A stretch of DNA of 64,000 nt from Glycomyces algeriensis. GTDB taxonomy: Bacteria > Actinomycetota > Actinomycetes > Mycobacteriales > Micromonosporaceae. The stretch is from assembly GCF_027622855.1 (NCBI RefSeq), contig NZ_JAPZVR010000003.1, positions 459,148 to 523,147 of the forward strand, read 5' to 3'. This document shows, one piece after another, positions 1-64,000 of this stretch. The notes under the pieces are model-generated. The model was given only the letters and a program-made list of their open reading frames with translations. It was not told the DNA's origin and did not search any database. Within the stretch, counting starts at the first letter, position 1, and each line of letters starts with the position of its first letter. Position numbers and translations under genes: made by a program.

Positions 1-816
1 GGCGAGGTCGGTGACCGCGCCTCCGCCGACGCCGACGACGAGGTCGGTGCGGGTGAAGCCTTCGGCCCCGAGGGCCTCCCAGACCTGCTCGGCGACGCTG
101 ACGGTCTTGCCGTCCTCGGCGTCGGGCAGTTCCATGAGGGTGGCCTCGACGCCGTCGGGACACAGGGCGCCGACGCGTTCGGCGAGCTCGGCGGTGCTCG
201 CGGTGTGGAGCACGGCGACCCGGGCGGCCCTGCCGAGGAACTCGGGGAGCCTGTCGGTGGTGCCGCGTCCGATGAGGACCGGGTAGGGCTGCTCGGCGTC
301 GTTCACGGTGACCGTGGCGACGGCGAGCTTCGCGACGATCTCGGCGGTCAGGTCGTCCACGTCCCTTCCGGTGGTGTCGATCGCGAAGGTCTCGACCTCG
401 CGGTAGAGCGGCAGGCGCTCGTCCATGAGGCGCCGGAGCGTGGCGCGCGGGTTCACCTGCAGGAGCGGGCGGCCCTTGTCTATCTCGGTGCGCTTCACGG
501 CTTCGCCGAGGCCCACTTCGAGGTGGACGACGGTGGCGTCGGCGAGGAGCTTGCGGGTGGCCTCGGCGAGGACGGCGCCGCCGCCGAGCGCGAGGACGCC
601 GTCGTGCTCGGCCACGGCCCGGCGCACGGCTTCGCGTTCGAGCGCGCGGAAGTGCTCCTCGCCCTCGTCGATGAAGATGTCCGGGATCGGCTTGCCGGCG
701 GCGTCGGCGATGTCGGCGTCGGCGTCGCGGAACGGCGCGTCGAGCGCGGCGGCCAGCGCCCGGCCGATGGTGGTCTTGCCCGAGCCCGGGGGTCCGACAA
801 TGACGACGAGCGCCAC
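1..816 (-). CDS. aroKB: Bifunctional shikimate kinase / 3-dehydroquinate synthase, partial at left edge
   Basis: The frame is open for 272 codons from GTG 816 to the window edge. Residues 1-165 are a shikimate kinase: P-loop GPPGSGKTT near residue 8, a GGGAV motif, and a KGRPLL lid. Without any stop codon the frame runs through a short hinge (LAVATVTVND, about residues 164-173) into the start of 3-dehydroquinate synthase, reaching the conserved VGVGGGAVTDLA at the edge. The kinase phosphorylates shikimate and AroB makes 3-dehydroquinate from DAHP, both in the chorismate pathway in the cytosol. The GTG overlaps the aroC stop (TAGTG), so the pair is translationally coupled. An in-frame GTG at 306 could also start a separate AroB. 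Bifunctional AroKB proteins are known in other bacteria; the fusion here is read directly. The AroB C-terminus lies outside the window. Confidence 0.93.
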   Translation of the reverse strand, partial: MALVVIVGPPGSGKTTIGRALAAALDAPFRDADADIADAAGKPIPDIFIDEGEEHFRALEREAVRRAVAEHDGVLALGGGAVLAEATRKLLADATVVHLEVGLGEAVKRTEIDKGRPLLQVNPRATLRRLMDERLPLYREVETFAIDTTGRDVDDLTAEIVAKLAVATVTVNDAEQPYPVLIGRGTTDRLPEFLGRAARVAVLHTASTAELAERVGALCPDGVEATLMELPDAEDGKTVSVAEQVWEALGAEGFTRTDLVVGVGGGAVTDLA

Positions 817-1994
817 TACTTCACCCGCAGGTGTTCGATGTACTGCTCGAAGTTGCGTCGGGATTCGGCGACCGAGTCGCCGCCGAACTTCTCCAGGGCC
901 GCTTCGGCGAGGACGTAGGCGACCATGTGCTCGGCGACGACGGCCCCAGCGGGGACCGCGCAGACGTCGGAGCGCTGGTTGATGGCCTCGGCCGCTTCGC
1001 CGGTGACGGTGTCGATGGTGCGCAGCGGGCGCGTGAGCGAGGAGATCGGCTTGAGCATCGCGGAGACGCGGAGCGGCTGGCCGGTGGTGATGCCGCCTTC
1101 GAGGCCGCCGGCGCGGTCGGTGAGGCGCTGGACGCCGTCGGGGCCGGGCACGATCTCGTCGTGCGCGGAGGAGCCGCGGACTGAGGCCTGCATGAGGCCG
1201 TCGCCGATCTCGACGGCCTTGACCGACTGGATCGACATGAGCGCGGTGGCGAGGCGGGCGTCGAGCTTGCGGTCCCACTGGACGTGGGAGCCGAGGCCGG
1301 GCGGGAGGTTGTAGGCGAGGACCTCGACGACGCCGCCGAGGGTGTCGGCGTCCTTCTTGGCGGCGTCGACCTCGGCGACCATGCGGGCGGAGGCCTCGGG
1401 GTCCATGCAGCGCAGCGGGTCGGCGTCGACGGCGTCGAAGTCGTCCGGGGTCGGCACGAGGCCTTCCTTGGCGCGCACCGGGCCGAGGGCCTTGACGTGG
1501 GAGACGATCTCGATGCCGAAGGCCTGCTTGAGGAAGGCCTTCGCGGCGGTGCCACCGGCGACGCGGGCGGCGGTCTCGCGGGCGGAGGCGCGCTCGAGGA
1601 TCGGGCGGGCGTCGTCGTGGTCGTACTTCTGCATGCCGGCGAGGTCGGCGTGGCCGGGGCGCGGGCGGGTGAGCGGGGCGTTGCGGGCGATCCCGGCGAG
1701 TTCGGCCGGGTCGACCGGGTCGGCGGCCATGACGGTCTCCCACTTGGGCCACTCGGAGTTGCCGACGCGGATGGCGACCGGCGAGCCGAGGGTGCGGCCG
1801 TGGCGGACGCCGCCGATGAAGCTGACGGCGTCGGCCTCGAACTTCATGCGGGCGCCGCGGCCGTAACCGAGGCGGCGGCGGGCGAGTTCGGCCGCTACCG
1901 CGCCGGTGGTCAGTTCGATGCCGGCGGGCAGGCCGTCGAGCGTGACCACGAGTTCGGGTCCGTGAGATTCTCCAGCTGTCATCCATCGCAACAC
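816..1994 (-). CDS. aroC: Chorismate synthase
   Basis: Converts 5-enolpyruvylshikimate-3-phosphate to chorismate using reduced FMN. The 392-residue protein has the family N-terminus [14 protein letters not shown], the [14 protein letters not shown] segment and a C-terminal region with [16 protein letters not shown], at normal family length. I place the start at GTG 1994 because chorismate synthases typically begin one to three residues before LRW; a GTG at 2033 would add 13 residues of no family likeness. The gene is directly upstream of aroKB with overlapping stop and start codons, so the three activities are made from one message. Confidence 0.95.
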
Positions 1995-2112
1995 GCCGTC
2001 AAGTCTGCCACCCGGCCGGATGTGATCAGGCACCTGGTGGAAAGCGTGTCTCAGGTGCTGGGCGCGGCGGTGTCCGCCCCCGGCGCGCGGGGGCGGTGCG
2101 GCCGGTTCGCGG

Positions 2113-2466
2113 CTACTTGCTGTAGTGGGCCTTGCCGAAGTCGATGAGGACGACCTTGTCGTCGCCCATGACCTCCGCGTCGTGGCCCGGCGGGATGTCG
2201 AACGCGTCCCCGGCGCTGATGTCCTTGTCGGTGCCGTCGTTCATGTGGACCATCAGGTGCCCTTCGAGGCAGTACCCGAGGTGGTGGACTTCGCAGCTGT
2301 CGGTGCCCGCCATGGGCTTGACGTCGTTGGACCAGCGCCAGCCCTTCGTGAATTCGGCGCGTTCGACGGGCATGCCGTCGATCATCACCGTGTCCTTCTG
2401 TCCGTGGCCGCTCAGGTTCACGGACTCGTCCGGCTGGTTGAAGTTCTTGATCGCGAGTTGACTCAT
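2113..2466 (-). CDS. Small cupin-domain protein
   Basis: A 117-residue single-domain cupin. The beta-barrel signature [18 protein letters not shown] is followed by [26 protein letters not shown]. The start ATG 2466 is preceded by a strong AGGGGGGCG ribosome site at about 8 nt; the frame stays open upstream to 2592 but without family sequence. The metal ligands are not canonical, so catalytic activity is uncertain; such proteins are often called ethanolamine utilisation-type or 'cupin domain-containing' proteins. It is divergent from the LacI-type gene at 2662 and shares a 195-bp intergenic region with it. The substrate is unknown. Confidence 0.75.
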
Positions 2467-2661
2467 GGTTCTCGCCCCCCTGGATATGAGTCTATGCCCG
2501 CATTGAGAGGGATGTTCATATTCATCGCCCCGGATATGTGCAAGGGGTTGCCGAAACCGGCCTTCCTGGAGCCGGGTGGTTACACTGGTCACTTCGTTCC
2601 CAGGTCACCCCCTCGATACTGGAACTTTCAACAAAGCTGCATAAGGAAGGACGACGGTGCG

Positions 2662-3717
2662 ATGAGCCCCCAGCACGCGCGGAAATCCCCAGACCGCTCC
2701 CCGGCACCGCGGTCTCGCAAGCCCACGATGGCGGACGTCGCCGCGGAGGTCGGCGTCTCGCGGGCGCTGGTGTCGCTGGTGTTCCGCGGCCAGCCCGGCG
2801 CGAGCCCCGACACCCGGGAGCGGGTCTTCGCCGCCGCCGCGAAGCTCGGCTACAAGCCCGACATGGCCGCGCGGCTGCTCGCCCGCGGCCGCAGCAAGGT
2901 CCTCGGCGTGCTCTTCACCGCCCGCAACCCGTACCACATCGACCTCGTGGAGGCGATCTATCCGGCGGCCGAGGAGCTCGGCTACGACCTGGTGCTCAGC
3001 GCCACGGTGCCGACCCGCAACGAGCACAACGCGATCGAGGCCCTCATCGGGCACCGCAGCGAGGCGCTGCTGCTGTGCGGGCCCACGATCCCCGACGAGG
3101 ACGTCAGCGAACTGGGCTCGCGGGTGCCCACAGTGGTGCTCGGCCGCCACATCAAGGGCGCGCGGGTCGACGTGGTGACCTCGTACGACCGGCCCGGCGC
3201 CCGCGAGGTGGTCGACTACCTGGTGGGCCTGGGGCACCGCGACATCGTGCACGTGGACGCGGGCAACCGGCCCGGCGGGCCGGAGCGGCGGCGCGCCTAC
3301 CGGGACGCGATGCGCGCGCACGGCCTGACCGACCGCATCCGGGTCATCCCCGGGAACCACTCCCAGGAGGGCGGCTCGGAGGCGGCGCGGCTCCTGCTGC
3401 TGGAGAAGGACGCGCCGCTGCCCACGGCGGTGTTCGCGGCGAACGACCAGTGCGCGATCGGGCTGCTCGACGTGTTCACCCGCGCCGGTGTGAAGATCCC
3501 CGAGCAGGTCTCGATCGTGGGCTACGACGACAGCCACATCGCCGGCCTCAGCCACATCGACCTGACGACGGTGCGCCAGGACGTGCCGCGCCTCGCGCAG
3601 CTCGCCGTCGAGGCGGCCGACGAGCAACTCAGGGGCGCAAGGGAACCGGGCGTGTACCTGAAGCTGGAGTCCAAGCTGGTCGTCCGCGGGACGAGCGGGC
3701 CGCCCGCCTCGCAGTGA
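2662..3717 (+). CDS. LacI-family transcriptional regulator, CebR-like by context
   Basis: A 351-residue LacI/GalR repressor. The N-terminal helix-turn-helix and hinge helix occupy residues 22-75 (PTMADVAAEVGVSRALVSLVFRG), followed by a periplasmic-binding-protein fold running to the C-terminus (VLGVLFTARNPYHIDLVE, FAANDQCAIGLLDV, SIVGYDDSHIAGLS). The start ATG 2662 lies 12 nt after AGGAAGG. It is immediately upstream of, and co-oriented with, the secreted GH9 cellulase. A 12/14 match to the CebR operator lies between that gene's promoter and its ribosome site, so the simplest reading is a cello-oligosaccharide-responsive repressor of the cellulase. The effector is inferred from context only. 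Confidence 0.88.
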   Translation: MSPQHARKSPDRSPAPRSRKPTMADVAAEVGVSRALVSLVFRGQPGASPDTRERVFAAAAKLGYKPDMAARLLARGRSKVLGVLFTARNPYHIDLVEAIYPAAEELGYDLVLSATVPTRNEHNAIEALIGHRSEALLLCGPTIPDEDVSELGSRVPTVVLGRHIKGARVDVVTSYDRPGAREVVDYLVGLGHRDIVHVDAGNRPGGPERRRAYRDAMRAHGLTDRIRVIPGNHSQEGGSEAARLLLLEKDAPLPTAVFAANDQCAIGLLDVFTRAGVKIPEQVSIVGYDDSHIAGLSHIDLTTVRQDVPRLAQLAVEAADEQLRGAREPGVYLKLESKLVVRGTSGPPASQ

Positions 3718-3746
3718 TTGACATTTACATATATGAATGACAAGAT
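3718..3746 (+). promoter_or_regulatory. Promoter of the GH9 cellulase gene
   Basis: A perfect -35 TTGACA (3718-3723) starts one base after the LacI-gene stop. A 17-bp spacer leads to CAAGAT (3741-3746), a 3/6 -10 match. The spacer is unusually AT-rich for this genome and holds an imperfect dyad, CATT...AATG at 3722-3739 with 7 of 9 pairs. The predicted transcription start is near 3753, about 35 nt before ATG 3788. Confidence 0.6.
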
Positions 3747-3752
3747 GGCGTG

Positions 3753-3766
3753 TGGTATCGCTCCCA
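3753..3766 (+). promoter_or_regulatory. CebR-like operator
   Basis: TGGTATCGCTCCCA matches 12 of 14 bases of the actinomycete CebR operator TGGGAGCGCTCCCA, and the right half is perfect. It sits on the predicted transcription start of the cellulase, where a repressor would block initiation, and directly downstream of a LacI-family gene. Binding is inferred. Confidence 0.55.
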
Positions 3767-3787
3767 ATCCTTTCGGAGGGCTCCCCC

Positions 3788-6373
3788 ATGCCGCGAACCG
3801 CAGTCCGCCGGAGACGCCTCGGCGTCGCCGTACTCACCGCTCTGGCCCTCGGCGCCGCCGCCGCGGCGCCGGCCGCTCAGGCCCAGGACGAGGAGCCCAC
3901 CGACCTCATCACCAACGGCGACTTCGCCGCCGGCACCAACGGCTGGTGGACCACCGCCAACCTCACCGGCGCGGTCGCCGACGGCGAATGGTGCATCGAC
4001 GTGCCCGGCGGCACGGCGAACGCCTGGGACGCCATCGTCGGCCAGGACGGCCTGCCGCTCGTCACCGGCGAGTCGTACGAGCTGCGCTTCACCGCGCGCG
4101 CCTCCACCGACGTGAGCGTCCGCGCCCTCGTGCAGCGCCCGGTCGACCCCTGGCCGACCGCGGTCGAGGAGTTCCCCCTGCTCACGAGCGAGGCGCAGGA
4201 CTTCAGCTACGCCTTCACCGCCAGCGCCGACTGGTCGGACGCGCAACTCGCGTTCCAGATCGGCCGCAATGCCGAGCCATGGCAGTTCTGCCTATCGGAG
4301 GTCCAGTTGCTCACCGGAGCCGAACCCCCCGTCTACGAGCCCGATACGGGGCCGCGCGTACGCGTGAACCAGGTCGGCTACCTCCCCGACGGACCCAAGC
4401 AGGCCACACTCGTCACCGAGGCGACCGATCCGGTCCCGTGGCAGCTCCGCAATGCCGAGGGCGCCCTGGTCGCCGAAGGCGACTCGACGCCGCACGGCCC
4501 TGAGGCCACCTCCGGCGAATCGGTGCACGTGATCGACTTCTCCGGGGGCTCCGCGACCGGCGAGGGCTTCACCCTCACCGCCGACGGCGAGACCTCCTAC
4601 CCGTTTGCGATCGGCGGGAACCCCTACCGGGACATGGCGGTCGACGCGATGTCCTTCTTCTACCCGCAGCGCTCGGGGATCGCGATCGACGACACGATCG
4701 CACCCGGGTACGGCCGCGAGGCCGGGCACGTCGACGTCGCGCCGAACCAGGGCGACAGCGCCGTGCCCTGCTACGCCGAGGCGTGCGACTACACCCTGGA
4801 CGTGGCCGGCGGCTGGTACGACGCGGGCGACCACGGCAAGTACGTCGTCAACGGCGGCATCTCCGTCGCCCAGCTCATGTCCGTGTACGAGCGGGCGCTC
4901 CACGCCCCCACCGGCGACGCGAGCCTCCTCGAGGACGGCAGCCTGCGCATCCCCGAACACGGCGACGGCGTCCCCGACGTGCTCGACGAGGCCCGCTGGG
5001 AGGTCGAGTTCCTGCTCTCCATGCAGGTGCCCGCGGGCGAGGAACTGGCGGGCATGGCCCACCACAAGATCCACGACGAGAACTGGACCGGCCTGCCGCT
5101 CCTGCCGGCCGACGACCCGCAGCCGCGCTACCTCTACCCGCCGTCGACCGCGGCGACCCTGAACCTGGCCGCGGCCGCGGCCCAGGCCGCGCGCCTGTTC
5201 GCGCCCTACGACGCCGAGTTCGCGGCCGAGTGCCTCGAGGCGGCCGAGACCGCCTGGGCGGCCGCACTGGCGCACCCGGACGTGTACGCGCCCGACACCA
5301 GCCCGGCCGGCGGCGGCCCCTACGGCGACTCCAACGTGAGCGACGAGTTCTACTGGGCAGCAGCCGAACTGTTCCTGACCACCGGCAAGAAGACCTACGA
5401 GGAGCACGTCCTCGACTCGAAGCTGCACGAGGACGACGTGTTCGGCCCCGGCGCCTTCTCCTGGGCCAGCGTGGCGGCGATCGCCAAGCTCGACCTGGCC
5501 CTCGTCCCCAACGCCCTGCCAGGCCGCGACGACGTGGTCGCGCAGGTCGTGGCCGGTGCGGACAACTACCTCGAGCTGCAGGCCGCGAGCCCGTGGGGCC
5601 TGTCCTACGGCTCCAGCGGGACCTTCGACTGGGGCTCCAACAGCGCCGTGCTCAACGAGCTCGTGGTCGTGGCCACCGCCTTCGACCTCACCGGCGAGGC
5701 GCAGTACCGCGACGGCGTGCTCGGCGGCCTGGACTACCTCCTGGGCCGCAACGCGCTCGGGAACTCCTATGTGACCGGGTACGGCTCGCACGACTCGCAC
5801 AACATGCACAGCCGCTGGTACGCCAACCAGCTCGACCCGAGCCTGCCGAACCCGCCCGCCGGGACGCTCGCGGGCGGCCCGAACAGCGTCACCGCGACCT
5901 GGGACCCGATCGCGCAGCGCTGGCTCAACGGCTGCGCGCCGCAGCGGTGCTACATCGACGACATCGGCTCATGGGCGACGAACGAGCTGACGATCAACTG
6001 GAACGCCCCGCTCGCGCAGATCGCGAACTTCGCGGCCGAGCAGGCCGGCACCGTGTCGACGTCGCCGTCGTGCAAGGTGGAGTACCGGATCAACGGCCAG
6101 TGGCCGGGCGGGTTCAACGCGCAGATCCTCGTCACCAACACCGGTGCCGAGCCGCTGCAGGACCTCACGCTCACGTGGGCCCTGCCGACCGGCCAGTCGA
6201 TCGTCCACTCGTGGAGCGTGGCCCTGGTCCAGGACGGCCACACCGTGACCGCCACCGAACTGGGCGGCGGCTACGACCTCAAGCCGGGCCGGACTTACTC
6301 GTTCGGACTCATCGGGAGCAAGGACGCCCGCACCGCGGTCGCCCCCGCATCGGTGAGCTGCTCCGCGGGTTAG
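3788..6373 (+). CDS. Secreted modular GH9 cellulase (CBM4_9-CelD_N-GH9-CBM2)
   Basis: An 861-residue exported cellulase. A signal peptide spans residues 1-33 (twin-basic start, long Ala/Leu core, QAQ end). A CBM4_9-like beta-sandwich follows at about 38-175 (LITNGDFAAGTNGWW). The Ig-like CelD_N domain starts near 188 (RVRVNQVGYLPDG). The GH9 (alpha/alpha)6 barrel spans about 278-745, with DAGDHGKY near 344 supplying the base aspartates and NELTINWN near 731 supplying the acid glutamate. A C-terminal family 2 cellulose-binding module covers 761-861, between its two cysteines. This layout is that of processive or exo-acting GH9 enzymes, though mode cannot be read from sequence. The start ATG 3788 has GGAGGG at 3776. 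A strong hairpin terminator follows. Confidence 0.95.
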   Translation: MPRTAVRRRRLGVAVLTALALGAAAAAPAAQAQDEEPTDLITNGDFAAGTNGWWTTANLTGAVADGEWCIDVPGGTANAWDAIVGQDGLPLVTGESYELRFTARASTDVSVRALVQRPVDPWPTAVEEFPLLTSEAQDFSYAFTASADWSDAQLAFQIGRNAEPWQFCLSEVQLLTGAEPPVYEPDTGPRVRVNQVGYLPDGPKQATLVTEATDPVPWQLRNAEGALVAEGDSTPHGPEATSGESVHVIDFSGGSATGEGFTLTADGETSYPFAIGGNPYRDMAVDAMSFFYPQRSGIAIDDTIAPGYGREAGHVDVAPNQGDSAVPCYAEACDYTLDVAGGWYDAGDHGKYVVNGGISVAQLMSVYERALHAPTGDASLLEDGSLRIPEHGDGVPDVLDEARWEVEFLLSMQVPAGEELAGMAHHKIHDENWTGLPLLPADDPQPRYLYPPSTAATLNLAAAAAQAARLFAPYDAEFAAECLEAAETAWAAALAHPDVYAPDTSPAGGGPYGDSNVSDEFYWAAAELFLTTGKKTYEEHVLDSKLHEDDVFGPGAFSWASVAAIAKLDLALVPNALPGRDDVVAQVVAGADNYLELQAASPWGLSYGSSGTFDWGSNSAVLNELVVVATAFDLTGEAQYRDGVLGGLDYLLGRNALGNSYVTGYGSHDSHNMHSRWYANQLDPSLPNPPAGTLAGGPNSVTATWDPIAQRWLNGCAPQRCYIDDIGSWATNELTINWNAPLAQIANFAAEQAGTVSTSPSCKVEYRINGQWPGGFNAQILVTNTGAEPLQDLTLTWALPTGQSIVHSWSVALVQDGHTVTATELGGGYDLKPGRTYSFGLIGSKDARTAVAPASVSCSAG

Positions 6374-6401
6374 CGGCAAGGGGCCGTGCCCGGACACGGC
6401 G

Positions 6402-6436
6402 AAGGGGCGGTCCACGGTGTCAGTGGACCGCCCCTT
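6402..6436 (+). terminator. Hairpin terminator after the GH9 gene
   Basis: A perfect 14-bp stem (AAGGGGCGGTCCAC and its complement) with a 7-nt loop lies 28 nt after the cellulase stop. It can act on both strands and also faces the end of the small secreted-protein gene. No U-tract is visible, as is usual in actinobacteria. Confidence 0.75.
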
Positions 6437-6541
6437 GATGTTGCTCGCACTAGGTGCTCAGTGGTCGGCGCCCTCGGTGCTCAGACCGGCGGCAGCCCGG
6501 CCCGCGCATGAGGTGCCGCGCAGACCGCACCATGCAGCGTC

Positions 6542-6817
6542 TTAGTCGTCGTGGTGGTGGCCCTTGCCATCGACCCACACGTGCGAGTCGTTGAACTCGC
6601 ACGAGGCGTTGCCGTTCGTGAGCAGGTCGATGAGCTGGATCACGTTGACGTCGCTGACGTTGACGCAGAAGTTCGACAGCACGTTGACGCCGCCGAAGTC
6701 GTTCTGGTCGAAGTCGTAGTCGCTCGACGAGTGCGCCATCGCGGGCGAAGCGGCGCCGACAGCGATGAGGGTAGCGGCCCCCGCGGCCGCTGCGCCCTTG
6801 AGTGCTTTGCGAAGCAT
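6542..6817 (-). CDS. Small secreted protein, possibly chaplin/rodlin-like
   Basis: A 91-residue protein with a clear signal peptide (residues 1-28, ending PAMA). The mature part has only about 63 residues: an Asp/Asn-rich start (SSSDYDFDQNDFGG), an alternating Val/Asn stretch (VNVLSNFCVNVSDVNVIQ), two cysteines and a His/Asp tail (GHHHDD). The start ATG 6817 has AAGGAG at 7 nt; upstream codons in frame look random. The alternating hydrophobic-polar segment and paired cysteines recall actinomycete surface proteins such as chaplins, but no family signature is certain. It is monocistronic, preceded by an AT-rich 150-bp promoter region. Confidence 0.7.
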   Translation of the reverse strand: MLRKALKGAAAAGAATLIAVGAASPAMAHSSSDYDFDQNDFGGVNVLSNFCVNVSDVNVIQLIDLLTNGNASCEFNDSHVWVDGKGHHHDD

Positions 6818-6973
6818 GAAGGCTCCTTGTTTAGCAGTGATTGGACAGTCCTGATTGTCGGGACTGCTGGAAACTTTAGAGGCTGCTGCGACGAGTTCGT
6901 GATATTTCACGGTGTTTCGTTGGAAAAAACACTTTCACAATGATTTGCAAGTGTTGTGCACATTTGCACTCCG

Positions 6974-7582
6974 TCACTGCGAGAGCAACGGCGCCATGGC
7001 GACCCCCGCCGCGGTTCCCGCGAGCATCGCCGGGCCGTACGGGAAGTCCCTCCGGCCCATCGCCACCACCGCCGCGGCCTGCACGCCGCCCGCGACGACC
7101 GTGGCCACGAGCGCCAGCGCCGCGGCCTCCCAAGCGGCCCAACCGGTCACGAGCCCGAGCAGCCCGGCGAGCTTCACGTCGCCGAAGCCGACCTGGCCTG
7201 TCGCGGCGCCGATGCCGTACAGCGCCAAGGCGATCGCGGCGCACGCGGCGGCGCGCAGCAGCGTGTCGGGATCGCCCGTGGCGATGAGCAGCGCGCCCGC
7301 GAGCGGGTAGGCGGGGAGGATCAGCACGTCGGGCAGGCGCCGCTGGTAGACGTCGATCCAGCCGGCCGCGATGCCGACGGCGGCGACGGTGCCGAGGGCG
7401 AAGCCGTGGAGCAGTCCGTCAGCGCGCCAAGCGATCAGGAGCGCCGCGGTGAGGCTCGCAATCTTGATGAGGCGCGGGTCGGGATGGCGGTCGGTGGCGA
7501 GGGCGACGCAGCGGCCGAGGCCTGGACCCGCGAGGAGGGCGGCCGTGGCCGCGCCGATATAGAGAGCACCGGGGAAGAGCAC
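6974..7582 (-). CDS. Type IV prepilin peptidase (A24 family, CpaA/TadV-like)
   Basis: A 202-residue polytopic membrane protein, of the short A24 type lacking the N-methyltransferase domain. The two catalytic aspartates are seen in AGWIDVYQRRLPD (D77) and GFGDVKLAG (D135, the GxGD motif), with FPYGPAM near the C-terminus. Such enzymes cleave prepilin leader peptides at the membrane for type IV or Tad pili. No pilin, ATPase or secretin gene lies nearby, so its substrate is elsewhere. It follows uvrA's terminator in the same direction. Confidence 0.88.
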   Translation of the reverse strand: MLFPGALYIGAATAALLAGPGLGRCVALATDRHPDPRLIKIASLTAALLIAWRADGLLHGFALGTVAAVGIAAGWIDVYQRRLPDVLILPAYPLAGALLIATGDPDTLLRAAACAAIALALYGIGAATGQVGFGDVKLAGLLGLVTGWAAWEAAALALVATVVAGGVQAAAVVAMGRRDFPYGPAMLAGTAAGVAMAPLLSQ

Positions 7583-7618
7583 GCTGCGATGCTCGCATTC
7601 CGTTGGGGCCGAATGCGG

Positions 7619-7650
7619 GAGCGACGCGGCCGTGGTCGGCCGCGTCGCTC
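7619..7650 (-). terminator. uvrA terminator hairpin
   Basis: A perfect 14-bp GC stem (GAGCGACGCGGCCG with its complement) and TGGT loop lies 39 nt downstream of the uvrA stop on the minus strand, just before the prepilin peptidase gene. Confidence 0.75.
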
Positions 7651-7688
7651 GTTCCGTACGTATCCGGTTGTGCCGCTACGGGCCCGCC

Positions 7689-10667
7689 TCAGCGCTTGGC
7701 GGCGGTCTTGCGGCCGTTGCCCGCCTTGGCCCTTCGCGCGGCGGCGCCGTCGCCCTTGCCCTTGCCGTCGAGGCCGAGCAGCGGGCGCAGGTACGCGCCG
7801 GTGTGGCTCGCGCCGATCGCGGCCACCTCCTCCGGCGTGCCGGCCGCGACGAGCGTGCCGCCCTTGTCGCCGCCTTCGGGTCCGAGGTCGATGACCCAGT
7901 CCGAGCACTTGATCACTTCGAGGTTGTGCTCGATGGTGATCACGGTGTTGCCCTTGTCGACCAGTCCGTCGAGCACGCCGAGGAGCTTGCGCACGTCCTC
8001 GAAGTGCAGGCCGGTGGTCGGCTCGTCCAGGATGTACACGGTCTTGCCGGTCGAGCGCTTCTGCAGCTCCGAGGCGAGCTTGACGCGCTGGGCCTCGCCG
8101 CCCGACAGGGTCGGGGCGGGCTGGCCGAGGCGCACGTAGCCGAGGCCGACGTCGTTGAGCGTCTTCAGGTGCCGGTGGATCGTCTGGATCGGCTCGAAGA
8201 AGTCCGCGGCCTCCTCGATGGGCATGTCGAGCACATCGGAGATGGTCTTGCCGCGGTAGTGGACCTTGAGCGTGTCGCGGTTGTAGCGGGCCCCGCCGCA
8301 CTCCTCGCACGGCACGTACACGTCCGGCAGGAAGTTCATCTCGATCTTCAGGGTGCCGTCGCCGCTGCACGCCTCGCAGCGCCCGCCCTTGACGTTGAAC
8401 GAGAACCGGCCCGGGCCCCAGCCGCGCACCTTCGCCTCGGGCGTGCCCGAGAAGAGCTTGCGGACCTTGTCGAACACGCCGGTGTAGGTCGCCGGGTTCG
8501 AGCGCGGGGTGCGCCCGATCGGGGACTGGTCGACGCCCACGACCTTGTCGACCTGGTCGATGCCGGTGATGGTGCGGTGCCTACCGGCGACGATTTTCGC
8601 GCCGTTGACCTCCGCCGCGAGCGTGTTGTAGAGGATCTCGTTCACGAGCGTGGACTTGCCGGAGCCGGAGACGCCGGTGACCGACACGAGGCAGCCCATG
8701 GGGAACGACGCGTCGATGCCCTTGAGGTTGTTCTCCCTGGCGCCCTTGACGACCAGCTCGCGGCCGTGGTCGGCCGGGCGGCGCTGCTCGGGCACCGGGA
8801 TGTGCTTGCGGCCGGAGACGTAGTCGCCGGTGATCGAGCCCTCGGCCTCGGTGAGGCCGGCGACCGGACCGGAGTAGATGACGTGCCCGCCGTGCTCGCC
8901 CGCGCCGGGGCCGATGTCGACGATGTGGTCGGCGACGCGGATCGTGTCCTCGTCGTGCTCGACCACGATCAGCGTGTTCCCCAGGTCCCGCAGGCGTTCC
9001 AGGGTCGCGATGAGCCGGTTGTTGTCGCGCTGGTGGAGGCCGATCGACGGCTCGTCCAGCACGTAGAGGACGCCCACGAGGCCGGCGCCGATCTGGGTGG
9101 CGAGCCGGATGCGCTGGGCCTCGCCGCCCGAGAGGCTCCCGGCGGCGCGGGCGAGGGTCAGGTAGTCGAGGCCGACGTCGAGCAGGAACTGCAGGCGGGC
9201 CTTGACCTCCTTGACGATCGGCGCGGCGATGATGGAGTCGCGGTTGGAGAGCTTGAGCGCGTCGAAGAACACCGAGCAGTCCGCGACCGAGAGCGTGCAG
9301 ACCTCGTGGATGGACAGGCCCTCCACGGTGACGGCCAGGACCTCGGGCTTGAGCCGGGTCCCCTCGCAGGTCGAGCACGGGATCTCCCGCATGAACTGCT
9401 CGTACTTCTCGCGGGTCCACTCGGAGTCGGTCTCGTGGTGGCGGCGCTCGACCCACGGCACGACGCCCTCGAAGCGCGTCTCGTAGGAGCGGCGCTGGCC
9501 GCGCTTGTTGCGGTAGGAGACCTGCAGGGTCTCGCCGTAGCCGTAGAGCACGGCCTTCTGCGCCTGGCTCGGGAGGTCGGCCCACGGGGTGTCGACGTCG
9601 AAGCCGACCGCCTCGCCGAGGGCGACGATCTGGAACAGGAAGTAGTCGCCCATGCCGACCGAGGACCAGGGCGCGAGCGCGCCGTCGCGGATGCTCGCCT
9701 CCTGGTCGCGGATGACGAGCTCCGGGTCGACCTCCTTGCGCACGCCGAGGCCGTGGCACACCGGGCAGGCGCCGAAGGGCGCGTTGAAGGAGAACGTGCG
9801 CGGCTCGAGCTCGTCGAGCGAGAGCGGGTGGTCGTTGGGGCAGGCGAGTTTCTCGGAGAAGCGGCGGGTCCGGTTCGGGTCGTCCTCGGGGACGTCGACG
9901 AAGTCGAGCACCACGACCCCGTCGGCGAGGCCGAGCGCGGACTCCACCGAGTCGGTGACGCGCTGGATCGAGGAGGCCTTGACCGCGAGGCGGTCGATGA
10001 CCACGTCGATGTCGTGCTTCTCCTGCTTCTTCAGCTTCGGCACGTCGGTGAGGGCGTACACCTCGCCGTCGACCCGCGCGCGGGCGTAGCCCTGCTGCTG
10101 GAGGTCGCCGAAGAGGTCCACGAACTCGCCCTTGCGCTTGCGCACGACCGGGGCCAGGACCTGGAAGCGGGTGCCCTCGGGCATCGCCATGATCTGGTCG
10201 GTGATCTGCTGCGGCGACTGGCTGACGATGGCCTCGCCGCACTGCGGGCAGTGCGGGACGCCGACGCGGGCGTACAGGAGGCGCAGGTAGTCGTAGATCT
10301 CGGTGATGGTGCCCACCGTCGACCGCGGGTTGCGGGAGGTGGACTTCTGGTCGATCGACACCGCCGGCGACAGGCCCTCGATGAAGTCGACGTCGGGCTT
10401 GTCCATCTGGCCGAGGAACTGGCGGGCGTAGGCCGAGAGCGATTCGACGTAGCGGCGCTGGCCCTCGGCGAAGATCGTGTCGAACGCCAGGGAGGACTTG
10501 CCGGACCCGGACAGGCCGGTGAAGACGATGAGCGAGTCCCGCGGGAGGTCGAGGTCGACGTCCTTGAGGTTGTGCTCGCGTGCGCCGCGCACGACGATGG
10601 TGCCGGCTCCATGCGTTCCGGCGGGAGTGTGCGTTTTGGAATCGATCTGAAGGTGCTCGTTGGCCAC
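7689..10667 (-). CDS. uvrA: UvrABC excinuclease subunit A
   Basis: A 992-residue damage-recognition ATPase of nucleotide excision repair, acting with UvrB on DNA. The tandem ABC modules show GLSGSGKSS and [10 protein letters not shown]-loops, two [10 protein letters not shown] signature motifs and zinc-ligand pairs (CPQC, CPVC, CSTC, CEAC, CEEC). Length is typical, with a Lys/Arg/Gly-rich tail. The start is GTG 10667; no ribosome site precedes it, and the promoter's -10 ends 7 nt upstream, so the message is probably leaderless. The gene stands alone and has its own terminator. The promoter motif is shared with the four DUF4132 genes at 51-64 kb. Confidence 0.97.
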
Positions 10668-10673
10668 GGTGGG

Positions 10674-10695
10674 AATCTAACGTTCGGGTCCGACA
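10674..10695 (-). promoter_or_regulatory. uvrA promoter, RecA-NDp/PafBC-like architecture
   Basis: On the minus strand TGTCGGACC (10695-10687), 7 bp, then TAGATT (10679-10674). This equals TGTC-R-N3-N8-TANNNT spacing of the mycobacterial LexA-independent damage promoter, but with GAC in place of GTG. The predicted transcription start is 10667, the first base of the GTG. The same element precedes each DUF4132 gene. Confidence 0.7.
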
Positions 10696-10712
10696 GTTCT
10701 GGGAGGCCCGCT

Positions 10713-10728
10713 GTTCGAACAAGGGCCG
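10713..10728 (-). promoter_or_regulatory. Upstream element shared with the DUF4132-MoxR operon
   Basis: CGGCCCTTGTTCGAAC on the minus strand lies 17 bp upstream of the TGTCGGACC box. A 15/16 identical copy lies 17 bp upstream of the same box at 53605-53620. It contains the palindrome GTTCGAAC. It does not match the actinobacterial LexA box TCGAAC-N4-GTTCGA. Confidence 0.55.
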
Positions 10729-10806
10729 ACCTACGAGGCTACTCCCCCGCACCGTGGCGTTTCACGCGCCGATGTGACCTTTGCCTCAGCTGAGGGGCAT
10801 GCGACA

Positions 10807-10855
10807 GCGGGCCCGGCCGGGCGGGCGCGTATGCGCTCGCTTCGGCCGGACCCGC
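10807..10855 (-). terminator. Possible terminator after the SH3b/glucosaminidase gene
   Basis: A 13-bp GC stem with one G-U pair (10807-10819 with 10843-10855) and a 23-nt loop lies about 40 nt past the stop at 10898 on the minus strand. A separate perfect palindrome, CCTCAGCTGAGG, lies at 10784-10795. Confidence 0.5.
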
Positions 10856-10897
10856 CCCCGCCGGCAGGAATCGAGCCTTGTGGGTGAGCCGTCCGGT

Positions 10898-11992
10898 TCA
10901 GTCGAACTGGTACAGGTCGTAGTCGTCCATGATCCCGATGAGCTTCGCGGCGTACTCCGGGTCGGTCGCGTAGCCGGCCTTGTGGATCTCCCGCGCGAAG
11001 CGCTTCGGGTCGTCCGCGTGGTCCATGGCCGTGGCGTAGCGGGACCAGTTGGCGAGCAGGTCGCCGTGGTCGCGGTAGGAGTCGGCGACGTCCGCGTAGG
11101 CGCGGAACGTGGCGTTCATGTCGAAGCAGCCGCCGGTGGGGCTGCACTCGAAGGTGGCGTAGTCGCGGCAGCCGATGGCGTGGTCGCCGGGCGAGCCGAA
11201 GCACTTCATGCCGAACAGGTTGTGGTCCTCGCGGGCCAGGGCGCCCTTGCCCCAGCCGGACTCGAGGATCGCCTGCGCGAGGGTCACCGAGGCGGGCACG
11301 CCGGTGGCGCGGTCGCTTGCCTGCGCTGCGGGCGCGTGCGAGCTGATGAAGCCCGCGGTGCCGCCGCGCGGGACCGCGGGCGGGTCCTGGCCGCACCAGG
11401 GCAGCCACGGCTCGCCGGCGCTCCACTTGATGTAGGCGGCGGAGACGTAGCGCTTGTCGCCGATCTTGTACCAGGCGCCGGTGGTGCGGACGGGGCCGTC
11501 GACCTCCTGGCCCCAGGCCTGGCACTCGACGCCGACACCGGCGCCGTTGGCGTAGGTGCCCTGCCGCCCGGCCGAGGAGTTCGCGGCGGCGCGGATGTTG
11601 AGCTCGCCGCCCTTGGTGCTCACGGTGGCGTCGGTGGCGGCCTTGGTGGCGGCCGAGCACCACGGCACGGCCTGCGCGGGCGACCAGGTCACGTAGGCGT
11701 CCGAGATCCAGCGGTCCTTGCCGATCCGCAGCCAGGTGGCGGTGGTGCGCACGTGGCCGCTGATCTCCTCGCCGCGTGCCTTGCAGAACACCTCGGGGTT
11801 CGCGCCCTTGGCGAGCGTGCCGGCGCTCTGCTGGTCGGTGGCCGGGCCTGAGCGGACGTTGAGCGTGCCGCCGTCGGTGGCGATGATCGCACCGGTGATC
11901 TTGGCCTGACCGGGGGCCGCGCCGACGAGAACGGCCCCGGCGGCGAGCGCCAGAACCATAACGAATCGGATGGATATATGGAATACGCCCAT
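10898..11992 (-). CDS. Secreted cell-wall hydrolase: two SH3b domains plus glucosaminidase-like domain
   Basis: A 364-residue exported protein. Residues 1-30 are a signal peptide ending GQA. Two bacterial SH3 repeats follow at about 38-105 (GTLNVRSGPATDQQSAGTL) and 115-190 (GELNIRAAANSSAGRQGTY), each ending in a Trp-Cys motif. Residues 205-360 are a GH73/FlgJ-like lysozyme domain: VPASVTLAQAILESGWGKGALAREDHNLFGMKC with the acid glutamate in ILESGWG, and the MNATFRAYADVADSYRDHG segment. It probably cuts peptidoglycan glycan strands outside the membrane. The start ATG 11992 fits the signal peptide best; ATG 12028 is possible and neither has a clear ribosome site. It is divergent from typA. Confidence 0.85.
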   Translation of the reverse strand: MGVFHISIRFVMVLALAAGAVLVGAAPGQAKITGAIIATDGGTLNVRSGPATDQQSAGTLAKGANPEVFCKARGEEISGHVRTTATWLRIGKDRWISDAYVTWSPAQAVPWCSAATKAATDATVSTKGGELNIRAAANSSAGRQGTYANGAGVGVECQAWGQEVDGPVRTTGAWYKIGDKRYVSAAYIKWSAGEPWLPWCGQDPPAVPRGGTAGFISSHAPAAQASDRATGVPASVTLAQAILESGWGKGALAREDHNLFGMKCFGSPGDHAIGCRDYATFECSPTGGCFDMNATFRAYADVADSYRDHGDLLANWSRYATAMDHADDPKRFAREIHKAGYATDPEYAAKLIGIMDDYDLYQFD

Positions 11993-12127
11993 AAACGGCA
12001 GTGTAGGTAATGAGGGATTTTCTGTCATTGGAAGCGTCAATGTGAACAACCCTCGGCTGAGGGCCGGGAAATCTGGTGTCCGCGATCACCTGGGTTGACG
12101 CCAGGTCCGTCTCGTGCTTAAGCGACA

Positions 12128-14008
<1,881 letters not shown>

Positions 14009-14017
14009 GCGCTGAAC

Positions 14018-14052
14018 GAGAGCGGGCCCGACCGATGGTCGGGCCCGCTCTC
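14018..14052 (+). terminator. Bidirectional terminator between typA and the PAC2 gene
   Basis: A perfect 15-bp stem (GAGAGCGGGCCCGAC and complement) with a 5-nt loop lies between two convergent genes. The stem can extend outward with one mismatch toward CTGAAC/GTTCAG. Confidence 0.85.
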
Positions 14053-14064
14053 GTCGTTCAGGAG

Positions 14065-14979
14065 CTACTTGTCGTCCTCGCCGCGCTGGCGCTCGGCGAG
14101 GAACGTCTCGAAGGCCGCGCCGAGCTCGTCGGCGGTCGGCATCCGGCCGTCCTGGAGCATCTCGTCGGCCTCGGCGGCCTCGGTGAACGAGTCGTACTGC
14201 TCCTCGAGGGTCTTCACCACGTCGGCCACCTCGTCGGACTCGGCGACCTGCTCGGCGATGTCCGAATCCACTTGGGCGCGTTCGATCTCCAAGTCCTCGT
14301 CGGAGGGCAGGTCGAGGCCGGTGGCCTCGCGGATGCCCTCCAGGAGGCGGAGCGTGGCGGCCGGGTAGGTCATCTGCATGACGTAGTGCGGCACGTGCAC
14401 CGAGAGGCCGATCGCGTCGCGACCGGACTCGCCCAGGCGGTACTCGAGGAGGCCCGCGGCGTTGCCGGGGACCGTGACCTCGTTGAACACCGGGCGGTTG
14501 TCGAAGACGAGCTCCGGCCGGGTCGCGTGCACGGTCATGCCGAGCGGCCGGGTGTGCGGCACCCCCATCGGGATGCCCTGGAAGCCCAGCGTGAGCGGCA
14601 CGTGCCAGTGCTCGACCAGGTCCTCCACGGAGTCGACGAAGCGTTCCCACGCGAAGTCGGGCTCAGGGCCGGTCATGAGCAGGAACGGCTTGTCCGAGGC
14701 GTCCCGCATCAGGTACACGACCAACTGGGGGGCCTCGAAGTCGGACCAGCGGTCGATCGAGAACGTGAGATTGGGCCTCCGGGACCGGTAGTCGATGAGC
14801 TGGTCCACGTCGAACGACGCGACCGGGGTGTGCTCGCAGGTCTTGAACAGGTGGTCCACCACCCCGCGACCCGCTTGGCCTGCGTCCATGAACCCGTCGA
14901 GGAAGTGCAGCAGCACCGCTCCCCGCGCGTCGGCCGGTTCCGCCAGGACCTCGCACAGTGCCCAAGGGTCAACGTTCAA
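14065..14979 (-). CDS. PAC2-family protein
   Basis: A 304-residue soluble protein of the PAC2 (proteasome assembly chaperone 2-like) family. It shows LLHFLDGFMDAGQAGRG near the start, then FDVDQLIDYRSRRP, LLMTGPEPDFAWERF and VHVPHYVMQMTYPAA. The C-terminal 60 residues are acidic and helical. The role of these proteins in actinobacteria is not established. I choose a TTG start at 14979 because AAGGAG lies 9 nt upstream, whereas no ATG or GTG fits that site; the open frame otherwise runs to 15072. It lies directly after ftsI in the same direction (89 nt), where murE would be expected. Confidence 0.85.
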   Translation of the reverse strand: MNVDPWALCEVLAEPADARGAVLLHFLDGFMDAGQAGRGVVDHLFKTCEHTPVASFDVDQLIDYRSRRPNLTFSIDRWSDFEAPQLVVYLMRDASDKPFLLMTGPEPDFAWERFVDSVEDLVEHWHVPLTLGFQGIPMGVPHTRPLGMTVHATRPELVFDNRPVFNEVTVPGNAAGLLEYRLGESGRDAIGLSVHVPHYVMQMTYPAATLRLLEGIREATGLDLPSDEDLEIERAQVDSDIAEQVAESDEVADVVKTLEEQYDSFTEAAEADEMLQDGRMPTADELGAAFETFLAERQRGEDDK

Positions 14980-15068
14980 AACAATCGGCTCCTTCTTCCT
15001 TGACGCCTTCGATGCTAACGCCCGGGGCCGATCCCCGATTCCCCCTCGTGGAGAAGTTCGGAGAAGCG

Positions 15069-17267
15069 TCACCCCCAGACGTCGAACTCCGGCGCGGGTT
15101 CGGTCGCGGGGCGAACTCCGAAGTAGCCCAAGGCGAACTCGTTGATCTCCTTGAACGCCTCACCGGTGGTCGAGCCGCCGCCCCCGCCCCCGGGGACGTA
15201 GACGCTCACGGCCACCACGTACTGCGGGTCCTCGGCCGGGGCGAACCCCACGAACGAGGTCACGTTGCCGGGGGCGTACTCGCCGTCGACGACGAGGCCG
15301 CCGGTGCCGGTCTTGCCGGCCAGGTGGTAGTTCTCCAGCTGCGCGTTGCGGCCCGTACCGGTCTCGGCCGCGATCGGCGCCTGCAGCAGGTACTGCAGGT
15401 CCTCGGCGGTCTGCTGCGAGACGACGCGGTGCGTCGCGGGCTCGGGCTGCTCCACGACCGTGCCGTCCGCCTCGACCTTCTGGTCGATGAGCGTGGGCTG
15501 CACGTACACGCCGTCGTTCGCGATGGCGCCGTAGAGCGCGGCCATCTGCATGATCGTGGCGGTGCCCTCGTGGCCGATCGGGACCGAGCCCGGGGAGGTG
15601 CCGGACCAGTTCTGCGGCTCCTGGAGGATGCCCGAGGCCTCGCCCTCGATGCCCACGCCCGTGGGCTGCCCGAGACCGAAGGCCAGCTGGTACTCGTACA
15701 GCTTCTCCGGGCCGATGCAGTCGGCGAGCTCGATCGTGCCCACGTTCGAGGACTGCGCGATGATCCCGGCCAGGCTCAGCACCGCGTCGCCGTGCTCGTA
15801 GCCGTCCCGGTAGACCTGGCCGCCCTTGGTGATCGTCTGCTCGAGGGCCATCGTGCCGTCCGGCTCGATGCACCCCTCCTCGAGGGCGGCGGCGAACACG
15901 ATCGCCTTGTGGATCGAGCCGGGGTCCACAGTGGCCTGCGTCGCGTAGTCGCGGTACACCTCGGGGTCGTCCACCTTGAACGGGTTGGCCGCGTCGTAGG
16001 TCGGGGTCGAGGCCATCGCCAGCATCTCGCCGGAGCCGACCTCCATCACCAGCGCGGAGCCGAACTCGGCGTCGTGCTCCTTCACGGTCTCCTCCAGGAT
16101 GTTCTGCACCTGGAACTGGAGCTTGTCGTCGAGCGTGAGCTGGAGGTCGTTGCCCGGCACCGCCTCCTCCTCGCGGTAGAACGCGCCGGGGATCGGCAGG
16201 CCCGACTGCTGGCTGCGCTCGTAGGAGACCTCGCCGTCCTCGCCGGAGAGCCAGTCGTCGTAGGCGGCCTCGAGGCCGCCGAGGCCGTCGCCCTCGCCGC
16301 CGGTGAAGCCGATGACGTTGGCGGCCAAGTCGTGTCCGGGCACCACCCGGCGCTCGTCCTCGCCGATGATGAGGCCCGGGTTCTCCATCTCGCGGATCTT
16401 GTCGCCGATGGCGAGGTCGACGCCGCGCTGCAGGTAGGCGAAGCGGATCGGCTCGCCCTGCGCGGTCTCCTTCGCGGCGATGATCGCCTCGAGGTCGGAC
16501 GCGCGCCGGCCCAGGAGCTCCGTCAGGCTCGCGGCCACCTCGGCCGGTTCGCCCTTGACCATGGCGGGGTCGACCGCGATGTAGTTGGCCTCGACCGAGT
16601 ACGCGAGGCGGTTGCCGTTGCGGTCCAGGATCGCGCCGCGCTCGGCGGGGAGCGGCTCGGTGGTGAGGCGCTGGTTCAGCGCCTCCGCGGCGTACGCGGC
16701 CGAGTCGGTGACCTGGAGCTGCACCAGGCGGGCGCCGGAGATGAGCAGCAGGATCATGACGAAGGCCGCGGCCATGCGCAGGCGCCGCCGCGGGTTGCCG
16801 ATGCGCGGCAGGCTCGCGAGCGGCCGGACCTCGATCGGACCGGTGGTCCGGACCGTGCCGCGCGGGCCGCCGCGCCGCGGCGGGTTGATCGGCCCCGTCC
16901 GGCGGGTCGGCGTGGGACGCACGGTCCCGGTGCGGCGCAACGGCTCTGAGCGCGCGGGGGCGCGCTTCGGCTCCGGTTCGGGCTTGCGCGGTTCGGTGAT
17001 CACGCCGGTCTCGCGCTGGCGGCGCTCGCGGGAGCGGGCCGCGGCCTCGCGGCGCCTGCGCGCCGCGAGGTCGTCGGCCTCGTCCTGCTGTGCGGTCCGG
17101 TTGCGCTCGCGGCGCGCGGCCTCGCGGTCGCGCGCCCCGTTCTCCCGGGCCCGGTTGTCCTCGGCCCCCTCCGCCGCCTCGCGGACGGTCCGCCCGCGAG
17201 GCGTGTAACGGCGTGCTCGACTCATCGAGCTGGGGTCGCGCCGTCGACGGGGGTCGGATTCGGTCAT
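15069..17267 (-). CDS. ftsI: Septal peptidoglycan transpeptidase FtsI (PBP3-type)
   Basis: A 732-residue class B penicillin-binding protein that crosslinks septal peptidoglycan. It has an unusually long, Arg-rich cytoplasmic tail (residues 1-163), one membrane segment (about 164-180), a PBP dimer domain (ERGAILDRNGNRLAYSVEA), and a transpeptidase domain with SxxK in DPGSIHK (about 447), SSN near 505 and KTGT near 650. The start ATG 17267 has AAGGA at 6 nt, overlapping the ftsL stop region 8 nt away. It is the last dcw gene of this block. Confidence 0.94.
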   Translation of the reverse strand: MTESDPRRRRDPSSMSRARRYTPRGRTVREAAEGAEDNRARENGARDREAARRERNRTAQQDEADDLAARRRREAAARSRERRQRETGVITEPRKPEPEPKRAPARSEPLRRTGTVRPTPTRRTGPINPPRRGGPRGTVRTTGPIEVRPLASLPRIGNPRRRLRMAAAFVMILLLISGARLVQLQVTDSAAYAAEALNQRLTTEPLPAERGAILDRNGNRLAYSVEANYIAVDPAMVKGEPAEVAASLTELLGRRASDLEAIIAAKETAQGEPIRFAYLQRGVDLAIGDKIREMENPGLIIGEDERRVVPGHDLAANVIGFTGGEGDGLGGLEAAYDDWLSGEDGEVSYERSQQSGLPIPGAFYREEEAVPGNDLQLTLDDKLQFQVQNILEETVKEHDAEFGSALVMEVGSGEMLAMASTPTYDAANPFKVDDPEVYRDYATQATVDPGSIHKAIVFAAALEEGCIEPDGTMALEQTITKGGQVYRDGYEHGDAVLSLAGIIAQSSNVGTIELADCIGPEKLYEYQLAFGLGQPTGVGIEGEASGILQEPQNWSGTSPGSVPIGHEGTATIMQMAALYGAIANDGVYVQPTLIDQKVEADGTVVEQPEPATHRVVSQQTAEDLQYLLQAPIAAETGTGRNAQLENYHLAGKTGTGGLVVDGEYAPGNVTSFVGFAPAEDPQYVVAVSVYVPGGGGGGSTTGEAFKEINEFALGYFGVRPATEPAPEFDVWG

Positions 17268-17275
17268 CGACGTCC

Positions 17276-17857
17276 TTACTCTTCGTTCCAGGGCATCTCG
17301 ACGGTCTCGCCGCCGGGAAGGTACAGGTAGGTCACCTTCTCCGGGCGCTCCATGCCGTACAGCTGCGCCTGGGACTGGAGGTACCCGGGCGTGTCGAACT
17401 GCGAGAGCTCGTCGGCGAGCGTCTGCTCGGTCTGGTCGAGCTCGCCCGCCTGGGTCCGCAGCTCCTGCAGCCGGTAGGCGTCCTCGTTGATGACCGTGTT
17501 CAGGACCAGCAGGCCGAAGATGCCGGCGACGACCAGCGCGAGGATGCCGCCGACGAACGCCGGGCGCGGCACCTCCACGGGCTCGGGCGCGGGCTTGGCC
17601 TTCGTCTCGGTGCGGGTGCGCGGCAGGACCACGGTCTCGCGCTGCGGCGCGGCCGGCGTCTCGGCGGGCGCCTCGGGAGGCGCCTCGACCGGGACGGTCG
17701 CAGGCTGGACGGCGAGGTTGCCGTCGAACACAGGCGCGGATTCATCGGCGTCGCCGACGAGGCCGCGGCGTCGCGAGGACGCGGCGCGGGCCCGCCGACG
17801 GGCGGCCTTGATGATCTCGTCGGGGTCGGCTTGCGCGCGACGGTACTGGTCGCTCAT
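17276..17857 (-). CDS. ftsL: FtsL-like cell-division protein
   Basis: A 193-residue bitopic protein: a basic cytoplasmic N-terminus, a Pro/Ala-rich linker (50-100), one membrane segment at 101-120, and an extracytoplasmic Leu/Glu heptad region (RLQELRTQAGELDQTEQTLADEL) followed by the YLQSQAQLYGMERPEKV motif typical of FtsL/DivIC-type proteins. FtsL joins FtsB and FtsQ and activates FtsWI. Assignment rests on topology and on its position between rsmH and ftsI; its ATG overlaps the rsmH stop by 4 nt (ATGA). Confidence 0.8.
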   Translation of the reverse strand: MSDQYRRAQADPDEIIKAARRRARAASSRRRGLVGDADESAPVFDGNLAVQPATVPVEAPPEAPAETPAAPQRETVVLPRTRTETKAKPAPEPVEVPRPAFVGGILALVVAGIFGLLVLNTVINEDAYRLQELRTQAGELDQTEQTLADELSQFDTPGYLQSQAQLYGMERPEKVTYLYLPGGETVEMPWNEE

Positions 17858-18822
17858 GTTGCGCCTCCTGCTCCTGTGGACGGTGCGATGCGTTCTGCTG
17901 CGCGGAGCCGGGCGGGCGCCGAGCGCGGATTGCGGTCGAGTTCGGTCTGTGTCGGTTGCTGGGCCTTCTTCGTGAGGAGTCGAAAGGTGGGTTCGGTTCC
18001 GGGGAGGTCGACGGGGAGGCCGGCCGGGCTGGTGGAGGTGGCTCTGCGGGAGAGCTCCTGCTTGGTGATGCGGTCTTCGAGCGAGTGGTAGGAGAGCACG
18101 ACGACGCGGCCGCCGGGGGCCGTCACGTCGAGCGCGGCGGGCAGCGCGCGCTCCCAGGTCTCGAGCTCGCCGTTGACCTCGATGCGCAGGGCCTGGAAGG
18201 TCCGCTTGGCGGGGTTGCCGCCGGTGCGGCGGCCCGCCTGCGGGATCGCCTCCTTGACGAGCTCCGCCAGCGCGCTGCTGGAGGTGATCGGGGCCTTGGC
18301 ACGGGCCTTGACGATGCTGGAGACGACGCGGGTCGCGAACTTCTCCTCGCCGTAGGTGCGCAGGATGCGCACCAGGTCGCCCGGCTCGTAGGTGTTCACG
18401 ACGATCTCGGCGGTGAGCCGGTCGTCGGGGTTCATGCGCATGTCGAGGCGCGCGTCCTGGCTGTAGGCGAAGCCGCGGTCGGCCTGGTCGAGCTGCATCG
18501 AGGAGACGCCGAGGTCGAACAGGACGGCGTCGAGCCTCTCGAAGCCGTTGTCCTCCAGGACTTCCGGGATCGCGTCGTAGACGGCGCGGGCCGGGATGAA
18601 GCGGTCGCCGAAGTCGGCGAGGCGCTTGGAGGCGAGCTCGAGTGCGGTGGGGTCGCGGTCGATGCCGATGACGGTGAGGCCGGGGTGGGCGGTCAGGAGG
18701 GCCTCGGTGTGCCCTCCGGCGCCGAGGGTCGCGTCGACGGCCAGCGCCCCGGGGCGCGAGGCGGCGGGTGCGAGGTAGTCCAGCACTTCGTCGAGCATCA
18801 CCGGGATGTGCGGTGCGTTCAT
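17854..18822 (-). CDS. rsmH: 16S rRNA (cytosine1402-N4)-methyltransferase RsmH
   Basis: A 322-residue SAM-dependent methyltransferase (formerly MraW) acting on 16S rRNA C1402. It shows HIPVMLDEVLDYL, the SAM site DATLGAGGHTEALL, DAVLFDLGVSSMQLD, and the C-terminal VVVLSYHSLEDRITKQ and FRLLTKKAQQPTQTELDRNPRSAPARLRAAER. The start ATG 18822 has an excellent GAAGGAGGTGA site. It follows mraZ by 17 nt, the standard dcw order. Confidence 0.97.
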   Translation of the reverse strand: MNAPHIPVMLDEVLDYLAPAASRPGALAVDATLGAGGHTEALLTAHPGLTVIGIDRDPTALELASKRLADFGDRFIPARAVYDAIPEVLEDNGFERLDAVLFDLGVSSMQLDQADRGFAYSQDARLDMRMNPDDRLTAEIVVNTYEPGDLVRILRTYGEEKFATRVVSSIVKARAKAPITSSSALAELVKEAIPQAGRRTGGNPAKRTFQALRIEVNGELETWERALPAALDVTAPGGRVVVLSYHSLEDRITKQELSRRATSTSPAGLPVDLPGTEPTFRLLTKKAQQPTQTELDRNPRSAPARLRAAERIAPSTGAGGAT

Positions 18823-18839
18823 TCCGCTCACCTCCTTCT

Positions 18840-19271
18840 CTACAGTCCTTCGGGCAGGTCGCCCTCTTCGATGTCGGCGAAGGCCTCTTCCGAGGCCTCC
18901 AGGTAGTCGTCCCAGGTCCGGGTGTTCCAGATCTCCACGCGGTTGGAGGCGCCGATGACCGCGAGGTCGCGGTCGAGGCCGGCGTATTCGCGGAGCCGCG
19001 GGGGGATGGTGACGCGTCCCTGCTTGTCGGGGACCTCGTCGTGGGCGGAGGCGAAGAACACCCGGCTGTAGGCGCGGGCGGTCTTGCTCGACATGGGGGC
19101 GAGTTGGAGCGCTTCGGCGATGCGCGTGAACTCCGCTTCGGGGAACACGTACAGGCAGCGTTCCTGGCCCTTGGTGATCACGACTCCTTCCGCCAGTCCT
19201 TCCCTGAACTTCGCGGGGAGGATGACGCGGCCCTTGTCGTCCAGGCGCGGGTTGTGGGTGCCGAGGAACAT
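18840..19271 (-). CDS. mraZ: Transcriptional regulator MraZ
   Basis: A 143-residue protein with two SpoVT/AbrB-like repeats: [23 protein letters not shown] at the start and [18 protein letters not shown] from about residue 81, each with the DxxGR core. MraZ forms a ring and represses its own dcw operon by binding direct repeats upstream. The start ATG 19271 sits 8 nt after GGGGGGTGG; GTG 19280 would lie inside that ribosome site. Four GTGGRG boxes lie 64-102 bp upstream. Confidence 0.95.
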
Positions 19272-19334
19272 CGGCGCCACCCCCCGTGACTCTCAGGCTG
19301 CGCGGCCGCTCCGACCGCGTTGACAGGGCAATGG

Positions 19335-19373
19335 CCCCACCATTGCGCCCCACCTTACTCCACTCCTCCCCAC
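19335..19373 (-). promoter_or_regulatory. MraZ operator: four GTGGRG direct repeats
   Basis: On the minus strand GTGGGG (19373-19368), GTGGAG (19363-19358) and GTGGGG (19353-19348) recur exactly every 10 bp, and a fourth GTGGGG lies at 19340-19335, 13 bp from the third. Tandem TGGG/GTGG boxes at helical spacing upstream of mraZ are the known MraZ autorepression operator. Confidence 0.8.
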
Positions 19374-19809
19374 CCTTGGGGGTTGTTTCCGCGTGGCATT
19401 CATGGTGGGCATGGCGAAAGGGCTGGTCACGGTTGGTGGAGGACAGTGGAGTGACGAGTGCGCAACACGGGTCGCAGCAGGTGAATTTCCTTCATTCTTC
19501 ACTCTTGGGGGTGGCTTGGGGCCCAACGGGACCCGCGTGGCGGCGACGCTTCGCGCACGGAGGGCGACGAGCACGGGCACGGTGCGCGCCGGTTCGGTCA
19601 CTGTGGAGTGGGAAGTGGCGGGGGGTGGAGGGGGCCGCGGGGGTGTCGGCGCTGCCCGGAACCGGGGGCGCATCGGCGTTCGTCGCTGCCTTCGGTCGCC
19701 GGGCCTGACCCACCTCACGCCCTGCCGCCACTCATCACGGGTTCCGGTGCGCATGTGACAAACTCTTCTGCATAGTCACCGGTTCCGATCAAGCCGAAAG
19801 CGAGCCTGC
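19374..19809 (+). other. Intergenic region between mraZ and murT
   Basis: Together with the 19272-19334 leader this is the longest gene-free stretch in the window, between divergent mraZ and murT. It holds short open frames on both strands (for example 19393-19758 and 19293-19754) that lack ribosome sites, family sequence and actinobacterial codon bias, so I do not call them. The last 60 bp before murT are less GC-rich (TGTGACA, CATAGT) and may hold its promoter. I see nothing else. Confidence 0.6.
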
Positions 19810-21054
19810 ATGAGCGCGAATCTGACCCCACGCGCGAAATTCGCCACCACGCTCCTCAGGACGGCGGCGGCGCTCTCGCGGGCGACGGGCCGCGGCGACG
19901 GCTCGGTGATCGGCGGGCGCGTCGGGTTGATCGTCGAGCCGCGGCTGCTGGAGCTGCTGGCCGAAGGGCGCCATGTCGTGCTCATCTCGGGCACCAACGG
20001 CAAGACGACGACGACCCGGTTCACGACCGCGGCGATCGAGGCGATCGGGAAGGTCGCCACGAACTCGTTCGGCGCGAACATGCCGACGGGCCACACGACC
20101 GCGCTCGCCAAGGCGCCCAAGGCGGAGTACGCCGCGCTCGAATGCGACGAGCACTACCTGGGGCAGCTGCTGGACGCGGCGAGCCCGAAGGTCGTGGCCC
20201 TGCTCAACCTCTCGCGCGACCAGCTGGACCGGGCGATGGAGGTCACGGCGCTGGCGGCGAAGTGGCGCCAGACCCTGCAGACCTCGGCGGGGCAGTCGAC
20301 GATCGTGGCGAACGCGGACGACCCGCTGATCGTGTGGGCCGCTTCGGTGTGCCAGCGCGTGGTGTGGGTCGCGGCGGGCCAGTCGTGGACGGCGGACTCG
20401 GCGATCTGCCCGAACTGCGGCGCGCACCTGGACCGGTTCGGCGAGTTCTGGCGCTGCACGAACTGCGGCCTGAACCGGCCGAGCCCGCAGTGGTCGGTGG
20501 CGCAGGAGGGCGAGGCCGTGGTGGGCCCGGACGGGCGCCGGTACGAGCTGAACCTGCAGCTGCCGGGGCGGGTGAACCGCGCGAACGCCGCCACCGCGCT
20601 GGCCATCGCGAGCCTGTTCGGGGTCGACCCGGGCCAGGCCGCGCCGCGGCTGTCCGAGGTCGCCTCGGTGGCCGGGCGGTACGCGAAGGTCGAGCGCGAG
20701 GGCCGCCAGCTGCGGCTGCTGCTGGCGAAGAACCCGGCGGGCTGGCTGGAGTCGTTCGACATGATCGAGCCGAACCCGCCGGTGGTGCTGTCGCTGAACG
20801 CGCGCGAGGTGGACGGCTTCGACACGTCGTGGATCTACGACGTGGACTTCACGTCGCTGGCGGGCCGCAAGGTGGTGGTGACGGGCGACCGGCGCACCGA
20901 CCTGGCCGTGCGGCTGGAGGTCGACGGCGTCGACTTCATCGTGGTGGACGACATCAGGGCGGCGATCGCGGCGGTGCCCCCGGGCCCGGTGGAGGTCGTC
21001 GCGAACTACACGGCGTTCCAGGACATCCGCGCCGAATTCAACCGGGTCAACTAG
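19810..21054 (+). CDS. murT: Lipid II isoglutaminyl synthase subunit MurT
   Basis: A 414-residue Mur-ligase-like enzyme that, with GatD, amidates the D-Glu of lipid II to D-isoglutamine. The ATP site GTNGKTTTTRF is at residues 61-71. The MurT-specific zinc ribbon is complete: C200-x2-C203 and C216-x2-C219. The C-terminal DUF1727 region ends with ELRAEFNRV-like sequence (DIRAEFNRVN). gatD follows 19 nt later, so the pair is one operon, separate from the dcw block. Confidence 0.96.
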   Translation: MSANLTPRAKFATTLLRTAAALSRATGRGDGSVIGGRVGLIVEPRLLELLAEGRHVVLISGTNGKTTTTRFTTAAIEAIGKVATNSFGANMPTGHTTALAKAPKAEYAALECDEHYLGQLLDAASPKVVALLNLSRDQLDRAMEVTALAAKWRQTLQTSAGQSTIVANADDPLIVWAASVCQRVVWVAAGQSWTADSAICPNCGAHLDRFGEFWRCTNCGLNRPSPQWSVAQEGEAVVGPDGRRYELNLQLPGRVNRANAATALAIASLFGVDPGQAAPRLSEVASVAGRYAKVEREGRQLRLLLAKNPAGWLESFDMIEPNPPVVLSLNAREVDGFDTSWIYDVDFTSLAGRKVVVTGDRRTDLAVRLEVDGVDFIVVDDIRAAIAAVPPGPVEVVANYTAFQDIRAEFNRVN

Positions 21055-21073
21055 CGAGAGAGAGCGTCCCACC

Positions 21074-21796
21074 GTGGCTATGAGCACCTTGCGCATCGTC
21101 TGGCTCTACCCCGATCTGCTGTCGACGTACGGCGACCGCGGGAACCTGCTGGTGCTGGCCCACCGGGCCCGCGCCCGGGGCATCGACGTGGAGCCGATGC
21201 AGGTCCGCAGCGACCAGCGGGTCCCGCACACCGCCGACATGTACCTCATCGGCGGCGGCGAGGACGGCCCGCAGGCCGTGGCCGCCGACCGGCTGCTGCA
21301 GGACGGCGCGCTGAACCGGGCCGCGGAGGCCGGGAAGCCGATCCTCGCGATCTGCGCCGGCTACCAGCTGCTGGGCTCGTCGTTCTATGCGAACGGGCGC
21401 GCCTACGAGGGCCTGAACATCCTGGACCTGCGTTCGGACCGGGGCCCGTCGCGGGCCGTGGGCGAGATCGCGGGCGACGCGGCGCCGCAGCTGGGCATCG
21501 GGAAGATCACCGGCTTCGAGAACCACGGCGGGCGCACGCACCTGGGCGAGGCGGTGCAGCCGCTCGCGCGCGTGACGGCCGGCATCGGCAACGACGGCGC
21601 GACCGAGGGCGCCTGGGCGGGGCACGTGATCGGCACGTACATGCACGGCCCGGGCCTGGCGCGGAACCCGCGCCTGGCGGACCTGCTGCTGGCGTGGGCG
21701 ATCGGGGCGGACCCGTCGCACCTCCCGCCGATCGACGACACGTGGCCGGAGCGGCTGCGCACGGAGCGGTTCCAGGCGCTGTCGACCGCGCAGTAG
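21074..21796 (+). CDS. gatD: Lipid II isoglutaminyl synthase glutamine amidotransferase subunit GatD
   Basis: A 240-residue class I glutaminase of the CobB/CobQ type that supplies ammonia to MurT. The nucleophile is C94 in LAICAGYQLLG and the catalytic histidine is H191 in GTYMHGPGLA. LYPDLLSTYGDRGN and YLIGGGEDGPQ are typical GatD sequences. The start is GTG 21074, with ATG 21080 possible. No terminator is obvious before the GH42 operator region. Confidence 0.95.
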   Translation: MAMSTLRIVWLYPDLLSTYGDRGNLLVLAHRARARGIDVEPMQVRSDQRVPHTADMYLIGGGEDGPQAVAADRLLQDGALNRAAEAGKPILAICAGYQLLGSSFYANGRAYEGLNILDLRSDRGPSRAVGEIAGDAAPQLGIGKITGFENHGGRTHLGEAVQPLARVTAGIGNDGATEGAWAGHVIGTYMHGPGLARNPRLADLLLAWAIGADPSHLPPIDDTWPERLRTERFQALSTAQ

Positions 21797-21842
21797 GGCC
21801 GGTCGCGCGCGCGCATTAGGCTGGCGAAACCACCCAGATGCG

Positions 21843-21865
21843 GTTAGTTTTGTCAGACAACTAAC
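21843..21865 (+). promoter_or_regulatory. Operator-like dyad upstream of GH42, ROK/XylR-like
   Basis: Half-sites GTTAG (21843-21847) and CTAAC (21861-21865) enclose the perfect odd palindrome TTGTCAGACAA (21850-21860). TTAGTTT...AACTAA half-sites are typical of ROK/XylR operators. It lies 56 bp before the GH42 ATG and is much more AT-rich than its surroundings. No ROK regulator is encoded in the window. Confidence 0.55.
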
Positions 21866-21920
21866 TGCCCCCGGCACGGTCCCCCAGCCGTGCCTGTGCG
21901 ATGCGCGCAAGGAGAACCCC

Positions 21921-23828
21921 ATGCACTGGCCCAAAGGCGTCGACGGCTTGAGCTACGGCGGCGACTACAACCCCGAGCAGTGGCCCGAAGAGACCTGGGA
22001 CGACGACGTCATGCTCATGCGCGAGGCGGGCGTGAACCTCGTCAGCGTCGGCGTCTTCTCCTGGGCCAGGCTCGAGCCCCGCCCCGGCGAGTACGACTTC
22101 GGCTGGCTCGACACGGTCCTCGGCAAGCTCCACGCCGGCGGCATCGGCGTCAACCTCGCCACCCCGACCGCCTCGCCGCCGCCGTGGTTCACCCTCGCCC
22201 ACCCGGACGCGCTCAACACCCGCCCCGACGGGGTCCGGCAGGTCCACGGCTCGCGCGACACGTACGACGTCTGCGCCCCCGCGTACCGCGAGGCCTCCCG
22301 CGCCATCGCCGCGACACTCGCCGAGCGGTACGCCGACCACCCCGCGCTCGCGATGTGGCACGTGCACAACGAGTACGGCTCGGCCACCTACTCCGCGCAC
22401 GCCGAGCAGGCGTTCCGCCTCTGGCTGCAGGCGAAGTACGAGACGATCGACGCGCTCAACGACGCCTGGTGGGGCTCCTTCTGGAGCCAGCACTACAGCG
22501 AATGGGAGCAGATCCTCGCGCCGCGCGCCACCCAGTACCTGGCGAACCCCGCGCACGAGCTCGACTTCAAGCGCTTCACCTCCGACGCGATGCTCGAGCA
22601 CTACAAGGAGCAGCGCGACCTCCTGCGCGCCGCGAACCCCGACGTGCCGATCACCACCAACTTCGTGTTCGGCCAGTGGGTCCCGGTCGACCCCTGGAAG
22701 TGGGCGTCCGAAGTAGACCTCGTGGCGTTCGACTCGTACCCCTCGGCGCCCGACGAACGCGCCGAGCAGCAGAGCGCCCTCCACGCCGACCTCTCCCGCT
22801 CGTGGGCGGGCGGCGGCGACTGGCTCCTCATGGAGCAGGCCGCCGCGTCCCTCCACTCCCACGACGGCGCCATCGCGAAGGCCCCCGGCCGCATGGCCCG
22901 CCACTCGATGATCCACATCAGCCGCGGCTCCAAGGGCGCCATGTTCTTCCAGTGGCGCGCCGGCCGCGGCGGGGCCGAGCAGTGGCACTCCGCGCTCCTC
23001 CCCCACGCGGGCAAGCACACCCGCATGTTCCGCGAGGTCGCCGAGTTCGGGAACACCCTCCCCGGCATCGCGCACACCGTCGCCGACCCGGTCGAGACCG
23101 ACGTCGCGATCCTGTGGAGCCCCGACTCCTGGTGGGCCACCGCGGGCAAGCACCTGCCCGCGCCCGTCGACTACCTCGAGAACGTCGCCCAGATCCACCG
23201 GGTCCTGCGCGACCGCGGCGTCATCGCCGACTTCGTCGCCCCCGAAGGCGACCTCTCCAAATACACCACGGTCATCGCCCCGACCACGTACGTCCTGAGT
23301 CAGGCCGGGGCCGAGAACCTCCGCTGGTTCACCGCCGGCGGCGGGCGGCTCGTCGCCTCCTACCTCACCGGCGCGGTCGACGAGAACTGCCAGGTGTGGC
23401 TCGACGGCTACCTCGGCGGCATGACCGACCTGTTCGGCATCCGCGTCACCGAGCACCTCCCCCAGCCCGCCGGCGAACCGCGCGCGCTGTGGAACTTCGG
23501 GGCCGCCGAGCGCTTCTGCGAACTCGTGGAACTGCGCGGCGCCCAGTGCGTCACCCAGTACGCCAGCGGGGACGTCATCGAGAACCAGCCCGCCGTCACC
23601 GTCAACCCGTTCGGCGAGGGCGAGGCCTGGTACGTCTCGTGCAAGCTCGTCGACGAGGCCTGGGACCGGCTCTTCGAGGAGCTGAAGCTCAGCGGCCCGG
23701 GCCGCCCCGGTCTCGACGTCGTCGACCGCGGGCCCTGGCGGTTCATCATCAACCACACCGAGAAGGAGGAGCAGGTCGGGAACGTGATCGTCCCCGCCGG
23801 CTCCTGGGCCGTGGACAAGAAGCGCTGA
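21921..23828 (+). CDS. GH42 beta-galactosidase
   Basis: A 635-residue intracellular glycosidase with no signal peptide. It has YGGDYNPEQWPEETW at the start, the acid/base E151 in WHVHNEYG and the nucleophile E305 in WLLMEQAAAS, and the trimerisation and C-terminal beta domains follow (GTWSVRD-like ends as SWAVDKKR). Length is slightly below the usual 670-690. It hydrolyses beta-galactosides or arabinogalactan-derived oligosaccharides after import. The start ATG 21921 is preceded by AAGGAG at 21909. An operator-like dyad lies upstream. Confidence 0.93.
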   Translation: MHWPKGVDGLSYGGDYNPEQWPEETWDDDVMLMREAGVNLVSVGVFSWARLEPRPGEYDFGWLDTVLGKLHAGGIGVNLATPTASPPPWFTLAHPDALNTRPDGVRQVHGSRDTYDVCAPAYREASRAIAATLAERYADHPALAMWHVHNEYGSATYSAHAEQAFRLWLQAKYETIDALNDAWWGSFWSQHYSEWEQILAPRATQYLANPAHELDFKRFTSDAMLEHYKEQRDLLRAANPDVPITTNFVFGQWVPVDPWKWASEVDLVAFDSYPSAPDERAEQQSALHADLSRSWAGGGDWLLMEQAAASLHSHDGAIAKAPGRMARHSMIHISRGSKGAMFFQWRAGRGGAEQWHSALLPHAGKHTRMFREVAEFGNTLPGIAHTVADPVETDVAILWSPDSWWATAGKHLPAPVDYLENVAQIHRVLRDRGVIADFVAPEGDLSKYTTVIAPTTYVLSQAGAENLRWFTAGGGRLVASYLTGAVDENCQVWLDGYLGGMTDLFGIRVTEHLPQPAGEPRALWNFGAAERFCELVELRGAQCVTQYASGDVIENQPAVTVNPFGEGEAWYVSCKLVDEAWDRLFEELKLSGPGRPGLDVVDRGPWRFIINHTEKEEQVGNVIVPAGSWAVDKKR

Positions 23829-23889
23829 CAGGAAGGGCTGACAACAGCACTGATCAGGGCGTCGGCATGAGGCCCGAATAGGCGGTTTC

Positions 23890-23913
23890 GGCCCGCCTCC
23901 GCGGAGGCGGGCC
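23890..23913 (+). terminator. Terminator after GH42
   Basis: A perfect 24-bp palindrome whose half is GGCCCGCCTCCG lies 61 nt after the GH42 stop and 14 nt before the MFS start. It can form a 10-bp stem with a small loop. Confidence 0.65.
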
Positions 23914-23927
23914 ATACGCTCAGCGGC

Positions 23928-25535
23928 ATGAGCGACGACACGACGTGGACCGGGCAGCGCCTGCCCAGGGGCGAGCTGTTCACCCTGTTCGGGGCCCTCA
24001 TGCTGACGGTGTTCCTGGCGGCTCTGGACCAGACGATCGTCGGCACCGCCCTGCCCACCATCGTGGGCGACCTCAACGGCATGGACGAGTACACGTGGGT
24101 CGTCACCGCGTACCTCATCGCCACCGCCGCCTCGACACCGCTGTACGGCAAGCTCTCCGACCTCTACGGCCGCCGCCCGATCATCCTGCTCGCCATCGCG
24201 ATCTTCCTCGTCGCCTCCGCGCTCGCCGGGCTCTCGCAGACCATGCTGCAGCTCATCCTCTTCCGCGGCCTCCAGGGCCTCGGCGCGGGCGGCCTCATGA
24301 CCCTCGCGTTCACCATCGTCTCCGACGTGCTCCCGCCCCGCGAGCGCGGCAAGTACCAGGGCCTGTTCGGCGCGGTCTTCGCCATCTCCTCGGTGGCCGG
24401 GCCCGTCCTCGGCGGCTGGCTGGCCGAAGTGGACTGGCGGTGGATCTTCTACATCAACCTGCCCACCGGCCTCGTCGCCCTCGTCGCGGTGAACACGGTC
24501 CTGCGCAGGCACCCGATCCCGACCCGCCGGCACAAGATCGACTACCTCGGCGCCGGGCTGCTCGTCCCCGCGGTCGTCTGCCTGCTCCTGGCGATCACCT
24601 GGGGCGGCCAGGACTACGCCTGGTCCTCGCCGGTCATCATCGCGCTGCTCGCCGCCGCGGCGGTGCTCACCGTGCTGTTCGTGTGGGCCGAGACGCGCGC
24701 GGAGGAGCCGATCCTGCCGCTGCGGATGTTCAAGCAGGGCACCTTCAGCCTGGCCACGGTGATCGCGCTCGTCTTCGGCATCGCGATGTTCGCCGGGATC
24801 GTCTACATCCCGCTGTTCTTCCAGATGGTGCGCGGCTACTCCCCCACCGAATCGGGTCTGCTCATGCTCCCGATGATGGGCGGCATCGTCCTCACCTCCA
24901 TCCTCTCGGGCTTCGCCATCTCGAAGGCCGGGCGATACAAGTGGTTCCTCGTCGGCGGCTCGATCGTCACCACCGTCGGCCTGGCGCTGTTCACCCAGCT
25001 GCACCTCGACACGCCGCTGTGGCTCAGCGCCCTCTACATGCTGGTGCTCGGCCTCGGCCTCGGGATGTTCATGCAGCCCTTGGTCCTCGCGATGCAGAAC
25101 ATCGTGACGATGGACGACCTCGGCGTGGCCACCAGCACCAACACCTTCGCGCGCACCCTCGGCGGGGCGATCGGCACCAGCGTCCTCGGCGCGGTCATGA
25201 ACGCCACCCTCGACTCCGAACTCGACGCGAACCTGCCCGCCGCGTTGAGTCAGCTCAGTCCGGCGGAGGCCGCGGGCTTCGACACCGGCGACCTCTCGGC
25301 GATCACCGAATCGCCCACCGCGATCGCGGCCCTCCCCGACCCGATCAAGTCGGTCGTGCAGATGGCCTTCACCGACGGCCTCGACCAGGTCTTCCTCGTG
25401 GCCGCCTGCATCACGGCCACCACGATCGTCCTCACGCTGGTCCTACCGGACCTGGTGCTGCGCGGCGGCACCGAGCAGCGCCGCGACGACCCCGACACCG
25501 CGGCGCACGAGATCCGCGCCGACACCCTGCCCTAG
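23928..25535 (+). CDS. MFS multidrug exporter, DHA2 (EmrB/QacA) type with 14 segments
   Basis: A 535-residue membrane protein. Motif D1 is [17 protein letters not shown], motif A is [11 protein letters not shown] and motif C-like [22 protein letters not shown] identifies the 14-TM DHA2 drug/proton antiporters. The extended C-terminal loop between segments 13 and 14 (residues 430-480) is soluble and acidic, as in the family. The exported substrate cannot be told. The oxidoreductase at 25562 follows 26 nt later with its own ribosome site, so both are probably co-transcribed. Confidence 0.9.
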
Positions 25536-25561
25536 CCGACCGGCCCGACCAAGGAGGAGCA

Positions 25562-26176
25562 ATGGAAGTACTGATCATCGGCGCGGGCGGCATGGCCCGC
25601 GGCATCGGCCTGCGTCTCGTGCGCGGCGGCCACCAGGTGCGCATCGCCCACCGCGAACCCGACAAGGCCGCCGACCTCGCGGAGGCATTGGGCGCCAACG
25701 CCTCCGGCGAAGCCCTCGACAGCGCCGCCGGCGCCGAGGTGATCGTGCTCGCCCTGCCCTACGAGGGCAGCAGGGAGATCGCCGAGGTGTGGGCCGACCA
25801 GCTCGCGGGCAAGATCGTCATCGACATCAGCAATCCCGTCGACTACGAGACCTTCGACGCGCTGATCACCCCGCCCGGGAAGTCCGCGTCCGACGAGATC
25901 GCCGAGGCGGCGCCCGGAGCGCGGGTCGTCAAGGCGTTCAACACCACCTTCGCCAGCCGCCTCGCCACCACCGGCAGGCTCGACGTCTTCATCGCCGGCG
26001 ACGACGGCGACGCCCGCAAGACCGTCGCCGGGCTCTGCACCGACGCCGACCTCCGCCCCATCGACGTCGGCGGCCTCAAGCACGCCGCGACACTCGAGGC
26101 CATGCAGCTGCTGCACATGAAGGTCCAAGGCGAGATCGAGGGCAACTGGGCCACCGCCCTGGCCTTCGCGCCCTGA
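25562..26176 (+). CDS. NADP/F420-type oxidoreductase, NAD(P)-binding
   Basis: A 204-residue Rossmann protein of the F420-dependent NADP reductase-like family. The dinucleotide site is LIIGAGGMARGIG at residues 4-16, followed by HREPDKAADLA, VLALPYEG, VIDISNPVDYET and VVKAFNTTFA, then the family's C-terminal LKHAATLEAMQLLHM. It probably moves hydride between NAD(P)H and F420 or a small substrate; which one is not clear. ATG 25562 has AAGGAGGAGCA directly upstream. The open frame reaches far upstream, but the ribosome site and family start fix the ATG. Confidence 0.85.
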   Translation: MEVLIIGAGGMARGIGLRLVRGGHQVRIAHREPDKAADLAEALGANASGEALDSAAGAEVIVLALPYEGSREIAEVWADQLAGKIVIDISNPVDYETFDALITPPGKSASDEIAEAAPGARVVKAFNTTFASRLATTGRLDVFIAGDDGDARKTVAGLCTDADLRPIDVGGLKHAATLEAMQLLHMKVQGEIEGNWATALAFAP

Positions 26177-26193
26177 AGCGCAGCGGCATCACA

Positions 26194-26217
26194 CGACCGG
26201 GGCCGCCGCCCCGGTCG
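26194..26217 (+). terminator. Convergent terminator
   Basis: A perfect 10-bp stem CGACCGGGGC/GCCCCGGTCG with a 4-nt loop lies between the oxidoreductase (+) and the Gfo/Idh/MocA gene (-). Confidence 0.75.
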
Positions 26218-26223
26218 CGTTCG

Positions 26224-27312
26224 CTATACGAGTTCGTTCGCGCCGCTCGCGTTCGAGCGGCGGATCGCGTCCTGGACGCGGTGCACGGCGATGGCAGTGT
26301 CGAAGTTCGGCTCCTGCGGCGCACCGGTGCGGATCGCGGCGGCGAAACCGCGGTAGGTCTCGCCCGCGTTCGCCGAAGGCGACGGGTTGTCCGAGCCGCC
26401 GGTCCAGAACCGCTCCGGCACCGGCACCACTGCGGCGCCGCCCGCGTCCTCCCGCGTCAGGCGGTAGCGGGGCGCGACGAGCGAGTCGTCAGCCGATGCC
26501 AGGACCAGGCGGCCGCTGCGGCCCTGCACCTCGATGCGGTACCCGGCGCCCGCGGGCCCGCCGGTCATGATGTGCACCGACGCGGGTGCCCCCGATTCGA
26601 GCACGCCGTGCGCCAGGATCTGGTCGGGCGAGGTGACCTTCAGCCGCTCGCCGGTCTCGATGATCTCGACCTCGGGAATGCGGGTCGCGAGCCGGCCCGA
26701 CACGGCGGTGAAGCGGCCGACCGCGTGCGCGAACTGGTCCATCGCGTGCCCGCCGACGACCGCCAGGTGGTTGACGCCCTTGGTCTCGTCGAACAGGTCG
26801 GCGTACCGCTCCGACCAGGCCTCGGCGGCCCCGATCGAATAGTGGAGCGAGGCCGACAGCACCTCGCCGATAGTGCCTTCCGCGATGAGTTGGCGCAGAT
26901 GCCGGATCGCCGGGTGGTGGCGGGTCTGCAGGCCGACCGCGTGCTGCACGCCGTGCGCAGCGGCCGAGTCGCGGTGGCGTTCGGCCGTCGCGGCGTCCAG
27001 CGCGAGGGGCCATTCCACGTAGACGTGCTTGCCCGCCTTGATCGCCGCCTCGACCAGGTCGCCGCGCTTGGGCAGCTGCACCGCGATGAGCACCGCCTCG
27101 ACCGCCGGATCCGCCAGCAGTTCGTGCGCGTCGCCGTAGGCGCGCTCGGCGCCCCACACCTGCGCCGCCTCGGCGGCCTGGTCCGCGTCGGTGGACGCGA
27201 CCGCCGCGATCGCGAAGTCAGGCGAATCGTTCAGGGCCGCAAGGTGCACCGCGCGGGCCCAGCCTCGCTGCGCGTGGGCTCCGATGACACCGATCGCGAT
27301 CTTCTCGTTCAT
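26224..27312 (-). CDS. Gfo/Idh/MocA-family oxidoreductase
   Basis: A 362-residue NAD(P)-dependent dehydrogenase. It has an N-terminal Rossmann fold (IGVIGAHAQRGWARAVHLAAL), the EKP-like motif in the variant form VYVEWPLALD at about residue 98, and a C-terminal alpha/beta domain with NHLAVVGGHAMDQF. The usual lysine of EKP is replaced by Trp, which may alter catalysis. Substrates of the family are sugars or related polyols; this one is unknown. ATG 27312 has AGGAG at 8 nt. It is divergent from the AraC regulator at 27439 and is likely its target. Confidence 0.85.
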   Translation of the reverse strand: MNEKIAIGVIGAHAQRGWARAVHLAALNDSPDFAIAAVASTDADQAAEAAQVWGAERAYGDAHELLADPAVEAVLIAVQLPKRGDLVEAAIKAGKHVYVEWPLALDAATAERHRDSAAAHGVQHAVGLQTRHHPAIRHLRQLIAEGTIGEVLSASLHYSIGAAEAWSERYADLFDETKGVNHLAVVGGHAMDQFAHAVGRFTAVSGRLATRIPEVEIIETGERLKVTSPDQILAHGVLESGAPASVHIMTGGPAGAGYRIEVQGRSGRLVLASADDSLVAPRYRLTREDAGGAAVVPVPERFWTGGSDNPSPSANAGETYRGFAAAIRTGAPQEPNFDTAIAVHRVQDAIRRSNASGANELV

Positions 27313-27438
27313 TACCTTGGCTCCTAATCGATCGCAACGGTTCGCTCTCGACCGACATTACGGAACCTCGGTGAGAGCAACAATGATCATTACGCGCTGT
27401 TTCATGTCCCAAGCTCTCATCGTTGCGGTGGATAGGAT

Positions 27439-28359
27439 ATGCGGATGGACGTGCTCAGCGACTTGATCGCCGCGACCCGCGTGGGCCGGCCCGGGTTCGG
27501 GACGACCGTGCGGCATGCGCCGTGGGGCCGGTCCTACCCGAAGCAGCTGTCGGGGGCCGGGTTCCACATGATCCTGCAGGGGTCGTGCTGGCTCCTTCCG
27601 CGCCAAGGGGATCCGATACCGCTCTCGGTCGGCGACGTGGTGTTCCTCTACGGGGACATGGGACACGGCCTGGCCGACAGCCCCGGGACGCCGCTGACCG
27701 AGATCGCGGGACCGGGCGAGCCGCAGGTCGTCGAGGGCCCCGGGGCGCGGACGGCGCTGCTGTGCGGGGTGTACGAGTTCGAGCGGGACTGGTCGCATCC
27801 GATGCTGGACAGCCTGCCGGAGGTGGTCCACGTGCCCGCGCAGCTGGGCCGCCATCCGCAGCTCCGCGCGATCGTCGACCTGCTCACCGCCGAACTCGAC
27901 CATGGCCGGCCGGGCGGCGACGTGGTCGCGCCGGCGCTGCTCGATGCGCTCCTGGTCTACGTGCTGCGGGCGTGGTTGTCCGAGCAGCACCAGGGCGGCG
28001 CGGGTTGGGCCGCGGCGCTGAGCGATCCCGATCTGGTCGCCACGCTCGGCGAGATGCATCGGGACCCGGGACGCCAGTGGACGGTCGAGGAGCTGGCCGC
28101 GCACGCGGGCATGTCACGGGCGACGTTCGCCCGCCGGTTCGCCGCCGACGTGGGCGAGTCGCCGCTGGCGTACCTCACGCGGTGGCGGATGGTCGTGGCC
28201 GCGCGGCGCCTGCGCGGGGGCTCAGAGCCGCTCGCGGCCATCGCCCGACAGGTCGGCTACAGCTCGGAGTACGCGTTCGCCAAGGCGTTCAAGCGGACCC
28301 ACGGCACGGCACCCGGCCGGTACCGCAGCGGCGGCTCCGCACCGCCCCTCGCGCCGTAG
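27439..28359 (+). CDS. AraC-family regulator with cupin_6 sensor
   Basis: A 306-residue regulator. The N-terminal AraC-binding cupin_6 region (residues 1-190) contains FHMILQGSCWLLP and LSVGDVVFLYGDMGHGLAD. The C-terminal AraC DNA-binding domain has both helix-turn-helix motifs (WTVEELAAHAGMSRATFARRFA and LAAIARQVGYSSEYAFAKAFKRTHGTAPGRYR). It is divergent from the Gfo/Idh/MocA gene across 126 bp, a usual arrangement for a regulator and its target. ATG 27445 is an alternative start. Confidence 0.9.
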   Translation: MRMDVLSDLIAATRVGRPGFGTTVRHAPWGRSYPKQLSGAGFHMILQGSCWLLPRQGDPIPLSVGDVVFLYGDMGHGLADSPGTPLTEIAGPGEPQVVEGPGARTALLCGVYEFERDWSHPMLDSLPEVVHVPAQLGRHPQLRAIVDLLTAELDHGRPGGDVVAPALLDALLVYVLRAWLSEQHQGGAGWAAALSDPDLVATLGEMHRDPGRQWTVEELAAHAGMSRATFARRFAADVGESPLAYLTRWRMVVAARRLRGGSEPLAAIARQVGYSSEYAFAKAFKRTHGTAPGRYRSGGSAPPLAP

Positions 28360-28371
28360 GCTCGTGCGGCC

Positions 28372-29829
28372 TCAGGCCGCTGCCAGGCCGCAGTCGTCCT
28401 CGCTCTGCACCATGTAGGTCAGGACGATCTGGGTGTCGAGGTCGGCCTCCTCGTTCCCCGGCGGGTCCTGGGCGAGGACGATGCAGTGGCTGGTGTCGTA
28501 GTAGTCGGTGAGTCTGCCTGCGACGTTGTCGAATCCGGCGGCCGCGAGCTCCTCTATCGCCTCGTCCGTCTCCAACCCGACGACGTCGGGCACCGTGCCC
28601 GCAGGCTCCTCCTCTTCGGAAGGTGCCGGCGGCGCTGACACCCCCTGCGTCCGGTCCCCCTGCGCCCCACGGGCATCCTCGGGCTGCTCGGGCACCTCGT
28701 CGTCGGAGGGCGCCGAGTCCCCAGTCGCGGTGGTCTGCCCCGGCTCGGGACTCTCGACCGCCGTGGCGGTCGCCGCCGGCTCCCCGCCTGTCGGGGTGTC
28801 GCCTGTCGCGGTGTCCTCCCCGGCTTGCGGGCCCCGATCCTCGGACCAAGGGGACCAGGCGAACAGCCCGGTGAGGAGCAGCATCGCCACCACCATCGCG
28901 GTGACCACGCCGAACCGCCAGGGCCACATGCCCTGTCCCGCGCGCACCGGGCGGGGCGGTTCCTGTTGCGGCGGCGGGTCGCTGCGTCGGACGACGACCG
29001 TGGTGTCAGCGGTGAGAGCCTCGCGGCAGGCCTGCGCGAAGGCTTCGGCCGAAGGCCACCGGTCCTCCGGGTCCTTCTCCAGTGCCTTGAGGACGACCTC
29101 CTCGACGCCGAGCGGAATGCCGTCGCCGAGCGGCGGGGGTGCCGCGGTCATATGCGCGACGACCATCGACTTGGCGTCCGGGTACTCGAACACCGGACGT
29201 CCCGTCAGGCACTCGTAGGCGACCGTGCCGAGCGAGTAGATGTCGGAGGCGGGCACGACCTCGGCGAAGCCGACCTGCTCGGGCGAGGCGTTGAGCAGGG
29301 TGCCGAGCGAGACGCCGCTGCCGGTGAGTGTCGTCGCCCCTTCGACCTGGGCGATGCCGAAGTCGATGAGTTTGACGCCGCCGTCGGCGGTCGTCACGAT
29401 GTTCGCGGGCTTGATGTCCCGGTGGATGATGCCCGCTTTGTGGGCGGCCGCGAGTCCGTCGGCGACCGCGGCGACGATCGCCATGGTCCGGTCCGGCGGA
29501 AGCCGCTGCTCGGCGTCGAGCAGCGCCGACAGGGACTGGCCTTCGACGAGCTCCATCACCAGGAAGGCGGCGGTCTCGTCGCGGTATTCGGCCTCGCCGT
29601 GGTCGTGGACGGCCACAATGGCGGGGCTCTTGAGCTGCGCCAGCGACTGGGCTTCGCGCAGGAATCGGGCGCGGGCGAGGACGGGCGTCTCGTGGCCCCG
29701 TTCGTACAGGATCTTGACGGCCACGTCGCGTTTGAGGACCTGGTCGTGGGCGTGCCAGACCTCCCCCATGCCTCCGGCGCCGATACAGCGGTCCAGGAGG
29801 TAGCGGCCTGCGATGAGGGTGTCGGCCAC
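28372..29829 (-). CDS. Membrane Ser/Thr protein kinase with one PASTA-like domain
   Basis: A 485-residue Pkn-type kinase. The Gly-loop IGAGGMGEVW is at 16-25, the ATP lysine is K39, the catalytic loop HRDIKPAN holds D138, and DFG is at 156-158. A disordered segment leads to one membrane helix at about 305-325. The outside part is a Pro/Glu/Thr-rich linker (330-415) and a single PASTA-like repeat (TVPDVVGLETDEAIEELAAAGF) with two cysteines (in TSHCIVL and DDCGL) that could form a disulfide. PASTA kinases usually sense muropeptides or lipid II, commonly with three or four repeats; the single one here is a reduced form. Confidence 0.9.
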   Translation of the reverse strand: MADTLIAGRYLLDRCIGAGGMGEVWHAHDQVLKRDVAVKILYERGHETPVLARARFLREAQSLAQLKSPAIVAVHDHGEAEYRDETAAFLVMELVEGQSLSALLDAEQRLPPDRTMAIVAAVADGLAAAHKAGIIHRDIKPANIVTTADGGVKLIDFGIAQVEGATTLTGSGVSLGTLLNASPEQVGFAEVVPASDIYSLGTVAYECLTGRPVFEYPDAKSMVVAHMTAAPPPLGDGIPLGVEEVVLKALEKDPEDRWPSAEAFAQACREALTADTTVVVRRSDPPPQQEPPRPVRAGQGMWPWRFGVVTAMVVAMLLLTGLFAWSPWSEDRGPQAGEDTATGDTPTGGEPAATATAVESPEPGQTTATGDSAPSDDEVPEQPEDARGAQGDRTQGVSAPPAPSEEEEPAGTVPDVVGLETDEAIEELAAAGFDNVAGRLTDYYDTSHCIVLAQDPPGNEEADLDTQIVLTYMVQSEDDCGLAAA

Positions 29830-29908
29830 GCGGCGTCCTTCGGGGGTTTCAAAGGGCAGAACGGGAAAGAAGCCTCAGTGTAGTCAAGCGCTGCGCGGCG
29901 CGAGCCGC

Positions 29909-30565
29909 TCAGTTGGGGAGGGTGATGCGGAAGCCGATGGCGCGGTAGGCGGTCGCGGTCAGGAGGGCCTGCTTGGGTTCGGCGATGTCGCCGAAGTGGA
30001 CCGCGGCTTGGAGTTTGGCGAGGCGGGGGTCTTCGAGCACGCCTTCGACGGGGCCGCCGGTGACGAGTGCGTCGAACTCGGCGTTGCCGAGGACGGCGAA
30101 GGCCGCGTCGCGGGCGCGCTTCTCCGCGGCGTGGGCCTGGCCTTCGCGGCGGCGCGCGAAGCGCTGCTGGGACTGGCCGCCGGCCTTGGTCTTGCCCTGG
30201 ACGTAGGCGGTGTCGGTCTTGGAGGCGGTGATGCGGCCGTCTTCGAGGATGCCGACCGAGTACGCGCCCTTGCGGGCGAGGAGGACCGCGATGCGGCGCG
30301 GTTCGAGGGCGTAGTCGCGCAGGTGCTCGGCGGCTTTGACGGGGTCGTCGTCGAGGAGCCAGCCCGCGGGCAGGCCGCCGGCCAGTGTCCAGACGACACT
30401 GGCCGGCGTTCCCTCGTTCGATTCGATCGTCCAGGCGTCGCCCTCGGCGTGGTGGGCCGCGATGCCGCCGTTGCGGGCGGCGAAGTTCGCGACCCATCGC
30501 GGGAGCCGTTCGGGTTCGACCTCGACGATCTTGCCGCCGCCTGAGGCGGGGCTGATTTTCACCAT
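29909..30565 (-). CDS. acVLRF1-type peptidyl-tRNA hydrolase (Vms1-like release factor)
   Basis: A 218-residue protein of the actinobacterial Vms1-like release-factor group. The key motif GGQSQQR at residues 129-135 sits after KTKA and is followed by FARRREGQAHAAEKRA; this is the eRF1/Vms1 catalytic-loop arrangement, in which the Gln acts in releasing peptides from tRNA on stalled large ribosomal subunits. Function is inferred from the family. It lies 41 nt after sufT in the same direction and may be the last gene of the suf transcript. Confidence 0.85.
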   Translation of the reverse strand: MVKISPASGGGKIVEVEPERLPRWVANFAARNGGIAAHHAEGDAWTIESNEGTPASVVWTLAGGLPAGWLLDDDPVKAAEHLRDYALEPRRIAVLLARKGAYSVGILEDGRITASKTDTAYVQGKTKAGGQSQQRFARRREGQAHAAEKRARDAAFAVLGNAEFDALVTGGPVEGVLEDPRLAKLQAAVHFGDIAEPKQALLTATAYRAIGFRITLPN

Positions 30566-30606
30566 TGTCAGACGCTACCGCGCCGCATCCTTCAAGTCCG
30601 ACTTCG

Positions 30607-30945
30607 TCAGACGTTGAACCCGAGCGCGCGAAGCTGGTCGCGGCCGTCGTCGGTGATCTTGTCCGGGCCCCACGGCGGGATCCACACCCAGTTGATCTTG
30701 AGGTCGGCGGCGAGGCCGCCCTCGGGGCCGCTGGTCAGGGCCGAGCGGGACTGGTCCTCGATGACGTCCGTCAGCGGGCAGGCCGCCGAGGTCAGGGTCA
30801 TGTCGAGGGTGACCACGTTCGACTCGTCCACGTGGACGCCGTAGATCAGGCCCAGGTCGACGACGTTGATGCCCAACTCGGGGTCGACCACGTCTTTCAT
30901 GGCTTCGAGGATGTCGTCCTCTTTGGCCTTCACGGTGTCGGTCAT
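30607..30945 (-). CDS. sufT: SufT-like Fe-S cluster assembly factor (MIP18/DUF59 family)
   Basis: A 112-residue MIP18-family protein that helps Fe-S maturation or carriage. It shows the family core VVDPELGINVVDLGLIYGV and LTSAACPLTDVI with the reactive cysteine, then VWIPPWGPDKITDDGRDQLRALGF. Its ATG overlaps the sufU stop (ATGA), so it is translationally coupled in the suf operon. Confidence 0.93.
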   Translation of the reverse strand: MTDTVKAKEDDILEAMKDVVDPELGINVVDLGLIYGVHVDESNVVTLDMTLTSAACPLTDVIEDQSRSALTSGPEGGLAADLKINWVWIPPWGPDKITDDGRDQLRALGFNV

Positions 30946-31400
30946 GCGTCGGTCCTTCCGGGGATCGAGGCTTCAGCTCTTACCAGGGCGTCCTTGAACG
31001 CCATCCAGCCCAGCAGCGCGCATTTGACGCGCATCGGGTATTTCGAGACGCCCGCGAACGCGACGGCGTCCTCGAGCGAGTCCTCGTCGCCTTCGCTCTG
31101 GCCCTTGGAGTTCATCAGCTCGGTGAACTCGGCCAGCTTCGCCAGCGCGTCGTTGACCGTGGTGCCGTTGATGAGCTCGTACATCACGGAGGCGGAGGCC
31201 TTCGAGATCGAGCAGCCGACGTTGTCGTAGGAGACGTCGGCGACCTTGCCGTCCTCCACGTGGACCCGGAGGGTGATCTCGTCGCCGCAGGTCGGGTTGA
31301 CCTGGTGCGACTCGCCCTCGTAGGGTTCGCGAAGGCCGGCGCCGCGCGGGCGCTTGTAGTGGTCCAGGATGACTTCCTGGTAGAGCTCGTCGAGATTCAT
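30942..31400 (-). CDS. sufU: SufU zinc-dependent sulfurtransferase
   Basis: A 152-residue IscU-fold protein of the SufU type that takes persulfide sulfur from SufS. The three cysteines are in NPTCGDEITL, NVGCSISKAS and RVKCALLGW, and the SufU-specific insertion lies between the last two. ATG 31400 shares its first base with the sufS stop (TGATG). Confidence 0.95.
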   Translation of the reverse strand: MNLDELYQEVILDHYKRPRGAGLREPYEGESHQVNPTCGDEITLRVHVEDGKVADVSYDNVGCSISKASASVMYELINGTTVNDALAKLAEFTELMNSKGQSEGDEDSLEDAVAFAGVSKYPMRVKCALLGWMAFKDALVRAEASIPGRTDA

Positions 31401-32668
31401 CAGCCGAACACCTTTCGCACCTGGCCCAACGCCTCCACGAGCCGGTCTATTTCCTCGTGGGTGTTGTAGACGTACCCGGAGGCGCGCGTGGTGGCGTTGA
31501 CGCCGAAGCGCTCGCAGGTGGGTTTGGCGCAGTGGTGGCCGACCCTGACCGCGATGCCCTCGGCGTCGAGGATCTGCCCGACGTCGTGCGGGTGGATGTC
31601 CGCGAACGTGAACGAGACGGTGGCGCTGCGCCCGATCGGGACGCGCGGGCCGATGATCTCGAGGCCGTCGACGCTCTCCAGCTGCTCGAGCATGTAGGCG
31701 GCGAGGTCCTTCTCGTGGGCGCGGATGTTCTCCATGCCGAGCTTGTCGAGGTAGTCGATCGCGGCGGCGAGGCCCACGGCCTCGGCGATCGGCGGCGTGC
31801 CGGCCTCGAACTTGGCCGGGGCCTTGGCGAAGGTGGTGCGCTCCATGCTGACGGTCTCGATCATCGAGCCGCCGGTGAGGAACGGCGGCATCGCGTCGAG
31901 CAGGTCCGCCTTCGCCCACAGGACGCCGATGCCGGTCGGGCCGAGCATCTTGTGGCCGGTGAAGGCGATGAAGTCGACGCCGAGCTCGGTCACGTCCACG
32001 GGCATGTGCGGGACGGACTGGGAGGCGTCGAGGCCCACCAGGGCGCCGACCTCGCGGGCGCGGGCGGTGATCTGCGAGGTCGGGTTGACCGTGCCCAGCA
32101 GGTTCGCCACGTGCACGAACGAGATGACCTTCGTGCGCTCGGTGATGACCTCGTTGAGGTTCTCGAGCTCGAGGCGGCCGGCGTCGGTGATGCCGATCCA
32201 CTTGAGCGTCGCGCCGGTCCGCAGGCAGAGCTGTTGCCAGGGGATGAGGTTGGCGTGGTGCTCCATCTCGGTCACCACGACCTCGTCGCCCGGGCCGAGC
32301 TTGAAGCGCGAGTCGGCGGACGGGTCGAAGACCGCGTTCTGGAACGCGTAGGCCATCAGGTTGATCGCCTCGGTGGAGTTCTTGGTGAACACCACCTCGC
32401 TGGGGTTCCCGGCCCCGATGAACTCGGCGACGCGGGCGCGGGCGCCCTCGTACGCCACGGTGGCCTCGGCGCCGAGCGTGTGGACCGAGCGCGAGATGTT
32501 CGCGTTCGAGTGTTCGGTGAAGCGGCGCATGGCCTCGACGACCTGCACGGGCTTCTGCGAGGTCGCGGCCGAGTCGAGGTAGGCCAGGGTCTTGTCCCCG
32601 ATCCTGCGCTGCAGGATCGGGAAGTCGGCCCTGACGGCCTCGACGTCGAGCTTGCTGGCAGCCTCCAC
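31400..32668 (-). CDS. sufS: Cysteine desulfurase SufS
   Basis: A 422-residue group II PLP-dependent cysteine desulfurase supplying sulfur for Fe-S assembly. It shows YLDSAATSQKP near the start, EMEHHANLIPWQQL, the PLP lysine K240 in TGHKMLGPTGIG and the active cysteine in RVGHHCAKPTCERFG. I set the start at GTG 32668 (MEAASKLDVEAV), preceded by AGGAAGAAGGAG and 19 nt after the sufC stop; the open frame reaches 32704 into sufC. Confidence 0.95.
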   Translation of the reverse strand: MEAASKLDVEAVRADFPILQRRIGDKTLAYLDSAATSQKPVQVVEAMRRFTEHSNANISRSVHTLGAEATVAYEGARARVAEFIGAGNPSEVVFTKNSTEAINLMAYAFQNAVFDPSADSRFKLGPGDEVVVTEMEHHANLIPWQQLCLRTGATLKWIGITDAGRLELENLNEVITERTKVISFVHVANLLGTVNPTSQITARAREVGALVGLDASQSVPHMPVDVTELGVDFIAFTGHKMLGPTGIGVLWAKADLLDAMPPFLTGGSMIETVSMERTTFAKAPAKFEAGTPPIAEAVGLAAAIDYLDKLGMENIRAHEKDLAAYMLEQLESVDGLEIIGPRVPIGRSATVSFTFADIHPHDVGQILDAEGIAVRVGHHCAKPTCERFGVNATTRASGYVYNTHEEIDRLVEALGQVRKVFG

Positions 32669-32687
32669 GGCTCCTTCTTCCTGTTGG

Positions 32688-33449
32688 CTAGGCGGCCTTC
32701 GCACCGACGTAGGACTCGTAGCCTTCGGCTTCGAGCTTGTCGGCGAGTTCGGGCCCGCCCTCTTCGGCGATCTTGCCGTCGACGAAGACGTGGACGAAGT
32801 CGGGCTTCACGTACCGCAGGATGCGCGTGTAGTGCGTGATGAGCAGGACGCCCGGGTTGCTCGTGGCCTTGGCGTGGTTGATGCCCTCGGAGACGATCCG
32901 GAGGGCGTCGACGTCGAGGCCGGAGTCGGTCTCGTCGAGGATCGCCATCTTGGGCTTGAGCAGCTCCATCTGCAGAATCTCATGCCGCTTCTTCTCGCCG
33001 CCGGAGAATCCCTCGTTGACGTTGCGGTTGATGAACGCCTCGTCCATCTTCAGCTCGGCCATGGCGCCTTTGAGGTCCTTCATCCAGGTGCGGATCTTGG
33101 GGGCCTCGCCGTCGACCGCGGTCTTGGCGGTGCGCAGGAAGTTGGAGACCGAGACGCCGGGGACCTCGACCGGGTACTGCATGGCGAGGAACAGGCCGGC
33201 GCGGGCGCGCTCGTCGACGCTCATCTCGAGCACGTCCTCGCCGTCGAGGAGGACCTCGCCGGAGGTGATCTCGTACTTCGGGTGGCCGGCCAGCGAGTAG
33301 GCGAGGGTCGACTTGCCGGAGCCGTTCGGGCCCATGATGGCGTGCGTCTCGCCGGAGCTGATGGTGAGGTCGACGCCGTGCAGGATCGGCTTGGCGCCCT
33401 CGTCGGTGTTGACCGAGACGTGCAGGTCGCGGATCTCGAGCTTGCTCAT
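32688..33449 (-). CDS. sufC: Fe-S assembly ATPase SufC
   Basis: A 253-residue ABC-type ATPase of the SufBCD scaffold. Walker A is GPNGSGKST, the signature is the SufC variant FSGGEKKRHEILQM, Walker B is MAILDETDSGLDVDAL, and the switch histidine is in LLITHYTRIL. The start ATG 33449 has AAGGAAAAAGT upstream. It lies 11 nt after the Rieske gene. Confidence 0.97.
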   Translation of the reverse strand: MSKLEIRDLHVSVNTDEGAKPILHGVDLTISSGETHAIMGPNGSGKSTLAYSLAGHPKYEITSGEVLLDGEDVLEMSVDERARAGLFLAMQYPVEVPGVSVSNFLRTAKTAVDGEAPKIRTWMKDLKGAMAELKMDEAFINRNVNEGFSGGEKKRHEILQMELLKPKMAILDETDSGLDVDALRIVSEGINHAKATSNPGVLLITHYTRILRYVKPDFVHVFVDGKIAEEGGPELADKLEAEGYESYVGAKAA

Positions 33450-33460
33450 GACTTTTTCCT

Positions 33461-33799
33461 TCAGGCGTTTTCGGTGGTCTTGGGCTTCAGGCTGAGGTAG
33501 ACGTCGCCGTCGCGGATCTCGATCGGGTAGGTCGGCACCGCGGTCGTGGCGGGCGGGCCGGACGGCTTGCCGGTGCGCAGGTCGAAGGTCGACCCGTGGA
33601 GCCAGCATTCGATCGAGCAGTCCTCGATGTCGCCCTCGGAGAGCGCCACGGCGGCGTGGGAGCACTCGTCGTAGAGGGCGAAGGCCTCGCCTCCTTTGCG
33701 CACGAGCACGATCGACGTGCCGTGGATGTCGGCCGCGACGGCCTCCCCCTCGGGCAGTTCGTCGAGCGCGCAGACGCGCAGGAAGTCGTTGTCGGTCAT
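33461..33799 (-). CDS. Rieske-type [2Fe-2S] ferredoxin of the suf operon
   Basis: A 112-residue small Rieske protein (NirD/bifunctional-dioxygenase-ferredoxin type). The cluster ligands are complete: C-x-H in ECSHAAV and C-x2-H in ECWLHGS. It is a soluble electron carrier that may serve cluster assembly. Its ATG abuts the sufD stop (TAG-ATG). A Rieske gene between sufD and sufC is the usual actinobacterial order. Confidence 0.92.
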   Translation of the reverse strand: MTDNDFLRVCALDELPEGEAVAADIHGTSIVLVRKGGEAFALYDECSHAAVALSEGDIEDCSIECWLHGSTFDLRTGKPSGPPATTAVPTYPIEIRDGDVYLSLKPKTTENA

Positions 33800-35023
33800 C
33801 TAGACACCGGCCTCGGCGTCGTCTGCGGCGATGTCGGCCGGGGCGAGGAATTCACCTGCATCGAGGCGCGCGACGACGAGCTCGGTGAGCTCTTCGCGCA
33901 GGCCCTCGTCGGGGATCTTCTGGACGATCTCGTTGAAGAAGCCCTTGACGACCAGGCGGCGGGCCTCGGCCTCGGGGATCCCGCGCGACTGGAGGTAGAA
34001 CAGGTGCTCCTCGTCGAAGCGGCCGGTGGTCGAGGCGTGGCCGGCGCTGATGATCTCGCCGGTCTCGATCTCGAGGTTCGGCACCGAGTCGGCGCGGGCG
34101 CCGTCGGAGAGCACGAGGTTCCGGTTGATCTCGTAGGTGTCCGTGCCGGTGGCCGCGTCCTGGATGAGGACGTCGCCGATCCACACGGTGTGCGCGTCCT
34201 GGCCCTGGAGGGCGCCGCGGTAGTTCACGTTGGAGCGGCAGTCGGGGACCGAGTGGTCCACGAGCTGGCGCTGCTCCAAGTGCTGGCCGGCGTCGGCGAA
34301 GTAGAGGCCGAACGCGTCCACGGAGCCGCCCTGGGCGGCGAAGTCGACCGACAGGTACTGGCGGACCAGGTCGCCGCCGAGCGTGACGGCGATGTGGTCG
34401 AGCTTGGCGTCGCGGCCGAGGCGGGCCTTCTGGTGCTCGACGTGGGTGGACTCGCGGTCCCACTCGGCGACGACGACCAGGCGCAGGTGCGCGCCGTCGC
34501 CGACGGAGATCTCCACGTTGTCGCCCAGGCGGGCGAGGCCGGTGTGCCGCACGATCAGGGTGACGTCGGCGTGGTGGCCGACCTCGATGAACGTGTGGGC
34601 CCAGGTGGCGCCGTCGAGGCCGCCCCCGGTGACGTCGACCCAGACCGGCTCGGTGACCTGCGCTTCGGGCGCGACCGCGACGAGCAGGGCCTTCTCGCTC
34701 TTCGCCCACGCGACGGCGCTGGGCCGGTCGAAGGGCTTGAGGATGGAGCCCAGGCGCTCGTCGTCCTTGCCGACGGCTTCGGCGGTGACCCCTGCGGGCA
34801 GGCTGCGGATCGCGTACTCGGCGGCCTTGACCGCCAGGGCGGTCTCGGGGCTGTCGAGGCCGGCGAGGCGCTTGACGGGCGTGAAGCGCCAGTCCTCCTC
34901 CCGGCCGGTGAGGGCCGGGAAGTCCGCGGGCTCGTACGAGCGCAGCAGCTGCGACTTGGTCTTCGGCGGCGCCTCGGACGGGCCGTGGGTGTGCGGCTTG
35001 GCGACTGCCAATTCGATGCTCAT
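33800..35023 (-). CDS. sufD: Fe-S assembly protein SufD
   Basis: A 407-residue beta-helix protein that pairs with SufB on the SufC dimer. It shows the family end RGIPEAEARRLVVKGFFNEIV and the core GHASTTGRFDEEHLFYLQSRG with the conserved histidine. The start ATG 35023 lies 33 nt after the sufB stop. Confidence 0.95.
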   Translation of the reverse strand: MSIELAVAKPHTHGPSEAPPKTKSQLLRSYEPADFPALTGREEDWRFTPVKRLAGLDSPETALAVKAAEYAIRSLPAGVTAEAVGKDDERLGSILKPFDRPSAVAWAKSEKALLVAVAPEAQVTEPVWVDVTGGGLDGATWAHTFIEVGHHADVTLIVRHTGLARLGDNVEISVGDGAHLRLVVVAEWDRESTHVEHQKARLGRDAKLDHIAVTLGGDLVRQYLSVDFAAQGGSVDAFGLYFADAGQHLEQRQLVDHSVPDCRSNVNYRGALQGQDAHTVWIGDVLIQDAATGTDTYEINRNLVLSDGARADSVPNLEIETGEIISAGHASTTGRFDEEHLFYLQSRGIPEAEARRLVVKGFFNEIVQKIPDEGLREELTELVVARLDAGEFLAPADIAADDAEAGV

Positions 35024-35056
35024 GAAATCTCTGGTTCCTAGTCCTAGCCCGGTCGC

Positions 35057-36490
35057 TTAACCGACCGCGCCTTCCATTTGCAGCTCGATCAGGCGGTTGA
35101 GTTCGAGGGCGTACTCCATCGGGAGCTCCTTGGCGATGGGCTCGATGAAGCCGCGCACGATCATGGCGGCGGCCTCGTCCTCGGTGAGGCCGCGGCTCAT
35201 GAGGTAGAACATCTGGTCCTCGCCGATCTTGGAGACCGTCGCCTCGTGGCCCATGTCGACGTCGTCCTCGCGGATGTCGACGTACGGGTACGTGTCGGAG
35301 CGCGAGATCGTGTCGACCAGCAGCGCGTCGCACTTCACGGTGGACTTCGAGTGGTGCGAGCCCTCGTCAACCTTGACCAGGCCGCGGTACGAGGTGCGGC
35401 CGCCGCCCCGCGAGATCGACTTGGAGACGATCGTCGAGGAGGTGTGCGGCGCGGCGTGCGTCATCTTCGCGCCGGTGTCCTGGTGCTGGCCGGCGCCGGC
35501 CATCGCGACCGAGAGGACCTCGCCCTTGGCGTGCTCGCCGACCATGACCACGGCCGGGTACTTCATGGTGACCTTGGAGCCGAGGTTGCCGTCGACCCAT
35601 TCCATGGTCGCGCCCTGCTCGGCGATCGCGCGCTTGGTGACCAGGTTGTAGACGTTCGACGACCAGTTCTGGATGGTCGTGTAGCGGACGCGGGCGTCCT
35701 TCTTGACGATGATCTCCACGACCGCGGAGTGCAGCGAGTCCGAGGAGTACACCGGGGCGGTGCAGCCCTCGATGTAGTGCACGAACGAGCCCTCGTCGGC
35801 GATGATGAGCGTGCGCTCGAACTGGCCCATGTTCTCGGTGTTGATCCGGAAGTAGGCCTGGAGCGGGATGTCGACGTGGACGCCCTTGGGCACGTAGATG
35901 AACGAGCCGCCCGACCAGGTCGCGGTGTTGAGCGCGGCGAACTTGTTGTCGCCCACCGGGATCACGGAGCCGAAGTACTCCTTGAAGATCTCCGGGTGCT
36001 CGCGCAGGCCCGTGTCGGTGTCCATGAAGATGACGCCCTGCTGCTCCAGGTCCTCGCGGATGGAGTGGTAGAGCACCGTCGACTCGTACTGGGCGGCGAC
36101 GCCGGAGACGAGCTGCTGGCGCTCGGCCTCGGGGATGCCCAGCTTGTCGTAGGTCTTCTTGATGTCCTCGGGCAGGTCCTCCCAGGACTCGGCCTGCCGC
36201 TCGGACGCCTCGACGTAGTACTTGATGTTGTCGAAGTCGATGCCGGACAGGTCGGCGCCCCAGTTGGGCATCGGCTTGCGGCCGAAGAGCTTGAGGCCCT
36301 TCATGCGCAGCTCGAGCATCCACTCGGGTTCGTCCTTGCGCGCGGAGATGTCGCGGACGACCTCTTCGGTCAGACCGCGGCGCGCGTTCGCGCCGGCGGC
36401 GTCGGAGTCGGCCCAGCCGTACTCGTAACGCTCCAGGGAGGCAAGGGCCTCTTCCTGGCTGAGCGGCTCGGGCTTCTGCGTGTCGGTCAT
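35057..36490 (-). CDS. sufB: Fe-S assembly scaffold SufB
   Basis: A 477-residue scaffold subunit on which clusters are built. It shows [50 protein letters not shown] (with the cysteine used in persulfide transfer) and [39 protein letters not shown]. The start ATG 36490 follows AAAGGTGAG; the upstream in-frame codon at 36502 lies closer to sufR and has no better site. It is the first structural gene after sufR, 27 nt downstream. Confidence 0.97.
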
Positions 36491-36517
36491 CTCAAGTCTC
36501 ACCTTTGACCTGTCGGG

Positions 36518-37249
36518 TTATCGGTCTGCGCGTTCGGGGTCGGGCAGCGGCACCGGGCCGCTTCCACCGCTCGCACCCGCGGCCCGCTGGCCGCGGTTCG
36601 TGCCGGGCACGTGGGTGGTGCACACCCCGTCCCCGTTGGCGATCGTCGCCAGGCGCTGGACGTGAACGCCCAGCAGGCGGCTGATCACCCGCGTCTCCGC
36701 CTCGCACAGCTGCGGGAACTCCGCGGCCACGCCCGCCACCGGGCAGTGGTGCTGGCAGATCTGACCGCCCGAGGCGATGACCGACGCCGTGGCGGCGTAG
36801 CCCTCACCGGACATGGCGGTCGCCAGCGCCTGCGCGCGGGCCATCGAGTCGTCCGAGTCGACCGCGTCCATGGCGGCCCGGCAGCGGGCCTCCAGGCGTG
36901 CGACCTGCTCGGCGGCGAAGCCGCCGACGGCGTCCTCGCCCTCGAAGCGGCGGATCCAGCGCAGGGCCTCCATCGCGAGGTCGTCGTAGGTGTGGCCGAA
37001 GTTGGTGCGGGCGGCGGTCGTGAGCTGGTAGCTCTTGGCCGGCCTTCCGCGTCCGGAGGTCTTGACCACGCGGGTCTCGACCTGGCCTTCGGCCTCCATC
37101 GCGTCCAGATGGCGGCGGGTGGCGGTGGCGGTGATGCCGAGGTCGTGCGCGAGGTCGGCGGCCGTGGCTTGGCCGCGTTCGAGCAGCAGCCGGGTCACTC
37201 GGCGGCGGGTGTCCCCGTCCGTCGAGTGGCTGGTCGCCCTCGTCACCAT
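36518..37249 (-). CDS. sufR: Fe-S-sensing repressor SufR
   Basis: A 243-residue ArsR/DeoR-like winged-helix repressor of the suf operon. Helix-turn-helix: TRRRVTRLLLERGQATAADLAHDLGITATATRRHLDAME. The cluster-binding C-terminal motif is intact as CQHHC followed 12 residues later by C (QICQHHCPVAGVAAEFPQLC). It senses cluster sufficiency and represses sufBDCSUT. I choose ATG 37249; the frame is open upstream to 37567 but only shadows ctaA. It leads the suf operon and is divergent from ctaA. Confidence 0.93.
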   Translation of the reverse strand: MVTRATSHSTDGDTRRRVTRLLLERGQATAADLAHDLGITATATRRHLDAMEAEGQVETRVVKTSGRGRPAKSYQLTTAARTNFGHTYDDLAMEALRWIRRFEGEDAVGGFAAEQVARLEARCRAAMDAVDSDDSMARAQALATAMSGEGYAATASVIASGGQICQHHCPVAGVAAEFPQLCEAETRVISRLLGVHVQRLATIANGDGVCTTHVPGTNRGQRAAGASGGSGPVPLPDPERADR

Positions 37250-37316
37250 TTCCACAACACAAAGCTTACTTAATTCGGCGCGGCGCGTCGAGACGGCCAT
37301 CGGTGAGACGGGGCAC

Positions 37317-37335
37317 GCAGGTTTGCCTAACCTCA
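37317..37335 (+). promoter_or_regulatory. DtxR/IdeR-like iron box between sufR and ctaA
   Basis: GCAGGTTTGCCTAACCTCA matches 14 of 19 bases of the IdeR/DtxR consensus TTAGGTTAGSCTAACCTAA, with both AGGTT and AACCT half-sites intact. It lies 68 bp before the sufR start and 81 bp before the ctaA start, so it could control either. Binding is inferred. Confidence 0.5.
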
Positions 37336-37415
37336 CACTTCCCACGGGTCGTGCCAGCCCACATTCCGGTACCCGGCCGGGGGCCGGGGCGCGGCCCGGG
37401 GGCAAAATCCTCGCT

Positions 37416-38390
37416 GTGAACCTGTTGCATCGGTGGTTTGGCAGCCCGGGCGCGGTGCGCCGGTGGGCGCTCGCGAGCGTCATCGCGAACGTCGGCATCA
37501 TCGTGACCGGCGGGGCGGTGCGGCTGACCGAGTCGGGCCTGGGCTGCCCCGAGTGGCCCAAGTGCACCGTCGACTCGCTGGTGGCGACCCCTGAGATGGG
37601 GATCTACGGGGCGATCGAATTCGGGAACCGGGTGCTGACCTGGGTGCTCGTGGCGATCGCGATCGGCGCGCTCGCGGCGGCGTGGCGGCGGGTCCCGCGG
37701 CGGTCGTCGCTGGTGAAGCTGGCGTTCGGCGCGTGCCTGTACGTCCCGGTCCAGGCGGTCCTGGGCGGCATCACCGTGTGGACGGGTCTGAACCCGTGGG
37801 TCGTGGGCCTGCACTTCCTGGCCTCGATCCCGCTGGTGGCCCTCTCGGTGGCGCTGTACGTGCGCTCGGGCGAGCCGGACGGCGAAGTGGTGCCGCTGGT
37901 CCCCCGCGCGGTGCGGCTCCTCGCACGCGGCCTCGTGGGGGTGGCGTTCGCGGTGATCGTGCTCGGCGTGGTCGTCACCGGCTCCGGCCCGCACGCGGGC
38001 GATGCGGAGACGCCCCGGAACGGCCTCGACCCGGCCTTGATGTCCCAGCTCCACGCGGACCTGGTGTGGCTCCTGCTCGGCATGACCGTCGCGCTCATCG
38101 CCGCGCTGCACGCGGTGAAGGCCCCCGACGCGGCGAAGCGCACGGCGTACACGCTGCTCGCGGTCGAGCTCCTGCAGGGGGTCATCGGCTACACGCAGTA
38201 CTACCTGGACCTGCCGGTGGTCCTGGTCGGCCTCCACATGCTCGGCGCCGGCGTCCTCTGGGTCGCGGCGGTCCTGGTCCCCTTCAGCCTCCGCAAGCGC
38301 GAACCGAGCGAAGTGGCCGTCCCGCTGCACTACGAGATCCACGGCGACCGCGAAGGCGACCGCATCATCGAACCCGAGCCCGTCGCCTAG
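37416..38390 (+). CDS. ctaA: Heme A synthase (CtaA/COX15)
   Basis: A 324-residue protein with eight predicted membrane segments that hydroxylates heme O to heme A for cytochrome aa3 oxidase. It has ANVGIIVTGGAVRLTESGLGCPEWPKC near the start with the cysteine pair of type-2 CtaA, heme histidines in WVVGLHFLAS, LMSQLHADLVW and VLVGLHMLGAG, and VVVTGSGPHAGD. The start is GTG 37416; the frame is open far upstream, but membrane segments and family sequence begin here. It is divergent from sufR. Confidence 0.93.
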   Translation: MNLLHRWFGSPGAVRRWALASVIANVGIIVTGGAVRLTESGLGCPEWPKCTVDSLVATPEMGIYGAIEFGNRVLTWVLVAIAIGALAAAWRRVPRRSSLVKLAFGACLYVPVQAVLGGITVWTGLNPWVVGLHFLASIPLVALSVALYVRSGEPDGEVVPLVPRAVRLLARGLVGVAFAVIVLGVVVTGSGPHAGDAETPRNGLDPALMSQLHADLVWLLLGMTVALIAALHAVKAPDAAKRTAYTLLAVELLQGVIGYTQYYLDLPVVLVGLHMLGAGVLWVAAVLVPFSLRKREPSEVAVPLHYEIHGDREGDRIIEPEPVA

Positions 38391-38443
38391 CCACGATCGG
38401 GTGCCTTGCGCTCGGACGGGTCCGCCCGGCGGCCTCATGCCGT

Positions 38444-38590
38444 TCACTGTGCGTTCGGGGGTTTCGCGGCCGCTTCGACGACCATGCGGCGCAAGTACTC
38501 CTCGAGGCTCATACGCTCCGCCGCGGCACGCCAGCGCAGCACCTGCAATACCGCCTCGGGAACATCGGTGAGTTCGACATCGCCGTTCAC
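38444..38590 (-). CDS. Orphan antitoxin-like small protein (RHH/FitA-type)
   Basis: A 48-residue ORF starting at GTG 38590, with an in-frame stop just upstream that fixes the maximum length. Sequence features VELTDVPEAVLQVLRWRAAAERMSLEEYLRRMVVEAA: a short beta strand, then two helices, with the RWRAAAERMSLEEYLRR pattern of FitA/VapB ribbon-helix-helix antitoxins. No PIN-domain or other toxin ORF is adjacent on either side. It is too short to be certain but looks much better than the overlapping frames. Confidence 0.55.
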   Translation of the reverse strand: MNGDVELTDVPEAVLQVLRWRAAAERMSLEEYLRRMVVEAAAKPPNAQ

Positions 38591-38741
38591 ACGCCGATCC
38601 TAGGCGCAGCGCGCGGCGAGGCGTTCACCTGAAACGGCGTGGCGGTTCGGGTTCGGGAAGTTACCGGGCTGCGGGAGCAACCGGATCGGGGCGAATGGGC
38701 GTCTTCGGGGCACACCGAACCGAGGAAAGGTCGAGACTCCT

Positions 38742-39284
38742 ATGGCAGCAATCGAATTCGAGGCCGCGGGCGGCCGGGAAGCGAGCGCGGCGCGTTGGCT
38801 GCGCGGGCTCATGGCCCTGGGGGCGGTCACCATCGTGCTCGCCTCCGTCCGCTACGCGATCGCGATGGCCTACGACATGGACGACCCCAACGAGGGGAAC
38901 CCGTGGGACCTGGAAGCGTGGGAGTGGGCGCTCCTCGCGGCGCCGCTGCTGCTGCCGCTGGTCGTGGCGGTCCTGCTGATCGCCGCGGGCGCGAAGCGGC
39001 TCGAAGGGCTGCGCACGGGTGAGGACCGCGCGCGGCGGGCGGTGAACTCACTGGCTTATGCGAGCGCGGCCGGGACGGGCCTGTTCGCGGCTTACGTGTT
39101 CTGGTCCTTCGGCTTCGGCGAATCGGGGTTCGGTCCGCGCACCTCCGCACCGGGGGTGTTCTTCGGCAGTCTCGGCGACATGAACCCGGTGGGCTGGATC
39201 GGCCTGGTCGGGTTCGTCGGCCTCGTGGCGCTGTTCGCCGGATCGGTCGTCCTCGCGGTGCTCACGCAGCGCTCACGGGACTGA
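38742..39284 (+). CDS. Four-segment membrane protein of unknown function
   Basis: A 180-residue protein with membrane segments at about residues 22-45, 62-85, 103-125 and 150-175. The loops are acidic (YDMDDPNEGNPWDLEAWE) and the C-terminus is short. I recognise no family. AGGAAAGG lies about 14 nt upstream of ATG 38742. It stands alone between the antitoxin-like ORF (divergent) and GH51 (convergent), and its end faces a strong hairpin. Confidence 0.8.
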   Translation: MAAIEFEAAGGREASAARWLRGLMALGAVTIVLASVRYAIAMAYDMDDPNEGNPWDLEAWEWALLAAPLLLPLVVAVLLIAAGAKRLEGLRTGEDRARRAVNSLAYASAAGTGLFAAYVFWSFGFGESGFGPRTSAPGVFFGSLGDMNPVGWIGLVGFVGLVALFAGSVVLAVLTQRSRD

Positions 39285-39295
39285 GACCGCATCGG

Positions 39296-39325
39296 CGCGG
39301 CCCCGGGCTTTCGCCCGGGGCCGCG
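39296..39325 (+). terminator. Convergent terminator
   Basis: A perfect 13-bp stem (CGCGGCCCCGGGC and complement) with a 4-nt loop lies 11 nt after the membrane-protein gene and 7 nt before the end of the GH51 gene on the other strand. It probably serves both. Confidence 0.85.
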
Positions 39326-39332
39326 TTCGTGC

Positions 39333-41804
39333 TTAATGGCGCCCTTGTGGTCTCAGGGTGATGAAGGTGACGGAGTAGGGCGCGAACTCGTAGGTGAACT
39401 CGTTGCCAAGGCCCTTCACCGTCTCGGTCTCGGGGTAGACCACCTGATCCTGGCCGAGCATGTTGTCGCAGCCGGGCTCGCAGGCGATGGTGGTGACCTC
39501 GCCCTTGGACTTGAGGCGCTGGCCTTCGAGGGCGACGCCGGTGGTGACCGCCTCGCTCTGGGCGTTGACGACCTTGAGGGTGACCTCGCCGGTGTCCTCA
39601 TTGCGGGTGACGACCTGGTAGAGCGGTTCGATCGCCTCCCTGTCCTCGACGGTGAAGGCCTGCTCGCCGTCCACGTAGCCGGTGATGGTGCGGCCCTCGA
39701 CCTCGATCTTGAGGTCGTAGGTGCGGCCGGTCTCGATCACCGTGTCGTGGTTGAGGAGCGTGGACTTGGCACCGTTGCTGGACTTCTCGACGGCGCTGGT
39801 GGTGTTGTTCCAGCCGCCGAGGTTCCACCAGTAGTAGTCGTCGGAGCCCTCGACGCCGAACATGACGAGGAAGCCCTCGCTGCCGGCGGTCTTGGTGGCC
39901 TTGACCTCGTAGGTGTAGTTCGACCAGTCCGCTGAGCCCGCAGTGGTGCGGGCGTCCTCGACGAGCGCGGTCTGGCTGTAGGCGCCGTCGGCGGCGGACC
40001 AGGCCCCGGCGGTGTTGCCGCCGACGGTCCAGCCGTCGGCGCCCGTCGCGAAGTCGTCGGCGAAGAGCTCGGTGCCGTCGGCTCCGGTCACCCGCACGTC
40101 GTCGTAGGTGGCGGCGGTGTTCCAGGTGGCGAGGCCGATGCCGCCCGCAATGTCGGGCTGCGCGATCGGGGAGGCGTCCAGGGTGGAGGCGAGCACCTCG
40201 TCGCCGGCGTTGGTGGCGAAGAGCTTCTGCACCTCGTAGCTGGCGGACTTGACCGTCTGGTGGTTGTCGTACCAGATCATGTCCGGCGCCCAGTCGACGT
40301 AGTCGATGTTGGACAGCAGCGGGGCGTAGGAGGCCATGTCGACCACGTCGCCGTTGCGTTCGATGCCCGTCAGGTAGGAGGCCTCGGAGAGGGCGCTCCA
40401 CCAGGTGTTCGAGCGGGAGGCGTACTCGCCGACGAAGACGTGGGGACCCGTCCGGTCGTAGGTGTCGTACCGCGCGTTGTTGGCGAAGAACCACTCCGGG
40501 GAGTTGTAGTAGTGCTCGTCGACGAGGTCGACCTGCTGTTCGCGCATGAACTCCCAGCTGCGGTCGAAGACCGCGCCGGCGTCGTCCACACCGGAGTTGC
40601 CGACGATCTCGATGTCCGGGTAGGCCGCGCGGACGGCGTCCTTGAACGCGGGGAAGTTCGCGTAGAACTGGTCCTTGTACTCCTCGTTGCCCAGGCCGAT
40701 CTTGGTGAGGCCGAAGGGCTCCGGGTGGCCCATCTCGGCGCGGAGCGAGCCCCACTCGGAGTCGGCCGGGCCGTTGGCGAACTCGATCAGGTCGAGCGTG
40801 TCCTGGACCCAGGTCTGGAGCTCGGCGGGGTCGGTGATCTCGGCGGAGTCGCCGCAGCCGGTCACGCCGACCGGGACGACCGGCAGCGGCTGCGCGCCGA
40901 TGTCCTCGGCGAACTGGAAGTACTCGTAATAGCCGAGGCCGTAGGTCTGGTTGTAGCCCCAGAAGTTCTGGTTGGTCAGGCGCTCCTCGACTGGACCGAC
41001 GGTGTCCTTCCAGTTGTAGGCGCGCTCGCGGCCCTCGCGGTCGAAGTTCCCGGTGTTGACGATGCAGCCGCCGGGGAAGCGCAGGAAGCTCGGGTCGAGG
41101 TCCGCGATGAGCTCGGCGAGGTCCGCACGCAGGCCGTTGTCGCGGCCTTTGAAGGTGTCGCGGGGGAAGAGGGAGACCATGTCGAGGTCGACCGCGGCGT
41201 CGGTGGTGACCGCGAGCCGGCCGTTGACGGTGGAGGCGCCGGCGTTGAGCACGGTCGAGAGCTCGGTCCAGGTCCCGGCGCCGGTGTTGACGGTGGCCGT
41301 GCCGCTGACCGGGGTGCCGTCGGCGTCCACGAGCTGCACGGTGATGTTGGCGTTGTGCTCGGCGCGCGCCCAGACGCTGAAGTCGTAGGGCTCGCCGGCC
41401 TCGATCGCCATGCCGGAGTTGTAGCCGGCGTTGCGGATCGTGGCGCCCGCTTCGGCGGCGAGGTAGTGGACGTTGTTCTCGTGCAGGCCGCCGGAGTCGG
41501 CCACGGCCGCCTCGCCTTCCAGGGTCCACGAGGTCAGGGGGTGGTAGGAGCCCTCGTCGGCGGGGCTGAACTCGAAGGAGCGGTTCTGGACGAGCTCGGC
41601 GTAGAGGCCGCCGTCGGCGGCGTGGTTGATGTCCTCGTAAAAGAGGCCGTAGAGCTCGTCGGAGATCGCGGTGGCATCGTCGAGGTCGACGCGGATGCTC
41701 GCGTCGGCCTCCTGCGCCGACGCGTTCGAGGCGGTGAGGGTGGCGAGCACGACGGCCGTCGCTGCGACGGCGGTCGTCGTTCTCGTTCTGGTCGGAGGCT
41801 TCAT
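39333..41804 (-). CDS. Secreted GH51 alpha-L-arabinofuranosidase with an inserted lectin-like domain
   Basis: An 823-residue exported enzyme. The signal peptide is residues 1-30 (ending ASA). A carbohydrate-binding-like beta region is at about 100-210, and the GH51 barrel has acid/base E374 in GLGNEEY and nucleophile E460 in FVGEYAS. After the barrel, about residues 590-720 form a ConA/LamG-like jelly roll (LFADDFATGADGWTVGG, YYWWNLGGWNNTTSAVEK, GRTYDLKIEVEGRTITGYVDG) inserted before the C-terminal beta domain. It releases arabinose from arabinan or arabinoxylan outside the cell. The start ATG 41804 follows AGGACGGAAG; the frame is open to 41840. Confidence 0.93.
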   Translation of the reverse strand: MKPPTRTRTTTAVAATAVVLATLTASNASAQEADASIRVDLDDATAISDELYGLFYEDINHAADGGLYAELVQNRSFEFSPADEGSYHPLTSWTLEGEAAVADSGGLHENNVHYLAAEAGATIRNAGYNSGMAIEAGEPYDFSVWARAEHNANITVQLVDADGTPVSGTATVNTGAGTWTELSTVLNAGASTVNGRLAVTTDAAVDLDMVSLFPRDTFKGRDNGLRADLAELIADLDPSFLRFPGGCIVNTGNFDREGRERAYNWKDTVGPVEERLTNQNFWGYNQTYGLGYYEYFQFAEDIGAQPLPVVPVGVTGCGDSAEITDPAELQTWVQDTLDLIEFANGPADSEWGSLRAEMGHPEPFGLTKIGLGNEEYKDQFYANFPAFKDAVRAAYPDIEIVGNSGVDDAGAVFDRSWEFMREQQVDLVDEHYYNSPEWFFANNARYDTYDRTGPHVFVGEYASRSNTWWSALSEASYLTGIERNGDVVDMASYAPLLSNIDYVDWAPDMIWYDNHQTVKSASYEVQKLFATNAGDEVLASTLDASPIAQPDIAGGIGLATWNTAATYDDVRVTGADGTELFADDFATGADGWTVGGNTAGAWSAADGAYSQTALVEDARTTAGSADWSNYTYEVKATKTAGSEGFLVMFGVEGSDDYYWWNLGGWNNTTSAVEKSSNGAKSTLLNHDTVIETGRTYDLKIEVEGRTITGYVDGEQAFTVEDREAIEPLYQVVTRNEDTGEVTLKVVNAQSEAVTTGVALEGQRLKSKGEVTTIACEPGCDNMLGQDQVVYPETETVKGLGNEFTYEFAPYSVTFITLRPQGRH

Positions 41805-41835
41805 CGTCTTCCGTCCTGATGTGAGGGAGGGTCGA

Positions 41836-41860
41836 AACATTTCGATGTATTGTGAATGTT
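41836..41860 (-). promoter_or_regulatory. Operator-like inverted repeat on the GH51 promoter
   Basis: AACATT (41836-41841) and AATGTT (41855-41860) form a 6-bp inverted repeat with a 13-bp spacer that overlaps the predicted -10 hexamer, so a bound repressor would block RNA polymerase. It is AT-rich against the local background. No matching regulator is adjacent. Confidence 0.5.
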
Positions 41861-41878
41861 AACGGTCACTCGTGTCAA
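41849..41878 (-). promoter_or_regulatory. GH51 promoter
   Basis: On the minus strand a perfect -35 TTGACA (41878-41873), an 18-bp spacer, and CACAAT (41854-41849), a 4/6 -10. The predicted start is about 38 nt before the ATG. Confidence 0.6.
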
Positions 41879-41939
41879 GGACTTCGCGTCGCCGCGGGCG
41901 TCGCATCCCGGAGCGGCTTGGACGCCATAGAATCCCGGC

Positions 41940-42905
41940 GTGACTCAAGCGCTCACGCGGCACGACCGCGTCCTCGGATGCCTCATCGGCGGGGCGGTCG
42001 GCGACGCCCTCGGCTACCAGGTCGAGTTCGACCACTGGGACACCATCAGGGAGGACTTCGGGCCCGGAGGGGTCACGGAACTCCGCAGCAACCACATCTC
42101 CGACGACACCCAGATGACCCTGTTCACCGTGGAAGGGCTCCTGGAGGCCGCGCCCGGGGAGGCGTTCGCGTCGGTCCGCAGCGCCTACATGCGCTGGTAC
42201 GCCACGCAGCAGGAGTACCTGCCGCCGGGCGGCTCGCGGGGGCTGGCCGCCGAGCCGTGGCTGTACGAGCGCCGCGCCCCCGGCAACGCCTGCCTCTCCG
42301 GCCTGCGGGCCGGCGGCGGCCCCGGCGTGAACATGGACTCGAAGGGCTGCGGCACCGTCATGCGCTCGGCCCCGTTCGGCCTCCGCTTCGACCCCGACGA
42401 GGCCTACGCGGTCGCCGAGCAGTGCTCGGCCCTCACCCACGGCCACCCGACCGCCGGGGCCTCCGCGGGCGCGTTCGCGATGATCGTGGCGCACTTGATG
42501 AACGGCGAGACGCCGCAGCGCGCGGTCTCCGCGGCGATGCTGCACCTGCGGCACGGCCTCCACCGCTCCGAGACCGCCGATGCGCTCCAGCACGCCTACC
42601 GGCTGGCCGGAAGCGTCCCGCCGGGCCCCAACACCTGCGCGTCCCTGGGCGAGGGGTGGGTCGCCGAAGAGGCGCTCGCGATCGCCGTCTACTGCTTCCT
42701 CGGGACCGACGACGTGCGCAAGGGCCTCACCGCCTCGGTGAGCCACAGCGGCGACTCCGACTCGACCGGCGCGATCCTCGGCAACCTCTACGGCGCCGCG
42801 TACGGCCATGCCGCGCTGCCGGGAGAATGGTCCTCCCAAGTGGAGGGACGGGTGGTGATGACGACGCTGGCGGAGCGGCTCGCCGCCGATCCGCAACCGG
42901 CGTAG
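41940..42905 (+). CDS. ADP-ribosylglycohydrolase family protein
   Basis: A 321-residue DraG/ARH-fold protein that removes ADP-ribose from a substrate using two Mg ions. The metal ligands are seen in GGAVGDALGY, SDDTQMT (D55, D56, T57) and the C-terminal HSGDSDSTGAILGNLYGA. The start is GTG 41940. It is divergent from GH51 across 135 bp and stands alone. Nothing next to it is an ADP-ribosyltransferase, so the substrate is unknown; similar genes are common in actinobacteria. Confidence 0.92.
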   Translation: MTQALTRHDRVLGCLIGGAVGDALGYQVEFDHWDTIREDFGPGGVTELRSNHISDDTQMTLFTVEGLLEAAPGEAFASVRSAYMRWYATQQEYLPPGGSRGLAAEPWLYERRAPGNACLSGLRAGGGPGVNMDSKGCGTVMRSAPFGLRFDPDEAYAVAEQCSALTHGHPTAGASAGAFAMIVAHLMNGETPQRAVSAAMLHLRHGLHRSETADALQHAYRLAGSVPPGPNTCASLGEGWVAEEALAIAVYCFLGTDDVRKGLTASVSHSGDSDSTGAILGNLYGAAYGHAALPGEWSSQVEGRVVMTTLAERLAADPQPA

Positions 42906-42992
42906 GCGGGCGCTCTGGACCCGATCGAATTGCGGGAACGGGACCGGCCGACTCGAATGCGAACAATAATCGTAATTGAGGAGGTGATGACC

Positions 42993-43415
42993 ATGGGCCA
43001 GGCAAGAGAGGTCCTGGACAAGCTCACCGATACCGCGGTAGACCGGCACGATGTCGACGCGGCGGCCGCGCTCTACACCGACGACGCCGTCTTGATGACG
43101 CCCGATGCGGGGACGGTGCGAGGTCGCGACAAGATCGCCGAGTACTGGCACCAGTTCATCGACGCGTTCCCGGACGGCCACTACGAGACGGTCGCGAAGC
43201 TCGAATCGGACGGCAGAGCCGTCGACGAGGGCTACTTCATCGGCACGAACACCGAGGCGATGACGACGCCGTCGGGCGAGCGGATCGAGGCGACCGGCAA
43301 GCAGGTCAAGCTCCGCAGCTGCGACATCGCGGCCGTCGAGGACGGCAGGATCACCGAGCACCACGTCTACTTCGACGAATCGGATTTCATGCGGCAGATG
43401 GGCCTGAGCGGCTGA
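42993..43415 (+). CDS. NTF2/SnoaL-like protein
   Basis: A 140-residue cone-fold (NTF2/SnoaL) protein. It has AREVLDKLTDTAVDRHDVDAAAALYTDDAVLMTPD at the start, RGRDKIAEYWHQFIDAFPD, and a C-terminal ITEHHVYFDESDFMRQMGL. The family includes isomerases, cyclases and non-catalytic ligand binders; no function can be assigned. I start it at ATG 42993, 6 nt after a perfect AGGAGGTG site; ATG 42987 directly abuts that site and is unlikely. A strong hairpin follows. Confidence 0.8.
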   Translation: MGQAREVLDKLTDTAVDRHDVDAAAALYTDDAVLMTPDAGTVRGRDKIAEYWHQFIDAFPDGHYETVAKLESDGRAVDEGYFIGTNTEAMTTPSGERIEATGKQVKLRSCDIAAVEDGRITEHHVYFDESDFMRQMGLSG

Positions 43416-43436
43416 TCGCCGGCTAGAGCACGCGAA

Positions 43437-43473
43437 ACGACCCGGCCAGGACGAAGCGTCCCGGCCGGGTCGT
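43437..43473 (+). terminator. Convergent terminator
   Basis: An 11-bp stem ACGACCCGGCC/GGCCGGGTCGT with a 15-nt loop (itself able to pair GGACG/CGTCC) lies 22 nt after the NTF2-like gene and 10 nt before the end of malic enzyme. Confidence 0.75.
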
Positions 43474-43483
43474 GCCATGCGTG

Positions 43484-44620
43484 CTAGGCGGCGGCCCGCA
43501 CCGCCGCGGCGACCGCCGGGGCGACCCGCGGGTCGAGCGCGGACGGCACGATGCGGTCGGCGGCGAGGTCCTCGGCCGCGATGTCGGCGATCGCCCGCGC
43601 CGCGGCGAGCTTCATCGCCTCGGTGATCTGCGGCGCGCCGGCGTCGAACGCGCCGCGGAAGATCCCGGGGAACGCCAGGACGTTGTTGATCTGGTTCGGG
43701 TAGTCGCTGCGGCCGGTCGCGATGATCGCCGCGTGCTTCGCCGCGATCTCGGGAGAGACCTCCGGCGTCGGGTTGGCGAGGGCGAACACGATCGCGCCGT
43801 CCGCCATGCCTTCGAGCGCCGATTCCGGGACGGTGCCGCCGGAGACGCCCACGAGCACGTCGGCCCCCTTGAGCGCTTCAGCGACGCCGCCGCTGCGGCC
43901 GTTGCGGTTCGTGGCCGACGCGAGCCGCTCCTTGACCGGATTGAGGCGGTCGCGGCCCTCGTGGATGATCCCGGTCGAGTCGCAGACGATGAGGTCGCCG
44001 ACGCCGGCCTCGTTCAGGATCTTGGTGATCGCCACACCGGCGGCGCCCGCGCCGACGACCGCGACCGTGAGGTCCTCGGCGCGGCGGTCCTGGACCCGCA
44101 GCGCGTTGGTGAGCGCGGCGAGGACGACCACGGCGGTGCCGTGCTGGTCGTCGTGGAAGACCGGGATGTCGAGCAGCGCCTTGAGGCGGTCCTCGATATC
44201 GAAGCAGCGCGGGGCCGAGATGTCCTCGAGGTTGATGCCGCCGAAGGACGGCGCGATGGCCGCGACGGCGGCCACGATTTCGTCGGGGTCCTTGGTGCTC
44301 AAGCAGATCGGGACGGCGTCGACGTCCGCGAACTGGCGGAACAGGGCGGCCTTGCCCTCCATCACGGGCAGCGAGGCGGCGGGGCCGATGTCGCCGAGGC
44401 CGAGCACGGCGGTGCCGTCGGTGACGACGGCGACCACGTTCGAGCGCCAGGTGTGGGTCCGCGCCAGGGACTCGTCGGCGGCGATGGCCTCGCAGACGCG
44501 GGCCACGCCGGGCGTGTAGGCGATCGAGAGGTCCTCGCGGCTGGCGAGGGGGACGGTGGTGGAGGTGCGCAGTTTGCCGCCCTCGTGGGCGACGAAGATC
44601 GGATCTTGCAGGTCGATCAT
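43484..44620 (-). CDS. NAD(P)-dependent malic enzyme
   Basis: A 378-residue short bacterial malic enzyme, converting malate to pyruvate and CO2. It shows SIAYTPGVARVCEAI, the catalytic lysine in VMEGKAALFRQF, the metal site INLEDISAPRCFDIE and FHDDQHGTA, the NAD(P) site VVGAGAAGVAI and NPTPEVSP with YPNQINNVLAFPGIFRGAFDA. The C-terminal PTA domain of the long form is absent. It stands alone; the 112-bp gap to the SWIM gene upstream holds nothing I can recognise. Confidence 0.95.
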   Translation of the reverse strand: MIDLQDPIFVAHEGGKLRTSTTVPLASREDLSIAYTPGVARVCEAIAADESLARTHTWRSNVVAVVTDGTAVLGLGDIGPAASLPVMEGKAALFRQFADVDAVPICLSTKDPDEIVAAVAAIAPSFGGINLEDISAPRCFDIEDRLKALLDIPVFHDDQHGTAVVVLAALTNALRVQDRRAEDLTVAVVGAGAAGVAITKILNEAGVGDLIVCDSTGIIHEGRDRLNPVKERLASATNRNGRSGGVAEALKGADVLVGVSGGTVPESALEGMADGAIVFALANPTPEVSPEIAAKHAAIIATGRSDYPNQINNVLAFPGIFRGAFDAGAPQITEAMKLAAARAIADIAAEDLAADRIVPSALDPRVAPAVAAAVRAAA

Positions 44621-44732
44621 TGGTCAAGCCTCATTGCTTCGATGATGATCGCCGACTCTGCGTACGCCGAACGGATGGATCCGGCTGAGATTTGAGTGGC
44701 TGCAGTTGCGAATTGGGGATTACCCAAGGCCG

Positions 44733-46790
44733 TCAGTGTAGCTCAGCGGTGACCAGCATTCGGACAGCAGCGGCGGTCCATGCGGCGCATTTCGCGGTGT
44801 CGTCCTCCGCGGCCAACGCTTTGGACAGGTGCACGAAATCGCTTGCGGCCCTTTGGAGTCCGACCCGTTTGAGGTCACCGGCGGCGGCCTCGACGCGGCG
44901 GCGGGACGGTTCGCGGGCGCCGCGCAGGCCCTGGTGCGCGAGGTCGGCGCACACGGTGAGCGCGTCGTCGACGGCGGCGGCGACCGGGTCGGTCGCGGCC
45001 GTCGCGCCGGCGGCGGCCAGCTCGGCGGTGTCGTCGCCGGGCGCGAAGTCGGGGACCACGGGGCCGTCCTCGGTGAGGAGCGCGGTGGGCTCGACGATGA
45101 GCACGCCGCGGTGGCGGTGGACGTGCCCGGCCACGGAGGTGACGCCTTTGAGCAGGGCCTTCTCGGCGGCTTCGAGCGCGCCGGGCGCGGCGCCGCTGTG
45201 GGCGACTCGCAGGATCGCCGAGCCGCCCTTCGGGGCGGCGATGCGGGCTTCGAGGCATTGCGAGGCGGGGTCGTAGCCGAGGAGCTCGGCTTCCTCCACG
45301 GCGATCACGCGCAGGGACTCGGCGGCCACGCGCGGGCGCACCAGCACCGGCGGACGGGCCGCGAGGGTTTCGGCGAGCGCGTCGAGGTCGGTGGCGCGCA
45401 GCGAGTCCGGGAGGTCGTTCCAGGCCAGGCCGAGCGGTAGGACCTGGGTCTTCGCGAGGCGGCCGGTGCCGAGCTTGAGCGCGCGGGCGGCCGTGCGGGA
45501 GGCGGCCTCGGTGACCGTGTTGCCCCCGGCCAGCGCGCCGATCTTGCATCCGGCGAGGCGCTTCGCGGCGATCTCGGCGCCGGTGAGGGTGCCGTCCTGC
45601 GGGACGGGCCAGTCGCGCTGGACCGCGAGGACCATGCCGGTCTCGGGCTGGGCCAGGTAGATCTCGAGGGTGCGGGTGTCGCCCGCGGCGGCGACGCGGG
45701 CGCCGAGGCCGGTGAGGCGTACCAGCGTGAGCGGGGTGGCGGCGGCCTCCTCGCTGCCGAGGACCTGGGCGGTCGGGGTGCCGCCCGCGTGGCGGGCGGC
45801 GCGGGCGCGGGCGGGGAGTTCGGCGAGGAGGGCGGCGAAGCGCAGGGGGTCGTAGGCGGCGGAGCGGTCTTCGTAGCGTTCGAGCTGCTCGATGAGGTCG
45901 TCGACGGCGCCGGCGGGCCAGTGGGCGCGGCGGCGGGTGAGGGTCTTGGATTCGCGTTGGAGGGCGGCGCGCAGGACGCCGTCGGCGCCGACCGCGCCGT
46001 CGAGGAGGACCCGTTCGGCGAGGGCGAGGGTGTCGTCGAGGCCGTCGGTGGCGGTGCCGCCGCCGACGCTGACGGTGGTCGGGGGTTCGGGTGCGTCGCT
46101 GTCGGTTGATGCGCTGTCGGCGGAGGCGCTGTCTGGCGCGGCACTGTCTAGGGCGGCACTGTTGAGGGCGGCACTGTCGAGGGCGGCGCGGAAGGCCCAG
46201 ACGGCGAGGACGATCGCGGTGTCGCGGGCGGGGCCGGTGGCGTCGGTGTGGACGTAGCCGAGGCCGGGGACGAGGAACGTGACGGTGGCCGCGGGGAGTT
46301 CGGCGGCGGCGGGGCGGTCGGGTCCGGGCCAGGTGAGGCGGGCGGTGTAGCCGGCGCGGCGGGTCTGCTCGGCGGCTTTGAGGGCGTAGTGGCCGAGGAC
46401 TTCGCGGAGCGCCTCGTCGGTGATGGCGGCCGGGTTCGCGATCGGCTCGGGGGCCGGGTCGGGGGCGGCGTCCGCTTCAGCTTCGACCGGTTCGGTTGCG
46501 GATGCGGCCTGTACACGCTGGTAGGCCAGGACGGCGCCGACGCGGTGGCGGCATTTGCCGGTGGCGCCGCAGGTGCAGGTGGCGGCTTCGAGGCCGCCGG
46601 CGGCCGGGAGGGCGGTTTCGGCGCCGTCGGGGAAGACGGCGGTGAGGGTGCCGTCGTCGGCGAGCGCGACTTCGGGGACGGCCCCGGCGTCGAGGTCCTT
46701 GGCGGCGCGTTTGACGAGGCCCCGGTTGGCCAGGGCCGCCAGGGCGTCCGTGGTGAGGGCGAGGAGGTCGTGCCTGGGTTCCGCGGTCAC
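44733..46790 (-). CDS. SWIM zinc-finger protein (YehQ-like) of the DUF4132-MoxR system
   Basis: A 685-residue protein with an N-terminal SWIM zinc finger: C72-x-C74-x5-C80-x-H82 (TCTCGATGKCRHR). Residues about 195-225 are a low-complexity Ala/Asp/Ser stretch made of five-residue repeats. The rest is helical with no recognised domain. SWIM fingers bind DNA or protein. The start is GTG 46790, overlapping the VWA stop by 4 nt (GTGA), so it is translationally coupled. In E. coli the SWIM protein YehQ likewise accompanies a MoxR ATPase and a VWA protein. It is the last gene of the operon. Confidence 0.85.
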   Translation of the reverse strand: MTAEPRHDLLALTTDALAALANRGLVKRAAKDLDAGAVPEVALADDGTLTAVFPDGAETALPAAGGLEAATCTCGATGKCRHRVGAVLAYQRVQAASATEPVEAEADAAPDPAPEPIANPAAITDEALREVLGHYALKAAEQTRRAGYTARLTWPGPDRPAAAELPAATVTFLVPGLGYVHTDATGPARDTAIVLAVWAFRAALDSAALNSAALDSAAPDSASADSASTDSDAPEPPTTVSVGGGTATDGLDDTLALAERVLLDGAVGADGVLRAALQRESKTLTRRRAHWPAGAVDDLIEQLERYEDRSAAYDPLRFAALLAELPARARAARHAGGTPTAQVLGSEEAAATPLTLVRLTGLGARVAAAGDTRTLEIYLAQPETGMVLAVQRDWPVPQDGTLTGAEIAAKRLAGCKIGALAGGNTVTEAASRTAARALKLGTGRLAKTQVLPLGLAWNDLPDSLRATDLDALAETLAARPPVLVRPRVAAESLRVIAVEEAELLGYDPASQCLEARIAAPKGGSAILRVAHSGAAPGALEAAEKALLKGVTSVAGHVHRHRGVLIVEPTALLTEDGPVVPDFAPGDDTAELAAAGATAATDPVAAAVDDALTVCADLAHQGLRGAREPSRRRVEAAAGDLKRVGLQRAASDFVHLSKALAAEDDTAKCAAWTAAAVRMLVTAELH
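46111..46185 (-). repeat. Five 15-bp tandem repeats inside the SWIM gene
   Basis: Units start at 46111, 46126, 46141, 46156 and 46171; on the plus strand the last three read GCACTGTCTAGGGCG, GCACTGTTGAGGGCG and GCACTGTCGAGGGCG. They keep the frame and encode AALDS-type pentapeptides. Confidence 0.85.
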
Positions 46791-47971
46791 GTGCCGAGCC
46801 TTTCCGCAACGAATTCGACCAGGTGGGAGGGGGTCATGGCGCCCACATGGGCGCCGACGCCGGAGAGGCGGGCGGCCATCTGGTGGTCGTAGATCGGGTT
46901 CGCGTCCTCGTCGAGGGCGGCGAGGCCGAGCACCTGGGTGCCCTGCTCGCACAGCTGCTTGACGAGGTGCACGAGCCGGGCTTCGCTGCCGCCCTCGTAG
47001 AAGTCGCTGATGAGGGCCACGATGGAGCGGCGCGGGTTGTCGATGAGCCCGGCGCCGTACTCGACGGCGCGGGCGATGTCGGTGCCGCCGCCGAGCTGCA
47101 CCTTCATGAGCAGTTCCACCGGGTCGTCCACATCGGAGGTCATGTCGACCACCGAGGTGTCGAACGCGATGAGGTGGGTCTTCAGGCCCGGGAGGGCGTG
47201 CAGGCAGGCGGCGGTGACGGCCGAGTGGATCACCGAGCCGGTCATGGACCCCGACTGGTCGACCAGGAGCACGAGCTGCCACTGCTCGAGCCGTTTCGAG
47301 GTGCGCGAATGGAACTGCGGGCGCTCGATGGCGACGCGGCGCTCCTCGGGCTGGTAGTGCTTGAGGTTGGCGCGCAGCGTGCGCTTGAGGTCGAAGTCGC
47401 GGGCGCGCCGGTGCCAGCTGGGCTTGCGGGTGCGGCTGCCGGTGAAGACGGTGCGCACCTGCACCGAGAGCTTCTCGACGAGGCGCTGCACGACCTCCTC
47501 GACGATGCGGCGGGCCGCGGCGAGCACCTGCGGGTTCATGAGGTGCTTGGTGCGCAGGACGGCTTTGAGGAGCGACGGGCTGGGCTCGATGCGCTCCAGC
47601 ACGTCCGGGTTGGTGAGGACGTCGTTGATCTTGTAGCGTTCGATCGCGTCGCGTTCGAGCCGCTCGATGGTCTCCTTCGGGAAGAGCCGGTGGATGCCGT
47701 CGAGCCAGTCCACAGTGGTGAGCTGCGAGGGCGAGTCGTCCGCGCCGCGCTGGCCGTCGCTGCGGGCGCCGCCGCGGCGCACGCCGCGCTTGCCGAGGTC
47801 GTCGTCGCGGCTGTAGAGCCAGTCGAGGGCGGCGTCGCGCTGGGCGTTCTCGGCGCTGAGGCCGCCGGTGCAGCTCTCGGCGGCGGGCCCGAGGATGAGC
47901 CGCCACCGTTCGAGGTCGGCACCGCTCGGCTGGGCACCTTGCTGCTGGGCGCTGCTGTGCTGGTCCCCCAT
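46787..47971 (-). CDS. VWA (MIDAS) domain protein, YehP/CoxE-like
   Basis: A 394-residue protein. The N-terminal half is helical and Arg-rich (KRGVRRGGARSDGQRG at about 61-76). The C-terminal half is a von Willebrand A domain starting near 230: LVLLVDQSGSM gives the MIDAS DxSxS (D238, S240, S242), GGGTD gives T297, and LISDFYEGG gives the third loop. VWA partners of MoxR ATPases dock substrates through the metal site. The start ATG 47971 shares a base with the DUF5682 stop (TGATG), and its own stop overlaps the SWIM gene. Confidence 0.9.
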   Translation of the reverse strand: MGDQHSSAQQQGAQPSGADLERWRLILGPAAESCTGGLSAENAQRDAALDWLYSRDDDLGKRGVRRGGARSDGQRGADDSPSQLTTVDWLDGIHRLFPKETIERLERDAIERYKINDVLTNPDVLERIEPSPSLLKAVLRTKHLMNPQVLAAARRIVEEVVQRLVEKLSVQVRTVFTGSRTRKPSWHRRARDFDLKRTLRANLKHYQPEERRVAIERPQFHSRTSKRLEQWQLVLLVDQSGSMTGSVIHSAVTAACLHALPGLKTHLIAFDTSVVDMTSDVDDPVELLMKVQLGGGTDIARAVEYGAGLIDNPRRSIVALISDFYEGGSEARLVHLVKQLCEQGTQVLGLAALDEDANPIYDHQMAARLSGVGAHVGAMTPSHLVEFVAERLGT

Positions 47972-50238
47972 CAGGACTCTCCTCCGAATACGAGGTCTTC
48001 GCGGGCGAGGGCGGTCTCGACGCGGGCTTCGAGGGCCATGGCGGACGCCATGACCACCGGGTTCACCGCGAGCTTCCTGGTGAGGTCGCGGGCGTCGCCG
48101 CCGCCTCGGGCGGCGACGAGGCGTTCGGCGATGAGGCCCCGCTCGCGGGGCGGGAACATCGCGAAGGCCTGGCGCAGTGCGGGCAGCGCGATGAGGAACT
48201 CGTCCTCGTTGAGGTCCGCCACGAGTTCGTCCACTGCGGACACCACGCCCTGCTCCTCTGCGAGGACCTCTTCGCGGGCGACGGCGAAGAGCCCGGCGAG
48301 CCAGTCGCCGAGTCGGACCGGGTCGGCCACGCCCTCGGCGGCTTCGGCCGCGTTCGCGGGCGCGCCGAGCGCCCAGGCGAGGCCGAGGGCCGCGCCGCGC
48401 AGGTCGGGCGGGGCGAGGCCGTCGGTCGCGATGCGCTGGGCGGCAGCGGCGACGGACCTCGCCGGCGGTGTGAGCCCTGGCGCGTGGCGCACGGCGTCGC
48501 GCAAGGCGCGCATCGCGCTGAGGCGGCCGAGGTCGGCCGGGCCGGGCCCGGCGTGGAGGCCTTCGGCGAGCCACAGGATGCGGTGCGCGCACGCGGTGAC
48601 GACGGCGGCGTACAGGTCGCTGCCGGCCGTGCCGAAGAGGTGGTCGTGGCGCCACAGCGCGAGCACGGTCGCCAGCGCGGGGCCGACCTCGCCGAGGTCG
48701 CCGCTGTCGTCCACGGCCGCTTCGACGGACGCGCCGAGCCGGTCGGTCAGGTGCGCCCGGCCGCACAGGGCGGCGTCGAAGAGCAGGGCGGCCAGGGCGT
48801 CGAGCGCCCCTTCGGCGTCGGCGCGCTGCTCGAGCACGGTCTGGGCGGCGTCGCCGAGCGTCGCGCCGAGCGCGCCGGACTCGATGAGCACCGGCAGGCG
48901 GTCGGCGCTCGGCCTGAGCGACCAGTGCTCCTCGGCCGTGACGTCCGCGCCGGCCGTGGGGCCGCTGTCGCGGCGGACCCCCGGGAGGCGCAGCAGCCGC
49001 ATGCAGTGCAGGGCGCGGCTGCGCTCGAGGTCCTTCGGTTTGGCCAGGTCGAGGCGGAGTGCGCCTTCGCCGTCGAGGCCCAGGCGGGCCATCTCGGCTT
49101 CGGCGTCGTCCACGAGCGGCGGCCGGGGCGTGTCCGGGTGGAGGCGGCCCACGCGCTCGCCGGTGAGGGCCGCGGTCATCTCGACGACCACGGGATGCGT
49201 TCCGGCCGTGAGGGAGCCGCGGCGCGTCCACGGCAGGGGCTGCTCGAGGTCGTCGCTGATGAGGGCGCTGGCGAGGCCGTCGAGGAGGTCGGTGCGGCCG
49301 GGCCGCCCGTGGCCGCGCAGGCGCGCCAGGCCCTCGGTGAGGCTCCGCGCGCCGATGAGGTCCGAAGTGGAGACGTGGAGGCCGCGTTCGCGCAGGCGGA
49401 GGGTGATCCGCTGCACGAGCGTGGCCGCGGCCTCCTCGGGCCCGGCCTCCCAGAGGCGCTGGTAGTACTCGGGCGAGGGCATCCCGGACTGGTACCCGGC
49501 GAACGCGTCGAGGCGTTTGAACGAGTAGGGCACGAGGTAGCCGCCGGTCTCGGTGTTTTCGGGCGGCTCGGGGAGGGCCGGGGGCGCGGCGTCGCCCGAC
49601 TCGGCGAGGCGGCGCAGCGCGGGGGCGTGGAAGCCGCCGCAGACCACGAGCACCGGTCCGTCGGTCTCGGCGAGGGTGGACCGGATCCATTGGGCCATAT
49701 ACGCTTCGCGCGCGTTGTCGTGACCGTCCGCGTCGGCCTCGCCGCGCACGAGGTCGAAGTAGTGGTCGAGCCGCTCGGCCAGTCCTTCGGTCTCGGCGAC
49801 CTCGACGAGGTGGTCCCACAGGGCGTCCACATTGTCCACCGCGAACTCGCGGCAGAGCAGGTCGGTCGCGTCGGTGTACCGGCGCTCGGCGTCCGAGTAG
49901 CGGTTCTCGACGCCGTCGAAGGCCCGGTGCCAGGCGGGGAGGTCGATGAACCGCACCTCGGCGCCCGAGCGGCGGCCCTCGGTGAGGGCGACCCACTCGG
50001 GCGAGTAGTCGCACATCGGCGCCCACGTGCGCCGCACCGACAGGTCGGTGCTCGCGTACGAGTAGATCGCCACGGGCAGTTCGTGCTCCAGGGCGAGCTC
50101 GCCGAGGCGATGGTTGAAGTCCGCCGGGCCCTCGATGAGCACGGCGGCGGGCCGCAGCTCCGCGATGCGCGCGGCGACGAGGCGGGCGCAGGCGGGCGAG
50201 TGGTGCCGCACGCCCTGGACGTGGAGGCGCTCGATCAT
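47971..50238 (-). CDS. DUF5682-family protein (YehM-like)
   Basis: A 755-residue protein of unknown activity. The N-terminal 250 residues show GVRHHSPACARLVAARI, VLIEGPADFNH, VRFIDLPAWHRAF, EAYMAQWIRS and VLVVCGGFHAPAL, a pattern of conserved His, Glu and Asp that suggests an enzyme of the EreA/TraB-like type, but this is only a resemblance. The remaining 500 residues are helical. The start ATG 50238 overlaps the MoxR stop (ATGA). In MoxR-VWA loci this family lies between the two, as here. Confidence 0.85.
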   Translation of the reverse strand: MIERLHVQGVRHHSPACARLVAARIAELRPAAVLIEGPADFNHRLGELALEHELPVAIYSYASTDLSVRRTWAPMCDYSPEWVALTEGRRSGAEVRFIDLPAWHRAFDGVENRYSDAERRYTDATDLLCREFAVDNVDALWDHLVEVAETEGLAERLDHYFDLVRGEADADGHDNAREAYMAQWIRSTLAETDGPVLVVCGGFHAPALRRLAESGDAAPPALPEPPENTETGGYLVPYSFKRLDAFAGYQSGMPSPEYYQRLWEAGPEEAAATLVQRITLRLRERGLHVSTSDLIGARSLTEGLARLRGHGRPGRTDLLDGLASALISDDLEQPLPWTRRGSLTAGTHPVVVEMTAALTGERVGRLHPDTPRPPLVDDAEAEMARLGLDGEGALRLDLAKPKDLERSRALHCMRLLRLPGVRRDSGPTAGADVTAEEHWSLRPSADRLPVLIESGALGATLGDAAQTVLEQRADAEGALDALAALLFDAALCGRAHLTDRLGASVEAAVDDSGDLGEVGPALATVLALWRHDHLFGTAGSDLYAAVVTACAHRILWLAEGLHAGPGPADLGRLSAMRALRDAVRHAPGLTPPARSVAAAAQRIATDGLAPPDLRGAALGLAWALGAPANAAEAAEGVADPVRLGDWLAGLFAVAREEVLAEEQGVVSAVDELVADLNEDEFLIALPALRQAFAMFPPRERGLIAERLVAARGGGDARDLTRKLAVNPVVMASAMALEARVETALAREDLVFGGES

Positions 50239-51332
50239 CCCGGCAGCAGGTTCCGCGCCTGGTAGAGCGACTCCCAGTGCGGGCCTTTGCGTTTGGGGGC
50301 CTTCTGCTCGAGGTAGCGGCGCAGGCGCGCGAGGTCCTCGGCGTTGTCCTTCGCCGCGGCCCCGGCCATGCAGTCCACGATGTCCCCGGCGACGGCGGTG
50401 CCGCCGCGCAGGTACCAGGCCTTGATGCCCACGGCGTGCGCGACCGAGACGGCCTCGGCGGTGGACATGACCGCCTGCGGGCGGCCCGAGTTCGCGTCCC
50501 CGGTGCGCAGGTCGCGGAAGACCCGCACGAGCACTTCGAGCACGTCTCGCGACGGCGGCGCGGGCACGCCCGAGCGCGCCAGGGCCGCCGAGGACTCGGC
50601 CTCGACCAGGTCGAGCTCGGTCTTGAAGTCGGCGATCGGGAAGACCGTCTCGAAGTTGAAGCGGCGCTTGAGGGCCGCGCTCATCTCGTTCACGCCGCGG
50701 TCGCGGGTGTTGGCGGTCGCGATGATGTTGAAGCCCTCGCGGGCGAAGACCATCGAGTCGCCTTCGAGCTCGGGGATGGCGAGCACGCGGTCGGACAGGG
50801 GCGAGAGCAGCGAGTCCTGCACCTCGAGCGGGCAGCGGGTGATCTCCTCGAAGCGCACGACCCGGCCCTCGGCCATGCCCCGCAGCAGCGGCGCGGGCAC
50901 GAGGGCGCGCTCGGTGGGGCCCTCCGAGACGAGCAGCGAGTAGTTCCAGGAGTAGGCGATCTGGTCCTCCGTGGTGGAGGCGCCGCCCTGGATCGTGAGG
51001 GTCGAGTCGCCGGAGACGGCGGCCGCGATGAGCTCGGACAGCAGCGACTTCGCCGTGCCGGGCTCGCCGACGAGCATGAGGCCGCGGTTGGTGGCGAGCG
51101 TGACGAGCGCGCGGTCGATGAGCGAGGGGTCGCCCACGAACTTGCGGCTGATGCCGCGCGACTCGTCGCCCACGATGAACGTGCGGGCGGCCTGGAGGCT
51201 CAGGGCCCACCCGGGCGGGCGGGGTGACTCGTCCTCGGCGGCGAGCTTCGCGAGCTCGGTCGCATAGCGTTGCTCGGCGGGCGGGCGCTGGACTTTCGGC
51301 GCGGCGGCGGTGCTCACAAGATCGTTGGTCAT
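50235..51332 (-). CDS. MoxR-type AAA+ ATPase, YehL-like
   Basis: A 365-residue AAA+ ATPase. Walker A is GEPGTAKS at 89-96, Walker B VVRFEE at 158-163, sensor 1 IATANTRD near 204-211, and the arginine finger region is RRFNFETVFPI. MoxR ATPases remodel targets together with VWA proteins. It starts 13 nt after the first DUF4132 gene ends, with no promoter motif of its own, so it is probably read from the DUF4132 promoter at 53566-53587. It is translationally coupled to the DUF5682 gene. Confidence 0.92.
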   Translation of the reverse strand: MTNDLVSTAAAPKVQRPPAEQRYATELAKLAAEDESPRPPGWALSLQAARTFIVGDESRGISRKFVGDPSLIDRALVTLATNRGLMLVGEPGTAKSLLSELIAAAVSGDSTLTIQGGASTTEDQIAYSWNYSLLVSEGPTERALVPAPLLRGMAEGRVVRFEEITRCPLEVQDSLLSPLSDRVLAIPELEGDSMVFAREGFNIIATANTRDRGVNEMSAALKRRFNFETVFPIADFKTELDLVEAESSAALARSGVPAPPSRDVLEVLVRVFRDLRTGDANSGRPQAVMSTAEAVSVAHAVGIKAWYLRGGTAVAGDIVDCMAGAAAKDNAEDLARLRRYLEQKAPKRKGPHWESLYQARNLLPG

Positions 51333-51345
51333 GGCGGCTTTCTGC

Positions 51346-53532
51346 TCAGTGGTGGAGGCCGGTGGCGCGGCCGAGGCCGGCGAGGATCTCGGCGACGAGG
51401 ACGGGGTCGAGGGCGTCGCCGCGCAGCGTGGGGACGCCGCGGCGGCGGTTCCTGGTGGGTGCGAACCAGACCCAGAGGACGCGGTGGCGGCCTTCGGGGT
51501 CGGGTTCACGGTAGTCGGGGCTCGGATCGATCTCGGCGAGGAGGTGCGCGTTCTGGACGACCTCGCGGCTGGCGTCGTTCAGGGCCTCGAGCGGGAGTTC
51601 GCGGTCGAAGAGGTAGGTCCGGCCGCCGTCCCATTCGGACTCGGAGTCGCCGGTCCAGTGCAGCCGCTTCCAATCGAGCACCTCGCTCAGCGCGCCGAAG
51701 GTCGCGGTCGCACCCGAGAAGCGTTCGAGGATGCCGGTGTGCGCCTCCTCGGGGGTGAGCGTCAGCGCCGGGCGGGCGAGCTGGTCGAACGGCTGCAGGA
51801 TCTCGTAGTCGGCGAAGACCTCGGTCCACTGCGGCACGTCGTCGCCGAGCAGCACGGGGTGCGCGAGGCGGACGCGGGCGCCGTCGAGGAGGTCGAGCGG
51901 CTTGTCGTCCACGTCCGCGAAGCTGCCGTCCTCGGCGAGGCGGAACGCGCGGGTCCCCGTGGCGGTCTCACCGATCCAGAGGAGGCCGCGGGCGAGCGCG
52001 GCGAGGACGGGGTGGGCGGTGAGGTGCGCGAACTCGTCGGGCTGCCAGATGCGGCTGGTCAGCATCGCGTCCTTGAGGCGCCCGCTCTGGAACTCGCGTT
52101 CGGCGGCGAGGTCCTTGGTGAGCGTGCGGAAGCGGGCGAGGGACGCCGCGGCGGTCTCGGCGTCGTCGCGGACGCCGGGGCGCGGCGGGCGGGCGCGGAT
52201 CCTGCCGTCGGCGTCGGCGACGCGGAGGTTGAGCCGGTCGTCCGCCTTGACATGGAAGACGCGCGGTCCGAAGTCGAGCGTGAGCCCGGCCGGGTCGTCG
52301 AGGCCCAGCGTGGGGGCGACGCCGTCGGCGAACGGTTCCACGTCGAATCCGGCGCGGTCCGCCAAGGCGGCGGCGTGCGCTGCCGCGAGCTTCCGGACCG
52401 AGGCGTGGAGCTTGCCGCGCGAGAGGCGGTACAGCGCAGGGAAAGCCGTGTCGGCCGGGAAGGCCGCGAGGGTCTCGAGCCCGAGTCCGGTCTGCGCGAG
52501 GTTCCGCGCCCCTGACTTCTTGACCTGGGCCTCGAGCAGTACGGCGGCCTCGGGACCGCCGAAGCGCGCGAGCTGGCCGACGGTCCAGTCCGTGAACCGG
52601 TACCGCTGCGCCATGGCGAGTGAGAAGCGCGTGAGCGACGCGGCGTCGCAGGCTTCGGCGACGGCGTCGACCGCGGGGTACGGGGTGCGCGGGGACCACT
52701 GCGAGAGGACCGCGATGAGGTGCGAGACGGCGCTGGCCGGCAGGACCGCCGCCCGGTCGGCGGTGAGGACGCGCGGGAGCAGGTCCTGGGCGTAAATCGA
52801 GCCGGCGGTCGGGTTGTTCAGCAGCGGCCGGTCGGGGTAGTCCGCGAGCACGGCGGTGACGCCTTCGACCGCTTCGGGGCCGTGGGACTCGGCGCGGCGG
52901 ATGACGGCCTCGGGGCCGTACCGCCAGGCGAGGAGCCGGAGCGCGCCGCGGGCGGTGGTGCGCTGGTAGCCCTTGGCGCCGAAGGCTTCCGGCACGAGGA
53001 GCGGCACCGCGTGGAGGCCGTGGCGGTCGAACCAGTCGAGGCCGGGGCCGCGCCCGGCGTCGAGGCGGAGGCACCAGTGCGCGGCGGCCGCGGCGGCCGG
53101 AGTGCTGCGGATCGCGAGGAGGGCGCGGCCGAGCCCTGGGGAGTTCTTGATGCTCGCGACGGCCTCGTCCGCGAAGCGCGGCCCGCCGCGGGCGAGTTGG
53201 GAGAGGAGGCCGTGCTCGAATCTCCATTCGGGACGGTAGCTCAAGAGGCGGTCCCCCACCGAGTCGTCCCAGTAGGTCTCGGGGTCCCATTCGACGGCGT
53301 CCGGTTCGAGGGCCATGGCGCGCTCGAACTCGCCGGGGCGGCCGACGAGCTGCGGCGCGGGGACCTTGAGGCCGGGGATCTCGCGGGGCGGCCGGCTCCT
53401 GCGCGGTTCGGCCCAGGGCGGGCTGACGAGCACCTTCGGCAGGTCCGCAAGCGCCGCGACCGGGAGGCCGGACGGCGCCGACTCGTCGGCAGCGTCGGAT
53501 CGCTTGTCTTGGGGCGCAAGGAGATCGGTCAT
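51346..53532 (-). CDS. DUF4132 protein, short form, heading the MoxR operon
   Basis: A 728-residue DUF4132 (MolR/YehI-type) protein. The C-terminal signature is clear: RLAHPVLLGDDVPQWTEVFADYEILQPFDQLARP, preceded by LTLDFGPRVFHVKAD and SGRLKDAMLTSRIWQPDEF. Relative to the other three copies it lacks most of the N-terminal region and about 350-390 residues in total. Helical repeat-like segments fill residues 90-420. No catalytic motif is known for the family. The start ATG 53532 is 27 nt after the predicted transcription start. It is separated from the next copy by a terminator, so it begins an independent operon with MoxR. Confidence 0.88.
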   Translation of the reverse strand: MTDLLAPQDKRSDAADESAPSGLPVAALADLPKVLVSPPWAEPRRSRPPREIPGLKVPAPQLVGRPGEFERAMALEPDAVEWDPETYWDDSVGDRLLSYRPEWRFEHGLLSQLARGGPRFADEAVASIKNSPGLGRALLAIRSTPAAAAAAHWCLRLDAGRGPGLDWFDRHGLHAVPLLVPEAFGAKGYQRTTARGALRLLAWRYGPEAVIRRAESHGPEAVEGVTAVLADYPDRPLLNNPTAGSIYAQDLLPRVLTADRAAVLPASAVSHLIAVLSQWSPRTPYPAVDAVAEACDAASLTRFSLAMAQRYRFTDWTVGQLARFGGPEAAVLLEAQVKKSGARNLAQTGLGLETLAAFPADTAFPALYRLSRGKLHASVRKLAAAHAAALADRAGFDVEPFADGVAPTLGLDDPAGLTLDFGPRVFHVKADDRLNLRVADADGRIRARPPRPGVRDDAETAAASLARFRTLTKDLAAEREFQSGRLKDAMLTSRIWQPDEFAHLTAHPVLAALARGLLWIGETATGTRAFRLAEDGSFADVDDKPLDLLDGARVRLAHPVLLGDDVPQWTEVFADYEILQPFDQLARPALTLTPEEAHTGILERFSGATATFGALSEVLDWKRLHWTGDSESEWDGGRTYLFDRELPLEALNDASREVVQNAHLLAEIDPSPDYREPDPEGRHRVLWVWFAPTRNRRRGVPTLRGDALDPVLVAEILAGLGRATGLHH

Positions 53533-53565
53533 GACCGGCTTTCGGGAGGCGGTGGTGTCATGGAG

Positions 53566-53587
53566 AGCATAGGAGGACGGTGCGACA
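53566..53587 (-). promoter_or_regulatory. Promoter of the DUF4132-MoxR-DUF5682-VWA-SWIM operon
   Basis: Minus strand: TGTCGCACC (53587-53579), 7 bp, TATGCT (53571-53566). Same layout as the uvrA promoter and those of the other DUF4132 genes. The predicted start is 53559, giving a 27-nt leader. Confidence 0.68.
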
Positions 53588-53604
53588 CGGCTGCGGCCCA
53601 CCGC

Positions 53605-53620
53605 GTTCGAACAAAGGCCG
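53605..53620 (-). promoter_or_regulatory. Upstream element shared with uvrA
   Basis: CGGCCTTTGTTCGAAC on the minus strand, 15/16 identical to 10713-10728 and at the same 17-bp distance from the TGTCGNACC box. The intervening 17 bp differ, which favours a conserved binding site over a simple duplication. Confidence 0.55.
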
Positions 53621-53710
53621 GGCCGGCGGATCCGGTTGGGGCGGAACCCGAGTCCATTCGTTCGGTCGCCTTGCCGGTGGACGGCTCGCAATCCTCACCG
53701 GAACCGCGAA

Positions 53711-53747
53711 GGGGCCTCTGCACGCCCGTCGGGTGTGCAGAGGCCCC
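53711..53747 (-). terminator. Terminator between two DUF4132 genes
   Basis: A perfect 13-bp stem (GGGGCCTCTGCAC and complement) with an 11-nt loop lies 54 nt after the stop of the 53802-57122 gene on the minus strand and upstream of the next copy's promoter. It insulates the MoxR operon. Confidence 0.75.
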
Positions 53748-53801
53748 GGCCTTTCGGTTGCACTGGAGAGGCACTGACGCGATGGCCCGGAGACGCGCGG
53801 G

Positions 53802-56800
53802 TCAGGCGAGGCCGGTGGCCTTCGACAGCGCCGCGAGCACCTCGGAGGCGACCACGGGGTCGACCGGCCCGAAGCCGGCCTTCGGCGCGGGCACGTCCCA
53901 GCCGCGCACGTCGCGGTCGGCGAGGACGACGGCCCGGAGGGTCTGGTCGGGGCAGTGCTCGATCGAGCCGACCCAGATGCCCGGGTCGAGGCTGAGCACG
54001 AGGTAGCCCGCGCCGTGCACCTCGCAGGACATGCCCGGTTCGATCCCGGCGTCCTGCGGCGCGGCCCGCTCCCAGCCCTTACTCGTGAGGCCGAGCAGCT
54101 TGCCGACCGGGACGGTGACCCCCTCGAACCGCGTCAGGCGGCCCGTCTGCAGCTCCTCATCAGTGAAGGCCATCACCGGGCGCTCCAGCTGCGGGAAGGG
54201 CTGCAGGATCTCGTAGTCGGCGAGGATCTCGCCCCAGGCGTCGACCTCGCCGCCGATGAGCGCGGGGTGCGCGAGGCGGATCGCGGCGTCCGCGGGGAGC
54301 GTGAACGCCTCCTCTTCGACGTCGGTGCAGCCCTTGTCCTCCGCGAGGCGGAACGAGGTCCGCGGCCCGTCTGACTCGGCCGTCCACACCAGGCGGCGGG
54401 CGAGGTGCCACACGAGCGGGTGCTGCACGAAGTGCTCGTCGAACTCGGCGGGCGTCCACGTCCGGCCCTGCACCATGGCCCGCTCGAGCCGCTTCACCTG
54501 GTCGGCCGCGACCGTGCGGAGGTCCTTGCGCAGTCCGGCGAACCGCTGGTACGCGGCGGTGGCGAGGAGCTCGTCGTCCTTGGCGCCCGGCTTGGGCAGG
54601 CTCTTGCGCGGCTTCCCGTCGCCGTCGCGCACGAACGGCTTGAGCGCCTCGTCGAAGCCCACGGTGAACTGCCGGGGCCCGTAGTCGAGGAGGAGCGCGG
54701 CCTCGTCGCGCAGCCCGAAGTCGGGCACGAGGCGGTCGGCGAGCTGGTCGGCGGTGAGGCCGAGGTTCGCGGCGATGGCGTCGATCTGCTCGCCCGCTTC
54801 GGCTTTGATCGCGGCGAACTTGGCTTTCTCAGCGATCTGGTTGATCGCGCGCAGCGCGGCCTCGGTGCCGATCGCGCCGAGCACCTTGAGGCCCTTGACG
54901 GCCCGCTGGTGCTGGCTCTCCCCCGGCCACTTGGCGACGAGCGGGGCGAGGAGGCGCACGGCCTCGTCGTCCGCGAAGTGCGCGAGCTGCGTCAGGGCCC
55001 AGCCGTCCTCGGAGGGCGCTCCGGCGGTGAGCCACCGCTCGAAGAGCGCCACCGAGAAGCGCGCCAGTGAGAGCCGGTCGCAGGCCTCGGCGACGACCGC
55101 GACGCCCGGGTAGTCGTACTCGGGCGTGCCGATGGCGAGCACGGTGAGGAGGTTGCGGACGGCGGCGTCCGGGAGCGCGTGCTCGCGCCCGGCGAGGAGC
55201 ACCTGCGGCAGCGCCGCCGGGGACGCCCACGCGCCGGTCTTGGGGACCTGGATGCCGATCGGCATGAGCGGGTCGATGTCCACGAGGCCGCCGATCGCGG
55301 CGGCGGCCTCGTCGCCGTACTGGACGGCGGCTTCGCGCACGACGTCCGCGCCGTGGGTCGCGGCGAGGTAGCGCAGTGCGGCCTCGGCGGCGGCGCGGGG
55401 CTTCTTGGTCTTGCCGAGGGCGTCCGGGACGAGCAGTGCCGCGGCGTCCGCGCCGTGCCGCTCGAACCACTCGACCGCGAAGGAGCGCATGCTCTTCAGG
55501 CGCACGAGGGCGTCGGCGGCGTACCGGGCGACGGTGAGGTTCGCGATCGGCAGCAGCAGGAGGCGCCGGAACTCGAAGTCGTACGAGGTGGCGGTGAAGA
55601 GGTGCTGCGTCGCTTCGGCTCCGAGGTTCACCAGGATGCGCTGGAGGATCTCGACGGTGAAGAAGGTGTTGGCGGCCTTCCAGCGCGGCAGGAGTTCGGC
55701 GGCGACCTCCGGGTGCGCGAGGGCGAGCATGGCGGCCTGGCCCTGGCCGTCCTTGGTGTCGAACTCCCGGGTCGCGTACTCCCAGCGGGTGCGGCTCCAG
55801 TCGGCGGTGTCGCCGAAGCCGGCGAACAGGTAGTGCTCCGTGGACTCCCAGGCTTCGCGTTCGCCTGCGGCCCAGTGCATCCGGTTGATCGGCGCCGGTT
55901 CCAGGCCCTTGAGGACGACCGGTCCGCGCTCGGCGGCGCCGGTGGTCCAGGGCGGTGCGGCGAGCAGTGCGGGCACTGCGTCGGCGGGTGCCTCGGGGAC
56001 GCGCCGCCGTTCGGCGGTGAGGGGCTCGACGACCGCCCGGGTCGCCTCGTCCGCGAGCGGGAGCGCGGTGTCGAGCAGGACCGGGGCGGCGTGGAGGAGG
56101 GTCACGAGCTGCTTGCGTTCGCCCGCGTCAGCGGCCGGGAGGCGGCCGGCGATGAGCCGCAGTGCGCGCCTGGGGAAGTTCGCGGCGGCCTCCATGGCGA
56201 AGGCCATGGCGTCGGCCTGTTCGATCCGGTCGAGGAGCAGCGTCATGGCCTGGTCGCCGGGGAGGGCCGCGAGGGCCCGGTAGAGGACCTTCCGGTCGTT
56301 CGCGTCGGTGTAGCCGCGGAGGCGACCTTCGACGACGGGCAGTGCGGCCGCCCCGAGCCGGTGGACGAGGTCGGCCAACTCGACGGCCGACAGCCAGTAG
56401 TAGGACGACGCGTCGAAACCGACGGTGTCCAGCTGGTCCGCGGTGGCGACCAGCGCGAGGAACACCGCCTTGTAGCCCGCCTTCGGCACGATCGCCCGGT
56501 GCTCCTCGCAGACCTCGTTCAGCCAGGCCTCCTCGTCGGGGACGAGGACGCTCACCGCGAGGCGCATTTCAGGGCTGGTGCGGCGTTCGGCGAGCGCGGC
56601 CACGACCTCCTCGTATTCGGCGGCGGTGGCGATGAGCGCCCGGATCTGGCGGATCTCCTTGTTGTCGTGGAGGTGCGACCAGGCGTAGTTGTCGATCTGA
56701 CGCTGCTCGAGCCCGATCTTGCCGCTGTTCCACTGGTGGTCGAAGGTGCAGGCCTCGGCGAGCGCGGCCGCGGCGAACGGGAGCCCGTGGTCGGCCGCCA

Positions 56801-57122
56801 GCAGGTCGAACATCGGGCGGTAGCAGGCGACGCGGTACTCGAGCTTGGTGAGCCGCAATGCGACCGCCGCGCCCCGCAGGTCGGCCTCGCCGTCGAGGTA
56901 GGCCGCGAGGGCCTCCGCGAGCTCGTTCCCGGGGTCGTTGAGGATCAGGGCCCGGAGCCGGTCGCGGTTCAGTTCGACGAGGGCGCGACCGGTCTCGGGG
57001 TCGAGTTTGGCCTTGCGCGGCTTGGCGGCGCCGCGCCGGGGCTGCACGAAGCGCCTCCAGGAGTCGGGGAAGGCGATGCGGTCTTCGTCGGGCAGCGCCG
57101 CGGGCGTCTCGGTTTCGGTCAT
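53802..57122 (-). CDS. DUF4132 protein, second copy
   Basis: A 1106-residue protein. After a basic N-terminus (FVQPRRGAAKPRKAK) come long helical repeat-like regions. A C-terminal half closely resembles the next two copies: LAIGTPEYDYPGVAVVAEACDR, GESQHQRAVKGLKVLGAIGTEAAL, LGLTADQLADRLVPDFGLRDEAA, DYGPRQFTVGFDE, and the DUF4132 signature ILADYEILQPFPQLERPV. No transmembrane segment or known catalytic motif is seen. The start ATG 57122 lacks a ribosome site; the -10 ends 7-8 nt upstream, so the message is probably leaderless. Own promoter and terminator. Confidence 0.88.
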   Translation of the reverse strand: MTETETPAALPDEDRIAFPDSWRRFVQPRRGAAKPRKAKLDPETGRALVELNRDRLRALILNDPGNELAEALAAYLDGEADLRGAAVALRLTKLEYRVACYRPMFDLLAADHGLPFAAAALAEACTFDHQWNSGKIGLEQRQIDNYAWSHLHDNKEIRQIRALIATAAEYEEVVAALAERRTSPEMRLAVSVLVPDEEAWLNEVCEEHRAIVPKAGYKAVFLALVATADQLDTVGFDASSYYWLSAVELADLVHRLGAAALPVVEGRLRGYTDANDRKVLYRALAALPGDQAMTLLLDRIEQADAMAFAMEAAANFPRRALRLIAGRLPAADAGERKQLVTLLHAAPVLLDTALPLADEATRAVVEPLTAERRRVPEAPADAVPALLAAPPWTTGAAERGPVVLKGLEPAPINRMHWAAGEREAWESTEHYLFAGFGDTADWSRTRWEYATREFDTKDGQGQAAMLALAHPEVAAELLPRWKAANTFFTVEILQRILVNLGAEATQHLFTATSYDFEFRRLLLLPIANLTVARYAADALVRLKSMRSFAVEWFERHGADAAALLVPDALGKTKKPRAAAEAALRYLAATHGADVVREAAVQYGDEAAAAIGGLVDIDPLMPIGIQVPKTGAWASPAALPQVLLAGREHALPDAAVRNLLTVLAIGTPEYDYPGVAVVAEACDRLSLARFSVALFERWLTAGAPSEDGWALTQLAHFADDEAVRLLAPLVAKWPGESQHQRAVKGLKVLGAIGTEAALRAINQIAEKAKFAAIKAEAGEQIDAIAANLGLTADQLADRLVPDFGLRDEAALLLDYGPRQFTVGFDEALKPFVRDGDGKPRKSLPKPGAKDDELLATAAYQRFAGLRKDLRTVAADQVKRLERAMVQGRTWTPAEFDEHFVQHPLVWHLARRLVWTAESDGPRTSFRLAEDKGCTDVEEEAFTLPADAAIRLAHPALIGGEVDAWGEILADYEILQPFPQLERPVMAFTDEELQTGRLTRFEGVTVPVGKLLGLTSKGWERAAPQDAGIEPGMSCEVHGAGYLVLSLDPGIWVGSIEHCPDQTLRAVVLADRDVRGWDVPAPKAGFGPVDPVVASEVLAALSKATGLA

Positions 57123-57129
57123 GGGCGAC

Positions 57130-57151
57130 AGCTTAGGAACCGGGTACGACA
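57130..57151 (-). promoter_or_regulatory. Promoter of the second DUF4132 copy
   Basis: Minus strand: TGTCGTACC (57151-57143), 7 bp, TAAGCT (57135-57130). The predicted start is 57123, one base before the ATG. Confidence 0.62.
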
Positions 57152-57175
57152 CGGTGCTCCCGGAGCCACGCACGG

Positions 57176-60100
57176 TCACCGGTCCCCTTGCGGGGCAGTG
57201 GATCGAGTGATTCGGGCGAGGCCGCTCAGCGCTTCGGAGGCGCGGACGGGGTCGATGTCGTCGAGCGGTTTGCCGTCCGGGGCGAGCGGCGTGCCGAAGT
57301 CGCCGTTGCGGGAGAGGCAGACGGCGGTGAGCTCCTGGTCCGGGAGGGCGCTCACGGAGCCGGTGTAGATGCCCGGCTGGAGCATCACGGTGAGGTAGCC
57401 GCTGCCGGGGAGGGCGTAGAGGAGGCCCGGTTCGACGCCGCCGCCCTCGGGTTGGGCGCGCATCCAGCCGCGGTTGACGAGGCCGAGGATCGGGCCCACC
57501 GCCACGGCGGCGCCTTCGAAGCGGGTGAGGCGGCCGGTGGCGAGCTCGTCTTCGGAGAAGGCGAGCACCGGCCGGTTCAGCTGCTCGAACGGCTGCAGGA
57601 TCTCGTAGTCGGCCAGCAGCGTCGACCAGGCCTGGACCGCCTCGGGCCCGAGGAGGGCCGGGTGGGCGAGGCGGACCGTGGATTCGGTTGCGGGCGTGAA
57701 GGTCTCGTCGTCCACATCGGAGTAGGTGCCGTCCTCGGCGACGCGGAAGCCCGTGCGGGCGCCCTCGTGCTCGGCGAGCCACACGAGCCGCCGCGCGAGG
57801 TGGCCGCTGAGCGCGTGCTCGACGTAGTGCTCGCGGAATTCCTCCAGCGCCCAGCGGCGGCCGTCGATCATGGCCGCTTCGAGCCGCTTCACGAGGTCGG
57901 CGGCGACGGTGCGCAGGTCCTTCTTCAGCGCGGTGAACCGCCGGTAGGCGTCCTCGGCGGTCTCGGCGTCGTGCTTGCCGGGCTTGGGGAGGGTCTTGCG
58001 CGGCTTGCCGTCGCCGTCGTGGACGAAGGGCCGCAGCTGCTCGTCGAAACGCACGGTGAACCGCCGGGGCCCGTAGTCGACGACGAGCGCGGCCTCGTCG
58101 CCGAGCCCGAAGTCGGGCAGGAGCCGGTCGGCGAGCTGCTCTGCGGTCAGGCCGAGGTTCGCGGCGATGGCGTTGATCTGCTCGGTCGCCTCCCAGCGGA
58201 TCGCGTCGAACTTCGCCTTGTCGGCGATGGCCTGGACGGCGCGCATCGCGGTCTCGGTGCCGATCGCGCCGAGCACCTTGAGGCCCTTGACGGCCCGCTG
58301 GTGCTGGTTCTCCCCCGGCCAGGCCGCGACGAGCGGGGCGAGGGCGCGCACGGTGTGGTCGTCGGCGAAGTGGGCGAGCTGCGTCAGCGCCCAGGTCTCG
58401 GTGCTCGGCGCGCCCGCGCTGCGCCACTGCTCGAAGAGCGCGAGCGAGAAGCGGCCCAGTGAGGCGCGGTCGCAGGCCTCGGCCACGACTTCGACACCGG
58501 CGTAAGGGTATTCGGGGGTCGCGAGGGCGAGGACGGTGATCAGGTGCTCGACGGCGCTCGGCGGCAGGGCCCGCTCCCCGCCGGCCAGGAGCACCTGCGG
58601 GAGCAGCGGCGGGGCCGCCCAGGCGACCGGCTTCGGGATCGTCACGCCCACCGGGTCGAGCGGGTCGGCGTCCACCAGCGGCTCGAGCGCCGCGACGGCG
58701 TCGTCGCCGTAGTGCTTCACGGCCTCACGCACCAGATCCGAGCCGTGCCGGGCCACGAGGAACGCCAGCGCGGTCGCGGCGTTCTTGCGCAGGGCCTTGT
58801 CGGCGCCGAGCGCGTCCGGGACGAGGAGGACCGCGGCGTCGGCGGCGTGGCGGTCGAACCATTCGACGGCGGTGGCGCGCAGGGACTTCAGCCGCACGAG
58901 AGCGTCGGCCATGTCCCGGGCGGCGGGCAGGTTCGCGATGGGCAGGGCGCAGTCGCGGCTGTTGCGGTCGAGGCCCGCGGCCCTGGCGATCTCGTGGGAC
59001 ACGGTCGTCTCGAAGCGGGCGAGGGCCCGTTTGAGCTCGTAGTGCGCCCAGTAGCCGAGGGAGTCTCGGGCACGCCAGCGGTCGGCGACGGGCGCGGCGA
59101 TCGCGAGCGGCCCGTGCGACAGCAGGCGCAGGCCCTGTTCGGGCGGCAGTTTGCGCAGTTCGAGCCGGCGGGCGTCCTCGTGCCAGCGGTCGTCGCCCCG
59201 GTCGCTGACGTCGTAGACGGCCCGCGAGAAGGCCTCCTGCTCGCCTGCGGCCCAGACGACCCGGTTGATCCGGGGCGGCTCGAGCCCTTCGAGGGCGACG
59301 GCTTTCGGCTTGGCGCGCTTGAGGGTCCACGGCGGGGCCGCGAGGAGGCGGGGCAGGTCGGCTTCGTCGGCGTAGGGCGTCCGGTCGAGGGCGTCGAACA
59401 GCGGCGCGACGACCGCCCGGGTCTCGGGGTCGAGGTGCGGCACGGCCGCTTCGATCCCGGGGTCGGCGCGCAGCAGCAGCGTGAGCCGCTGCTGTGCGGC
59501 GGCACCGGCTCCGGGAAGGCGGGCGGCGGCGGCCCGGAGGGTCCGCAGCGGGTAGTGCTCCGCGAACTCGTTCGCGACGCCCATGACGTCCGGTTCGTAG
59601 AGCCGGTCGACGAGGTAGGCCGCGGCGGCGTCGGAGGGGAGCCCGGCCAGTGCCTTGTGGAGCCGTCGGCGCCAGCCCACGGGGTGGGTGTCCTTGACGC
59701 TGTCGATCACGATCGGCGCGGCGGCGGCGCCGAGTCGCTTGACGAGGTTCGCGAGCGCGGGGGTCTCGAGGTGGTAGGCCGGGATGCGGAGCGGGCCGAG
59801 GGCGTCGAGCTGGCCGGCGGTGGTGGCGGCCTGGGTCGCCAGGAGTTGGGTGAGGTGCGATGACGGGGTGCCGTCGAGGTGCTCGTCGCACACTTCGTCG
59901 GCCCAGGCGCGCTCGTCGGGGACGAGGAGGGTGACCGCGAGCCGTTCGGCCGGGGTGGTGCGGCGGCGGGCGAGCGCGTCGCGGACGGGGGCGTACTCGG
60001 TGCCGGAGGCGGCGGCGATGCGGTGGCGGAGGTCGGCGAGGAGGCCGTCCGGGACGGTGCGGTACCAGGCGGTGTCGTCGAGGCGCAGCTGTCGCAGGCG

Positions 60101-60532
60101 GATCCGGCCGGGGTCCCGGCCGGTGTCGAAGGTGAAGAGCAGCGCGGCGGTCTCGGCGGCGAACGGCAGGCCGTGGTCGGCGGCGAGGCGGGCGAGCATG
60201 GCGCGGGACGCGGCGGTCTTCTGCTCGATGAAGTCGGTGGTGGCCGGGTCACCGCCCAGGTGGTGGCAGATGACGGCGGTGGCGACGGCCGCGCCGGCGG
60301 GGTCGGCGGTCCCGTCGAGGAAGGCGGTGCCGACCGGTCGCAACAGCTCGTGGGGGGCGAGGTCGAGGGCGGCGCGGGCCCAGGTCTCGTGTTCGGCGAA
60401 CAGGAGCCCGCCCGCGTCGGCGTCCGCGGTGACCTTGCGGGCCTTCCCAGTGGTGCGGGTCGGCTTCACGTGCCGTTCCCAGGCTTTCGGGAAGTGGGCC
60501 TGGTCTTCTTGGGGTGCAACCGATGCCGTCAT
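57176..60532 (-). CDS. DUF4132 protein, third copy
   Basis: An 1118-residue paralogue. Its first residues (MTASVAPQEDQ) resemble those of the fourth copy (MTDHVAPQEDQ), and the DNA encoding them shares a 21-bp identical run (60500-60520 with 63915-63935), showing a fairly recent duplication that also carried the promoter. The C-terminal half carries LALATPEYPYAGVEVVAEACDRA, GENQHQRAVKGLKVLGAIGTETAM, DYGPRRFTVRFDEQLRPFVHDGDG and LLADYEILQPFEQLNRPVLAF. The start ATG 60532 has GAAGGA at 7 nt and a 29-nt leader. Confidence 0.88.
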   Translation of the reverse strand: MTASVAPQEDQAHFPKAWERHVKPTRTTGKARKVTADADAGGLLFAEHETWARAALDLAPHELLRPVGTAFLDGTADPAGAAVATAVICHHLGGDPATTDFIEQKTAASRAMLARLAADHGLPFAAETAALLFTFDTGRDPGRIRLRQLRLDDTAWYRTVPDGLLADLRHRIAAASGTEYAPVRDALARRRTTPAERLAVTLLVPDERAWADEVCDEHLDGTPSSHLTQLLATQAATTAGQLDALGPLRIPAYHLETPALANLVKRLGAAAAPIVIDSVKDTHPVGWRRRLHKALAGLPSDAAAAYLVDRLYEPDVMGVANEFAEHYPLRTLRAAAARLPGAGAAAQQRLTLLLRADPGIEAAVPHLDPETRAVVAPLFDALDRTPYADEADLPRLLAAPPWTLKRAKPKAVALEGLEPPRINRVVWAAGEQEAFSRAVYDVSDRGDDRWHEDARRLELRKLPPEQGLRLLSHGPLAIAAPVADRWRARDSLGYWAHYELKRALARFETTVSHEIARAAGLDRNSRDCALPIANLPAARDMADALVRLKSLRATAVEWFDRHAADAAVLLVPDALGADKALRKNAATALAFLVARHGSDLVREAVKHYGDDAVAALEPLVDADPLDPVGVTIPKPVAWAAPPLLPQVLLAGGERALPPSAVEHLITVLALATPEYPYAGVEVVAEACDRASLGRFSLALFEQWRSAGAPSTETWALTQLAHFADDHTVRALAPLVAAWPGENQHQRAVKGLKVLGAIGTETAMRAVQAIADKAKFDAIRWEATEQINAIAANLGLTAEQLADRLLPDFGLGDEAALVVDYGPRRFTVRFDEQLRPFVHDGDGKPRKTLPKPGKHDAETAEDAYRRFTALKKDLRTVAADLVKRLEAAMIDGRRWALEEFREHYVEHALSGHLARRLVWLAEHEGARTGFRVAEDGTYSDVDDETFTPATESTVRLAHPALLGPEAVQAWSTLLADYEILQPFEQLNRPVLAFSEDELATGRLTRFEGAAVAVGPILGLVNRGWMRAQPEGGGVEPGLLYALPGSGYLTVMLQPGIYTGSVSALPDQELTAVCLSRNGDFGTPLAPDGKPLDDIDPVRASEALSGLARITRSTAPQGDR

Positions 60533-60567
60533 CTGCGTCCTTCGTGGGGCCGGGAGTGTCGCGGCCG

Positions 60568-60589
60568 AGGATAGCGATGCGGTGCGACA
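60568..60589 (-). promoter_or_regulatory. Promoter of the third DUF4132 copy
   Basis: Minus strand: TGTCGCACC (60589-60581), 7 bp, TATCCT (60573-60568). A perfect 11-bp inverted repeat, GGGAGTGTCGC at 60552-60562 and GCGACACTCCC at 60584-60594, brackets the -10. Confidence 0.68.
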
Positions 60590-60614
60590 CTCCCGTTCCG
60601 TCACGAACCGGGCA

Positions 60615-63600
60615 CTAGGCGGCGCCGGTGAGACGGGTCAGCGCCGCCAGGACCTCCGAGGCGATGACCGGGTCGATGCCTTGGGGCACTTCGCGGGCGG
60701 GGGTGTCGGTGGCCGTCCACCGGTAGCGCTCGTCCCGCTCGAGTCTGGCGCTCACGATGGTCTGCTCGGGGGCTTCGCCCACATCGCCGATCCAGATGCC
60801 GGGGTCGAGCGACACGACGACGGAGCCGCCGCCGGGCAGCGGGTAGGCGATGCCGGGGGCGACGCCGCCGTCCTCGGGGCTGGCCCGGTTCCAGCCGCGC
60901 TGGGTCAGGCCGAGCACGCGGCCCACGTCGACTTTGGCGCCTTCGAAGCGCTTGAGGCCGCCGGTGGCGAGCTCGTCGTCGTGGAAGGCCAGCACCGGGC
61001 GGCCGAGCTGCTCGAAGGGCTGCAGCACCTCGTAGTCGGCGAGGACCTCGGCCCAGGCCGCGGTCTCGGCGCCGAGGTGGACGGGGTGCGCGAGGCGGAT
61101 GCGGGCGGTCGCGTCGAGGTCGACGGTGTCGTCCTCGATGTCGCTGAAGGTGCCGTCCTCGGCGATGCGGAACCCGAACCGGGAACCGCCGGTGTCGGCG
61201 AGCCAGACGAGGCGGCGGGTCAGGTGCCCGGTGAGCGGGTGCTCGACGAAGTGGCGGCGGAACTCGTCCACGGACCAGTCGCGGCCGGAGACCATGGCCG
61301 CCTCGAACCGGCGCACCTGGTCGGCGGCGACGCTGCGCAGCTCCTTCTTCAACGCACTGAACCGCTGGTACGACTCGGCGGCGATCTCGGGGTCGTCCTT
61401 CGCTCCGGGTTTGGGGAGCGCCTTGCGGGGCTTGCCGTCGCCGTCGCGGACGAACGGCTTGAGCTGCTCGTCGAAGGCGACGGTGAACTGCCGCGGCCCG
61501 TAGTCGAGGACGAGCGCGGCCGCCTCGCCGAGCCCGAAGTCGGGCACGAGGCGGTCGGCGAGCTGCTCGCGGCTCAGCCCGAGGCCTTCGGCGATGCGGG
61601 TGATCTGGCGGCCCGCCTCCTCCTTGAGCGCCTTGAACTTCACCTTCTCAGCGATGGTCTGGATGGCGCGCAGCGCCGTCTCGGAGCCGATCGCGCCCAG
61701 CACCTCCAGCCCGGTGACGGCGCGCTTGTGCTGGCTCTGGCCGGGCCATTCGCGGATGCGCGGGGCGAGGTCCCACACGGTCGCGTCGTCGGCGAAGTGC
61801 ATGAGCTGCGTGAACGCCCAGGAGTCCTTCGAGGGCGCGCCGACCGTGAGCCACCGGTCGAACACGGCCCGGCTGAACCGGGTGAGGGAGGCGCGGTCGC
61901 AGGCCTCGGCGACCACGTCGACGCCGCGGTACTCGTAGTCGGGGGTGCCCAGGGCCAGCACAGTCAGCAGGTGCACGACGGACTCGGCCGGGAGCGCCCG
62001 CTCGCCGCCCTTGAGGAGCACCTGCGGCAGGATCGCCGGCGAGGCCCAGCTGCCGGGCTTCGAGACTTTGACGGGCGAGTCCAGCGGGTCGATGTCGAGC
62101 AGCGCCGTGACCGCTTGCGCCGCTTCGGGGCCGAACGCCTCGGCCTCGGCCGCGACGGCGTCGCGGCCGTGGCGCGTGGCGAGGAGGGCCAGCGCGGTCG
62201 CCGCGTATTCGCGGCGCTTCTTGTCCGCGCCGAGCGCGTCCGGCACGAGGTAGGGGACGGCGGCGAGCCCGTGCCGGCCGAACCAGCGGACGGCGCTGGA
62301 CCGGGCGCCCTTCAAGCGGGCCAGCCGTTCGGCCGCGATGCGCGCGGCGGCCTGGTTGAGGATCGGACCGGGGAGTTCGAGGCAGGTGTGCTCGGTCGCG
62401 GGGAGGACGAGCACGCGGTCGATCACGCGCTCGCCGAAGCGGGCCAGGACGCGCTGGAGCTGGATCTGGCTGCCGGGGAGGACGTCGGGATCCCAGTGAT
62501 CGAGGAGCTTCTCGGCGTGCTCGGCCCGGCCGTGCCCGAGGAAGGAGACCAGGAGCCAGTGGTCGAGTTCGATGGTCTTGATGTCGTGCCAGTACTCCTC
62601 GTCGGGTTCGTACATGCCGGTGACGCGGCTCCAGGCCTCGCGTTCGCCCGGTTCCCAGGTCAAGTGGGCGGCGGCGGGCGCTTCGAGGCCTTCGATGACC
62701 ACGGGTTTCACCTTGGGCCGCTTGCGGGTCCAGGGCGGGGCGACGAGCAGCGGCGGCAGGTCCTCGGGGGCGGCGTCGGGGACGCGGCCGGAGGTGTCGA
62801 GCAGGTCGGCGAGGGCCGCCCGGTCGGCGTCGTCGAGGTGGGCCCGGTGGGCGGGGGCGATCATTCCGGCGATGGCGGTGAGCCAGGTGCGCAGGTCGTC
62901 GGACGCGTCGGGGGCGAGGCGGGCGGCGGTGCGCAGGGCGCGCACGGGGTAGCGGGAGGCGGCCTCGGTCGCGGCCTCCCACACGTTCGGCCAGGTGAGG
63001 CGCGCGAAGATGAACGCGGTGGCCTCGTCGCTCGGGACCATCGCGATCGCCCGGTACAGGAGCTTGCGGAAGTCGTCGTTGTAGTGGTGCGCGGCCTTGT
63101 CGGTCTCGAGCATCACGGGCAGTGCGTCGGTGCCGAGGCCGCCGAGGGCGGCGGCCATGACGTCGATCTCCATCCGGTAGTAGCTCAGGAGCGTGGGCAT
63201 GCCCGCCGCGCGCGGGTGCACGGGGTCGCTGGCGGAGTGCCAGAAGAGGAGGTCGGCCTGGCCGGCGTAGGCCCGGTTCTTGCTGAACTCGATGCAGGCC
63301 TCCAGGACCCAGTCGGTCTCGGTCGGGAGCAGGACCATGGCGGCCGAGCGCTTGGCCCCGGAGTCGCGGTGGCCGGCGACGGCCGCGACGACCTCGGCGT
63401 ACGCCTCGTCCGAGACGGACGCGAGGAGCGAGCGCACGGCGGCGAGGTCGCCGTGGTGGAGTTCGTGCACGGCCGTGTCGGGGTGCGCGACGTCGTGCTC
63501 GAAGATCGTGCGCTTCGCGATGGCCTCGCCGCCGTAGTGGCCGCTGGTCGTCGGGCAGATCGCGAGGCGCTCGACGGCGGCGGCCGTCGCGAACGGCAGG

Positions 63601-63947
63601 CCGTGCTCGTGCAGCCAGCGGTCGAACTCCGGTCGCAGGAACGAGTCGCGGGAGCGCCCCTGGTAGTCGAGGATCAGGGCCGCGACGGCGGCGGCGCCGC
63701 GCGGGTTCGGCTCCCCGTCGAGGTACGCCTGGGCGTCCGCGGCGTAGCCCTCGTTCCCGGGCAGCGCGAGCGCGGCCTGGATCTTCTCGTGGCGGGCGGC
63801 GATCTTCTGGCGCTGGGCCGTGAACGTGGCGGGGTCGGCGGGCGTGAACGGCTTCCCGGTGCGCCGGCCGCGCCAGGGCAGGAGCCTCGCGGCCCACGCG
63901 GCCGGGAGCTGGATCTGGTCTTCTTGGGGTGCAACGTGATCCGTCAT
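60615..63947 (-). CDS. DUF4132 protein, fourth copy
   Basis: A 1110-residue paralogue of the third copy. It has the same order of regions: MTDHVAPQEDQ start, helical N-terminal half, PWTRKRPKVKPVVIEGLEAP, then LALGTPDYEYRGVDVVAEACDRAS, GQSQHKRAVTGLEVLGAIGSETAL, LGLSREQLADRLVPDFGLGEAAA, DYGPRQFTVAFDEQLKPFVRDGDG and LADYEVLQPFEQLGRPVLAF. The start ATG 63947 has GAAGGA at 7 nt and a 24-nt leader. The array may continue past the window edge. Confidence 0.88.
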   Translation of the reverse strand: MTDHVAPQEDQIQLPAAWAARLLPWRGRRTGKPFTPADPATFTAQRQKIAARHEKIQAALALPGNEGYAADAQAYLDGEPNPRGAAAVAALILDYQGRSRDSFLRPEFDRWLHEHGLPFATAAAVERLAICPTTSGHYGGEAIAKRTIFEHDVAHPDTAVHELHHGDLAAVRSLLASVSDEAYAEVVAAVAGHRDSGAKRSAAMVLLPTETDWVLEACIEFSKNRAYAGQADLLFWHSASDPVHPRAAGMPTLLSYYRMEIDVMAAALGGLGTDALPVMLETDKAAHHYNDDFRKLLYRAIAMVPSDEATAFIFARLTWPNVWEAATEAASRYPVRALRTAARLAPDASDDLRTWLTAIAGMIAPAHRAHLDDADRAALADLLDTSGRVPDAAPEDLPPLLVAPPWTRKRPKVKPVVIEGLEAPAAAHLTWEPGEREAWSRVTGMYEPDEEYWHDIKTIELDHWLLVSFLGHGRAEHAEKLLDHWDPDVLPGSQIQLQRVLARFGERVIDRVLVLPATEHTCLELPGPILNQAAARIAAERLARLKGARSSAVRWFGRHGLAAVPYLVPDALGADKKRREYAATALALLATRHGRDAVAAEAEAFGPEAAQAVTALLDIDPLDSPVKVSKPGSWASPAILPQVLLKGGERALPAESVVHLLTVLALGTPDYEYRGVDVVAEACDRASLTRFSRAVFDRWLTVGAPSKDSWAFTQLMHFADDATVWDLAPRIREWPGQSQHKRAVTGLEVLGAIGSETALRAIQTIAEKVKFKALKEEAGRQITRIAEGLGLSREQLADRLVPDFGLGEAAALVLDYGPRQFTVAFDEQLKPFVRDGDGKPRKALPKPGAKDDPEIAAESYQRFSALKKELRSVAADQVRRFEAAMVSGRDWSVDEFRRHFVEHPLTGHLTRRLVWLADTGGSRFGFRIAEDGTFSDIEDDTVDLDATARIRLAHPVHLGAETAAWAEVLADYEVLQPFEQLGRPVLAFHDDELATGGLKRFEGAKVDVGRVLGLTQRGWNRASPEDGGVAPGIAYPLPGGGSVVVSLDPGIWIGDVGEAPEQTIVSARLERDERYRWTATDTPAREVPQGIDPVIASEVLAALTRLTGAA

Positions 63948-63977
63948 TGATGTCCTTCGTCGGGAGTGTCGTCCACG

Positions 63978-63999
63978 ACGATAGGCCCGCGGTGCGACA
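63978..63999 (-). promoter_or_regulatory. Promoter of the fourth DUF4132 copy
   Basis: Minus strand: TGTCGCACC (63999-63991), 7 bp, TATCGT (63983-63978). The predicted start is 63971. The window ends one base upstream, so any upstream element cannot be seen. Confidence 0.68.
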
Positions 64000-64000
64000 T

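Follow-up and report, generated by a model that had tools for sequence, protein, structure and literature searches.

The analyzed window, a continuous stretch of 64,000 nt from the Glycomyces algeriensis genome, contains uvrA and a cassette of four DUF4132 genes followed by genes for a MoxR-type AAA+ ATPase, a DUF5682 protein, a VWA_CoxE protein and a YehQ-like protein (Table 1). The MoxR gene starts 13 nt past the stop codon of DUF4132 gene 1. An earlier note on this DNA had reported one promoter motif, TGTCGNACC-N7-TANNNT, in front of uvrA and of each DUF4132 gene. We recovered all five sites at these positions, ungapped and on the same strand (minus) as their genes. A pattern scan revealed no sixth match anywhere in the window, and 100 dinucleotide shuffles gave 0 matches each. 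Two of the boxes, those of uvrA and of one DUF4132 gene, are accompanied by the palindrome GTTCGAAC, and the same 17-nt spacing was found at recA.

Table 1 Promoter boxes, palindromes and genes of the window. For boxes, the remark gives the distance from the last base of the −10 element to the start codon.
Feature	Position	Strand	Remark
YehQ-like protein	44733..46787 (start codon approximate)	-	31% identical to E. coli YehQ over 591 aligned positions; no Pfam match, SWIM included
VWA_CoxE protein	46787..47977 (start codon approximate)	-	58% identical to E. coli YehP
DUF5682 protein	47971..50241 (start codon approximate)	-	Pfam family shared with E. coli YehM
MoxR-type AAA+ ATPase	50235..51332	-	64% identical to E. 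coli YehL
DUF4132 gene 1	51346..53532	-	728 aa; Pfam
Box TGTCGCACC-N7-TATGCT	53566..53587	-	33 nt
GTTCGAAC	53605..53612	not assigned	17 nt upstream of the 53566 box
DUF4132 gene 2	53802..57122	-	1106 aa; Pfam
Box TGTCGTACC-N7-TAAGCT	57130..57151	-	7 nt
DUF4132 gene 3	57176..60532	-	1118 aa; Pfam
Box TGTCGCACC-N7-TATCCT	60568..60589	-	35 nt
DUF4132 gene 4	60615..63947	-	1110 aa; Pfam
Box TGTCGCACC-N7-TATCGT	63978..63999	-	30 nt; belongs to the cassette's first DUF4132 gene
uvrA	7689..10667	-	UvrA interaction and DNA-binding domains (first 498 codons scanned)
uvrA PafBC-type promoter box TGTCGGACC-N7-TAGATT	10674..10695	-	6 nt, leaderless
GTTCGAAC	10713..10720	not assigned	17 nt upstream of the uvrA box

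Next, we compared the boxes with the mycobacterial RecA-NDp/PafBC promoter, which is printed as tTGTCRgtg-8 nt-TannnT with g, t and g in lower case in the available part of PMC5656591. The window sites share its TGTC core, the 12 nt between TGTC and the −10 element, TANNNT, the direction and the location at the start codon or close to it, so that the identical spacing claimed in the earlier note holds. Also shared are DNA-repair genes as targets and a host encoding both PafB and PafC. The difference lies in the R-G-T-G that follows TGTC in mycobacteria: the Glycomyces sites carry ACC instead of GTG after TGTCGN, and among the five window sites uvrA alone keeps TGTCGG. The described departure from the mycobacterial form therefore stands in so far as GTG is absent at all five sites, but the uvrA site fits the relaxed M. 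tuberculosis motif given in the text available from PMC8151990 (TGTCGG/TGTCAG/TGTCAC-N10-TANNNT). This motif also covers the usual Lentzea DUF4132 box TGTCAGACCC and leaves out the TGTCGT and TGTCGC sites, among them those before the four DUF4132 genes of the window, which we therefore call PafBC-type rather than proven members. Counting against a PafBC reading, ClgR has also been proposed for the mycobacterial motif, as stated in the accessible portion of PMC5656591.

Based on pattern searches controlled by the reversed pattern and on our own frame calls, which do not amount to a complete gene set, the ACC form has 46 matches in the G. algeriensis genome (16 forward, 30 reverse; five of them in the window), compared with 0 for the backwards pattern. 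Two of these sites (L018/L034) lie in stretches that show no difference across the 3,022 bases compared. After TGTCG, the variable base is G in 21, T in 20 and C in five of the 46 sites. By the same frame calls, 22/46 sites have a start on the same strand no more than 60 nt away; 14 of these are at +6/+7 and thus leaderless. The genome-wide look for repair genes that the earlier note had proposed spoke for its reading, with uvrA, uvrB, recO and dinB as well as seven DUF4132 genes behind ACC sites (Pfam: UvrA, UvrB, RecO, IMS polymerase and exonuclease domains). Non-repair targets comprise ABC transporters, glyoxalase-like, YCII and DUF1697 proteins, and UbiD at +130. The LexA SOS box CGAAC-N4-GNNCG is absent from the 150 nt upstream of all five window boxes; genome-wide, it occurs within this distance at 2/46 ACC sites (L015, L019), both outside the window. 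The mycobacterial form TGTCRGTG-N8-TANNNT is less common in this genome, with nine matches, and precedes recA, a UDG, SRAP and a proteasomal ATPase. Contrary to expectation, recA thus carries the GTG and not the ACC form in G. algeriensis. PafB and PafC are encoded in tandem (HTH_PafC, WYL and WCX domains) and account for two of seven WYL matches; one of the five further WYL proteins lies about 5.4 kb from the box of a UvrA-like gene (L014).

In 145/296 genomes of the phylum and 40/41 of the family the ACC form was matched, and a restriction to the genus Glycomyces was rejected on these counts. Genomes in which PafB was found (n = 188) contain 363 ACC sites versus 49 for the control, with the GTG form likewise above control, whereas the 107 genomes in which it was not found contain 44 versus 52 and show no overall excess of either form; the comparison is not independent, since both genome sets differ in descent. 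Exceptions are six of these 107 genomes with at least two ACC sites, one of them with nine. For 41 of 90 sites in other genomes the first coding-like start lies at +5 to +9, compared with 0 to 14 of 90 when the anchor was moved by 10 to 40 nt either way. Genes behind the motif include recA, uvrA, uvrB, uvrC, sbcD, radA, recC, ligA, rarA and udg, and 26/32 scanned proteins act in repair, recombination or replication, the 32 having been picked from the 90 sites as likely repair genes. Both forms coexist in the same genome with different target genes. Consequently, the notion of a lineage variant of the PafBC promoter stands with respect to its PafBC-type character, but the ACC form is used across Actinomycetota and beside GTG. 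In two families where ACC prevails (f31, f47), the inspected genomes encode PafB, and recA, uvrA and uvrB carry ACC; a hand count of ten genomes of these families gave C as the variable base in 50/55 sites. Ten f47 genomes have two GTG versus 35 ACC sites, and where ACC prevails in this way a search with the mycobacterial motif detects next to nothing. Among the literature matches listed, no paper dealt with the ACC form by title, and it may have been printed earlier. Eight genomes of family f4, which we take to be Streptomyces, contain 405 GTG and 40 ACC sites versus 8 and 7 reversed controls. A PafBC-type response in Streptomyces is left open in the available part of PMC9380542, where the M. 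smegmatis motif seemingly is not conserved in S. venezuelae; with counts this far above the controls, such a response looks directly testable.

We further looked into the DUF4132 genes of other genomes. PafBC-type boxes precede 42/74 actinobacterial DUF4132 frames, 0/61 other frames in the same loci and 0/4 non-actinobacterial DUF4132 frames, and the reversed motif precedes 1/78 DUF4132 frames. Many of the 32/74 actinobacterial frames without a box in the scan are further tandem copies. A first counting rule had given 39/78 frames, compared with 42/78 under the second, as the true start can be concealed by a long open frame. All of these are counts of frames rather than genes, a few of which overlap within one locus; the overlap of L089 and L091 on a single contig means that at least one DUF4132 frame was counted twice.

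The cassette itself has DUF4132, MoxR (AAA_5), DUF5682, VWA_CoxE and YehQ-like genes on one strand in the order YehI-L-M-P-Q. Judged by this order, the protein families and the identities in Table 1, it is orthologous to E. coli yehI-yehL-yehM-yehP-yehQ. It differs in the absence of yehK and in the number of DUF4132 genes, four with a box apiece compared with one gene plus the pseudogene yehH in E. coli. Furthermore, a LexA-like box takes the place of the PafBC-like boxes there: it is found 8-27 nt upstream of the start of yehF, the gene at the head of the cluster, and is weak, with 7/20 mismatches to the consensus used and an equally weak match inside metG. The DdrO regulon of Deinococcus (drA0165-drA0166, dr2173) likewise has DUF4132 and WGR proteins under damage control, but DdrO and IrrE act there on another DNA motif. 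According to the part of PMC8533742 available, the DUF4132 protein DRA0166 rises after mitomycin C in the wild type and not in an irrE deletion.

Taking together the sites, their spacing, the leaderless position at the start codon, the shared repair genes, the tie to PafB and the boxes that DUF4132 genes have in other genera, TGTCGNACC-N7-TANNNT is likely a PafBC-type promoter that would place uvrA, the four DUF4132 genes and the MoxR-DUF5682-VWA-YehQ genes in the damage regulon. PafBC, activated by single-stranded DNA, would sit between sigma region 4 and the −26 box, and the housekeeping sigma factor would read this box and the −10 element together with it. Each of the four DUF4132 genes and uvrA would be driven by its own box, and the MoxR-DUF5682-VWA-YehQ genes would follow the DUF4132 genes into the regulon. 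The motif common to uvrA, the cassette and the repair genes of relatives suggests membership of the cassette in the DNA-damage response. The proposal of the earlier note that the DUF4132-MoxR system belongs to this regulon thus gains support from the shared repair genes, the presence of PafB and PafC and the PafB-linked motif excess; PafBC binding, induction by damage and a role of the cassette in damage survival are what we infer from it. If this is true, the cassette would be under a third, unrelated regulator, next to DdrO in Deinococcus and probably LexA in E. coli, and would gain a likely shared expression condition in three phyla.

It is unlikely, although the most viable of the alternatives, that another WYL regulator reads the ACC form and PafBC keeps the GTG form. 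The seven WYL matches and the different targets of both forms within one genome would agree with such a division, but box position and spacing are identical between the forms, and ACC stands before recA, uvrA and uvrB in families f31 and f47, whose inspected genomes encode PafB, and before recA itself in a genome of the own family (G204). Moreover, the leading form tracks the lineage and the PafB helix residue next to the outward-pointing Arg44, strongly when counted by genome and family, although not significantly after correction for descent. Residue 43 (A. aurescens numbering) is Ser, Asn, Asp, Glu, Gly or Lys with GTG and Arg with ACC, and the family of G. algeriensis has Gln43-Lys45. For this comparison, nine of 109 PafB loci were dropped for lack of a clear helix under the rule used (four from f4, two from f8, one from f28 and two from f44), as were two Gln genomes of the own family, leaving 98; read separately, the f4 helices carry N-R-M in three of the four loci and S-R-M in the other; ties were scored as ACC not leading. 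The tree-corrected test was not significant (p 0.25; four independent pairs on well-supported branches, six on all), with on average 2.7 pairs agreeing, 0 disagreeing and 1.3 not differing. The same tree requires a minimum of 14 switches in the leading form and of six in the residue, so many form changes occurred without a change at residue 43. That the 3' half of the −26 box has, within Actinomycetota, alternated several times between ACC and GTG together with this residue is therefore a tentative proposal, for which the chances are slightly less than even. If true, such a cis-trans code would allow the LexA-independent damage regulon to be read off any actinobacterial genome.

With the PafBC-type promoter as the preferred reading, it appears very improbable that the motif serves an alternative sigma factor or is a strong general promoter of leaderless genes with no relation to damage: many sites are indeed leaderless and some genes are not repair genes, but in many genomes the box is found again before repair genes, and the motif exceeds its control overall only where PafB was found. 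Least probable of all, and largely refuted for the gene-proximal sites, is a mobile repeat with copies before genes by chance, since the downstream GGGGTCC hairpin shared by intergenic copies belongs to a strict repeat found at 0/22 gene-proximal sites and in 2/41 family genomes, compared with 40/41 for the motif, and since the copies near genes retain their distance from the start codon and precede the same genes again in unrelated genera.

The strict repeat lies downstream of the box at 10/46 ACC sites, all intergenic, and about six more look alike. The two genomes carrying it both belong to the genus Glycomyces. With ten to sixteen sites in such genus-specific intergenic repeats, the box is more than a gene promoter; that all 46 sites form a repeat family was rejected, as this is true for ten, perhaps sixteen. 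Rfam at gathering cut-offs gave nothing at the repeats in the 12 loci submitted, and identified a TPP riboswitch in one locus (L305), away from the repeat.

The earlier note had described five sites of the form TGTCGNACC-N7-TANNNT (hereafter ACC form), a -26 box followed by a -10 element, before uvrA and four DUF4132 genes, and had proposed a variant of the PafBC-type damage promoter. Exactly these five sites were recovered from the window, at the described places and each on the strand of the following gene, and 100 dinucleotide shuffles of the window gave no match. A full SOS box (CGAAC-N4-GNNCG) was not found within 150 nt of any of the five.

Across the genome (5.59 Mb, 34 contigs), the ACC form matched 46 times and the reversed pattern never, with the N of TGTCGNACC being G in 21 sites, T in 20 and C in five. 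For 22 of the 46 sites, a same-strand coding-like frame, judged by open frame and codon-position composition, starts within 60 nt. Fourteen of these lie at +6 or +7 from the -10 element, the transcript start expected from such an element; L011 and L029 have an additional in-frame start at 0 or +1. Gene starts were called from open frames and base composition, and part of the gene names were assigned by eye. Pfam named UvrB, RecO, an RNase_T exonuclease, the IMS polymerase (dinB) and UvrA, as well as OrfB/TnpB-like, glyoxalase-like, YCII, KilAC-domain and DUF1697 proteins and ABC exporters (L007, L018); the L021 protein had no Pfam match. By BLAST, L014 encodes a UvrA paralogue (32-50% in pieces) and L004, L010 and L029 additional DUF4132 proteins (best 31-40% to those of the window), the N-terminal fragments of which gave no Pfam match. 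Further downstream of ACC sites are dnaN (+180) and ubiD (+130). The stretches at L018 (C13) and L034 (C31), each with a box and an ABC exporter, are identical across the 3,022 bases compared, which may reflect duplication or an assembly effect. A TnpB-like OrfB gene follows an ACC box by 7 nt in L003 of this genome (Pfam) and in L179 of family f47 (by eye), suggesting an IS-borne protein behind a damage-type promoter in two distant lineages.

The mycobacterial GTG form, TGTCRGTG-N8-TANNNT, matched nine times in the same genome (reversed, 0). It precedes recA and uracil-DNA glycosylase (both +7), and thus both forms serve repair genes within one genome; the other genes encode SRAP, a proteasomal ATPase (+59), an Imm51 protein (+7), YbjN, DUF1801, an alpha/beta hydrolase and one small frame. 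TGTC-N12-TANNNT alone gave 141 matches versus 51 reversed, an excess indicating that further box forms exist.

Among 296 Actinomycetota genomes, the ACC form occurs in 145, the GTG form in 155 and a PafB relative (E at most 1e-10) in 189. Leaving out our own genome, the 188 genomes with PafB contained 363 ACC (49 reversed) and 871 GTG matches (66 reversed), versus 44 (52) and 81 (70) in the 107 without. Two or more ACC sites were present in 83/188 and 6/107 genomes, respectively, one of the six having nine. Both forms are tied to PafB, with p-values weakened by shared descent. Within the own family (41 genomes), hand sums gave 568 ACC (18 reversed) and 308 GTG sites (34 reversed); ACC leads in 29, GTG in nine, and three are ties.

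We read 90 ACC sites elsewhere, 60 from ten genomes and 30 of 55 from ten others in which ACC prevails. For 87 of them, the start of a coding-like frame falls within 150 nt, and for 41 at +5 to +9; with the anchor moved 10 to 40 nt in either direction, the same rule found only 0 to 14 sites. Of 32 proteins given to Pfam, chosen from the 87 as likely repair genes, 26 carry repair, recombination or replication domains (RecA, UvrA, UvrB, UvrC, SbcD, RecC, RarA, UDG, IMS, LigA, DnaB, DnaX and others; RadA, exonuclease III and one SbcD were named by eye inside broader families). The rest were one Pup, one ribosomal protein S6 and four without a Pfam match. In four large genomes that look like Streptomyces (L106, L111, L117, L152), pup, identified once by Pfam and three times by eye, lies behind an ACC box. 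This deserves attention because PafBC sits in the Pup-proteasome locus; the Pup pathway may be controlled by its neighbour PafBC.

The closest named relatives of the DUF4132 proteins are from Glycomyces (top identity 70%, G. niveus). Among 78 DUF4132-like frames from 43 named loci, at least one counted twice (L089/L091 overlap), 42 show TGTC-N12-TANNNT no more than 60 nt before an in-frame start, versus one with the reversed motif. All 42 are among the 74 actinobacterial frames (others, 0/4), and none of 61 other coding-like frames of these loci has the box. It reads mostly TGTCAGACCC in Lentzea and TGTCGGTC, TGTCGGTG and similar in Nocardia, so its letters vary by lineage around a constant TGTC, spacing and -10 element.

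Boxes in the window and boxed features elsewhere
Feature	Position or loci	Box to start codon (nt)	Shared upstream element	Frames with box
uvrA	10674	6 (GTG)	10713-10720	
DUF4132 gene 1	53566	33	53605-53612	
DUF4132 gene 2	57130	7		
DUF4132 gene 3	60568	35		
DUF4132 gene 4	63978	30		
DUF4132, Glycomyces				12/16
DUF4132, Lentzea				20/36
DUF4132, Nocardia				6/13
DUF4132, Nocardia strain NRRL S-836				1/2
DUF4132, Kibdelosporangium				2/4
DUF4132, Actinomadura				1/2
DUF4132, Thermomonospora				0/1
Box + GGGGTCC, own genome	L304, L306, L308, L310, L312, L314, L315, L036, L039, L041			
Box + GGGGTCC, G305	L305, L307, L309, L311, L313			

The four DUF4132 genes of the window are followed by genes for MoxR, DUF5682, VWA_CoxE and a YehQ-like protein, in the same order as in E. 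coli yehI-L-M-P-Q (identity: MoxR 64%, VWA 58%, YehQ 31%). At the head of the E. coli cluster, a LexA-like AACTGGATAAAATTACAGGG, which we take to be the published molR site, ends 7 nt before the yehF start. It departs from CTGT-N8-ACAG at one position and from the full consensus, as we typed it, at seven of 20; 3 kb contained two such matches (shuffle mean 0.22), the other, equally weak, within metG. The strongest outside support for a damage-response role of the DUF4132 system is that one protein family would stand under three regulators in three phyla, with DdrO/IrrE in Deinococcus, probably LexA in E. coli and, as proposed here, PafBC.

The -26 motif is engaged by the PafB HTH (PMC11804915), and Arg44 and Arg48 of the putative recognition helix point outwards (PMC6789036). 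Aligned to 6SJ9, they lie within G43-R44-M45-F-E-R48 (hand count). Among 98 other genomes in which the helix is clear, residue 43 is Arg in 39, with ACC leading in 34 of these and GTG in two; without Arg43, ACC leads in 8/59. By family, ACC leads in 11/12 Arg43 groups versus 1/18 others (Fisher p 2.5e-6), and in 37 clear-helix genomes fetched after the rule was noticed, in 14/17 versus 3/20. Against the rule, Lys43 occurs with either form, both own-family genomes examined have Gln43-Lys45 instead of Arg, and on a PafB tree at least six changes of residue 43 stand against at least 14 of the leading form. Four usable independent pairs agree or do not differ, too few to reach significance. As a lead from sequence comparison, residue 43 may set the box form.

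A second element, GTTCGAAC, is shared by uvrA, DUF4132 gene 1 and recA (L059, GTG form), in each case exactly 17 nt upstream of the box. It occurs within 80 nt of 4/54 own-genome sites (about 0.2 expected from its frequency in these loci), with a different spacing at the fourth, L008, and at none of 89 box sites in other genomes. It is perhaps a LexA half site or the site of another regulator.

Ten of the 46 ACC sites are intergenic and carry GGGGTCC 6-9 nt past the -10 element, often inside a short hairpin. A search of one other genus member (G305) gave five more such copies, and 39 further family genomes gave none, which marks the copies as genus-specific. Candidate identities are small damage-induced RNAs, terminator-like elements and mobile repeats, among which folding and Rfam gave no choice. 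For eight of the ten, the next downstream coding-like frame is on the opposite strand, with its end no more than 160 nt away; only about half lie between clearly convergent genes. By eye, about six more ACC sites resemble relaxed copies.
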